NCBI GenBank assembly: GCA_024741835.1 | Contig: JAENRP010000309.1 | Span: 1-52,776 of the forward strand | Direction: 5' to 3' | Source: Diplocarpon mali | Taxonomy: Eukaryota > Ascomycota > Leotiomycetes > Helotiales > Drepanopezizaceae | Length of the DNA stretch: 52,776 nt | Shown: positions 1 to 52,776 of the stretch, one piece after another | Layout: every line of letters begins with the position of its first letter | Numbering within the stretch: the stretch's first letter is position 1 | Program-made: the position numbers and the translations under genes | The notes under the pieces: model-generated | Seen by the model: only the letters and a program-made list of their open reading frames with translations | What the model was told of the DNA's origin: nothing | Database searches by the model: none

Positions 1-1527
1 TAATCAATTTATATAGTTTATAAATAATAATTATAAAGTGATCTTTAAAGTTAAAATTAAAGATAGACTTTATATTATCTTAAAGGTAATATTATAGAAA
101 TTGACTCTTAGGCCGGACTTATAAGTAGATTCCTTTAAAGAAAGTGCACTCTTTGCCTTAATATAATTAAGCGAGGATAAGGAGAATAGATGGACTCTTA
201 AGCTAGGATTATAAATGAAATTCGCAAAAACAACTCTTAAGCTAAGACTATAAGTAGAATATAATATATCCTTAAAGATGACTTTTAAGCTAGGATTATA
301 AGTGAATTTAATAGAAATAACTCTTAAATTAAGACTGCAAGTGGATTCTATAGATTTGCTAATAATAACTCTTAAGCTAGGATCGCAAGTGAAATTCGTA
401 GAAATGACTCTTAAGCTAGGACTATAAGTAAACTTCGCAGATTTATTAAAAACGACTCTTAAGCTAAGACCGCAAGTAGATCTTACTATTTCTAAGAAAT
501 CGACTCTTAAGCTAGAACTACAAGTAGATCTTGCGATTTTATTAAAAACGACTCCTAAGCCAGGCTTGCAATTAGAAAATAGTAAAACCTTAAACTACTA
601 TTACTAGTCCTTTTTAGCTGCTAATAATAAAGTATTAATTAATAATAGGCTACTAAAGCTATTAAAAGCCAAAAGCCTATTAAGGTATTAGCTAATATAT
701 AAAAGATTCGCGCATCTAAGGCTAGAGAAATTAAAGGACCTATATAAGGTCTTAATCTTAAAATAGAAGATCTAAGTATTAAAGGATCGCCTAGTATGCC
801 GAATTTATAAGCTAATAAAACTTTAAAATCAGATATAAATTAAGCTTAATCTATAGAAAGATTCGATATTAGCACTAATATCTATTAATACTACTAGACT
901 ATTTATAACCTTAATTAGAGGAAATAATTAGTTTTTTTAAATAGTAGATAACTCTACTTAGTAGATATAGACCATTTGCGCTAAGACTAAATTTAAGCTT
1001 ATAGAAAAGCTGGAAACTTAGAAAGTAATAAAGGAATGCCAAACCTAATTAAAGCTAATAGCTATTAGGTCTAATAACGCATTAGAGATTAAGGTAAAGC
1101 TTAATAAATAGGCAAAATAAGGAATTTATTATAAATTAACTATAATATATAAAGGTTCCTATTAAAATAGCATCGCTAAGCAAAGTATCTAATAAGCAAA
1201 GACTGACTATCGCGCTCTACTATAAGATACTAACCTACTACTGGAATTCTAGGACCTTGCGATTAAAGCAGACGTATACTTGCGAAATAGAATAGGTAGT
1301 AGACTAATAGTCAATAGTACCTAAATATTACTATATAAGGCATATTTCAGATAGAAACCAAGCCTAGATTATATCTATATCTTTAAAAGCGTCTGCTACT
1401 CCTATATTAGCCTAAAGTCCTAGCCCGCGGGTATAAAGAGTAAAAAGCTAATAGACTGAGGTAGAGAGTATATATTTATTAAGTATATTAAATAAATAAT
1501 AAAGTAATAGATAGTATACGCGCTAGA
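1..1527 (+). pseudogene. Ty1/copia copy A, part 1: protease end to integrase
   Basis: Decayed part of a copia-type polyprotein. It aligns base by base with 10684-12162 of copia B and, reversed, with about 25380-26760 of copia C. Read on the plus strand with TAA/TAG taken as former Gln codons, it gives the end of the protease region, a run of short-motif insertions (103-576), then a GAG-pre-integrase/integrase segment with RFAHLRLEKLK near 700-740. It is 48 bp longer than the same stretch of B, which matches one additional motif unit. The copy ends at CTAGA (1523-1527), where gypsy G1 inserted, and continues at 8636. Its 5' LTR and gag lie left of the window. No open frame survives; family assignment is firm. 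Confidence 0.88.
103..576 (+). repeat. Array of 10 short palindromic motifs in copia A
   Basis: Ten degenerate copies of the motif beginning GACTCTTAAGCTAGGA and ending TATAAGT or GCAAGT start near 103, 194, 231, 280, 320, 368, 407, 456, 503 and 549. Spacing is irregular (roughly 38-90 bp) and the intervening sequence differs, so this is not a simple tandem repeat. The array lies between the protease and GAG-pre-integrase domains and reads through in frame. Copia B has nine copies and copia C seven in the equivalent place. Confidence 0.85.
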
Positions 1528-1778
1528 TATTACGGCCGCATCACGTGCACGGCACTGCACGGTTATATCACGTGTCGAAGTCAGGTGCACGCTAAGGTAG
1601 CGAGGTGGCTGGATCACGTGCACGCTAGTAAAGCACCTGTACTTATTCTGGAGGAGCTTTATTAAAGACTCTCTCTTCTTTATCTTTTCTTCTCTATTAT
1701 ATAGCATACCTCTTAAGGTAATATAGTTAGCGTTACTCAATTATCGCCCCTCTATACGCTTTAAAGCAAGTTGTAATA
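1528..1778 (+). repeat. 5' LTR of gypsy G1
   Basis: Begins TATTACGG (from TGTTACGG) and ends GTTGTAATA (from GTCGTAACA). It is the partner of 8385-8635 and has the same length, 251 bp. The first half contains CACGTG palindromes and several GTGCACG words. The two LTRs differ essentially by C/T and G/A transitions. An ORF that crosses it on the opposite strand has no support. Confidence 0.95.
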
Positions 1779-2770
1779 TAAGAAAAGATCTACTTAACCT
1801 CCGCTAAGAAGCTTAATATCTACCCCCTTTAGAATCGTCACTTCGAACTGCCTTAAGCAACTCAATCTCTTAATCTCGACTCTTCTACTACAAACTGCCT
1901 TAAGCAACTTGTATATAGCGCTTAGATTTTACTAATCTAGTTTTTAAAGAAAGCTGAAAAACGCCCTTCGAATACGAGATCAGCTCGTTTTTCGACCCTT
2001 TACCTACTCTATTTTGCAAATAGAAACTTACCTTTAATTTCAATTCGAAAAAAATATATTTACTATACCCTCGCTTCGCTAGCATAGGCTGCTGCCTAGA
2101 GTAGTATATAACTTTTCTCTTCTTAACTCTCTCCCTCCCTTATAAACACTCTATACTACTCGCTTTTATCGACCTATACTTATCGACAACTCTACCTATA
2201 CTTATCGACAACTCTCCTTATACTCTTTAAAGCTCCTCCTTCCTTTGAAACCCTCGAATACAACTCGACTCCTCGAAGACCCCTCCTTGCGAATAAGTCG
2301 TCGACCTTCTTTATACTCCCTATCGACCTATACTTATCGACTCTTCCTTATATTCTTTAAAGCTCCTTACTCCTTCCTTCTTATACTTAGGTACGAAACT
2401 GAGGGACCTATACCTATATATATACGTAAAGACTTTAGTTAGCCTTAGTAGGTTATACTATACCATTAGAGATTAGGTCAACTTTAGTAGAGTAATAAGC
2501 TTTAGATCCCTAGACCCTACTTCCTTAGATTTGCACTGCACCTTTAGATAACCTTATTGCAACTCCTAATTAGTAAAGAGACGTAATCCTAAAGTAAAAC
2601 CTTCTTTCTTAAGATCTATAAACCTATAATACCTTAATATATACTCTACTAGAAGGCTTTAAGAATGTATATAGCTCTGCCTATACTAATCTTCCCCCTT
2701 TTAAATAGGTTACTATTTAGCATTAGATCCCTTTAGACTAAACTAGATAATATAAAGAGAGTTAGTACTT
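1779..2770 (+). other. Leader of gypsy G1 with short direct repeats
   Basis: Untranslated leader between the 5' LTR and the gag ATG, about 1 kb. I see no gene. It holds an A7 tract near 2048-2054 that became a 23-base homopolymer in sister G2, three copies of TATACTTATCGAC (near 2176, 2199 and 2329), and a repeated CTTTAAAGCTCCT word. No convincing tRNA primer-binding site could be read after position 1778. Confidence 0.6.
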
Positions 2771-2826
2771 ATGACCTTTAATCTTATACCACTTAAGAGA
2801 AGTGAAAGGTTAACTGTACCTCTACC

Positions 2827-2920
2827 ACTGGGCCTTACTGCCACCAGTTCTACGGGCCTTACTGCTAATAGTTCTACGGGCCTTACTGCCAATAGTTCTA
2901 CGGGCCTTACTGCCAACCCC
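2827..2920 (+). repeat. 27-bp minisatellite in G1 gag
   Basis: About three and a half units of 27 bp, each containing GGGCCTTACTGC and GTTCTACG, encode a repeating Gly-Leu-Thr-Ala-Asn-Ser-Ser-Thr peptide. The equivalent site in G2 (about 49608-49685, minus) is irregular and shorter, so copy number has changed between the two elements. Confidence 0.85.
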
Positions 2921-2985
2921 AGTCTTAGAGATATTCCCCCTCTTAAGCTTAGTTAAGAAGAAACCTCCCTTAGTACAGATTCCAC

Positions 2986-3011
2986 TCCTAGGCCTAGCCT
3001 ATAAGTGGATT
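2986..3011. repeat. Short palindromic motif in G1 gag
   Basis: One copy with arms CCACTCCTAGG and CCTATAAGTGG, the longer CCA/TGG version of the motif. The same site in G2 is 49518-49543. In frame it reads TPRPSL plus V, like the copies in other elements. Confidence 0.8.
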
Positions 3012-4767
3012 CTCGAAATACCCTATTACTATCGATTGAAGTTAAAGAAGAAGATATACTCTTTTTAAAGATATCTACCCTTACTATATCGGCCCCTCTC
3101 TTTTCAATTGCCTAATAGGCCGAAATCGCAAACCTTATCGGCGCTGCTATAGCCGCTGCTCTTTAAAATAATACTACTGCCCCTTCTTCCTTAAGTGCTA
3201 GCCCTTAAAATACTCAGTCCTTTACCGCCGACTTACTGCCTTTCTTAGACTATTACCTTTTAATCATCCGACCTTTAATCTTAGCTATCGACCTTTATCA
3301 GATTAAGTACCCTTAAACCTATTTTAGCAACTACTAAAGCGAAATCACTTATAACACTTAAAAGATAGCTATAAAGGTATTTATTTAAGAGTATTTAAGC
3401 AACTTCACTTTAGAAGAGGACTAGATTACTATTTACTTTAAGTATATAATAGGTAAAGCTTAAAACCTAATCCTATAATATATAGATCCTATCTTTATTA
3501 ATAAGTTTATATATACTACTAATATCCTTAGGGTTTTAAATCAAAGGTTCTTTAATTATAATTATATTTAATCCGCTAAGCTTAAATATAATAGGCTAAC
3601 TATAGACTTAATATTATATAATAAGTTCTAATCTAAGTTTATTACCTTTATTATAGCTAGTAAGATCGATCAGTCTTACTAGTTTAATAACATTTATAAA
3701 AAGGTCTCCTTAGCCTTAAAGAACGACCTTTAAGTAAAGAAGTATAAAATAAATAACAATTATACTACTTTAGATAAGTTCTTAGCTATTGCAAATCGCA
3801 AGGCTTATAATATTAAGTAAGAAGAAGCCTATAACGCTTGATAAGTCGCCTTTGCTATTATATTCTCCCTTTTAAAGGACCGCGTCCCTAGTATACTGAA
3901 AAGGGAGTTATAAAGACCTATAGCCATAGCTACCTCCTTAGCTCCTTGCACTTATTCCCCTTCGCCAGCGGCCTATTAAGAAAGGTCTGCTAGCCTAAAG
4001 CTATCATTAGGTCTCTACTATAATTGCAAAGCCCTTAATCACTATGCGATAGACTGCCTTAAGCTAAAGAAGTAAGGCAAGTTTATAATAGCTAAAGTTA
4101 AAATGGAAAACGACCTATTATTAAGAAACTGCTAAGCTATAGTAAAGACTCCTACTATAGCATAGGTTATAATTTATAAAAAGACTTAGATTTTGATTCC
4201 CGCCTATTAATAGGCGGCCGCTAGTTCTTAGTTCCTATAGAACTAGCTTGAAATAGATCATTTATTAAAATAGTTGCTTATATTAATAGTAAAGCTAATA
4301 TTTTCGGTATTATTAAGACGTCTTTAGTATACTAGCTCTCCTAAAGACTTAGGGTAAAGTTTATTAAACTGCTTAAACCGATTATCCTTATTGGCTATAA
4401 TAGCCTTAAGAGAGAAACCATTTGATTTGCTATTTTACTTACCCTTATAATCAATAGGCGATGAATCAACTTCCCTTTCTTAATTATAAGCTTAAGAGCA
4501 ACTGACATTTTAATTAATAGGAAGTTCCTAAAGCATTATAACCTTAAACAGTCTTATAGAAAAGGAGAAAACCGTATCTCTTAGCCTAAGGATATGCCTA
4601 TTATCCTCTACTTTAATCGACGCGTATTAATCGATCTCTTGCAGCTAATAAAACCCCTAATAGCTTAATAAGATATCGATCGTTAAGCAGCTATAATAGA
4701 TACTAAGGATAAAGACCTAAGAATGGCCTAAGCCTAGCTCTCGGTGCTAGTAAGTAATAACGCTTCG

Positions 4768-4838
4768 AATTCTACTCCTAGGCCCGGCCTGCGAGTAAAA
4801 ACTGCAAACTCGAATTCCACTCCTAGGCCTGGCCTATA
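4768..4838. repeat. Two palindromic motifs in G1 protease-RT spacer
   Basis: Two copies 41 bp apart: CTACTCCTAGGCCCGGCC with right arm GGCCTGCGAGT, then CCACTCCTAGGCC with GGCCTATAAGTGG. The homologous pair in G2 is at 47700-47771. Both read through in frame. Confidence 0.85.
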
Positions 4839-6705
4839 AGTGGCCTCTTATAGACCTAAGGATAGCAGTTTCTTTAGAGATTTGAAAAGAGATCTGAACT
4901 ATATAAAGAAGGCCTTATTAAGAGTACTAGACCCTTTGCTCCCTCTTTTAATAAAGAGAAACGCTCCTTTAAAAATGGCTTATTAGATTAGCCTAATCTT
5001 AGCCTTAGCAATCGGCGCCCTTTACTACCGCTTTATAATTAGGGTAAAATAAGCTATATAAACTTAAGAACTAGCACTTAAAGAGTTTACATTTATAAGC
5101 TCTATTTATAATTTAGACTAAGAGATTAATCGCTAAGAATCGGCTAGGCAAGCTGAAATTAGCTCCCTTGGCCTTAGTTCGGCGCTGTAAGCTAAGTATA
5201 AGAGTAATAATAAGCTAATAGACTAAAAGCTCCCGCCTTAGTACGCTAAGTTTAAGAACGTCTTTAGTCGCTAGGCCTTTGATTAGCTACTAGAACCTAA
5301 GCTAAGGGTAGATTATAAAATCGAGCTAATAGGCGAGAATAACTTAATAATCAAACCCTTCTACCGCCTTACCGATAAATAGCTTTTAAAGGTTAAGAGC
5401 TATATTCTCGAGAACCTATATAAAGGATTTATTAAAGCTTCGAATTCCCTTTAAGCAGCCTTAATCCTCTTTATTAGAAAAGCTAATAGCTCCTTACATT
5501 TATACATCGATTACCAGAAACTGAATGCCCTAATAAAGAAAGACCCCTACCCGATTCTACTTATCGATAAGATAATAGCATATATATCGAAAGCTTATAT
5601 TTTTATAAAAATCGATATATAATAAGCCTTCTACTATATCTGTATATTAGCTAACGCTAAGGACCTAATTACCTTTTGCATGCGTTATAGGACTTACAAA
5701 TATAAGGTTTTGCTATTTAAGCTAATAAATAGGCCTACTACCTTTTAACAGTTTATTAATAATATTCTCCTTAACCACCTTAACGATTTCTGCTCTACTT
5801 ACTTAAATAATATTCTAATCTACTTAGAAAACTCCCTTGATTATAAGATTTATATTAAGAAGATCTTAAGAATTCTTTAATGCTATAGCCTTTAAGCAGA
5901 TATTAAGAAAAGCGAGTTTAAGGTTATTAAGATTAGGTTCTTAGGGTTTATTATTAAAGTTTACAAAATTGAAGTAGACCCTAATAAGGTCTTAATTATT
6001 TAAGAGTAGAAATATGCTAAGAATATACATAGTATATAAAGCTTCTTAAGGTTCTGTAACTTTTACTAAAGGTTTATTTAAAGCTATAGTCATATCTGCC
6101 GACCTTTAATAGCTCTTATAGGAAACGTTCCTTTTAATTTTAATAATACTTATAAGGAAGCTTAAGAAGCTCTGCGCTTAAGCCTTTAAACGACCCCGAT
6201 TTTATACTACTATTACCCTTAGAAGTAGATAAGGCTTAAGACCGACGCCTCCGACGGCATAGTCGCTAGCGTACTCTCCTAATTCTAAAAAGACGATAAC
6301 TACCACTTAATCGGGTACTTTTTAAAGATGATAAATAATGCTAAGCTAAATTACCCTATTTATAATAAGGAGCTCTTAGCGATTTTTAAATCGTTCTACT
6401 AGTATAAGGCAGAGCTACTTAAGGCCTAGAAAACAGTATACGTATATATAGATCATAAAGCCCTTAAGTACTTTATAATAACTAAGGACTTAATAGCCCA
6501 GTAGGCTTGCTAAGCAGAGTTCTTCGCTGATTTCAACTTCCTTATCATATACCGAATAGGTATAACGAATACGCTGGCTAATATACTCTTATATCGAGAC
6601 TAAGAGCTGACCCCTCTTAAGGCCAGGAAACGAGCTTTACGCCACTAGCAGCTCTTACCTAACGATAAGCTCTCTATAGAAGTACTTGCTACTAGAGGCA
6701 ATTCC

Positions 6706-6730
6706 ACTCCTAGGCCCGGCCTATAAGTAA
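6706..6730. repeat. Single palindromic motif before G1 integrase
   Basis: One copy, arms CCACTCCTAGGCC and GGCCTATAAGT. G2 has two copies at the equivalent place (45773-45840), separated by a 45-bp period, so copy number here differs between sister elements. Confidence 0.85.
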
Positions 6731-8370
6731 CGATTGTGCCAATCGCACTAATAGAGGCACCTGCCGACCTAACGTCTAGGGTCGAGTATAATATAGCGAA
6801 CTACTACGTTATTAATAAGGTCATTTAAGCTAATAAGACCTCCCTTAAGCTATAGAAGTTCTAAGACAAGGCGTAGAGCCATAGCCTCGACTATAAACTT
6901 AGCTAAGGCAAACTCTTCTTTTAAGGTAGACTCATTATATTATCTTAACCGCCCAAACTGCGAATAGCTCTGATTTATTATATATATAAGCAACCTTGCA
7001 TCGCATACGCTAGAATTAGGAAAATAAGGCTTCTAGTAGGAAGAAAATACTACTAGAAAAGCCTTAGCAGCGACGTTAGCACTTATATCTAGAACTATTA
7101 TTATTTGAAAATAAAAGCTTATTATAATAAGACCCTAGGTTTCTTATAACCCTTGCCCATTCCCGAATAAGCTTACTAACACTTGATAATAGATTTCATA
7201 AAGCTTTCGCTTAATGAACTCAGTTATAATTTTACCCTTATAATTATCAATAGGTTATTAAAGAAGGCAGTTTCAATTCTATATTATAATTCGGTTAATG
7301 CAAAAGGCCTTGCAAAGTTGTTTTTAGTTTATTAGATATACTATTTTAATATACCTAACTCGATTCTATTAAATAGAGGCGCTTAATTCGTCTCTTCCTT
7401 TTAAAAAGAGCTCTATTAAATATTAAGTACAAAGGTTAAGCTAACTATAGCTTATAACCCTAATATCGATAGCTAAACTAAGATTATAAATTAGTATTTA
7501 AAACAATATCTTAAACTATTCTACTTATACTATTAAGACAATTAAAGTCGTCTCTTGCCTTTAATAAATATTGCCCAATTGACCTTGCCTTACAAATCCC
7601 TAGGGCAAATTTCCCCTTTTTAAGTGCTAAACGGCTATAAAGCTCGCTCCTCTTAGAATTTAATTAACCTAAAGCCTCTATAGATAGTAATCGAGAGATT
7701 AAATCGTAAAACAGCGCTCTATATAGTTACTAAAGCTTAAAAAGTAGTTTAATTCGCTTAATTATCTCTTTAAGTATAATAAGCTAAAATAAAATAGCTT
7801 ATAAATCTCTACTACTAGCCAGTTGATTAGACTATAAGAGATGATATACTAATTAATACTAAAAATTGGAAACTGGACCGGCCGAGTCGAAAGCTCTTTA
7901 ATAAGTGGTATAGCCTAGTAAAAGTACTAGAAAAGCTAAAGGAAAGCTAGAAGCTACAATTGCCTAATTTACTCTATTCGATCTACCCTATTTTCCACTC
8001 CCACTTACTGCATAAATATATTCCCAACCCCTTATTAGGATAAGTTAAGGAACCTCTTGCTATAATTAAAGTACTGCTAGAATAAGAGGAGTAAGAGATA
8101 GAAGAAATAATTGGATCTTATATTTAAGTTAAGAAGCTCGAATATTAGATTAAGTGGAAAGGAGCTAATAAAGACCTTAAATAGTACTTGTACTCTAATG
8201 CTATAATAGTGCCGCATACTATTCGAGATTTCCATCTAAAGAACCCTTAAGCTAAAGGGCTATTAAGGGCGCTATTAAGCTGGCTTAGGTTATATAAAAA
8301 TAGAGTTGACGATTATAGGGACCTAAAGGATAATATGCCTATGGATACAACTGCGCAAGCGCAGTTTTTC

Positions 8371-8384
8371 AAAGGGGGGGGTAG
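8371..8384 (+). other. Polypurine tract of gypsy G1
   Basis: An AAAGGGGGGGGTAG run lies directly before the 3' LTR. It is the expected plus-strand primer site, and the G-rich tract has escaped decay. Confidence 0.8.
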
Positions 8385-8635
8385 TATTACGGCCGCATTA
8401 CGTGCACGGCATTGCACGGTTATATTACGTATCGAAGTCAGGTGCACGCTAAGGTAGCAAGGTGGCTGGATCACGTGCACGCTAGTGAAGCACCTATACT
8501 TATTCTGGAGGAGCTCTACTAGAGACTCTCTCTTCTTTATCTTTTCTTTTCCATTACATAGCGTACCTCTTGAGGTAATACAGTCAGCGTTACTCGATTA
8601 TCGCCCCTCTGTACGCTCCAGAGCAAGTCGTAACA
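8385..8635 (+). repeat. 3' LTR of gypsy G1
   Basis: 251 bp, beginning TATTACGGCC and ending GTCGTAACA, followed by the CTAGA target duplication. It keeps more ancestral G/C than the 5' LTR in the second half. A plus-strand ORF crossing the LTR end is a by-product. Confidence 0.95.
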
Positions 8636-8664
8636 CTAGATCTAGGGCGAGTAATCATATCCTT
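8636..8664 (+). pseudogene. Copia A, part 2 (29-bp remnant between two insertions)
   Basis: A tiny piece of copia A caught between G1 and copia B. It matches copia B at 12158-12185 and ends with TCCTT, the duplication made by copia B. Copy A then resumes at 14741. Confidence 0.85.
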
Positions 8665-8859
8665 TGTTGAGATGGGTGATATAGCTATTACTCCGATGTA
8701 TTATCATATGACCCTACTGCTTAGTCAATAGGATATTGATATGTATATAGCTATAGGGAAGAAAGGGGTAACCTTCCTTCCTTAACTCTTATTAATATAT
8801 TGACTATCGACCTTTAGAAGTTTCTATTACCTACTGCGCCGACTTATTTAAGCTTAATA
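8665..8859 (+). repeat. 5' LTR of copia B
   Basis: 195 bp, starting TGTTGAGATGGGTGATA and ending AAGCTTAATA. It matches 14546-14740, 22718-22912, 28582-28776 and 52588-52776. The following GGTTATAAGCC is in primer-binding-site position, but I could not assign a tRNA. Confidence 0.95.
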
Positions 8860-9240
8860 GGTTATAAGCCTTAAATAGACCGATAATAGATTATTAACTT
8901 CCTTTAGAAAGCACTTGCGCTGCAACTGTTAATAGGAAGTTGAATAAGACTTATAGTAAGAGGTAAGCAATCGGCAAATAGGAGGTATAATTCCCTATTT
9001 AGCCAACCTATATTATAAGAGGTATAATTCCTTGCTCTATAACCCCTTTGGTACTATAAGAGGTATAATTCCTTGCTTTACTATATTTTATAGGAGGTAT
9101 GATTCCCTGCGTTATAGTTTAAAAACCCTTTTCGATAAGAGGACTTCTTCCCTATTTAATACTTTTATAATACCTGCTATTTAATTATTTCAACTTTTCA
9201 ATAGGAGGAGTGCCCTTAACCATTTAATTTATTTGATTTT
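8860..9240 (+). other. Leader of copia B with four GAGGTATAATTCC repeats
   Basis: Untranslated leader. GAGGTATAATTCCYTG-like words recur at about 8979-8996, 9017-9035, 9057-9076 and 9092-9110, spaced 35-40 bp, with weaker relatives near 9137 and 9203. Copia C carries the same four at 28333-28465 (reverse strand). Conservation in both copies suggests a leader element such as a packaging or dimerisation signal, but that is inference. Confidence 0.65.
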
Positions 9241-12200
9241 AAATGCAATTCTATTCGAAACGGCAATAGCTTCCGATTCCGATTGAAACACTAAGCCTAG
9301 AGACCTCCAACTCTCTCGGAAGAACTGGCAACGATAGTTCGACGATTTAAAGCTTTACTTTAAGAGCAAAGGCATTGAAATGGCAATTCAAAAGATACTT
9401 ATTAAATATATAAGAATAGCCCTCTATACTCCTTCTACTAATTCGTCTACTTTTACTTTAATAGCTAATATAACTGCTAAGGATTTACCAGATATATTAA
9501 ATAAGCTTAGCCTAAGAGCTTTAGTAGATAATAATCAAGAATCCTAAAAGCAGATTTTAAATATAGAAAAGGAGAAGGAGTATAAGTTGGCCTTAGCTAA
9601 ATGCAAGCTTAAGATTAATAGAGGTTTAAGCGATGAAGATCGAGATTTTATTCAAGTTCATAATAATGCAAAGATAAGATAAGATACCTTAAAGGTAAAA
9701 TACTCTTGCATAACTACCTTTAATACCTAGCATCTATTATAGCAGATTACTTTATTTTAATATAAAAAAGACAAAGATAGTAAGAATATAAATATAAATA
9801 TAAACTCTACCTAGTCTATACTATGTAAAGTAAGAAGGAGAGTAAGAGCCGCAGATCCTAGGATAGCTATAACTTTTAAGGAAACTTAGCTTTTTAGTTT
9901 CCTACTTAATAGCCTCCCTCTTAAGTTCGCTATTGCGAAATAATCTCTTCTCGTTTAACCTAACCTTAAGATCTATAAGAAGATCGACCTTCTTCGAACT
10001 ATTAAGTAAGACCTTAAAGGACGCTCTAAATCGGCAAATGCTGCGTTATAAGGCAACGATAAGCCTAAGAAGAGGAAGGAGCGCGGGACGAGCCCTTAAG
10101 CTCATTAGGGATACTACTTCTATAATAGTACTTATAATATTACTAATTATAAAGTTAGAAGGCAACTAATTAATATAGTTGCTAGCTTTAATATTAAAAA
10201 GCAATCGAAGCAGAAGTTAAGAAGCAAACTGCCTTTATCCTACCAAAGGCTATAACTACTAAGGAAAGGCAAAGGAAAAGGCTATTTAGCCAAAACTTTA
10301 GCAGATACCTCTAATAATAATAGTAGGTCATTTGAACCTAAATCCACTTTTAATAATTTAGATAATAATTATAATAAAGATGCTTACGTTTTAAAAGCCG
10401 ATCTTTGTAAGATCTTTGAATCTGACTAGTATAGTGATACTAGTTATATAGCATATATAATTGACAAACCCTACCTATTTAAAGGCTTGCTTATTAAAAT
10501 AAAAAGGCGCTCTATTAAGGTTAGTAGTAGAAGGTTATATACGGATTCAATAAGTATAGTAGAGATAAATATCACTAGCGTTTCTTTCCTTTTATAAAAT
10601 GTTCTCCTTATACTTAGCTTAGGTATTAATCTTTTATCTAATTGCAAGATCTATATAGAGTTGAATTATATAAGAGTTTTTAATAATCAATTTATATAGT
10701 TTATAAATAACGATTATAAAGTAATCTTTAAGGCTAAAATTAAAGATAGACTTTATATTATCTTAAAGGTGATATTATTAAAATTGACTCTTAAGCTAGA
10801 CCTATAAGTGGATTCCTTTAAGGAAAGTGCACTCTCTGCTTTAATATAATTAAGCGAGGATAAGGAGAATAGATAGACTCTTAAGCTAGGATCGCAAGTG
10901 AAATTCGCGAAAATGACTTTTAAGCTAGGACTATAGGTAGATTATAAGGTATCCTTAAAGATGACTCTTAAGCTAGGATTATAAGTGAATTTAATAGAAA
11001 TAACTCTTAAGCTAAGATTGCAAGTAGATTCTGCAGATTCGCTAATAATAACTCTTAAGCTAGGATCGCAAGTGAAATTCGCAAAAATAACTCTTAGGCT
11101 AGGACTGCAAGTGAAATTCGCAAATTCGTCAGAAACGACTCCTAAGCTAGGACTACGAGTAGATCTTACGGTTTTATTAAAAACGACTCCTAAGCTAGGC
11201 TCGCAATTGGAAAACGGCAAAACCTTGAACTGCTATCATTAGTCCTTTCTAGCCGCCGATAATAAAGTATTAACTAATAATAGGCTATTAAAGCTATTAG
11301 AAGCCGAAAGCCTATTAAGGTATTAGCTAATATATAAAAGATTCGCGCATCTAGGGCTAGAGAAATTAAAGGGCTTATATAAGGTCTTAACCTTAAAACA
11401 GAAGATCTAAGTACTAAAGGATCGCTTAGTATACCGAATTTGCAAGCTAATAAAACTTCGAAATCAAATGCAAACTAAGCTTAGTCTATAGAAAGATTCG
11501 ATACTAGCGCTAATATCTATCGATACTACTAGATTATTTACAACCTTAATTAGAGGAAATAATTAGTTTTCTTAAATAGTAGATAACTCTATTTAGTAAA
11601 TATAGACCATTTGCGCTAAGACTAAATCTAAGCTTATAAAAAAGCTAAAAACTTAGAAAGTAATAAAGGAACGCTAGACCTAGTTAAAGCTAATAGCTAT
11701 TAAGTCTAATAATATATTAAAGATTAAGGCAAAGCTTAATAAATAGGCAAAATAAGGAGTTTATTATAAACTAATTATAATATATAAAGGTTCCTATTAG
11801 AATAGCATCGCTAAGTAAAGCATTTAGCAAGCAAAGACTGATTATCGCGCTTTACTATAAGATGCTGACCTACTATTAGAATTCTAGGACCTTGCAGTTA
11901 AGGCAGATATATACTTGTAAAATAGAATAGGTAGTAGACTAATAGTTAATAGCACCCGAATATTACTATATAAGGCATATTTCGAATAGAAACTAAGCTT
12001 AGACTATATCTGCGTCTTTAGAAGCGTCTGCTACTCCTATATTAGCCTAAAGTCCTAACCTATAGGTATAAAGAGTAAGAAGCTAATAGACTAAGGTAGA
12101 GAATATATATTTATTAAGTATATTAAATAGATAATAAAGCAATAGATAGTATATGCGCTAGATCTAAGGCAAGTAATTATATTCTTAATAGTTGAATTTA

Positions 12201-14290
12201 ATAAATCTTAAAATAAGAAGGAGCTATCCTTAAAGCTCTATATACTTAGAGATTCGCAAGGTATACTACTTAATAGTAATACTATTAAGCCGAACTAATA
12301 ACCCCTCTCTCTTAGCTTAAGTATATCAAGCGCACCTGCTGATCGACGACCTGCTAGTTGCCTAAAGGCCGAATAGACTATTCTTATCGTCTGCGAACTG
12401 CTTAAAGTATAAAACAACTTCGATATTATTATCCCTTTAATTAAAGTACCTATAGTAAAGGATATTCCTAAAATAGGTATAAGTAACGATAAGCCTCTAC
12501 TATTAGAAAGCGGTTCCTTAAATAATAAGCCTATAGAACCTATAGCCGAACCTACGCCTTTAAAGAGGAATAAAGACCTAGAACTAAAAGACGCCTTAAA
12601 TGAACGCGAGTCTAAGCGTATCTAGGCTATAATAGCGCATAGGATCTATAAGCTTAAACTTCAATAGAGCTTTAATAAAGATAATACGTTCTTAACCGCT
12701 AGAGGGATAATGAAAATCTCTCTTTTAAAGACGTACGATAAAGCTATTAATAACTTAGAGAATAGAGTAGTATAGAATGAGGCAATCTAAGAGGAGATAA
12801 GCTCTTTTATTATAAATAGCATATAAATAGAGGAACTAACGCTAAAGGACGTGAACCTAGTTTTAATAAAGTGGGTCTTTATAATTAAGATATATATAAA
12901 TAGGACCTTAGAATATTATAAGGTAAGGCTTATAGCTAGGGGCTTCTCCTAATAGTATAGAGAAGACTACTTTAATACGTTTGCGCCGATAGTTTATATA
13001 AATACCCTTTGTATATTTATAGTAATAGTAGCTGCTAAGGACCTTGAATGCAGATAGTACGATATTAAAAATGCATTTACTAAAGCGATTATAAAGGAAC
13101 GGATTTTTCTCTCTTAACTTAATAGTATTCTTATATGCGCTAGCCACTCTCTTTATATACTCCGCAGTATCTATAGGCTTAAATAATCAGCTTATAATTA
13201 GAACTTCTTATATAGCTCTACTCTAATAGAAATGGGATTCGTTTAGAGCTTAGCTGACTTTTATTTGTTTACCTATACTAAGTATAGAATCAAGTTGCTA
13301 TTATATATCGATAATATTGCTATAGCTGCGAAAATAACTACTTAATTAGATTGGTTCTTTATAACTATTTGGAAACGTTTTAATACTAAGGATCTAAGGG
13401 GAATTTATAAGATCCTTAGTATCTATATCATAAGGAACCGCTCTACTTAAGAACTCTAGTTGGACTAAGAGCAGTATATTAAGAAGATCCTAGATCAAAT
13501 AGGACTCTCTACTTATGCTCTTAACTTTAAACTAAAGCGTACTCCAATCGAAGGAAAGTATAATAAGTTAGAGCCTGCTAATGAAAATAAGCAAAGAGGA
13601 GATCTGAAGAAGTACTAATAGGATATTAAAGCAATTATATATACTATAGTATATATAAGACCAGATATTGCCTTTATTACTAAGCAACTTAGTCAAAACC
13701 TAAAGGATCTAACGATTTAATATAAGAATGCAGTTAAGCGACTTAGAAGGTACCTTCGATTAATAATTATATAAAAGGTAAGATATAGATTAACGAAATA
13801 TATAAGTGCAAAGCTTAAGGTATATACCGATTCTAATTAGGCAAATATAAAAGGTCGGAAAAGTATATCTAAAAGCGTAGTAGTACTATATAGCAGACCT
13901 ATATTATAGAGAAGTAGGAAGTAGAAATCAGTAGCTACTGCAAGTATTAAGGCCGAATATATATCAATATTATTAAATTATAAGCAAGGATTATAGATCG
14001 CTTAAGTTCTAAAAGATATAGGTTTTACTAAGTATATTAGATAAGATAGGAATTGTATTAATCTTTAAGCAGATAATATAAGGGCGATTGCATTTGCTAA
14101 GAATCCACACTTATATAAGCGATCGAAATATATTAATATTACCTACTACTTTATCTGCAACCTTATTGCGAAAAACAAGTTATCAATCACCTATATCCTA
14201 ACCAATCGAATAGTAGCAGATGGATTTATAAAGCTACTAAAGACAGTTGCAAAGTTTAAAGCGTTTAAAGATATGCTAAGGTTATAAAAG
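9241..14290 (+). pseudogene. gag-pol polyprotein of copia B
   Basis: One long frame broken by TAA/TAG at former Gln codons. The gag-like part runs about 9241-10440 (FDDLKLYFKSKGIEMA near 9335-9380, Lys-rich nucleocapsid-like segment 9950-10110). The protease region is about 10420-10780, then the motif array at 10786-11210. GAG-pre-integrase has RFAHLGLEKLKGL at about 11340-11380, with integrase to about 12130. RT spans about 12850-13510 (WVFIIKIYI, KNAFTKAIIKERIFLS, LYIDNI at 13299-13318). RNase H runs about 13640-14290, with KAEYIS near 13950, SKYINI near 14125 and VADGFIKLL near 14215. The true start codon is not visible; it may have decayed from ATG. Confidence 0.88.
10786..11210 (+). repeat. 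Array of 9 short palindromic motifs in copia B
   Basis: Copies start near 10786, 10876, 10915, 10963, 11003, 11051, 11090, 11136 and 11185. They encode a recurring LTLKLGLQV / TPKLGLRV peptide on the plus strand and an xxPSLRV peptide on the minus strand, so both strands stay open for 85-92 codons here. The array has one unit fewer than copia A. Confidence 0.87.
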
Positions 14291-14317
14291 GTAGTAGGGG
14301 CTTAGCAGGCTTAAGGA

Positions 14318-14407
14318 CAACTCCTAGGCCTGCCCTACGAGTTAGATCATATAGTCTTATAAAGGAACGCTTTTAGGAAATTTGACTCCTAGTCCTGCTT
14401 TATAAGT
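14318..14407. repeat. Two palindromic motifs before the 3' LTR of copia B
   Basis: Copies at about 14319-14342 (ACTCCTAGGCC with CCCTACGAGT) and 14384-14407 (ACTCCTAGTCC with TTTATAAGTAGG), between the polyprotein end and the LTR. Copia C has three here, with a 61-bp duplicated unit. These copies are in a probable untranslated region. Confidence 0.8.
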
Positions 14408-14545
14408 AGGATTAGTGATTTCAATAGAGGTTGCTATTAATTGATTATTTTTAATTTAAAGAGATACTTAAGAGTTGGATTAGCGCAAAAGGATGGTTGT
14501 TGTTTTCCTAATTGCAAGTCAATCGGAGTAAGGTTTAAGTAGGGG

Positions 14546-14740
14546 TATTAAGATAGGTGATATAGCTATTACTCTAATGTATTATCATATGACCCTACTA
14601 CTTAGTTAGTAGGATATTAATACGTATATAGCTATAGGGAAGAAAGGGGTAACCTTCCTTCCTTAACTCTTACTAATATATCGACTATCGACCTTTAGAA
14701 GTTTCCGTTACCTATTGCGCCGACTCATTTAAGCTTAATA
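14546..14740 (+). repeat. 3' LTR of copia B
   Basis: 195 bp, starting TATTAAGATAGG (a decayed TG start) and preceded by a short purine tract AGTAGGGG. It ends AAGCTTAATA, followed by TCCTT. Confidence 0.95.
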
Positions 14741-15867
14741 TCCTTAATAGTTGAGTTTGACGAATCTCAAAATAGGGAGGAGCTATCCTTAAAGCTCTGC
14801 ATACCTAAAGATTCGTAAGGTATACTATTCAATAGTAATACTCTTAAGCCGAACTAATAACCCCTTTCTCTTAGCTTAGGCATATTAAGCGCACCTGCTA
14901 ATCGACGACCTGCTAGTCGCCTAAAGGCCGAATAGACCATTCCTATCGTCCGCGAACTACTTAAAGTATAAAACAACTTTAATATTATTATTCCTTTAAT
15001 TAAAGCACTTATAGTAAAGGATATTCCTAAAATAGGTATAAGTAATAATAAGCTTCTATTATCGGAAAGCAGTTCCTTAGATAATAAGCCTATAGAACCT
15101 ATAGCTAAACCTACGCCTTTGAAGAGGAATAGAGACCTAGAACTAGAAGATACCTTAGACAAACGCGAGTCTAAGCGTATCTAGGCTATAATAGCGCATA
15201 GGATCTACGAGCTCGAACTTTAATAGAGCTTTAATAAAGATAATGCGTTCCTAGCCGCTAAGAGAATAATGAAAATCTCTCTTCTAAAGACGTATAATAA
15301 AGCTATTAATAATCTAGAGAATAGAGCAGTATAGAATAAGGCAATCTAAGAGGAGATAAGTTCTCTTATTATAAATGGCATATAGATAGAGGAACTGACG
15401 CTAAAGGATATGAACCTAGTATTAATAAAGTGGGTCTTTATAATTAAGATATATGCAAATAAGACCTTAGAATATTATAAGGCAAGGCTTATAGCTAAGG
15501 GCTTCTCCTAATAGTATAGAAAAGACTACTTTAATACGTTTGCGCTAATAGTTTATATAGATACCCTTTGCATATTTATAGTAATAGTAGCTGCTAAGGA
15601 CCTTAAATACAAATAGTATAATATTAAAAATGCATTTACTAAAGCGATTATAAAGGAACGGATTTTTCTCTCCTAACCTAATAGTATTCCTATACGCGCT
15701 AGCCACTCTTTCCATATACTCCGCAGTATCTATAGGCTTAAACAATCAACCTATGATTAGAACCTCTTATATAGCTTTGCTTTAGTAGAAATAGGATTTA
15801 TTCAAAGCCTAGCTAACCCTTATCTATTTACCTATACTAAGCGTAGAATCAAGTTGCTACTATATAT
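14741..15867 (+). pseudogene. Copia A, part 3: integrase-RT linker and first part of RT
   Basis: Continuation of copia A after copia B. It aligns with copia B from 12181 to about 13316 and encodes the variable linker and RT motifs up to the strand leading to the active site. The sequence stops at TATAT inside the codons of the YxDD box, where element E starts with TGTAGCAAGG at 15868. The rest of copy A is not found in the window. ORFs on the minus strand here are shadows. Confidence 0.88.
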
Positions 15868-16296
15868 TGTAGCAAGGAGGTTCTCTGATAGTGAACTTGA
15901 TAGTAAACTAGAAGAGGGCACGAAGAAGTATGAGGTGCAAACGACGATATTAGGTGTCTTGATTCATAAGAGCTCTCTAACTAGGAGCTATTTAAGGTAA
16001 GCGGCCTTCTTAGTAAAGGCGCTAAGTCATATGGCAAATCATATAATATATCATATATATAATGTGTTATATAACTGATCATATAACAAACATATGATAG
16101 GCATACCTGCAATATACCCCTTTAGGGAGACCTTTAAAGGTACTTGCTAGCAATATATATAATATTATAACTTTTGTTATAATTTACAGTTTCGCATGAA
16201 AAATCAACCTACAGATATGGGAAATAGAGTAGAGTTCGCTAGCGCGCTCTACTCTAGAGTAGGAAATCCACCCTTTAGTAAGTCAAAAATCAACTC

Positions 16297-16320
16297 GCGG
16301 GCCCGGCCTAGGATTAAAAA
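16297..16320. repeat. Palindromic motif in the tail of copia E
   Basis: Arms ACTCGCGGGCC and CGGCCTAGGATT, in the probable 3' untranslated part, directly beside the A-rich tandem repeat. Confidence 0.7.
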
Positions 16321-16409
16321 AAAAATCACCCTTTAATAGAAGTATAAAAAAAAATCACCTTATAATAGAGGTGCAAAAAAAAATCACCCCTTAATCAAGG
16401 TGCAAAACC
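16313..16409 (-). repeat. Three-unit A-rich tandem repeat in the tail of copia E
   Basis: Three units of about 30-37 bp, each with an A8-A9 run followed by ATCACC and then a CTTTAATAGAAGT or CTTATAATAGAGGT-like word. On the coding strand this is GGTGAT plus a T run. It lies just after the RNase H end, where a polypurine tract would be expected. Confidence 0.75.
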
Positions 16410-16876
16410 TTTATATTTAATAATTTAATAAAGGCGGCGTGGTTAGAGCTATTTAAGCTTTTAATAAGTCCATCGGCGGCATTGTCTTTAGTATTTATAT
16501 ACCAGAGGTCTAAATGGCCTTTCTAAAGCTTTTGCCGAATATAATAGAACTTGATATTAATATACTTTATTCTCTAGTAATATTCGGGGTTTTTAATAAG
16601 ATAAAGGGCTCCTTAGTTATTATAGATCATCTCGACTTTAGTAGCATCGTCGCTAGCGTAGCCTATTTCCTTAAGTACCTAGCGTATTTAAAAGGCCTCT
16701 TATGCGAATTTACATATAGCAATGTACTCTGCTTCTATAGATAAGAGAGCGACGATAGTTTATCGCTTAAAGGAGGCGGTAATTATGCTATTATTAAGGA
16801 AGAAGACGGCCTTAGAATAGGAGGCTCTACTTCCTTTATCACCTACCTAGTTAGAATCGCAGTAGCTATACAATTT

Positions 16877-17074
16877 TGTGGTACGGTCGGCTGGAGGGCC
16901 TTCATTAGGTCGCTTAAAAGGCTTGCTAATATAGATAAAGATGATTAATTATATTATTATTTAGTATATATCTGGTAAGGAGACTTCGGAAAGAAAAGGG
17001 AGAGTCTATAACTTAGTAGGAGTCATATAAAGGGTCTTTAGAATAAGTAGAGACTCTGCCTATTTTATATAATA
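16877..17074 (-). repeat. 3' LTR of copia D
   Basis: 198 bp on the plus strand from TGTGGTACGG to ATATAATA. It matches 30352-30549 (TGTAGTGCAG to CTGCACGACA), with transitions making up the differences. Confidence 0.92.
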
Positions 17075-18545
17075 TACCCCTTAATTAGGCGATGCTCTTA
17101 GAATCGCTTAGCTATATAGATAAAATAAAAGAAAGAATAGCAGTTATAAGGAAAAGAGGCTCTATCTTATATACTGCCTCTTTAAAGGTCGTTCCTTTTA
17201 AAATAAAAAGGGTCGCTATAGGTAATAAGCGCGCTTAAGAATCTTCGCGATTCTATACTAGTGCTCTATTAGGCTTCTTATAAAGTATTTCTATTATAGA
17301 GGTTCTCCTTCCCTTCTTTTAAAAATAACCCTCCTTTATTATTTAAAAATATCGTCTTTATATTAATAATTTTTAAATATAGAAGGAACTCTTGCTTATT
17401 ATAGCCCTAGCCGCCCTTGCAAAGTAAGACCCTTAGAGTCCCTATACCCTGCGTTATACTAACTTTACGCTAGGTCGCTAGTACTCCTTCGGAAGCTATA
17501 ACCCTAGCGCGATTGTCCTAGCGCCTGCTAAGCAATAAGCTGCTGCTGCTATCGCCCTTGCCGCCGCCGCCGCCCTTACCGCCGCCACTGCTACCTAAGA
17601 GCCCTGCCCCTACTGCGCGCCATATGCCTAAGCCTATAATAGAGCGCGATAATATATATATATATTGCATTATACGCAAGAGTACTAGCAATCTCAATTA
17701 TTAGTGCTTTAATAGTACCTTTAGTGCGTATTGCGTTTATTATATAGTATTAAGCAATAGCTGCTAATAGGCTAGCAGACCTCTCCTCGCCTCTTAGGAG
17801 GCTATTGTATTAGCCCGCGCCTGCGGCGCCTCTAAGGAGGAGGTAGCACTACTACTTAATATAGTAAAAGGTACGCTCTAAAGCTTCTATAGTACATTTA
17901 TTAAGTCTTATTAAGTTCTAGGCTAATTTTAAAAGATAGGAGCGATCGGACCCTAGTATTAGGAGGGCCTGCTACTCTTGCAAGTAGTAGTATCGCTGCC
18001 TCTCTTACTTTTAGTATACTATTCCTATTCGCTCTTAGGCCCTTTAGCTTAGACCCGTTTGCCCTTACTATTACTGCTGCCGCTCTTATCCTATCTACTG
18101 CTGCTATCGCAGCTGCTGCTATAGTATCTCCCTTTATCTCCCTTATCCCTACTCCTACTATCGCCGCTTCTATTATTGCTGCTGCCTTTGCTATCCTCGC
18201 CCTTATCGCCCCTGCCGCACCCCTTGCCTTCGCCCTTACTATCGCTAGTATATTCGCTAGCAGGCCTCTAGCCGAGGGAGTGCCTCTAGGCCTCTCTTAG
18301 GAGGAGATCTATGCGAAGCTTATGGCTATAGCTTCGCGGCTCCTAGCGCTAGCTAGGAGGATCTAAGAAAGGGTTGCGCCTTGCAATAGCAGCTTAAGAA
18401 TATTACCTATCTTATATTTTTAAAAAAGGAGAGCTTTTGCAATGCGCTTTATAAGAGAAAACAAATAAATATAACTATAAGAGAGTAAGAGCTTATAAGT
18501 ATAAGTCTCTTAGTAATAAGTGACTACTTACTAATAAGTGCAAGT
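17075..18545. other. Extra 3' region of copia D, GC-richer and alanine-codon rich
   Basis: Lies between the RNase H end and the 3' LTR, where most copia elements have only a short tail. It contains dense GCN tracts (about 17540-17610 and 18060-18250), giving Ala-rich translations on both strands. On the plus strand one frame runs without any stop from about 17985 to 18298 and contains a CPYC pair near 17602. On the minus strand an Ala/Arg/Ile-rich frame also stays open. Strand and function cannot be decided. It may be a captured gene fragment, an extra element gene, or expanded low-complexity DNA. No ATG-started ORF longer than 60 codons exists. Confidence 0.5.
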
Positions 18546-21500
18546 TGCTAAACGATTGTTTAAAAGCTTTAGAAATTTAATAAATAAATAAAGCTCTTAA
18601 ACTTCTAGCGGTCTAGGTTCTTAGTAAGCCTATCTGCGTGCATTTCCCTAGTAAGGAGGTAGATTATCTAAAAGCTTCCTCTTTAGTACTTTTAGCGGAT
18701 CTATATATTGCTAATTTCGATATATTAAAGGCTTATCTTAATCTTCTTATTCTTTATAATAATTAGCCGAATTGTCTATTAGTTATTATAATATATATTC
18801 CATTTAAAGAGGGAGTTTATGCGAATCTCTTTAAAAAGGCATTTTATAGCTATTATCTCCTTTGCAATAGAAACCATACTATAGAGTTCTACTTTAGTAG
18901 AAGAGAGCGTAATAGTCGCTTAGCGATTCGCTTTCTAAATAATTAGTCCTTTAAATAAGAAGAAGATATATCCCTAAGAGGATCTGCAGGTCTCTCGGTC
19001 ATCTTTAAAAGAAGCATCTAAAGACGCGACCAATTAGTATTCCTTAGCCTTAAAGCTATAGGCAATTCTTAAGAAGCGCGTACTATATAAGTATTAAAGC
19101 GTCTAGTCTATAGCTAAGAGGTGCTTAAAGCTTAGATTAATTAAGAAGAAAGATAGTTAGAAGACTGCGAACGCAATATCTAAGCGTATTATAATCGCTA
19201 TATAAAGAATAGAGCCTATTTTCTCTTAATACTCCTTTACCTTTTTTAAGGAAGCTTGCCCTAAGTTCTTAACAAACTCCTTCTTTAGTAGTAGAGTACT
19301 AGGCACTCTCCTTATATTAGCTCTAAACTTTTAAGCAATCTTCTTAATATAAGTATTATAAACTAAGGAGATCCTCTTTGCTTTCTTATCCTAAATAATC
19401 CTTACTTTAAGGAACTAAGAGATATCTCTTATAATAATAAGCTTATATGCCCTCTTTAGGTTTTTAATCAAATAAGTCGCCTAATCTAGGTTAGACGCCT
19501 TATATAACACTTGAATATCGTCGATATAAAACGCTATAAAGACTATACAATCCTTTATTATGAAAATATAAGGCTCCTCGCCTAGTAGCTTAAGTTGAAG
19601 GCCCTTAAGCGTTCCTATGAAGTTCCTATACTATAGCGCCAAAGAGTCTTTTAGCCTATAAAGCGCGCGGTCTAGTTCTACTACTATACTAAGGCGCTTA
19701 AAGCCATCTAATAGGAAGCATATGACTAGAGTACTCCTTAGGTCTCTAGGAGCGTTAACAAATATATTAATAATATCGAACTACTTTACTTCTATATCAA
19801 AGTACGTAGCAAGCGCTATTAGTACCTTAAAAGACCTTACTATAAGCGTAGCTATATAGGTTGAGAAAATTAAAGCTTTATCTTAAAGATCTTCTTATAC
19901 AACTAGCTATAATCGGCACTTCAGAAGCTCACTAGAGCTATTGACCTTATAAGTAAAAACCCATTTCAATAGTATTAGTAGGGGCTTTAAGTAGTCCTTT
20001 CGCACGATTCTCTAGCAACTTCGAGATTCTAAATTCCTAATCTCCTAGCGCCCTCTTTCTTTAAATCGTTTGCTAAAAGGGTGCTTTTCTAAGTCCTACC
20101 ATCCTTTTAAAGGCTTCGGCAAAGAGCCTTAGTGCTATAGGCGGTTAGGAGACTGCGCTCTGTCCTTTGCCTAACTATTAACTATAGCTTTAATGACTAT
20201 ATAAACTATCAAATAGTCCTTCCTATCCTCCCTTATTTGTTCATTCGCTTAAAAGGTCGATACAAACTCTTATATATATAAGGAGTAGGGTAAATCAATA
20301 TTACTTTAAGAGAGCATATGCTCTAAAGCGATAGTATACACTTTTAAAGTCTCTTATTACTTAATGCTTAAGCGTCTTATCCTCTTTTACTTAAGAAGAG
20401 GGAGTTCCTCCTTACGCTTTTCTCTATAAGTCTCCTTCTCTATTTTTATCATTACTAAAGGTTCCTTTAAGAGTCTAGGTAGCTCTATCTCCTAAGCCTA
20501 TAGTCTTTAAGCTAGTATTATAATTTAAGGTATTATATTATTAGGGCCTGCTCCTCTTACTAGGTCGCTTCTTATAAGACTATTAAAGCTTCTCCCAGAT
20601 CTTAGCAGTAGTGCCTCTAGCCTTCTACTAGAGTTTACTAAGGCCTGCCTTTATAACTAAAGACTCTATCTTAAAGCCCTTAAGCCATCTCTATTCCTAT
20701 ATAGAATAGCAGCTAAAGATCTGCCGATCGCCTTATAGAACTCGTCTTTAAAGACTCCCTTAGAGTTGTCTACAGTTCCTTCTTTAATAAGGCCTTTATA
20801 AGGAATCATCACTCCTAAGCTCTAGTTGCTATTTGTCTTCTTAAAGACTAGCGAAGTGGCTTTCAGTTCGCTTACTTCTACCCTTAAGTTTTTAAGCGGG
20901 TCTTTTAAAGAATTTGGATTTAAGTTAAGGCCTTCTATATTATTAGTTAAAGGCTATAGAGCAGCGTTGGTCTATAATATAAGCTCTTCCTATATAGCAG
21001 CTTCTTCTGCGGCAATTGCGTTCGGCCTTGCGATAAGCTCTGATTCCTCGAAAATGCCTTCGAACTTAGCGTCCTAAGCTCTCTCTTCCTCTCCGATCAA
21101 TTAGAGGGTTGTCTTAAGTTCTTAGCGCGATATAGGGTTTACGCGCTTAGCTTCTAGACTATAGAAGAGAGACTTATCGAATTCGATATTATAAGTTGTT
21201 ATTATTTGCTAAAGCATAAGAACTCAGATTTTATAAACATTAAAGGTAATATATCTAATTAAGTAACTTAAGTGCCCTTATAGTTCAATTTTAAAGGTTC
21301 GGCGGTCCCTCCCCGCCTCCCTCTCTTTAATTAAAGGGTATGCGCAAGTGCTATACATATAAACGCGACTCTAGTCGGGCTTTAAGCTTGCTATTATCTG
21401 CTTAATAAGCAGCGGCTTATAGAATCGAAAATACTATTTAAACCAACTATAGAGAGCCTTGCTTAATAAGATCATCTTCTTCCTAGCGAGTAAGGAGATG

Positions 21501-22712
21501 TTATAGAGGTATATAGCAGCCTTTATAACCTTTGGCCAAAGGCTTGCTAAAAGCCTAGCGTAGATCCTCATTTTAATAAAGCGTTCAATTAACTCCCTTC
21601 CTACTTATTCTACGCCTCTATTAGGTTGATATATATAAGTAGGAGTAAGCTTTAAATCAATTCCCTTCTCTTTTACCTATCTTTAGTACTTTATAAGAGA
21701 GTATTCCCTTAAGGAGATCACTAAAGTATTATTATCTTGCCTAATCTTGTAAATTGAAAGCCTATATTAGCGTTTCACTTATACTTTAAAGGCCTAAAGG
21801 ACCTTTATAATTACGTCTCTGCCCTTTGATCTTAATAAGAATGTCTAAAGTATACTACTATACTTATCCTTAATTAAAAGAACCTATAAGCAACTATTAT
21901 ATAAGTTGTTTAAAAAGTTAAAGAGATCTTAGGAGATCTTAAAGAAGGGCTTTAAAGATCGGTTCTCAAAGGTAGCGCAAGAAATAACTTGCCTAGCAGA
22001 CGCTACTATATATATAAGGCACTTTAGCCTTTATATTCCCCTGATCTTCACTCCCTTAGCGCACTTAACTAGCACTTAGAGAGCTTTTGCGCCTAGGTAG
22101 CTAGCGCGAAGGTGCTAAGTATACGCATTATTATCCTGCACCTTAATAAATGCATAGCTAGACTAGAACCTATTATAAAGCGTCGTCTTAGCTATAAGGA
22201 ACGCTATTAAAGTAGAGAAGTTATATTAAAGCATATTTAGGAGATCTAAATAATTGATAGGCTTATATTTAAAGAAAACGAGATTATAGTAACGCTCTAA
22301 CTGAGCTCGCTTAATAGAATCTCCAATGCTTCTAGAGCGCAAAGTAAGGTCTACTCTAGAGTACTAAAAACCCTTATCCGCAAGGAGCCTCTTTAAGATG
22401 ATATTAGTAGTAAACTCCTTTATAATAGCAATATTGCAAAGCGTTATCCCTATAGAAGAGCTATTACGCTATAGAAGAGAGTCTGCTATATATCTATTAC
22501 CTCTCCTAATGATTGGGAGTCTTAAGGTACCTGCTTTAATATATTACTGCGAGTCGCTAGAAGGCTTAAAGGTGCCTGCGATAAGTAAATCCTTCGAATT
22601 AATAATATAAGTGGCTGCGCAATTATTAAGGAGCGTACTTAAGGAGAGCGGGTAGCGTTTTAGCTTAAAGAGGTAGTAGATATTAAACGATTCTTCAAAA
22701 GCGTTAAAGGCA
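18546..22712 (-). pseudogene. pol of copia D: protease, integrase, RT, RNase H
   Basis: Read downward from 22712. The protease region has LNNCAATYIINSKDL at about 22600-22560. The integrase catalytic/C-terminal part is at about 22200-21350 (GRELIERFIKMRIYARL near 21590, LYNISLLARKK near 21500). RT lies about 20200-19300, with FDIINIFVNAPRD near 19770, YRLKDS near 19650 and YIDDI at 19512-19531. RNase H is at about 19200-18560, with SLDASFKDD, LSSTKVELYSMVSIAKEI and MHADRLTKNLD. The gag part and the start lie beyond copia C at 28782-30146; the frame joins cleanly across the AAGGG duplication. Stops are nearly all TAA/TAG. Confidence 0.85.
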
Positions 22713-22717
22713 AAGGG

Positions 22718-22912
22718 TATTAAGCTTAAGTGAGTCGGCGCAGTAGGTATAGGAAACTTCTAAAGGTCGATAGTCGATATATTAATAAGAGTTAAGGAAG
22801 GAAGGTTACCCCTTTCTTCCTTATAGCTATATATATATTAATATCCTACTAATTAAGCAGTAGGGTCATATTATAATATATTAGAGTGATAGTTGTATTA
22901 CCTATCTTAATA
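22718..22912 (-). repeat. 3' LTR of copia C
   Basis: 195 bp, plus-strand reading TATTAAGCTTAAG to CCTATCTTAATA. It is the partner of 28582-28776. Confidence 0.95.
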
Positions 22913-23050
22913 CCCCTACTTAGACCTTACTCTAATTGACCTATAGTTAGGAAAATAATAATTATCCTTTTGCGCTAATCCAACTCTTAAGTATCTCTTT
23001 AAATTAAAAACAATCAATTAATAGTAACCTCTATTAAAATTACTAATCCT

Positions 23051-23201
23051 ACTCGCAGGGTAGGACTAAGAGTCAAATTTCCTAAAAGATGTTCCTTTAT
23101 AAGACTATATGACTTAACTTGCAGTTTAGGCTTAGGAGTCGATCTAAAAACTTTCCTTTATAAGACTATATGACTTAACTCGTAAGGTAGGCCCAGGAGT
23201 C
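23051..23201. repeat. Three palindromic motifs at the 3' end of copia C
   Basis: Copies at about 23051-23073, 23115-23139 and 23177-23200. The last two lie in a 61-bp direct duplication (CCTTTATAAGACTATATGAC repeats at about 23094 and 23155). Copia B has only two motifs here, so C gained one by tandem duplication of motif plus flank. Confidence 0.82.
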
Positions 23202-23235
23202 GTCTTTAAGCCTACTAAGCCCCTACTATCTTCTA

Positions 23236-26200
23236 TAACCCTAGCATATCTTTAAATGCTTTAAACTTTACAACTATCTCTAATGGCTTTGTAAATCCAT
23301 CTGCTACTATTCAATCGGTTAGGATATAAGTAATTAATAACTTATTCTTTATAATAAGGTTATAGATAAAGTGGTAGGCAATATCGATATATTTCGATCG
23401 CTTATATAAGTGTAGATTCTTTGCAAGTGCAATCGCCCTTATATTATCTACTTAAAGATTAATATAGTTCTTATCTTATTTAATATACTTAGCGAAACCT
23501 ATATCTTTTAGAACTTAAGCGATCTACAATCCTTGCTTACAATTTGATAATATTAATATATATTTGGCCTTAGTGCTTGCAGTAGCTACTGATTTCTACT
23601 TCCTACTTCCTTATAATATAGGTCTACTATATAGTACTGCTACGCTTCTAGATATACTTTTCTGACCTTTTATATTTGCTTAGTCGGAATCGGTATATAC
23701 CTTAAGCTTTGCGCTTATATATTTTATTAGTCTATATCTCACCTTTTATATAATTATCGATCGAAGGTACCTTCTAAGTCACTTGATTGCATTCTTATAT
23801 CAAATCGTTGGATCCTTTAGGTTCTGACTAAGTTACTTAATAATAAAGGCGATATCTAGTCTTATATATACTATAGTATATATAATTGCTTTAATATCCT
23901 ATTAGTACTTCTTCAGATCTCCTCTCTACTTATTTTCATTAGTAGGCTCTAACTTATTATACTTTCCTTCAATTGGAGTACGCTTTAGCTTAAAGTTAGA
24001 AGCATAAGTAGAAAGTCCCATTCGGTCTAAGATCTTCTTAATATACTACTCTTAATTTAACTAGAGTTCTTAAGTAGAGCGGTTCCTTATAATATAAATG
24101 CTAAGGATCTTATAAATTCCCCTTAGATCCTTAGTATTAAAACGTTTCCGAATTGTTATAAAGAACTAATCCAATTAAGTAGTTGTTTTCGCAGCTATAG
24201 CAATATCGTTAATATATAGTAGTAACTTAATTCTACGCTTAGTATAAGTAAATAGACAAGGGTTAGCTAGGCTTTAAACGAATCCCATTTTCACTAGAGT
24301 AGAGCTATATAAGAGGTTCTAATCATAAGCTGATTATTTAAGCCTATAGATACTGCAGAGTATATAAAGAGAGTGGCTAGCGCGTATAGGAATACTATTA
24401 AGTTAGGAAAGAAAAATCCATTCCTTTATAGTCGCTTTAGTAAATGCATTTTTAATATCATACTATCTGCATTCAAGGTCCTTAGCGGCTACTATTACTA
24501 TAAATATATAAAGGGTATCTATGCGAACTATTAGTACAAATATATTAAAATAGTCTTCTCCATACTATTAAGAGAAGCCCTTAGCTATAAGCCTTACCTT
24601 ATAATGCTTTAGGATTCTATTTATATATATCTTAATTGTAAAGACCCACTTTATTAATACTAGGTTTACATCCTTTAGTATTAGTTCCTCTATCTATATG
24701 CTATTTGCAATAAGAGAGCTTATCTCCTCTTAGATTGCCTTACTCTATACTACTTTATTCTCTAAGTTGTTAATAGCTTTATTATACGTCTTTAAAAGAG
24801 AGATTTTCATTATCCCCTTAGCAGCTAGAAACGCATTATCTTTATTAAAGCTCTATTAAAGTTCGAGCTTATAGATCCTATACGCTATTATAGCTTAGAT
24901 ACGCTTAGACTTACATTTATCTAAGGTGTCTTTTAGTTCTAAGTCTCTATTCCTCTTTAAGGACGTAGGTTTAGCTGTAGGTTTTATAAGCTTATTATTT
25001 AAGGAACTGCTTTCTAGTAGTAGAGGCTTATTATTACTCGTACCTGTTTCGGGAACATCCTTTACTATAGGCGCTTTAATTAAAAGGATAACAATATCAA
25101 AGTTGTTCTGTACTTTAAGCAGTTCGCAAACGATAGGAATAGTCTATTCGGCCTTTAAATAACCAGCTAGTTGTCGATCAGCAGGTGCGCTTAATATGCT
25201 TAAGCTAAGAGAAAGGGGTTATTAATTCAGCTTAATAGTATTACTATTAAGTAGTATACCTTGCGAATCTCTAAGTATATAGAGCTTTAAGGATAGCTCT
25301 CTCCTATTTTAAGATTTATCAAACTCAACTACTAAGGATATAATTACTCGCCTTAGATTTAGCGCATATACTATCTATTACTTTATTATCTATTTAATAT
25401 ACTTAATAAATATATACTCTTTACCTCGGTCTATTAGCTTCTTATTCTTTATACCCGCGGGCTAAGACTTTAGGCTAATATAAGAGTAGCAGACGCTTCT
25501 AAAGATGCAAATATAGTCTAGGCTTAGTTTCTATTTGAAATATACCTTATATAATAATATTCGGATACTATTAACTATTAGTCTACTACCTATTCTATTT
25601 CGTAGGTATGCGTTTGCCTTAACCGCAAGGTCCTAGAATTCTAATAGTAGGTTAGCATCTCGCAATAGAGCGCAATAGTCAGTCTCTACTTGCTAGATAC
25701 TTCGCTTAATAATGCTATTCTAGTAGGAACCTTTGTATATTATAGTTAGTTTATAATAAACTCTTTATTTTACCTATTTATTAAGCTTTGCCTTAATCTC
25801 TAATGCGTTATTAGACCTAATAGCTATTAGCTTTAACTAGGTCTGGCGTTCCTCTATCACTTTCTAAGTTTCTAGCTTTTCTATAAGCTTAGATTTAATC
25901 CTAGCGCAAATGGTTTATATCTGCTAAGTAGAGTTATCTACTATTTAAGAAAACCAATTATTTCCTTTAATCAAGGTTATAAATAGTCCAGTAGTATTAA
26001 TAGATATTAGCGCTAGTATTAAATCTTTCTATAGACTAAGCTTAGTTCGCGTCCGATTTTGAAGTTTTATCAGCTTACAAATTCGGCATACCAGGCGATC
26101 CTTCGGTACTTAGATCTTCTATTTTAAGGTCAAGACCTTATACAAGCCCTTTAATTTCTCTAGCCTTAAATATGCGAATCTTCTATATATTAGCTAATAC

Positions 26201-28220
26201 CTTAATAGGCTTTCGGCTTCTGATAGCTTTAGTAGCCTATTATTAGTTAATACTTCGTTATTAGCAGCTAGAAAGGACTAGTAATAGCAGTTTGAGGTTT
26301 TGCTATTTTCTAGTTGTAAGCCTGGCTTAGGAGTCGTTTTTAATAAAACCGCAAGATCTACTCGCAGTCCTAGCTTAAGAGTCGATTTCCTAGAAATAGC
26401 GAGATCCACTCGCGGTCCTAGCTCAAGAGTCGTCTCTAACAAATTCGCGAATTTCACTCGCAGTCCTGGCCTAAGAGTTATTATTAGCGAATTTGCAGAA
26501 TCCACTCGCGGTCTTGGCCTAAGAGTCATTTCTACCAAATTCACTTATGATCCTAGCTTAAGAGTCCATCTATTCTCCCTATCCTCGCTTAATTATATTA
26601 GGGCAAAGAGTGCACTTTCCTTAAAGGAATTCACTTATAGGTCCGGCCTAAGAGTTAATTTCTATAATATCACCTTTAAGATAATATAAAGTCCATCTTT
26701 GATTTTAACTTTAAAGATCACTTTATAGTTATTATTTATAAACTATATAAATTAATTATTAAAAACTCTTATATAATTTAACTTTATATAGATCTTATAG
26801 CTAGATAAGAAATTAATACCTAAGCTAAGCATAAGGAGAACATTTTATAAAAGGAAAGAAACGCTAGCGACATTTATCTCTACTATACCTATTAAGTCTG
26901 TATACAACCTTCTATTACTAACCTTAATAAAGCGCCTTTTTATTTTAATAAGCAGGCCTCTAAATAGGTAGGGTTTATTAGTTATATATACTATACAACT
27001 AGTATCACTATACTAATTAGATTTAAGGATCTTATAGAGATCGGCTTTTAAGACGTAGGCATCTTTATTATAATTATCGTCTAAATCATTAGAAGTGGAT
27101 TCAAGTTTAAATAACCTACTATTATTATTAGAGGTATTTGCTAAAGTTTTAACTAAATAGCCTTTTCCTTTGCCTTTCCTTAATAGTTATAGCCTTCGGT
27201 AGGATAAGGGCAGTTTGCTTTTTAACTTCTGCTTCGATTGCTTCTTAATATTAAAGCTAGCGACTATATCGATTAATTGCCTTCTAACTTTACAATTAGT
27301 AATATTATAAGTACTATTATAGAAGTAGTATCTCTAATGAGCTTAAGGGCTCGTCTTACGCTCCTTCCTCTTCTTAGGCTTATCGTTACCCTATAACGCA
27401 GCATTTGCCAATTTAAAGTATCCTTTAAGGTCTTACTTAATAGTTTAAAGGAGGTCGATCTTCTTATAGATCTCAAGGTTAGGTTAAATAAGAAGAGATT
27501 GTTTTATAATAGCGAACTTAAGAGAGAGGCCATTAAGTAGGAAACTAAAAAGCTAAGTTTCTTTAAAAGTCATAGCTATCCTAGGATCTGCAGCTCTTAC
27601 TCTCCTCCTCGCTTTACGTAGTATAAATTAGGCAAAGTCTATATTTATATCTATATCCTTATTATCTTTATCTTTTCTATATTAAAATAAAGTGATTTGC
27701 TATAGTAGATACTAAGTGTTAAGGGCAGTTATCTAAGAGTATTTTACCTTTAAAGTATCCTATCTTATCTTCGCGTTATTATAAACTCGAATAAAATCTC
27801 GGTCTTTGTCGCTTAAACCTCTATTAATCTTAAGCTTATATTTAGCTAAGGCCAGCCTATACTCCTTCTCCTTTTCTATATTTAAAATCTGCCTTTAGGA
27901 TTCTTAATTATTATCTACTAAAGCTCTTAAGCTAAGCTTATTTAATATATCTAGCAAATCCTTAGCAGTTATATTAGCTATTAAAGTAGAAGTAGACGAA
28001 TCAGTAGAGGGAGTATAAGGGGCTATTCTTGCGTATTTAATAAGTGTCTTTTAAATCGCTATTTCAATGCCTTTGCTCTTAAAGTAAAGCTTTAAATCGT
28101 CGAACTATTGTTGCCAGTTCTTCCGAGAGAGTTGGAGGTCTTTAAGCTTAGTATTTCGATCGGAATCGGATGCTATTGCTATTTCGAATAGAATTGCATT
28201 TAAAATCAAATAAATTAAAT
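23236..28220 (-). pseudogene. gag-pol polyprotein of copia C
   Basis: Mirror of the copia B polyprotein. Gag runs from about 28215 (FDDLKLYF near 28110) down to about 27000, the protease region to about 26670, the motif array 26313-26656, GAG-pre-integrase and integrase about 26200-25400, RT about 24650-24050, and RNase H about 23900-23236. Plus-strand ORFs here, such as the repetitive one at 26300-26689 and those near 24926 and 27273 on either strand, are shadows or fragments. Frequent TAA/TAG at Gln positions inactivate it. Confidence 0.87.
26313..26656 (-). repeat. Array of 7 short palindromic motifs in copia C
   Basis: Seven copies with arms such as ACTCGCAGTCC and GGCCTAAGAGT, fewer than in copia A (10) and B (9). 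Left arms keep more ancestral ACTCGC than in A, so this array best shows the undecayed motif. The plus strand stays open for 129 codons through it, with repeating PSLRV / PGLRV. Confidence 0.87.
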
Positions 28221-28581
28221 AGTTAAAGGCACTCCTCCTATCGAAAAGTTGAAATGATTAAATAGCAGGTGTTATAAAAGTATTAAATAGGGAGGAAGTC
28301 CTTTTATCGAAAAGGGTTTTTAAGCTATAACGTAAGGAATCATACCTCTTATAAAATATAGTAAAGTAAGGAATCACACCTCTTGCAGTACCAAAGGGTT
28401 ATAGAGCAAGGAATCATACCTCTTGCAATACAGGTTAGCTAAATAGGGAATCATACCTCCTATTCGCCGATTGCTCGCCTCTTACTATAAGTCTCATTCA
28501 ACTTCCTACTAATAGTTACAGCGCAAGTGCTTTCTAAGGGAAGTTAATAATCTATTATCGGTCTATCTAAGGCTTATAACC
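28221..28581 (-). other. Leader of copia C with four conserved repeats
   Basis: Non-coding leader between the 5' LTR and gag. Four GGAATCATACCTC words at about 28336, 28371, 28408 and 28446 match those in the copia B leader in order and spacing. Nothing else seen. Confidence 0.65.
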
Positions 28582-28776
28582 TATTGAGCTTAAGTAAGTT
28601 GGCGCAGTAGGTATAGGAAACTTCTAGAGGTCGATAGTTAATATATTAATAAGAGTTAGGGAAGGAAGGTTACCCCTTTCTTCCCTACAGCTATATACGT
28701 ATCAACATCCTACTGATTAAGCAGTAGGGTCATATCATAATACATCGGAGTGATAGCTATATCACCTATCTTAACA
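28582..28776 (-). repeat. 5' LTR of copia C
   Basis: 195 bp, plus-strand TATTGAGCTTAAG to CTATCTTAACA, followed by AAGGG. It preserves the canonical terminal CA/TG on the outer side. Confidence 0.95.
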
Positions 28777-28781
28777 AAGGG

Positions 28782-30146
28782 ATCTATTATTATAAAGACT
28801 AGTAAGTTCTCCCTTTTATCACTTAAACCATCCTCCTTAAAGGCTAAAGCCTTTCCTTTAAATTTATCAATTGCTATTACTATAATATCATTCTCCTTAA
28901 GCCATGCTTAAAGACCCTTGAACTAGTCTCCTGCGTTTAACGCCTTTTGTATTTGTAGGACCTCCTCTCGCAAGGGAAGAACCTTTATATTTTCCTTACG
29001 CCTATCTATAGTATATAATAGTTTCCGATAGTCCTAAGGCTTCTAATAGTGATTTTTAAAGCCTCTATAAGGGCACTTAGGCCTGATCTCCCTTTTAGAG
29101 CTTATAAAGCGATTTCAGAAGCTGCTTGCTAAAGCCTACAAAGGGGTTTCGGCATTTAAGAGAGACTCTTAAGTAGTAAAAACTGCTAGCCCTTTATTAT
29201 CGATCGCTCTATTAGATTCAATGCCTGCTAAAGCATAGCTTAGCTGCATTAGGTTATGCTTATATAGGGTTCCTATTTGCTTATTAGTAATAATTTCCTC
29301 CTTTAGGCGAATCGCCTAACTCAGATTGATCTTTACTGCGATTAAGTCTAAAAAGTTAGTAACTCTTAATCTCCCTTTGATCTTAGGAAGACTGTATTAC
29401 TCTACTAGGCGGTACGCCTCCTATTACTCCTAGATCTACTGCTAAGTATTAGTTCTCTTAGTCTTGCCTTAGCGTAGTACGTCGCAGTATTAGAGCCTCG
29501 TCTAAGACTGAATAGCCTTATTAAAAGGCGTAATATCACGCTTTAGAATAGATATTAGGCCTTAGAGTAAGAGTTGCTAATTCACCAAATTGGAATGCGG
29601 GTTGTTAGCAGTAGTTCCACTTATAGGAGTATCTCTATTAAGTATTAAGGAGGAGAGCTTCTTAGCTTGGATTTATACTTAGGCCATTGTAGAAGCTAGG
29701 AGCGTTCTATCGACAGTCTTAGAGACCTATTCGAATAGTAGCTTATAGTATTTGCATTAAGTCTTCTAAGTTTCCTTATATATATAGTACTCCTTTATTA
29801 GGATTTTATACTCATCCTTAATATCCTTATAAAAAGCTTATAGAGGAGGAGCCTTTGATAGATCTCCTAGGGGAAAGCAGGCGTAAATCTATTCAAATAG
29901 AGTTACTATATACTCTTTATACAACCTCGCATATACTATGCGAAGGTTAGCCGTTTCCAATTCCTTAAGCTCCTATATAAAGGGAGCTTAAGGCTCGGTC
30001 TTTATAATTGACTTAAATAAGAGTCTCAGATCGGCAAAAATAGTGATATTATAAAGCTTAGCGAAGAATATATATTTATTAAACCACTTTACTTAAGAGG
30101 TAAAGGTATTAAGGCAAGGCTTAGAAATGCTTAAAGAGTTAGACAT
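28782..30146 (-). pseudogene. gag: gag of copia D
   Basis: Capsid-like part of element D. An ATG at 30146 begins MSNSLSISKPCLN, 206 bases downstream of the 5' LTR, and the frame continues through TAA/TAG stops. The product is Lys/Leu-rich and helical, as expected for a copia gag. Near 29030-29060 KCPYRGFKNHY resembles a damaged zinc knuckle. The frame runs on as FKEDGL..LLVFIIID to 28782, where copia C interrupts it, then continues at 22712. The family match rests on position and composition rather than strong motifs. Confidence 0.65.
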
Positions 30147-30351
30147 ATTGAATAGAATCTAGTGAAAAAGGTTAAGTATATAAATGAAGTTTGCAAATAA
30201 AGTTCGATCAGAAATTAGAAATTTATTAATTGAAAATAAAGGTCTTTTAAGTTGTTATAAATACTCGAAAAGTCGGTCAGGAGCTTAAAGGGCCCTTTAG
30301 CCGATTGCATACAAAGAGAAAGCATATTAAAATGCTCACAGGGCTTATAAC

Positions 30352-30549
30352 TGTAGTGCAGTCAGCTAGAGGGCCTTTATTAGGTCGCTTAAAAGGCTCG
30401 CTAATATAGATAAAGATGATTAATTGTATTATTATCTAATGTATATCTAGTAAGGAGATATCGGAAAGAAAAGGGAGAGTCTATGACTCAGCAGGAGTCA
30501 TATAGAGGGTCTCCAGAATAAGTGGAGACTCCGCCCATTCTGCACGACA
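30352..30549 (-). repeat. 5' LTR of copia D
   Basis: 198 bp, better preserved than its partner: plus-strand TGTAGTGCAG to CTGCACGACA, followed by the AATTT duplication. Confidence 0.92.
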
Positions 30550-30554
30550 AATTT

Positions 30555-32285
30555 CTAAAGCTCTAGGTTAGTTGTTTTACTTCCAAAGGTAGTATAATAG
30601 AATCGCGTTCCTTATAAGTATTATAAAACTCGTTTTAAAGCTACTATATATTATAGTAAAGGGTTAATAAGGAATTTGCTAAAAATAGAGCAGTAGTATA
30701 GTATATCCTAACGCGTATAATACGCAAGGTACTATAATAAACCGCAGATCTCTTAGTATAGCTTTACTTCTTATAAAGTGGCTTAGCCTTCAAATTTGAC
30801 TATATGAACTTCATAGCCATTAGCAAAAGGCGTTAGTATGCTCTTGCAATTAGTCATATGAGAACGTTTCAAAACCTTATTAATATAGGCGTTTTAATAA
30901 AGCGAGATTGTTCTATTTTATTAATCTTTAACTATACGTACTCTTAAGAAGTAGTTAGCCAGTTTGCTACCTATAATTTCGAAGAGGTTGCGAAGATCTC
31001 TTTTAAACTTATTATATATATTACCCTTCTTTGCTACTATAAGGAAGTCGTCGATATAGGTGATAATAAGAATCCAAAAGGCGCGGTTGATATATACGCA
31101 ATTATTAGTATCGAAAGGTTGAAAATCGAGCTTTTATAGCTTGGACTATAGCTTTTCTTACTATAGTCGTAGAGATTGCTTTAAGCTATATAAGGCCTTA
31201 AGAAGCTTAAGATAGTAGTCTTAAGGTAAAAGAACGACCTTATCTTAAGTATATCTAAGAGGTAACTTAATATAAATATTAGAATCAGCTTCTAAATTAA
31301 GGAAAGCTATCTTAATATTAAACTAATCTAGCTCGAAGTCGTAAAGAGCTGCAAGCGCAATTGCAATCTTCTAAATGGCAGATTTATAAATACTAGCGAA
31401 GGTTTAGTTATAATCTCAACCTTATTATTATATATAGCTTTGTATAACGAATCTAACCTTTTATTAGGAGATTTCCCTATCTTAATCTCTTTTTATTTTA
31501 AAGACAAGCCTCGATCCGAGTACTCTATTGTCTTTAAAGAGTTCTAAGCGTTTTACTACTACTTATATATTCTTATAAGCAAGGGAATTATACTTAAAGT
31601 TGATCGCAGATCGCTATTTATTAGTATTAGCGCAAGAGAGGGCTTATTCGACTGTTTTCGGGTCATTTAAGTATAGAGAGTCAAGTAAGGCCATATAGAA
31701 GGCGCTTAAATAGGCTTCCTTATTATTAGAGTTATCAGCTTTAAATCCGAGAGTATAAGTTAAGCGAATAGCTCTCTTCTTAAAAGGCTAAGGGTAAGCC
31801 TTGTTCTTTAAACTAAGAGGTCTTCCTCTCTTTCTTAAAGTTGGAAGCTTAGCTTTTCCTAAATTAGAATTGACTCCTAGTCCCGGCCTAGGAGTGAAAT
31901 CATTATAAGAGTCAGTATTGACTTGCGGTCCTAGCCTAGGAGTGAGATCACCCCTTAATTGCGGCTCTATAATTAGGCCGTCTTTATCGAATCGAATATA
32001 AGATGATTGAATAATCTTTTTACCTATTTATAATAGTATATAAATCTAATAAATACTTCTGCTATCAAATCCGATAAGAGTACCTACCTCTACTTTCAAA
32101 GCGAGTTTATTGCTCTAAGTTCACTTTTCTTTCTCAATTAGCACGTAAATGCAACAGCCTAGTACTTAAAGATGCTTAATTAAGGGAGTATTATAAAACA
32201 GAGGGGAGACAACACAAGAATAGGCCTAAGGGAAGACCTAAAAACAAGAGGAGGAAGCACCATAAGCGGGCTCTCCTAGATAAGA
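30555..32285 (-). pseudogene. Copia E, central part: end of integrase, RT, start of RNase H
   Basis: Continuation of element E above D. Reading down from 32285, an HLRxFG-type post-integrase block appears (LRAYGA, then VGTLIGFDSRSIY near 32080). RT then runs from about 31560 to 30900 with FNIKIAFLNLEADSNIYIKLP near 31310-31250, YSLKQS near 31180 and an intact TYIDDFLIVAKKG at about 31063-31025. RNase H starts near 30760 (YLAYYTR) and is cut at AATTT by D. Gag, protease and most of integrase are missing: the element ends abruptly at 32285, where TGTTAGG sequence begins. Confidence 0.85.
31872..31945. repeat. Two palindromic motifs in copia E
   Basis: Copies at 31872-31895 (arms GACTCCTAGTCC and GGCCTAGGAGT) and 31920-31944 (ACTTGCGGTCC and AGCCTAGGAGT), in the variable linker between integrase and RT of a copia element unrelated to the A/B/C family. 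Confidence 0.83.
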
Positions 32286-32578
32286 TGTTAGGAACAAGTC
32301 CTAAGTATAGGGTATATTTAGTACTTATAGCGACGCGCGTTATCTCTATATATAGAAGATGGCCCTTTTATCCTCCTACCGTCCTATGTCGATTATATAA
32401 TATATATTATAAGACCTATCTATCTTAGGTCTCTATATATATTTTAAATAATAAAAGTAGTAGCCCCTACTACTATTAGTAAAAAATATAAAACAATATA
32501 AGTTAAGGCAATAGTATATCAATTATTAGCAAACCCTAAGTGCGAGAAAACTAATATATCAAAAGGCCTAAACTAAGG
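32286..32578. other. Possible LTR or element end beginning TGTTAGGAAC
   Basis: TGTTAGGAACAAGTCC starts exactly where copia E is broken, and TGTTAGG is a common copia-type LTR terminus. The following AT-rich sequence has no ORF, contains an imperfect palindrome AGTAGTAGCCCCTACTACT near 32458 and runs into the assembly gap. Without a second copy, neither LTR identity nor orientation can be shown; a target duplication could not be tested. Confidence 0.35.
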
Positions 32579-32643
32579 NNNNNNNNNNNNNNNNNNNNNN
32601 NNNNNNNNNNNNNNNNNNNNNNNNNNNNNNNNNNNNNNNNNNN
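32579..32643. other. Assembly gap of 65 N
   Basis: Unsequenced bases. The sequences on both sides are not recognisably continuous, so the join from E plus the LTR-like sequence to the U1 gene may be a scaffold join of uncertain size. Confidence 0.99.
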
Positions 32644-32661
32644 TTTTATATATGCGCTTTT

Positions 32662-35350
32662 CACCTATAGGCCAGGCCCAGGAGTTAGAAAAAGAAACTA
32701 GCAAAACAAATAAATAAGCTATAGAATCGCAAAAAACAATCAAAATAGAACCAACCTAGGCGTCAGTTTTCCTTAGTTCTCTTTAGAGGATAGGGAGAAC
32801 TATCACTAGATAATACTCTCTTTATAGAGCGCCTACTTCTTCTTAATAGCTCGCTATTAGTATTAGAGGAACTAGGTCTTAGTGTGATAGGCGTCTCTAT
32901 ACTTCTTACTAATACTAGTATAGTATAACGACTTCTGCCGATAGGGAGAGAAACTTGTATTATAGCATTATTATTATCTTCGTCTTCATTATTATTATCG
33001 TCCTCCAGAGATTCGTCAGCGGCCGAGGGAGGGGCGACGGGTAACTTAATAGATAACACTTCCTTCTCTTTGCCCTTGGTCAAATTAAGTTATAGGCCAG
33101 GCCCAGGGGTTATATTAGGGGTTATAGCATAGGGTTTCTTAGTACTATACTTCTCAAGAAGTATTGTCTTATTAATTATATTATCAGCTTCAATATCGTC
33201 ATTGTTGCCTTTTGTCTTAGTCTACGATTTGTCTCTATATAGCTATAATTCCAATTGTTAAATCATCTTCTATATATTCGAAAAATCTTCAAAGAGTTCT
33301 TGCTTATATCTCTTTAGATATATTGCCAATTACGTTACATCTTTGGAAAATAATTCCTTTACTATTATCACTACTAATAGGTTATTCTACGATCTTCTAC
33401 CTATAAGGGCCTTTGATAATAGACTACCTTTTGTTATACTAAGGGTTGTATAGAACTTTGCAAAAGATTCTCCTGCTACGCCTTATCTTACTATACTTAA
33501 TCTCTTTATATTAAGTAAGTTGATAAGAAAATCTTCTAGGTTAGTGCCATTCTTAAGTGAATTATTGCTAACAACTTCCGTATAGTTATTACTAATAGTA
33601 AGAAAACCTCCTTTTCCAGGCTCTCTATCGGAGTCTAAGTCTACGAAAGTACCTTGTCTTATAAATACAAAGAATAGAGCAGTCTTATTAAAAATATACT
33701 TATCTAATAATGTTCTATCCTTAGTATTTAGTTTTTTCCGCTATACTACGCTTTATATTAGATAAAGTGAGATCTATTAAGCATTCTTAAGGCGGTAGGG
33801 TATAAGACTCGATAATTCATATGACTTTTCCCAAATTGCAAATTCTCTAATAGATTGTTTTACCGTAGGAATCATATAATAGTCAATAGTTCTATTATTA
33901 AAGGAGCTGACCTGCGAGCCAGGCCTAGGAGTCAATTTCACGAACCTAGTATTAGCATCAATTTTAATAGTAATAATTCTCAAATAGTAGTTAATCCTTA
34001 TAAACTATATAGGCTTAGGATAAGCTACCAGCTTATATAAAGAATTATAGTAGGTTAGCAGAGTACTAAGATACAATTTATAATACATCTTTAATATCTA
34101 TTATATTAAGCTATAAGTTATATTATAAAGGAAAGCAGAAGGTAGCGATGATTTCTTATCTAAGGTACGGAAATGGTATCTATATATTTCTACCTCTTCT
34201 TATACCAAAGTCACAAACGAACTCTTCTTGCGAATACTATAGCCTTATATACGCACTATACTTAAGAATGCGCAACTAAACAGTTTGGGCATATTTAAAA
34301 AGCCTTTACTACAAAGTGATATAAAGTTGTTTAAGGTCAGTATAGACTTATACTAGGCGGGGGTCTAGGCGATATTATAGAATAATTTTAAAGCTTTAAG
34401 CGCTACTTTAAACTTAGCGAATCCTAATAATATATCTTTTTTAACCTGGCTTGCTATTCTATTGCTAGTAGCTACAATTGCATGATTCCTTAAGTATAGT
34501 AAAAACAACTTTAAGTTAAGAGCAGTATAAAATTTATAAATATTAGACGATATATCTTTATTATTAAGGCCTATTATCGCCAGCCTATAGTACTACGCGT
34601 ATTATCGTTTATAGAAGGCGCAGAATTTATTAAAATTAAAGTCCTTGAACATTCCTATTACAAATTTAAAGAGTCTTATTTTCATTTCTAATATTATTAT
34701 AATCTTGAATCTATTGCTATACTATAGTATTATCTTAATATTAAAGGGAACTTAATAGCATTTTATAAAGACGATAGTCGTACTATCTTCTAACTTTTCT
34801 TTAAGAATATAGTAGTCACTATTCAATTTCTTATAGTTGATAAAGAACTATATGATATTATCTATAGAGAATTTATCTTAGTGCAGTTTTATAATTTATT
34901 TAATAGCTCTTGCTATTCCTTCTTATGCTAATAAAACTTCTCCTTAACCTTCCTTTCTCAAACGCTTTATTATCAACTTATAGAATTTAAGAATAAACTT
35001 TTGCAAATCCTTAGAGAAGGATTAAACGATATTAGAGATATCTTTCTTAATATTATTAAAAATTTTCAATATATTAGTAATAGCGCTATTCTCTTCCTCT
35101 AGTAAATCTTCTTCCGAGTCTATATCATTACATATATTAACCTATAGGCTAGGCCTGCGAGTTAACTTCTTTGCTACTAGTATTTAAGGTGTTTTAGGTA
35201 TTTCTAAAGATAGTGATTTAAATATATCTAAGTCTAAAGCTTTAGAGTTATAATAGTTAGCAGTTTACGTTTCCGGTGTTATAGGTACCTTATGCTTAAG
35301 GACTTCTCTATTATATGCTAATTCTACTCGTAGGCCGGGCCTACGAGTCA
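32662..35350. repeat. Five palindromic motifs within and just after U1
   Basis: Copies at about 32662-32686, 33088-33112, 33908-33933, 35138-35165 and 35324-35349. The last has perfectly complementary arms, ACTCGTAGGCC and GGCCTACGAGT, around one central base, so it is the best-preserved example in the window. Inside U1 each reads in frame as LTRRPGLRV, LTRRPSL-V, LTPRPGS-V or ITPGPGL-L; the 32662 copy lies beyond the U1 stop. Confidence 0.85.
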
Positions 35351-36290
35351 AATTTTCCTTATCAGTTAGTTCTGCTAAGGGTAGTAGCATTTTCTAAGTA
35401 GTAGGAACTACAAATTCCTATCTCTCCGTTTTATTATTAAAATAATTTATAATATACTTAGCAAGATAGATCATCTTTTCTTTTACAATAAGTAGACTAT
35501 ATTATAACTATTATAAGCTAAGGGTATTTAAAATTGTCTAGTTAGGAAGGGCTAGACTATTATACCACGTAGGATCGTCTTTTATAGTCTGAATAATAGC
35601 GTATATAATAGTGCTCAAGAACCTAACAAATTTTCTACCTCTTATATTATTGCCTTAGAGTTTCTTTATGCCTTTTTAAATAGTAAAATGATTTAATACC
35701 TATATAGCCTTTGCTACTAGTTGGTATATTTTAAAAATTTTGCCTAGTCCTCGCAAGGCGTTATTAGCTATAATATCGGTTATAAAGTGGGTTTAGAAAA
35801 GGGTGCTACAAGTGCTACTTATAAACTATAGCAATCTTTTTATACCCTTATTCTTTTTATCTCAGTTTCTCCAAAACAAATCCACTAATATAAAGTAACC
35901 TTAATACTCTTATAAAAACTTTTTATAATTAATTCCTTTGACCTTAAGCTCTCCCTTAAGAAAATCATCGAAGCCTAGGAACCCCTCCTTAATAGTAGAT
36001 ATTCTATAGTTAAGTATATTAATAAAAGAATTTAGGAATACTTATTATTCTATCTCGCTTAACATTCTATAAGTGCTTACAATATCTTTCAATAACCAAA
36101 GAGTCTTACTATCTTATAAGAATCTACCTTCTAATATTAGTTTATTATTAGATATTGCTAAAGACTTGCTGCCTAAGGCAACAAGTGATATATTCTTCTT
36201 AAGTGTGACCTTTTTACCTATGCTAAGGGGGGCTATAATAAATTATTTGATAAAAGTGATAGGGTTCCTTGCTAAAGAATAAATCTTTAG
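32763..36290 (-). pseudogene. U1: large unrecognised protein, RIP-decayed, ~1,175 codons
   Basis: One frame can be followed from about 36290 down to the terminal TAG at 32763 if internal TAA/TAG are read as former Gln. The product would be about 1,175 residues, mostly helical, Lys/Leu/Ile-rich, with an acidic/Asn/Ser/Arg-rich C-terminal tail (codons from 33083 on: SLEDDNNNEDEDNNN and SRRSIKRVLSS). I see no RT, integrase, transposase, helicase or kinase motif. A conserved block EVEIYxYxF..PSxFLYNI (about 34200-34110) recurs in U2. Short palindromic motifs lie in frame at 33088, 33908, 35138 and 35324. The start codon is not visible. Alternatives: a host gene family, or cargo or core gene of a large mobile element. 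Confidence 0.6.
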
Positions 36291-36722
36291 AAAGAATTTA
36301 TCGAGACTAGAAGCTTAGATTAGAAAAGATTAATAATAGAAAGATAATACTAGTAGTGTTATTAATGCTAGTGCTAGGTCTTGGTAAGGTTATAGAAAAG
36401 GTAAAAAAAGTAAAATCGTAGTACAAGGAGAGGTTTATTTATAAAGATAGGAATCGCATTAGCACGTAAAGAAAAAGTAGGTATAAAGAGGCCGAAAGTA
36501 GGAATAAAAGTAGGGTATAATATATATAAGGACCTATAATTAGTAAATGACAATTATTAAAGGTAAGGATGACATTTTAAAGGTAAGTATTAGAAAGTTG
36601 CATATAAAGGAAATAATTAAGGGATAGATTATATAAAGAACAAAGTAAAGTAAAGAATATATATAGAATAGAATAATGAATAGAGAATAAAGAGGTACTA
36701 GTATATAGAAAGTAGATAATCC
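36291..36722. other. Spacer between U2 and U1
   Basis: About 430 bases, AT-rich and purine-biased on the plus strand, separating the U2 stop (36723) from the beginning of the U1 frame. No ORF over 60 codons and no motif copy. A TATATATAAGG-like box near 36526 could be promoter-like, but I cannot support it. The U1 N-terminus may extend into this stretch. Confidence 0.4.
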
Positions 36723-37492
36723 TTAAAAAAGATTCAACTCGAATTCGTAAGTTCTTTAAATGGTCTTTTTTAACTATAATAGGCTAGATTCTCTAGATTG
36801 CTCAACTCAATTGTCAGTTCTATTATCACTTCGGAGTCTTCTTCTCTTGCATTAGTTCTCACCTTTCAGCGATTTCTCTAATTCGGGTATCTCTACTAAA
36901 GGAACCTCTATTTATACCTCTAGGTTTAGTGGCCGAAGTTTATCCGAACCATCTTATAGGCTAAAGCTAGCCGAGTCCAACTTCACTTACGGGCCGGGCT
37001 CGCGAGTCAGTCTTAGCGTTTCTAAGCTTAAGGGTAAAAATAGGAGATTGGTTCCTAAATCAAGGTCTAATACTATGCTAATATCTCAGTTCATTTCTTT
37101 TCCGAATTTTCTTATAATAAGGCCTTTATCAATTAGTACATTAGGCTCTCAGATAGCATTTACTTTATTATATTATCCCTAAGACTTAAGTCTATAAAAA
37201 AGCAACTTAGTATTTATAACATTCGTCTAAGCCTTAATAAGGGCGTTAAAGAGTTTTTAATTATATTTTGCAAGGTGGATTTTCAATTTGTCCTTATTAA
37301 GAAGGAATAACTTTTATACTTCGATTATAATAAAAGGATCTATTTAAGAGCGCTAATTAATAATAGCTTTAAAGAGGCTGCCGTAGTTCTTAAAATGAAA
37401 AGCTGCCTTAAAAGGTATAGTAGTTCTACTTATATTAATCCATTAAGGCACTAGAGGTTACTTTAGAATAGAGATTGAAAAGATAAGATCAG
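36723..37492 (-). pseudogene. U2, C-terminal part: paralogue of U1
   Basis: Minus-strand frame ending at TAA (36723-36725) with TAA/TAG at former Gln codons. It encodes a stretch (IPFKAAFHFKNYGSLFKAII, then FIIIEV..LFLLNKDKLKIHLAKYN) that aligns with the U1 region FAKFYTTLSITKGSLLSKALI..VVIIVKELFSKDV near 33480-33340. A palindromic motif at about 36985-37008 reads LTREPGP-V in frame. It is followed by an Arg/Glu-rich tail. The upstream part lies beyond gypsy G2 at 51008-52587; G2 inserted at ATCAG. Confidence 0.6.
36985..37008. repeat. Palindromic motif in U2 C-terminal part
   Basis: Arms ACTTACGGGCC and GGCTCGCGAGT; in frame in U2, at a position not matched by a motif in U1. Confidence 0.8.
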
Positions 37493-37657
37493 TGTCACGA
37501 CTTGCTCTCGAGCGTACAGAAGGCGAGAATCGAATAACGCTGACTGTATTACCTCAAGAGGTACGCTATATAATTGAGAAGAAAAGATGAAGAAGAAGAG
37601 AGAGTCCCTAGTAAAGCTCCTCCAGAATAAGTACAAGTGCTTCGCTAGCGTGCATAT
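37493..37657 (-). repeat. 3' LTR of G2, distal part
   Basis: 165 bp from TGTCACGACTTGC to GCATAT. It was cut at CATAT by G3, and the remaining 95 bp are at 44018-44112. Together they give 260 bp, equal to the 5' LTR. Confidence 0.92.
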
Positions 37658-37949
37658 TGTGACGGATTGTCACTATGTGTAGGTTATACCCCGGTTCGTA
37701 CCCAGTTCGGCTACGGCTTGGCGCAATCTCGGTATAGGTCACGAACCGGGTTACCCCCGGTTGGCATCCGGTTCGGCTCCCCCTAAGCAGATGACCCTCT
37801 TTTCTTCATATATATATTCTATGCCCTTCCACTCCTTTAGGGCTCAGTAGTTATTGATTCTAAGTTATTACTAAGACGTTCTATTAGCATTACTATATGA
37901 TTCGTATACGTATCAGTGCCGAGCAAAGGTTATACTCCCAGTTGTCACA
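37658..37949 (+). repeat. 5' LTR of gypsy G3
   Basis: 292 bp, TGTGACGGATTGTCAC at the start and GTTGTCACA at the end, so the terminal inverted repeat extends to TGTGAC/GTCACA. The following TATTAATAACTC is in primer-site position, but I cannot assign a tRNA. Confidence 0.95.
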
Positions 37950-38029
37950 TTATTAATAACTCTTTCGCTTTGCTAGAGATAGCATTATAATATCTATTTA
38001 TATCATTCCCAGTAGTCGACCGAAACCCT

Positions 38030-39545
38030 AATAAGTACGATAATATACCAGAAGACCTATACCAAGCTCCTACTATAAGCTTGAAGAATAGTTCCCCCTA
38101 TCACTCGGTCTTCAAAGACCCCTCGCTCTCCCCCCCAGGGAGGTGCCAGTATTACCCCTAGTACCTTTCCTGCTAACTCCCCACCGGCCGACGACAACGG
38201 CCCTAAAGTCACTATATCACAAGCCGAACTAGATTCCCTACAGGTACGACTCACGTCTATATCGGAAGAACGTGATAGGCATAACCGTAAGCTGAATTCT
38301 ATACACTAACAGTTGATCGATCGAGAAAGAGATCTAGATGACCTTCGAAGCGCCTTCAAAGGCATCCTAAGATCAATTGAGAAAACACCTACACCTGAAC
38401 TCCGAAACACCTCCGGTTCACCTACGCGTTCCCAACGCTCTATAGACTTCGACTTACCTCCTTCTGTTTCCTTTGCCGCGCGCAGTAAGCGACGCAACAA
38501 TTAAGACGATCCTTCTTCTGCTTCCCCCGACCGATATACTACTAGTTCGCCTCTAGCTTAGCAGCCAAACCTCCCCTGCATCTATAACGTACCAAACCTC
38601 ACTTAGAAACTGTCCAATGGCCGTAATTACCGCGCTAAACACTAAGAGGCCCGCGTACTTGACAATTTAGAGCTTTACCACCCCTACTTCCGTAGGGAAC
38701 GGGCCCGGCTTAACTACGTTTTAGATCAGACTAAGGGTATAGCTAAGGACTAGCTGACCCCTCGGGTACTCAATAGGGACGCCCGAATCACCGCCGAAAC
38801 CCTAGTAAGTCAACTTGCTAAGTTCTTAGCTAACCCAGCAGAACGCGAAGAAGCCGAGATCGAGTTTACTGCCCTTTGTATAGAGGCCAACGAGTCTTTT
38901 TAGGAATTCTACCTTGAGTTCTCTCGACTAACCGCTACAGCGGAGATCGACGATGGCGGTCGACTTCGTAGCGCCCTTAGGGAGAAAATCCCGAAACGCC
39001 TCTGAACCCCCCTTATACAAAAGTGGCATAAGACTAGGACGTTAGACGAGTAGGTTACCGCCATCTAACGAGAAGACGCCGGATAGCGCGCTAAAAGGAC
39101 GCTATATAGTCAGATACAATACAGAGACAAATCGGGTACTAAGGCTAAGCCTAATCTCAGTAAGCCTGCCTAATAAGGAGATAATGACAAATCAAATCCC
39201 TCGCTAAGAAACTTTTCCGAAACGTATCCGAACCGACCCCGGCACAGCACCCCTGCCCCCGGCTTCGCCAAGTCCGGAACTCCCTCTTTTCCTCCGCGCC
39301 GGACCAACACCCCTGGCGCTCCCCCTCCAACTGATCGAAAAAATCAGTTTGACAAACGGCCGAAATCCCCCTCCGTTACTCCTAGGTATTATAGCTCTCG
39401 CGTCAACGAGCTAGAGTATAATGGCCAAGGATAGAGTAGCGATAAAGAGGAGGACCCTGAGGCCGAACAAGACAATGGTGGCGCTCCCCTTCCCCCCCCG
39501 ACTCCTAGGGGAAACGCCCCCGCCTAAGTAAAGCCTCCTTCTTAG
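38030..39545 (+). pseudogene. gag: gag of gypsy G3
   Basis: Structural protein of G3. A clearly coiled-coil N-terminal half (ISEERDRHNRKLNSIHQQL-like heptads about 38250-38380, with one in-frame stop at a former Gln) is followed by a Ser/Pro segment. A capsid region (about 38600-39010) contains LELYHPYFRRERARLNYVLD, TLVSQLAKFL and ESFEFYLEFSRL-type signatures. A basic Pro/Ser-rich C-terminus follows (39200-39530). No zinc knuckle seen. The start codon is not clear; the frame is readable from about 38140 and the leader is short (37950 to about 38130). The ORF on the opposite strand at 38306-38500 is a shadow. Confidence 0.75.
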
Positions 39546-42500
39546 GCGTACTTTATAATATGCGATACCTCGATTTGAGAAACCTCCTCGGTAGCGATTC
39601 GATAACAAAACGGATCCTACTTTTAAAAAATGGTATTTCTTATAAGGTATTGGCATTGATCGATACAGGCGCTAATAGGTATACTTTGATTGATTCGGCG
39701 TTACTCAAATCTTTATCTTCTTTCCTTAAACTATTAATTCGCATACTCCTTATACCCTTCCTAATTAAAGGATATAACAGTTCTTAGGGTAGTACTATTA
39801 CTTATTATATACTGCTTAATCTATATATCAACTAGCGAATTCAATCTTTTACTCCCTTTCTTATTACTAACCTCGGCAACTATAGAGTGATTTTAAGAAG
39901 AGCATGGCTTAAGGAGTATAAAGTTTCTATTAATTGTGCTTCTCGCAAGCTGACCTAGCCCGATTCCTATCCCCCTACCGTCTCTTTCGCAAGGAATATC
40001 GAAATCACCAATACTAAATGGCAAAACTTAGATCGATACCACTAGCGAAATGCAACTCAATGCGATACAGTACTAGAACGGTCCCTTTCCGAGTATGAAG
40101 CTCAACGCTAGGAAACCCTCTCCTAACTCCCTCCTAAATCACCTCCTATTCCGATCAAACACTCTTTTACCGATTCCACCCCGACTCCACCTCGAGTCAA
40201 GGGTGTCACCTTTTCCAAGGACCACTCTTGCAATATATTGATCATAAAGCGAGAGCTCAATGCGACTAAGCCTAACTCGGCTCCCTTCCTTGTTTCGACC
40301 CTGAAACGCACCTACAATCAGATAGCAAAGTGCAAAATTCCCCTTTCTTCTTTAAATATATGCGCAATTTCAGCCTATGCTTTTCGTATAATAGCTAAGA
40401 ATCAGCGAGGCGCAGAGCTCTTTAGTACCTTGTTTTATAAAATTGATCGATTGATTTAAGATAACTAAGAATATTAGGCCTAATAATGCGAAACCGATTC
40501 CCTCCTAAACCGATACTATAATAGAGAAGTTTCAATAGCTATTCTGACTGCCTCCCTTAAACCAACTGAAAAACCGATTCCAGCCACTTACAAAGAGTAC
40601 CGCTATGTATTCTCAAAAGCCGCTTCTAATGCGTTGCCGCCCTATTGACCCTATAATCACAAAATCGAGCTCACAGCCGAAGGTGCCCAGAAGGCCCTCC
40701 GATACTCCCCCCTATATAAGATGTCTATACCTAAGCTGGAAATAGTAAAGGCGTACCTTATTAACAACCTTAATAAAGGATTTATCAAGGCCTCCTCTGC
40801 CCCCTACGCTGCGCCGGTACTATTTGTGAAAAAGGCCGATGGCTCCCTTTGATTCTGTATTAACTACCGTATGCTTAATAACCTCACTTGTAAAGATCGA
40901 TACCCCTTACCCCTAATCGACAAGACCCTAGCTCGATTAGCCGGCGCCTAGATTTTTACAAAGCTCGATATATAGCAGGCTTTCCATCGAATCTGAATGG
41001 ACCCCGAATCTGAAGAGCTTACCACTTTCAGAACTCGGTACAGCGCGTACAAGTGCAAGGTGCTCCCTTTTAGCCTTACTAACGGCCCCGCTACCTATCA
41101 GAAGTATATGAACGATATCCTTTTCAATTACCTTAATGATTTTTATATAGCCTACTTAGACAACATCCTTATTTACTCCACCAACCGACTCAACTACAAA
41201 TCGCATATAAAACGGGTTCTTTAGCGATTATTGGATGCAGGACTGCAGGCCGACCTAAAGAAGTATAAGTTTAATATCACAGAAACTAAGTACCTTGGCT
41301 TTATAATCACTACCGAAGGCGTTCGGGTTAACCTTAATAAGGTAGCAGTAGTAGAGAATTGGACCTACCCCTCTACTATAAAGGGTATTTAGTCATTCCT
41401 TGGTTTTTGCAACTTTTATCATCATTTTATTTAAGACTATGGTCTTATTGCCGCCCCCTTAGTGCACCTTACTAAGAATAACGTTCCTTTCCGATTTACC
41501 CCCGAATGCAAGCAGAGCTTCCTATAACTGCAAGAAGCTCTTACGCATGCCCTAATCCTCTAGCACTATAGGCAAGACCTCCCTTGTATACTGGAAACCG
41601 ATGCCTCCGACGGTATAGTCGCTTCTATATTATCGCAGCAACACAGGTCCGAATGGCTCCCGGTTGCCTACTATAGCAAGACTATAGTACCGGCCGAGCT
41701 GAACTACGCCGTATACGATAAGGAGATGCTGGCCATTATTCGATCATTTGGCCATTTCAGAGCCGAGCTCGCGGGAGCACCCCACCGAATCGTAGTGTAT
41801 ACGGACTATAAAGCACTCAAGTACTTCATAACTATAAAAAACCTCAGTTCTCGACAGGCCCGCTGGGCCGAGCTTCTTTCCGAATACGACTTTACAATTA
41901 CCTACCGACCCGGCTCCGAAAACCCTCTCGCCGACGCCCTGACTCGCTGCGTCGACGAGTTGGAGGATCAGAATATGACAAAACGCAACAACCGCCTTAC
42001 GACGTTATTGCGCCAGGATTAGATTGACCCCCGAATCCTCTCCGAACAGCTTTGTAAACAGACTATAGCAGAGAACCTAGTCTCTATCGAAGAGGTTTCG
42101 GCCTTCTCCCTTGCTTTCCGTATTATCGACCAAGTACTGGCCGCTAATCGATAACATAGGCCTTACCAGGTCTATCGCCAGGCAGCCCTCCGGAATGGGT
42201 CCGATACAGCCCCGACTAAGGCTAACCCTTGGACGATAGAAGGAGATTTGCTTCTCTACTAAGGTAAACTAGTAGTACTAGATGTGGATCACCTCCGTAC
42301 GTTACTTATACAGGAGGTCTATAATCAAATTGCTACCGCGCATCCAAGCGCGTACAAAACCTACCAGCTTCTCTCCTCACAGTACCACTGGCCGAATCTA
42401 CGCCGATACGTCTCCTAGTACTATAAGAACTGCCACACCTGCAGACGAAGCAAAGTCCCCTATGATAAGAAACCTAGTCTTCTTCAACCCCTCCTAGTAC

Positions 42501-43640
42501 CAAGCCGACCTTAGGAGCATATAACTATAGATTATATGAGTTTTAATAAAGATAAGCATAGCTATAACAACGTTCTTGTGATTATCGATCGGTTTAGTAA
42601 GCAGGCAATCTCGATACCCTGCCGAAAGACTACCGATTCACGTTAATTAGCCCAACTCTATATATACTATATATATCGCTACTTTGGTCCCCCTTTAACA
42701 ATCACCTCAGACCAGGGCCCTCAATTCATCTCGAGCTTCTAGAAAGCTTTTACTTCCGTTTTAGGTACGAAACTGACCCTTAGTTCGGCCTACCACCCTT
42801 AAACCAACGGCCAAACCGAAAACTATAATCAGTACCTTACACAACGCCTCCGCCCCTTTATTAGCTACTATTAAGACGATTAGAGCGAATTCTTACCTAT
42901 AATAGATTTCGCCTAGCTAACTCTCCCCTATAACTCCCTCGGTGGCTTATCGCCATTTGAAGTAATGCATAGGTACGCTCCGCATACTAATTAGGACTAG
43001 AAGCTTAATGTACTTGATTCGGAGTCCCCTTCCTAGAAACTTAATCGATAAGACGCCCTTAAGTACTCTGCAAGACATTATAGAGCTTGGACCCTTGCTA
43101 AATCTCATATCCTCAAGGCCTAGGAACATATGCGAAACGCCACTAATACCTCTCGCCGCCTAGCTACTTTCGAAGTCGGCGATCAGGTATACCTAGATAT
43201 GCGTCCCTACCCTATAGATAGGCCTTCTAAAAAGCTCAGCTTCCCTAGAGCTGGCCCGTTTAAGATAGTAGAGAAAGTGTTCGATTTATACCGACTAAAG
43301 CTACCTAACTCTATAAAGGTACATAATGTCTTCCACCTGAGTCGCCTCCGAAGGGACCCTAGTACCCCTCTGGATAGTCAAGTGAATGAACCCCCTCCTG
43401 CTATCAATATTATAAGAGAATAAGAATACAAAGTAGAGACCCTGCTTGCTATACGGAAGCAAGCCGGTACGCTTATATACCGCGCCTCATAGGTTGGCCG
43501 CGATATTGATTTAGAATAATACCCAGCCTCTAATTTTATATATGCGCCTTTCAAGCTTTGCGAATTTCATTAGGAAAATCTAGACCTCCTAGGCCCGCCC
43601 GCAAGGCTTCCTAATTGGATATAGGCCTATACTGATAGTA
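39546..43640 (+). pseudogene. pol: pol of gypsy G3: protease, RT, RNase H, integrase, chromodomain-like tail
   Basis: Protease lies about 39560-39790: ALIDTGANRYTLID at 39650-39695 keeps the catalytic D-T-G-A, in a 75-codon open stretch. RT runs about 40690-41380, with the active box YLDNILIY at 41153-41176 where the second Asp is Asn. RNase H has TDASDGIVASILS at 41597-41635 and YTDYKALKYF near 41800. The integrase H2C2 finger is near 42330-42450 (HPSAYKTYQLL, then CHTCRRSK); its catalytic core has TSDQGPQFISSF near 42710-42745 and NGQTENYNQ near 42805-42830. A chromodomain-like tail near 43425-43620 ends in LGPPARLPNWI. The remaining stops are mostly TAA/TAG with a few TGA. Confidence 0.9.
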
Positions 43641-43706
43641 TAGATGATTATAATAAGATAGGTGACGATAAACCTATGGTTGGACGCTCGAGGACGAGCT
43701 TTTTTC

Positions 43707-43720
43707 AAAAGGGGGGGTGA
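43707..43720 (+). other. Polypurine tract of gypsy G3
   Basis: AAAAGGGGGGGTGA lies immediately before the 3' LTR. The region from 43640 to here is a short untranslated tail with nothing else recognisable. Confidence 0.8.
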
Positions 43721-44012
43721 TATAACGGATTGTCACTATATATAGGTTGTATCCTAGTTTGTACCCGGTTCGGCTACGGCTTGGCGCAATCTCGGTATAG
43801 GTTACGAACTAGGTTACCCCTGGTTGGCATCCGGTTCGGCTCCCCTTAAGCGGGTGACCCTCTTTTCTTTATATATATATTCTATGCCCTTCCACTCCTT
43901 TAAGGCTTAGTAGTTGTTGATTCTAAGTCATTACTAAGACGTTCTATTAGCATTGCTATATGATTCGTATACGTATCGGTGCTAAGCAGAGGTTATACTC
44001 CCAGTCGTCACA
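43721..44012 (+). repeat. 3' LTR of gypsy G3
   Basis: 292 bp, TATAACGGATTG to CGTCACA. The start has decayed from TGTGACGG by two G-to-A changes. It is followed by TATAT, the decayed partner of CATAT. Confidence 0.95.
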
Positions 44013-44017
44013 TATAT

Positions 44018-44112
44018 AATCCAGCCACCTCGCTACCTTAGCGTTAGCGTACACCTGACTTTGATATATAATATAACCGTTTATATAATATGCATATAAT
44101 GCGGCCGTAATA
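44018..44112 (-). repeat. 3' LTR of G2, proximal part
   Basis: 95 bp beginning AATCCAGCC and ending GCGGCCGTAATA on the plus strand. It completes the LTR begun at 37493-37657. The G2 polypurine tract follows at about 44113-44126 (CTACCTCCCCCCTTTG on the plus strand). Confidence 0.92.
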
Positions 44113-45772
44113 CTACCTCCCCCCTTTGAAAAACTGCGCCTGCGCAGTTGTATCTATAGGCGTATTGTCCTCTAGGTCCTTATAATCGTCAACTCTATTA
44201 TTATATGACCTAAGCCAGCTTGATAGCGCCCTTAGTAGCCCCTTAGCTTAAACGTTTTTTAAATGGAAGTTTTAAATAGCATACGGCGCCATTATAGCGT
44301 TAGAGCATAGGTACTATTCGAGGTCTTTATCAGCTCCTTTCCACTTAATCTAATATTTGAGCTTTTGAGCTTGAATACAAGATCTAATTATTGCTTCTAT
44401 CTCCTACTCCTCCTATTCTAGTAGTACTTTAATTAAGGCAAGAGGTTCCTAAACTTGTCTTAGCAAGGGGTTTTGAATATATTTACGCAGTAAGTGCGAG
44501 TGGAAAACAGGGTAGATCGAATAGAGCGAATCAGGCAATTATAGCTTTTAGCTTTCTCCTAGCTTTTCTAGTACTTTTACTAAGCCGTACTACTTATCAG
44601 AGAGCTTCCGGCTCGGCCGATCAAGCTTCTAGTTTTTAGTACTAATTAGTACATCATCTCCTACAGTCTAATCAACTAGCTGGCGGTAAAGGTCTGCGAG
44701 CTGTTTCATTTTAGCCTATTATACTTAAAGAGATAATTGAGCGAATTAGACTACTTTTTAAGCTCTAGTAGCTATATAGAGCGCCGTTTTACGATTTACT
44801 CTTTTAGTTGCTATCTATAAAGGCTTTAAGTTAATTAAATTCCAAGAGGAGCGAGCTTTATAGCCGTTTAGCACTTAGAAAGGGGAAATTTGCCCTAGCG
44901 ATTCGTAAGGCAAGGTCAATTAGGCAATATCTATTAAAGGCAAGAGACGACTCTAATTGTCTTAATAGTATAAGTAGAATAGTCTAAGGTGTTATTTTAA
45001 GTACTAGTTCATAATCTCAGTTTGGCCGTCGACATTAGGGTTATAAGCTATAGTTAGCTTAACCTTTGTACTTAATATCTAATAGAGTTCTTTCTAAAAG
45101 GCAAAGACGAATTAAGCGCCTCTATCTAATAGAATCGAGTTAGGTATGCCGAAATAGCATATCTAATAAATTAAAAACAACTCTGCAAGGCCTTTTGCAT
45201 CAACTATCTTATAGTATAGGATCGATACTGCCTTCTTTAACAATCGGTCTATTATCACTAGTGCAAAGTCGTAGCCGAGTTCGTCAAGCGGAAGCTCTAT
45301 AAAATCCATTATCAAGTATTAGTAAGCTCATTCGGGAATTGGCAAGGGTTATAGGAAACCAGGGGTCTTATTATAATAAGCTTTCATTCTCGAATAATAA
45401 TAGTTCTAAATATAAGTACTAACGTTGCTACTAAGGCTTTTCTAATAGTATTTTCTTCCTATTAAAAGTCTTATTTTCCTAATTCTAGTGTATGCGACGC
45501 AAGGTTGCTTATGCATATAACGAATTAGGGCTATCTGCAGTTTAGGAGGTTGAGATGGCATAATAAGTCTACCTTAGAAGAAGAGTTTGCCTTAGCTAAG
45601 TTCGTAGTCGAGGCTATGGCTTTGCGCCTCGTCTCAGAACTTCTATAGCTTAAGGGAGGTCTTATTAGCTTAAATGACTTCGTCGATAATATAGTAGTTT
45701 GCTATATCGTACTCGACCTTAGACATTAGGTCGGCAGGTGCCTCTATTAGCGCGATTGGCATAATCGTTACT

Positions 45773-45840
45773 CGTAGGCCGGGCTTAGGAGTGGAATTGA
45801 TCTGCGCTAAAGTTACCTATAGGCCGGGCTCAGGAGTGGA
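45773..45840. repeat. Two palindromic motifs before G2 integrase
   Basis: Copies 45 bp apart: ACTCGTAGGCC / GGGCTTAGGAGTGG, then ACCTATAGGCC / GGGCTCAGGAGTGG. G1 has only one copy at this place. The added 45 bp keep the frame. Confidence 0.87.
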
Positions 45841-47699
45841 ATTGCCTTTAGTAGCAAGTACTTCTATAGAGAGCTTATCATTAGGTAAGAGCTGCTAGTA
45901 GCGTAAAGCTCGTTTCCTAGCCTTAAGAGGAGTCAGCTCCTAATCTCGACGTAAGAGTATATCAGCTAGCGTATTCGTTATACCTATTTAGTATATAATA
46001 AGGAAGTTGAAATCAGTAAAGAACTCCGCCTAGCGAGCCTACTGGGCTATTAAGTCCTTAGTTATTATAAAGTACTTAAGGGCTTTATAATCTATATATA
46101 TATATACTATTTTCTAGGCCTTAAGTAGCTCTGCCTTATACTAGTAGAACGATTTAAAAATCGCTAAGAGCTCTTTATTATAAATAGGGTAATTCAGCTT
46201 AGCATTATTTATAGTCTTTAAGAAGTACCTAATTAAGTAGTAGTTATTATCTTCCTAAAGCTAAGAGAGTACGCCAGCAACTACTCTATCGGAGGCGTCG
46301 GTCTTAAGCCTTATCTGCTTCTAAGGGTAATAGTAGCATAAGATCAGGGTTGTTTAAAGGCTTAAGCGCAAAGCTTCCTAAGCTTCCTTATAAGCGTTAT
46401 TAAAATTAAAAGAAACGTTTCCTATAAGAGCTATTAAAGGTCGGCAGATACGGCTATAGCTTTAAATGAACCTTCGGTAGAAATTACAAAACCCTAGGAA
46501 GCTTTATACGCTATATACGTTCTTAGCGTATTTCTACTCCTAAATAACTAAAACCTTATTAAGGTTTACCTCAATTCTGTAAACTCTGATAATAAATCCT
46601 AGGAACTTAGTCTTAGTAACTCTGAACTCGCTTTTCTTAATATCTACTTGCAAGCTATAGCATTAGAGAATTCCTAAGATCTTCTTAATATGAATCTTAT
46701 AGTCAAGGGAGTTTTCTAAGTAGATTAGAATATTATCTAAGTAAGTAGAGTAGAAATCGTTAAAGTGGTTAAGGAGAATATTATTAATAAACCTCTAAAA
46801 GGTAGCAGGCCTATTTGTTAGCCCGAATGGCAAAACCTTATATTTATAGGTCTTATAACGCATGCGAAAGGTAGTTAGGTCCTCTGCGTTAGCTAATATG
46901 CGGATATAGTAGAAGGCTTATTATATATCGATTTTTATAAAAACACAAGCTTTCAATATACGTACTATTATCTTATTAATAAGTGGAATCAGGTAGGGGT
47001 CTTTCTTTATTAAGGCGTTCAGTTTCCGGTAATCGACGTATAAATGTAAGGAGCTATTAGTTTTTCTAATAAAGAGGATTAGGGCTGCCTAAAGGGAACT
47101 CGAAGCTTTGATAAATCCTTTATGCAGGTTCTCGAGAATATAGCTCTTGACCTTTAAGAGCTATTCATTAGTAAGGCAGCAAAGGGGTTCGATTATTAAG
47201 TTATTCTCGCCTATTAGCTCGATTTTATAATCTACCCTTAGTCTGGGTTCTAATAGCTGATCAAAGGCCTAGCGATTGAAGACGTTCTTAAACTCAGCGT
47301 ATTAAGGCGGGAGCTTTTAGTCTATTAGCTTATTGTTGCTTTTATACTTAGCTTGCAGCGCTAAACTAAGGCTAAAGGAGCTAATTTCAGCTTGCCTAAC
47401 CGATTCTTAGCAATTGATTTCTTAGTCTAGATCGTAAATAGAGCTTACAAATATAAACTCTTCAAGTACCAGTTCTTAAGTTTATATAGCTTATCTTACC
47501 CTAGTTATAAAGCAGTAGTAGAGGGCGCCGATTACTAAGGCTAAGATTAGGCTAATCTAGCAAGCCGTCTTTAAAGGAGCGGTTCTCTTTACTAGGAGAG
47601 GGAGCAAGGGATCTAGTACTCTTAGCAAGGCCTTCTTTATATAGTTTAGATCTCTTTTCAAGTCTTTAAAGAAACTGCTATCCTTAAGTTTGCAAAAGG

Positions 47700-47771
47700 C
47701 CACTCGCAGGCTAGGACTAGGAGTAGGATTCAAGTTTACAGTTTTTACTCGCAGACTAGGACTAAGAGTAG
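47700..47771. repeat. Two palindromic motifs in G2 protease-RT spacer
   Basis: Copies at about 47700-47724 and 47745-47769 (ACTCGCAGGCTAGG / GACTAGGAGTAGG type). They correspond to the two G1 copies at 4768-4838 and encode an NPTPSPSLRV repeat on the minus strand. Confidence 0.85.
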
Positions 47772-48330
47772 GATTCGAGTTCTTACTTGCTAGCACTAAG
47801 AGCTAGGCTTAGGCCATTCTTAGGTCTTTGTCCTTAGCATCTATTATAGCTGCTTAACAATCGACGTCTTACTAGGCTATTAAGGGTTTTATTAGCTGTA
47901 AGAGATCGATTAGTATATATCAATCAAAGTAAGGGATAATAGGCATATCCTTAGGCTAGGAGATACTGTTTTTTTCCCTTTCTATAGGATTATTTAAGGT
48001 TATAATACTCTAGGAACTTCCTACTGATCAAAACATCAGTAGCTCTTAAGCTTATGATTAGGAAAGGGAAGTTTATTCATCGCCTATCGATTATAAGGGT
48101 AAGTAAGATAGCGAATCGAATGGTTTCTCCCTTAAGGCTATTATAGCCAATAAGGGTAATCGGTTTAGGCAGTTTAATAAACTTCACCTTAAGTCTTTAA
48201 AAGAGCTAGTATACTAAAGACGTCTTAATAATACTGAAAATATTAGCTTTATTATTAATATAGGCAACTGTTTTAATAAATGATCCATTTCAAGCTAGTT
48301 CTATAGGAACTAAGAATTAGCGGCTGCTTA

Positions 48331-49740
48331 TTAATAGGCGGGAATTAAAATCCAAGTCTTTCTATAAATTGTAACCTATGCTATAATAAGAGTCTTTGCC
48401 ATAGCTTAGCAGTTTCCTAATAGCAGGTCATTTTCCATCTCAACTTTAGCTACTATAAACCCGCCCTACTTCTTTAGCTTAGGGCAGTCTATTATATAGT
48501 GACTAAGGGCTTTGCAGTTATAGTAAAGACCGGACAACGGCTTCGGGCTAGCAGACCTTTCTTAATAGGCCGCTGGCGAGAGGGAATAAGTATAGGGAGC
48601 TAAGGAAGTAGCTATAGCTATAGGTCTTTATAACTCCCTTTTTAGTATGCTAGGGACGCAGTCCTTTAAAGGGGAGAACGCGATAGTAAGAGCAACTTAT
48701 CAAGCGTTATAGGCTTCTTCTTATTTAATATTATAAGCCTCGCGGTCTGTAATAGTTAAGAACTTATCTAAAGTAGTATAATTATTATTTATTTTATACT
48801 TCTTTATTCGAAGGTCGTTCTTTAAGGCTAAGGAGACCTTTTTATAAATGTTATCAAATTAGTAAGACTAATCGATCTTACTAGCTATTATAAGGGTAAT
48901 GAACTTAGATCGGAACTTGTTATAGGATATTAAACCTATAGTTAGCCTACTATATTTAAGCTTAGCAGATTAAATATAGTTATAGTTAAAGAACCTCTGA
49001 TCTAAGACCTTAAGGATATTAGCAGCGTATATAAACTTACTAGCAAAGATAGGATCTATATATTATAGGATTAGGTTCTAAGCTTTACCTATTATACACT
49101 TAAAGTAGGTAGTAATCTAGTCCTCTTTTAAAGTAAAGTTGCCTAAGTACTCTTAAATAAATACCTTTATAGCGATCTTTTAAGCGTTATAGGTGATTTC
49201 GCCCTAGTAGTTGCTAAAATAGGTTTAAAGGTACTTAATTTGATAAGGGTTAACGGCTAGGACTAAAGGTCGGATAATTAGGAGGTAATAGTCTAAGGGA
49301 GGCAGCAAGTCGGCAGTAAAGGACCGAGTATTCTAAAGGCTAGTACTTAAGGAAAAAGGGGCGGCAGTATTATTTTAGAAAGCAGCGGCTATAGCAGCGC
49401 TAATAAGGTTTGCGATTTCGGCCTGCTAAGCAGCTAAGAAGAGAGGGGCCGATATAGTAAGGGTAGACGTCGGTTCTTCCTTAACTTCAATCAATAGAAG
49501 GGGAGTATTTTAAGAATCCACTTGCAGTCTAGGACTAGGAGTGAAATCGGTACTAAAGGAGGTTTCTTCCTAAGTGGGCTTAAGAGGGGGAATATCTCTA
49601 GGACTAGGGTTGGCAGTAAGGCCTATAGAACTAGTAGAACTAGTAGCAGTAAGGCCTATAGAACTAGTAGCAGTAAGGCCTAGTAGTAGAGGTGCGGTTA
49701 ACCTTTCACTTCTCCTAAGTGGCATAAGATTAGAGGTCAT
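48331..49740 (-). pseudogene. gag: gag of gypsy G2
   Basis: Minus-strand counterpart of G1 gag. The ATG at 49740 matches the G1 ATG at 2771. The zinc-knuckle region is near 48520-48475 (YYNCKALSHYIIDCPKLKK; the first Cys is again Tyr, as in G1, so either both decayed at this base or the shared parent already had it). A motif copy lies at 49518-49543. The plus-strand ORF at 49574-49768 is a shadow of the 27-bp repeat region. Confidence 0.8.
49518..49543. repeat. Palindromic motif in G2 gag
   Basis: Arms CCACTTGCAGTC and GACTAGGAGTG; same site as 2986-3011 in G1, so this insertion predates the split of the two elements. Confidence 0.82.
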
Positions 49741-50742
49741 AAGTACTAACTCTCTCTATATTATCTGATTTAGTCTAAAGGGACCTAATGCTAAATAGTG
49801 ACCTATTTAAAAGGGGGAAGATCAGTATAGGCAAAGCTGTATACGTTCTTAAAGCCTTCTAATAGAGTATATATTAAGGTATCGTAGGTTTATAGATCTT
49901 AAGAAAGAAGGTTTTACTTTAAGATCACGTCTCTTTACTAATCAAGAGTTGCAATAAGGTTGCCTAAGGGTGCAGTGCAAATCTAAGGAAGTAGGGTTCG
50001 AGGATCTAAAGCTTATTACTCTACTAAAGTTGACCTAGTCTCTAATAGTATAGTATAACCTACTAAGGCTAACTAAGTCTCTATATATATATATAGGTAT
50101 AGGTCCCCCAGTTTCATACCTAAGTGTTTCAAAGGAAGGAGTAAGGGGCTTCGAAGAGTATAAGGAGAGTTATCGATAAGTATAGGTCGATAGGAAGTAT
50201 AGAGAAGGTCGACGACTTATTCGCAAGGAGAGGTCTTCGAGGAGTCGAGTTATATTCGAGGCTTTCGCAAAAAAGGGGGAGTATCGAAGAGTATAAGGAG
50301 AGTTATCAACGAGTATATTATTAACAAGTATAAGGTCGATGAAAAAGAGTAGTATAGAGTATTTGTAAGGGAGAGAGAGAGTTAAGAAGAGAAAAGTTAT
50401 TATACTACTCTAGGCAGCAGCCTACGCTAGCGAAGCGAAGGCATAGTAAATGATTTTTTTTTTTTTTTTTTTTTTTAAATTGAAATTAAAAGTGAATTTC
50501 CATTTGCAAAATAGAGTAGATTAGTTAAGAAAACGAGCTGATCTTGTATTCGAAGGTTATTGCTTAGCTTTCTCTAAAAACTAGATCAGTAAGATCTAGG
50601 CGCTACGTACGAGTTGCTTAGGGTAGTTCGTAGTAGAAGTGTCGAGATCGAGAGATCGAGTTGCTTAAGGCAGTTCGAAGTGACAATTCTAAAGGGGGTA
50701 GATATTAAGCTTCTTAGCGGAGGTTGAGTTGATCTTTTCTTA
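49741..50742 (-). other. Leader of gypsy G2 with 23-base homopolymer
   Basis: Untranslated leader, no gene. It contains a T23 run on the plus strand (50454-50476), where G1 has only seven A on the coding strand. It also contains repeated GAGTATAAGGAGAGTTATC words near 50156 and 50287 and several ATCGATAAGTATA-type words. Confidence 0.7.
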
Positions 50743-51002
50743 TATTACAACTTGCTCTCAAGCGTATAGAAGGCGAGAATCAAATGACGCTAACTGTATT
50801 ACCTTAAGAGGTATGCTATATAATTGAGAAGAAAAGATAAAGAAGAAGAGAGAGTCCTTAGTAGAGCTCCTCTAGAATAAGTACAGGTGCTTCGCTAGCG
50901 TGCATATAATCCAGCCACCTCGCTACCTTAGCGTTAGCGTGCACCTGACTTCGACACGTGATATAACCGTTCACATGATGTGCACGTGATGCGGCCGTAA
51001 TA
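50743..51002 (-). repeat. 5' LTR of gypsy G2
   Basis: 260 bp, plus-strand TATTACAACTTGC to GCGGCCGTAATA, followed by ATCAG. It is related to the 251-bp G1 LTR and keeps CACGTG near 50956 and 50984. Confidence 0.94.
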
Positions 51003-51007
51003 ATCAG

Positions 51008-52587
51008 AGATTCGAGTCTCATTTTCTAAGGTATTCTTATTACAAATAGCTATATAATTATTGCAAAAGGCTATAAAGCTACTAATTCTATAAAGTTTGT
51101 CTAAGCGCATTTTAAAAAGGTGCCCTTGTTTTATTATTACTATAATAGGGTTACTATTATTAGTAATAGGTCGTAAGATCTCTTTTTACTTCATTTTTAC
51201 AATTATACAAGTTAGCTAAGATTTTGAACTAAGTGCTTAGGAAGTCTATCGACTTATCTTCTTTATAGATAAAGTGAGTTTCACATTTGATTAAGAGCCG
51301 ACCTACCTATTAAGGCTTTTAGAAGCTGGCCCTTATCCGATCAGTAGGATCTAATAATCTAAGACTTGCTTTTTAATAAAATTAACTTATAGGCCAGGAC
51401 TGCAAGTAAAAATCGGAATTTCTTTATTAGTAGCATTTGCATCCCTCTTTATCGAAACAACTTAATTATAAAGACTAAGGCCAATTAATTAAAGAGGTTT
51501 AAAGTAAGCTATAAGCTAATAGGCTCTTTTACTTTTTGCTATTATAACTAAGAGGTAAAGTCTATAATACATCCAAAGGACTTATTAAATAAGACTAAAC
51601 ATTATATTATAAAGAAAATAAGAAGGTATAAAGGTCGCATTATCTATAGGGCAGAAGTAATAAAGGTATATCTCTACTTCTTATCTTATAATAAAGAGGA
51701 ATATACTTATTAAAGCACTATTATTAATAGTAAAATTGTCGGTTAAGAAGCAGCATCCGAAGGGTTTAAGTATCACAATTGACCCTTCTTCTTCTATTTC
51801 CTCTTGCTATTTATTGCTTAATAATATCGAAAAGAAAGAATTGTTCTATTTAATTAGCTCTAATGCCTTTAAGGCTTTAGGATTAGCCTTGAATTTTACA
51901 GCACTTAAAGATGCTTCTATTATTAATAGGTTAAATTTGCATATCTTTAAAGAGATAAAGAATTAATTATTAAAGTGGATTAGAAAAAGATCGATATCTT
52001 CTACTATATAAAGAAGTTCGAAGTATTTAATAGTTTCATTAATATTAAATCCTTTATAATTAAGACTATAGTAAATCGAAAGAGAGCGAATATAAAAGTT
52101 GCAAAGTCTTCTTCCTTCGATTCCTACGCTAGGAAGATACTATCGAAAGCGAGTCTTTATTGCAAAGGATATTTAAATATTATATTATTCTCTAAGCTTA
52201 AGGTTAAGAATGACCGATTAAGGCATATTGCTATAATTATAAATATCTTAATTAATAGATTCCTCTTTGTATTCTCTTTCTCGCAAGATAAAATAGTCTC
52301 GCTTAGCATCTGAGAGACTAGGTTCTTAACTTTTATAATTATTAAAGAATTGAATAATATCCGTAAGGGCGAACTCATTTAAGATAAGCTATTAAATCTG
52401 TCTAACGGCTCTCCTAATTATCTCTAGAGTAATAGGAATAGGGTCTTCCCTTATATTATTATTTCTAAAACAGTTGCATATAGATATAAAGAAGTTAAGA
52501 ACTAGCTCCTTTAAGTTATTAAAGAAGGAGTTTAAGTAAGCGCGCAATCCTTTAATTTTAAATTGCAAATCAGCTAAAGTAGCTATT
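51008..52587 (-). pseudogene. U2, N-terminal/central part: paralogue of U1
   Basis: A minus-strand frame with TAA/TAG at former Gln codons aligns with U1. IIQFFNNYKS near 52350-52320 matches IIQFFINYKKLN in U1. KFKANPKALKALELIK near 51895-51850 matches KFKVALKALKLFYN. EVEIYLYYF..PSYFLYNI (about 51690-51590) matches EVEIYRYHF..PSAFLYNI, followed in both by SLI, a two-residue gap of former Gln codons, and MYYxLYL. A palindromic motif is at 51385-51408. A plus-strand 76-codon stretch at 51736-51966 is a shadow. The gene was cut downstream by G2 (resumes at 37487) and upstream by a copia LTR at 52588, so its N-terminus is missing. Function unknown. Confidence 0.6.
51385..51408. repeat. Palindromic motif in U2
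   Basis: Arms ACTTATAGGCC and GGACTGCAAGT. It is near the position of the U1 copy at 33908-33933 (both follow the conserved MYYxLYL block by about 40-60 residues), so it may be an ancestral shared insertion. Confidence 0.78.
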
Positions 52588-52776
52588 TGTTGAGATGGGT
52601 GATACAGCTATCACTCTGATGTATTATCATATGACCCTACTGCTTAGTCAGTAGGATGTTAACACGTATATAGCTATAGGGAAGAAAGGGGTAACCTTCC
52701 TTCCCTAACTCTTACTAATATATCGACCATCGACCTTTAGAAGTTTCCTATACCTACTGCGCCGACTCACTTAAGC
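52588..52776 (+). repeat. LTR of an A/B/C-family copia element, cut by the window end
   Basis: The first 189 bases of the 195-bp LTR, starting TGTTGAGATGGGTGATACAGC. It is the best-preserved LTR of the family, with more C and G than the others. It could be a 5' LTR of a full element or a solo LTR; the window stops before the end. Confidence 0.92.

Follow-up and report, generated by a model that had tools for sequence, protein, structure and literature searches.

Very short palindromic elements are already known from mitochondria and bacteria. The GC42 clusters of Saccharomyces mitochondria are described as GC-rich palindromes of 42 nt present in many copies, for which the authors suspect RNA-mediated copying and report a putative target duplication (PMC4478555). 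Rickettsia palindromic elements are bacterial, measure about 150 bp and lie in frame in unrelated metabolic genes (PMC10969869), while PARCELs are tandem coding repeats of 25 amphipathic residues that show dyad symmetry in the DNA and are partly associated with mobile elements (PMC2996958). Finally, fungal GalEa copia elements carry a conserved palindromic hairpin at a single noncoding site beside the 5′ LTR (PMC5445492). Here we analyse a GC-rich, nearly palindromic unit of about 23–35 bp in a stretch of 52,776 nucleotides from Diplocarpon mali (hereafter the window), a block of LTR retrotransposons that RIP has mutated. No earlier description of this unit was found in the searched literature, which included a minority of subscription papers.

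Abundance and hosts of the unit

With a 35-column weight matrix, 51 instances above the cut-off were found in the window, of which 50 scored above zero, in agreement with the more than 40 copies claimed in an initial annotation made from the sequence alone. The arm given there, ACTCSTAGGCC, matched 33 times with at most one mismatch against 1.77 expected, and none of 100 shuffles reached 33. The TAGGCC of that arm is the RIP-mutated form of SCGGKCC; where there has been little mutation, the sequence of the core is ACTCSCGGKCCNGGMCCGSGAGT. The core is 23 bp long; counting the weaker flanks the unit measures about 35 bp, and with a spacer 45 to 48 bp. The core is still recognisable after RIP because it contains few CpA/TpG steps. 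Genome-wide, the exact arm alone has 2069 matches as compared with 30 for the reversed control, and the full unit with up to two mismatches occurs at 7133 places as compared with 12 for the reversed pattern. RIP does leave GC-rich remnants conspicuous in DNA that has become AT-rich, and look-alikes might have been made by mutation bias or chance. We give this explanation practically no credence: it is refuted by the reversed-pattern control and by the presence of the complete unit in little-mutated elements (L025 and L041).

The hosts are two copia families, one Ty3/gypsy family and an unknown two-gene element (U1/U2). They are designated F1 (copia-E), F2 (gypsy G1/G2) and F3 (copia family A/B/C), and appear to match the hosts named earlier. 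The units are distributed over the window as follows.

104..573, + strand: array of 10 units, 39/48/90 bp apart, found by the weight matrix; all spacings are multiples of 3
2984..3006, + strand: one unit within the gag-like ORF of gypsy G1, in its N-terminal part, found by the weight matrix
4774..4841, + strand: two units, 45 bp apart, between the protease region and RT of gypsy G1, in phase 0 of the pol frame
6706..6728, + strand: single unit at the RNase H–integrase joint of gypsy G1, in the pol frame
10787..11208, + strand: array of 9 units upstream of integrase/RT of copia F3, 9/9 in phase 0 of the pol frame
14320..14407, + strand: two units with a spacing of 65 bp, downstream of RNase H in copia F3, in phases 2 and 1, noncoding
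16293..16315, − strand: unit downstream of the copia-E (F1) pol stop, here in phase 0
23051..23200, − strand: three units with spacings of 66 and 61 bp, downstream of RNase H in the second F3 copy, in phases 0, 0 and 2
26312..26655, − strand: array of 7 units upstream of integrase/RT of the second F3 copy, 7/7 in phase 0 of the pol frame
31873..31943, − strand: two units, 48 bp apart, in the integrase–RT linker of copia-E (F1), in the pol frame
32663..32685, − strand: unit downstream of the U2 ORF; the homologous C1 copy is off the U2 frame
33088..33110, − strand: unit in U2; the homologous C1 copy reads TTPRPGPRLN in the U2 frame
33910..33932, − strand: unit in U2; the homologous copy translates as RLTPRPGSQVSS
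35140..35162, − strand: unit in U2; the homologous copy translates as SSRRPGPQVKI
35326..35348, − strand: unit in U2, a perfect match to the palindromic consensus; the homologous copy translates as DLTRRPGLRVEE
36985..37007, − strand: unit in U1, in a flank cluster with L003_2374, where the in-frame reading is KLTRKPGLRVRLD
45770..45837, − strand: two units, 45 bp apart, at the RNase H–integrase joint of gypsy G2, in the pol frame
47702..47769, − strand: two units, 45 bp apart, between the protease region and RT of gypsy G2, in the pol frame
49520..49542, − strand: gypsy G2, one unit in the gag region, sharing a flank cluster with 2984
51385..51407, − strand: unit in U1, in a flank cluster with L003_1489, where the in-frame reading is IFTRSLGLRVNF

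Spacings within arrays range from 39 to 90 bp and are mostly 45, 48 and 54 bp. In the second F3 copy the distance from the array to the 3′ units is 3134 bp, matching the first. The array at 104..573 belongs to the same array family as that at 10787–11208, its host pol lying outside the window.

When the flanks of 206 unique instances were clustered, 18 clusters were obtained, representing about 16 real unrelated contexts, and the hosts are LTR retrotransposons on many contigs. The earlier claim that the hosts share no other homology at these sites holds between families; within F1, a spacer is also shared between sites. As far as sampled, the unit looks restricted to retrotransposons: among 10 hand-picked arm matches on long contigs, four lay in genic-looking DNA, and no unit scoring above 0 was seen in those 3-kb stretches; the listing of exact full-unit matches held none on contigs C2, C3 and C5. 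The initial annotation had also considered that the motif might have travelled only with its hosts, being confined to them and always sharing extended flanking homology. Confinement is what the sample indicates, but no extended flanking homology was found between families.

Reading frame and encoded peptide

In coding regions the unit is read as ACT-CCC-GGK-CCN-GGM-CCG-CGA-GTN, giving T-P-G-P-G-P-R-V or variants, and in the typed families this peptide falls at polyprotein joints. The phase is identical in all 25 window copies whose pol frame was verified, in the four copies inside the U2 ORF and in three of three U1 copies; the window counts leave out 14 of the 50 copies (the array at 104..573 and the units at 2984, 36985, 49520 and 51385). 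For the unit at 2984..3006, the sense frame from the ATG at 2771 gives DSTPRPSLxV, which stands outside the verified-frame count. Seven of the 50 copies are found after the final pol domain or ORF (14320, 14385, 16293, 23051, 23117, 23178 and 32663). These are in mixed phases, with phase 0 in 3/7, and the frame rule is therefore not valid for every copy, which qualifies the earlier statement that all checked copies are in frame. Similarly, the F1 unit 3′ of the pol stop is in phases 0, 1 and 2 in three, four and two of nine copies, respectively. That copies lie in frame above chance is nevertheless borne out by the spacing of adjacent units in arrays, a multiple of 3 in 89/89 coding pairs (many of them homologous and hence not independent) as compared with 3/8 in the noncoding array.

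The placement in variable linkers between domains, proposed initially, is also supported. The F2 joint between RNase H and the H2C2 integrase domain, visible in the relative L041, and the site after the SH3_retrovirus domain of integrase, which corresponds to the F1 integrase–RT linker in the relative L025, were located by Pfam; the sites between the protease region and RT and upstream of integrase/RT were located by tblastn. A protease, which we presume from its active-site motif, would lie just upstream of the F3 array at 10787..11208; Pfam found no protease domain there. As for the unknown element, the U2 reading frame has 48 stops as compared with 122 and 160 in the other frames, and Pfam detected no domain in the X-masked U2 frame. 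U1 is a homologue of U2 (27% over 830 columns), with its sites 1 and 2 at about the positions of U2 sites 1 and 3; part of the pattern is therefore vertical.

These data bear on the possibility that selection acts on the peptide, keeping or recruiting TPGPGPRV-like linkers at joints as sites of processing or as spacers that are rigid and soluble. The location of the F1–F3 coding sites at domain joints would fit this, as would the fact that the F1 gag–protease copies, in which the arm asymmetry is reversed, keep the same phase (these sites also break a rule of sense-only orientation, which we rejected). Moreover, the variable positions 6, 9, 12, 15 and 18 of the unit are third codon positions, positions 5 and 19 varying as well, with changes that alter the residue. 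Against selection on the peptide, the unit also occurs in 3′ ends, where its phase is free, and F1 and F2 share a codon choice that convergence does not explain. In seven hand-chosen F1/F2 units, picked with a pattern biased towards G/T at position 9 and A/C at position 15, Thr is encoded by ACT in 7/7 (42% usage), codon 3, where Gly, is GGT/GGG in 6/6 (33% usage), and GGA/GGC is used at codon 5 in 7/7 (67% usage). Noncoding copies and shared codon choice rule out a convergent peptide alone as the full story, and we regard a peptide-level function as unlikely to be the principal explanation. A ribosome-skipping peptide was likewise rejected: 2A-like peptides have N-P-G-P at the C-terminal end of their motif, and the units read T-P-G-P, G-P-G-P, E-P-G-P, R-P-G-L and the like, with no Asn before PGP.

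Palindrome, folding and database matches

The arms are nearly palindromic, in keeping with the hairpin potential initially ascribed to them, but positions 5 and 19 both carry C (in one orientation) in 44 of 50 units listed from 58 little-mutated places, and positions 9 and 15 are unpaired in 17 of these 44. Four of six units folded better than nearly all shuffles (z from −2.2 to −3.8), and two did no better (z −0.18 and −0.40); of the four, two make different outer stems. Neither folding nor the pairing of the variable positions supports a uniform RNA hairpin, and no Rfam family reached the gathering score in the window.

The unit might instead be a cis-acting site, either a palindrome bound by a dimeric protein such as a zinc-cluster factor or a packaging or dimerisation hairpin in the RNA of elements that share machinery. 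Conservation of the arms at the base level, the noncoding 3′ copies and the four well-folding units would all suit such a site. The core also holds CGG and CCG triplets 7 bases apart (CGG-N7-CCG), a layout linked to zinc-cluster factors. The mismatch at positions 5 and 19, the unpaired positions 9 and 15 in some of the units, the inconsistent folding and the Rfam result tell against it, and we consider a cis-acting site quite improbable.

The exact core pattern was absent from IMG/VR and the GTDB genome collection, among which near relatives of the window genome may not be represented, and thus gave no sign of occurrence outside fungi. A mosaic of linker pieces compared with proteins of other species yielded 925 candidates that share words with it, of which none reached E ≤ 1, a weak negative because the search reaches only proteins of 0.55–1.75 times the query length and the mosaic scores single units poorly.

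Variation in unit number and possible insertion sites

Within F1, the integrase–RT and gag–protease sites have a spacer in common (z 5.8, a value reached in 0/60 permutations), and the noncoding 3′ copy and the first integrase–RT unit are both preceded by a GGGGTGATTT stretch. Copy number varies in tandem: among 20 aligned copies of the F1 integrase–RT linker, 14 have two units and six have three, and copies of F2 differ at the RNase H–integrase joint (one versus two units). There, G2 carries one unit more than G1, and in its tblastn match to L041, 130 residues are spread over 145 codons. Between families, spacers are only weakly alike (z from −0.3 to 3.2); at the two F2 joints, the spacers are not shared (z 0.8).

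No empty site was detected at the F2 RNase H–integrase joint, where 40/40 matches (the best 40 of 177 candidates) keep the query span, nor in U2, where none of the best 40 of 234 candidates is short by a unit (36 keep the span, one is one base longer and three are nine bases shorter). Presence/absence polymorphism was thus not seen among the best 40 F2 and best 40 U2 matches, and presence within families looks fixed. Three related linker proteins (two metagenomic and one from Podosphaera aphanis) lack the peptide at the joint, but are too diverged to serve as clean empty sites, the Podosphaera protein covering just half the query. Among 18 sites, no target duplication was convincing. A 3-base flank register at six of them exceeds all 300 shuffles, the triplets being AAT (3), TTT (2) and ATC (1); these triplets may be the unit's own AT-rich flank.

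The initial annotation had proposed a miniature sequence that copies itself or is copied into permissive positions; self-copying gains no support from the above searches for empty sites and target duplications. A true miniature mobile element acting at the DNA level, with its own insertion chemistry and survival of in-frame insertions only, would account for thousands of palindromic copies at unrelated sites, for the occurrence of both arm asymmetries in sense orientation and for the weak flank register. MITEs have terminal inverted repeats and a target duplication and are mobilised by a transposase; the unit has a palindrome, with no convincing duplication. Against an element of this kind stand the lack of such a duplication and of empty sites among the matches examined, and the fact that no full copy was present in the four sampled genic-looking stretches. 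We judge such an element very unlikely.

Discussion

The abundance of the unit, its unrelated contexts, the shared phase and frame rule, the tandem variation in copy number and the noncoding copies could all be understood if a unit of less than 50 bp were copied within and between co-resident retrotransposons, duplicated in tandem and kept where it can be translated. This is our preferred explanation, with the odds about even. The codon choice common to F1 and F2, the spacer shared within F1, which would fit copying inside one element, and the three foreign linkers without the peptide speak for it. The lack of empty sites among the best F2 and U2 matches and of a convincing target duplication, the weak spacer likeness between families and the homology of U1 with U2 speak against it. 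The unit would be copied between positions in one element and between unrelated LTR retrotransposons of one genome, then amplified locally via tandem duplication. Copying would most likely occur during the retrotransposon life cycle, a reverse transcriptase pausing and switching template at the GC-rich hairpin or at microhomology. Coding copies would persist only where tolerated, at polyprotein joints and in flexible linkers, in one phase and without a frameshift, noncoding 3′-end copies being exempt from this rule; RIP would have mutated the host elements after the unit had spread. Mobility itself, an origin by copying, a route through reverse transcription and any direction of transfer are inferred.

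It is tempting to go further and to view the unit as a parasite of parasites, a geneless palindrome of less than 50 bp that spreads in nuclear retrotransposons via their reverse transcription and avoids being purged because it can be translated in one phase in polyprotein joints. This extension is tentative, and on balance we doubt it. If correct, the shared unit would offer in-frame crossover points for domain swaps between unrelated retrotransposons. More generally, copying of the unit, if real, would reveal a route by which unrelated retrotransposons exchange coding sequence, and thousands of frame-tied retrotransposon copies, confined to these hosts as sampled, would make the way in which such elements are copied testable.

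As described in the cited accounts, each of the closest known systems resembles the unit in part. Like GalEa elements, the hosts include fungal copia elements with a palindromic hairpin sequence, but the sequence differs, and the unit is multi-copy and present in coding DNA. With PARCELs it shares tandem coding repeats, dyad symmetry in the DNA and a link to mobile elements; unlike them, it is rich in Pro and Gly, lies at polyprotein joints and recurs every 13–16 residues in the larger arrays. The Rickettsia elements are likewise palindromic repeats in frame in unrelated ORFs, although no empty site was seen among the best F2 and U2 matches for the unit, which is 23–35 bp long, fungal and seen only in retrotransposons. 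The mitochondrial GC clusters are likewise short GC-rich palindromes in many dispersed copies, the palindrome of the unit being imperfect; they have a putative target duplication, in contrast with the unconvincing AT-rich triplets at 6/18 sites described here. Unlike these clusters, the unit resides in LTR retrotransposons, is translated within their polyproteins and is arrayed in tandem.

Abundance of the unit

The initial annotation's claim that a short palindromic unit is present here in many copies proved sound. A symmetrised weight matrix, spanning the core and six flanking bases on each side and built from seeds picked with the core pattern (ACTC-S-CGGKCC-N-GGMCCG-S-GAGT, at most three mismatches), gave 50 positive-scoring copies in the window, and the mutation-tolerant core, at up to two mismatches, was matched at 7133 places in the whole genome (49.37 Mb, 676 contigs) as compared with 12 for the reversed control. 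The arm pattern, with at most one mismatch, occurs 33 times in the window against 1.77 expected, and the unmutated core is found at 58 places genome-wide against none for its reversed control.

The window (contig C309; 52,776 bases, 35% GC) bears the signature of repeat-induced point mutation (RIP), with TA/AT of 1.51 and (CA+TG)/(AC+GT) of 0.63; four 3-kb stretches of genic appearance gave 0.60-0.74 and 1.14-1.31, respectively. Of ten loci hand-picked around arm matches on long contigs, six carry units, their composition being RIP-like or intermediate, while the remaining four are genic-looking and contain no unit scoring above zero. Among the matches listed, contigs in order, there is no exact full match on contigs C2, C3 and C5 (1.47 Mb combined); C3 nonetheless holds a diverged copy (locus L050). 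A score of at least 20 is attained in 58 of the 77 loci longer than 1 kb, a figure that is not a rate, since most loci were selected for motif or reverse transcriptase matches and some overlap. An open frame of genic character on C3, for an HPP-family protein, matches a Diplocarpon coronariae protein at 100% identity, with D. rosae second at 81%; the genome is thus most likely that of D. coronariae. For this apple blotch fungus, PMC11527701 gives a repeat content of ~34%, with 21% LTR/Copia.

Hosts and contexts

To map the hosts in the window, open segments taken from little-mutated copies served as tblastn queries; the unknown gene U2 was placed by its match to contig C1.

Hosts of the unit, and one element without it, in the window
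4102-7455, forward strand: F2, Ty3/gypsy (tblastn)
45043-48439, reverse strand: F2, Ty3/gypsy (tblastn)
30558-32210 and 16187-16846, reverse strand: F1, copia (tblastn)
12482-14188, forward strand: F3, second copia family (tblastn)
23338-24624, reverse strand: F3, second copia family (tblastn)
36862-32644: U2, unknown gene (match to C1)
Upstream neighbour of U2 in the same two-gene element: U1, unknown gene
40172-42793: third gypsy element, without the unit

The assignment is supported by equal distances between copies, namely 3134 bp from the array to the 3′ unit in both F3 copies and 1887 bp from joint to joint in both F2 copies. U1 is a homologue of U2 (27% identity across 830 columns, E 4e-46, with stops read as X), and Pfam gave no match for the X-masked frame of U2. 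Both lie in one multi-copy element, seen at window 32644-36862 and 36985-51407 and at C1:402586-409300 (L003-L007). A stretch 3′ of U2 in the window recurs 3′ of U2 on C1, where a different host follows; it may be a terminal repeat. In the third gypsy element and at locus L037, a linker reads DSTPTPP.V, faintly resembling the unit peptide. Additional copia reverse transcriptase pieces lie at window 15458-15835 and 19040-19567.

Of the loci retrieved for their reverse transcriptase domains, 9 of 12 with RVT_2 and 2 of 12 with RVT_1 carry units. When units were masked, the flanks of 206 unique instances (score at least 12, 60 bases on each side) fell into 18 clusters. Since W_368 is a stray member of an F3 array, L003_103 is a single instance and one cluster mixes contexts, we count about 16 unrelated contexts, several of them within one family.

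Reading frame and encoded peptide

In little-mutated F1 copies, units in the linker between integrase and reverse transcriptase (RT), which an SH3_retrovirus domain precedes, read DLTPGPGPRVNS and DFTPGPGPRVNS, and those upstream of the gag_pre-integrs domain read LTREPGPGVNS and STRGPGPGVSS; the stretch directly before the latter domain is, by an active-site motif, the putative protease. Little-mutated F2 copies carry NLTPGPGPRVKS two times ahead of RT, and the unit that separates RNase H from the H2C2 integrase domain reads DSTRGPGPQVTS. Unit peptides of U2 are LTRRPGLRV, SRRPGPQV, LTPRPGSQV and TTPRPGPRL, in a frame with 48 stops as compared with 122 and 160 in the other two; those of U1 are LTYNPRLRV, FTRSLGLRV and LTRKPGLRV (41 stops as compared with 91 and 112).

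Wherever the frame was checked, the first base of the unit is codon position 1: this holds for all 25 window copies whose pol frame was verified, and for 4 of 4 U2 copies inside the open reading frame (ORF) on C1. The window's other 25 copies comprise four in U2 placed by homology, seven at 3′ ends and 14 outside the frame check (2984, 49520, ten at 104-551, 36985 and 51385). The probability of a single phase by chance, 1.5e-4 for nine independent sites, overstates the surprise, because one of the three phases hits TGA with flank TTTGACTC and because U1 probably shares some of its sites with U2 by homology. The spacing of neighbouring units is a multiple of three in 89/89 coding-array pairs, homologous copies included, but in only 3/8 pairs of the F3 3′ array. 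In the F3 array at window 73-594, the strand opposite to pol is open in most listed copies despite RIP, probably because its codons rarely turn into stops; other evidence would be needed before this frame is annotated as a gene.

Units past the end of the ORF or the last pol domain occur in three hosts (F1, F3 and U2). The nine F1 3′ copies compared have phase counts of 3/4/2, F3 shows phases 2, 1 in one copy and 0, 0, 2 in the other, and the fifth U2 site is out of register. GGGGTGATTT precedes both the F1 3′ copy and the first coding unit of the integrase/RT linker. AAGGGGTGATTTTTTTGCAC-like repeats lie 3′ of the F1 pol stop (L025:396-480, L026:2980-3100), with the related GGGGTGATTT in that linker; these stretches resemble, and perhaps are, a polypurine tract and its internal duplicate. 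Upstream of the gypsy copy G1, window 1530-1680 holds an island of repeated TCACGTGCAC-like stretches within a mutated block, and short GGGCCTTACTGCCAATAGTTCTAC-like tandem repeats at 2820-2920, in the G1 gag-like ORF, read GLTANSST.

Anatomy and copy-number change

The core is bordered by weaker, AT-rich flanks. Its palindrome is imperfect: of the 50 little-mutated places listed, 44 have C at both position 5 and position 19 in one orientation. Within these 44, position 9 pairs with position 15 in 27 cases, where the frequencies at the two positions predict 22.5. The variable positions 6, 9, 12, 15 and 18 are third codon positions; positions 5 and 19 vary too, altering the residue. Across seven F1/F2 units, Thr is encoded by ACT throughout, and Gly, at its two positions, only by GGT/GGG and GGA/GGC, one unit having Glu at the first. 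From this third-position variability and restricted codon choice, the core seems to carry traces of both coding history and common DNA descent. Predicted RNA folding of six units was not uniform (z -3.77, -0.18, -0.40, -2.17, -2.57 and -2.88), the fourth and fifth having different outer stems.

Among 20 aligned F1 copies, the integrase/RT linker holds two units in 14 and three in 6, and copies differ by in-frame blocks adding or removing one unit together with the adjoining spacer. At a further F1 place, on contig C86, the matches to the two units overlap, which by their coordinates is consistent with a single unit. The F2 RNase H/integrase joint has one or two units depending on the copy. Within F1, the spacer is common to two distant sites (z 5.8); between families, spacers show weak likeness (z -0.3 to 3.2), and no sharing was seen between the two F2 joints (z 0.8, one side being one spacer only).

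The initial annotation had likened the unit to a miniature sequence that copies itself, or is copied, into permissive positions. The unrelated contexts and in-frame placement support this in part; empty sites did not appear among the listed matches. In F2, the query span is kept in 40/40 (best 40 of 177 candidates, no two-unit copies among them), and in U2 in 36/40, with one a base longer and three nine bases shorter (best 40 of 234). Apart from copy number, the presence of the unit is thus fixed among the copies compared. None of three related linker proteins (one of Podosphaera aphanis, the others metagenomic) carries the unit peptide. When the flanks were tested for target duplication, 6/18 sites showed a 3-base register, with a score reached by 0/300 shuffles; as its triplets are AAT (three), TTT (two) and ATC (one), the register more likely reflects AT-rich flank than duplication.

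A proposed copying route and comparison with known elements

These facts require a common DNA origin of the units across unrelated elements, copying to new positions within one element, tandem growth and selection preserving the frame. Template switching while co-packaged element RNAs are reverse-transcribed could account for the shared origin, the copying within elements and the tandem growth, and would need no new enzyme. Confinement to retrotransposons fits this route, to which we give an even chance. A function of the peptide and a binding site are rival possibilities, either of which could operate together with template-switch copying.

An RNA route has also been suspected for yeast mitochondrial GC clusters, as mentioned in PMC4478555. 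We do not class the unit with these clusters, Rickettsia palindromic elements, PARCELs or MITEs, since a defining feature of each is lacking or undemonstrated here; in its manner of working, it is like ultra-short palindromic elements.
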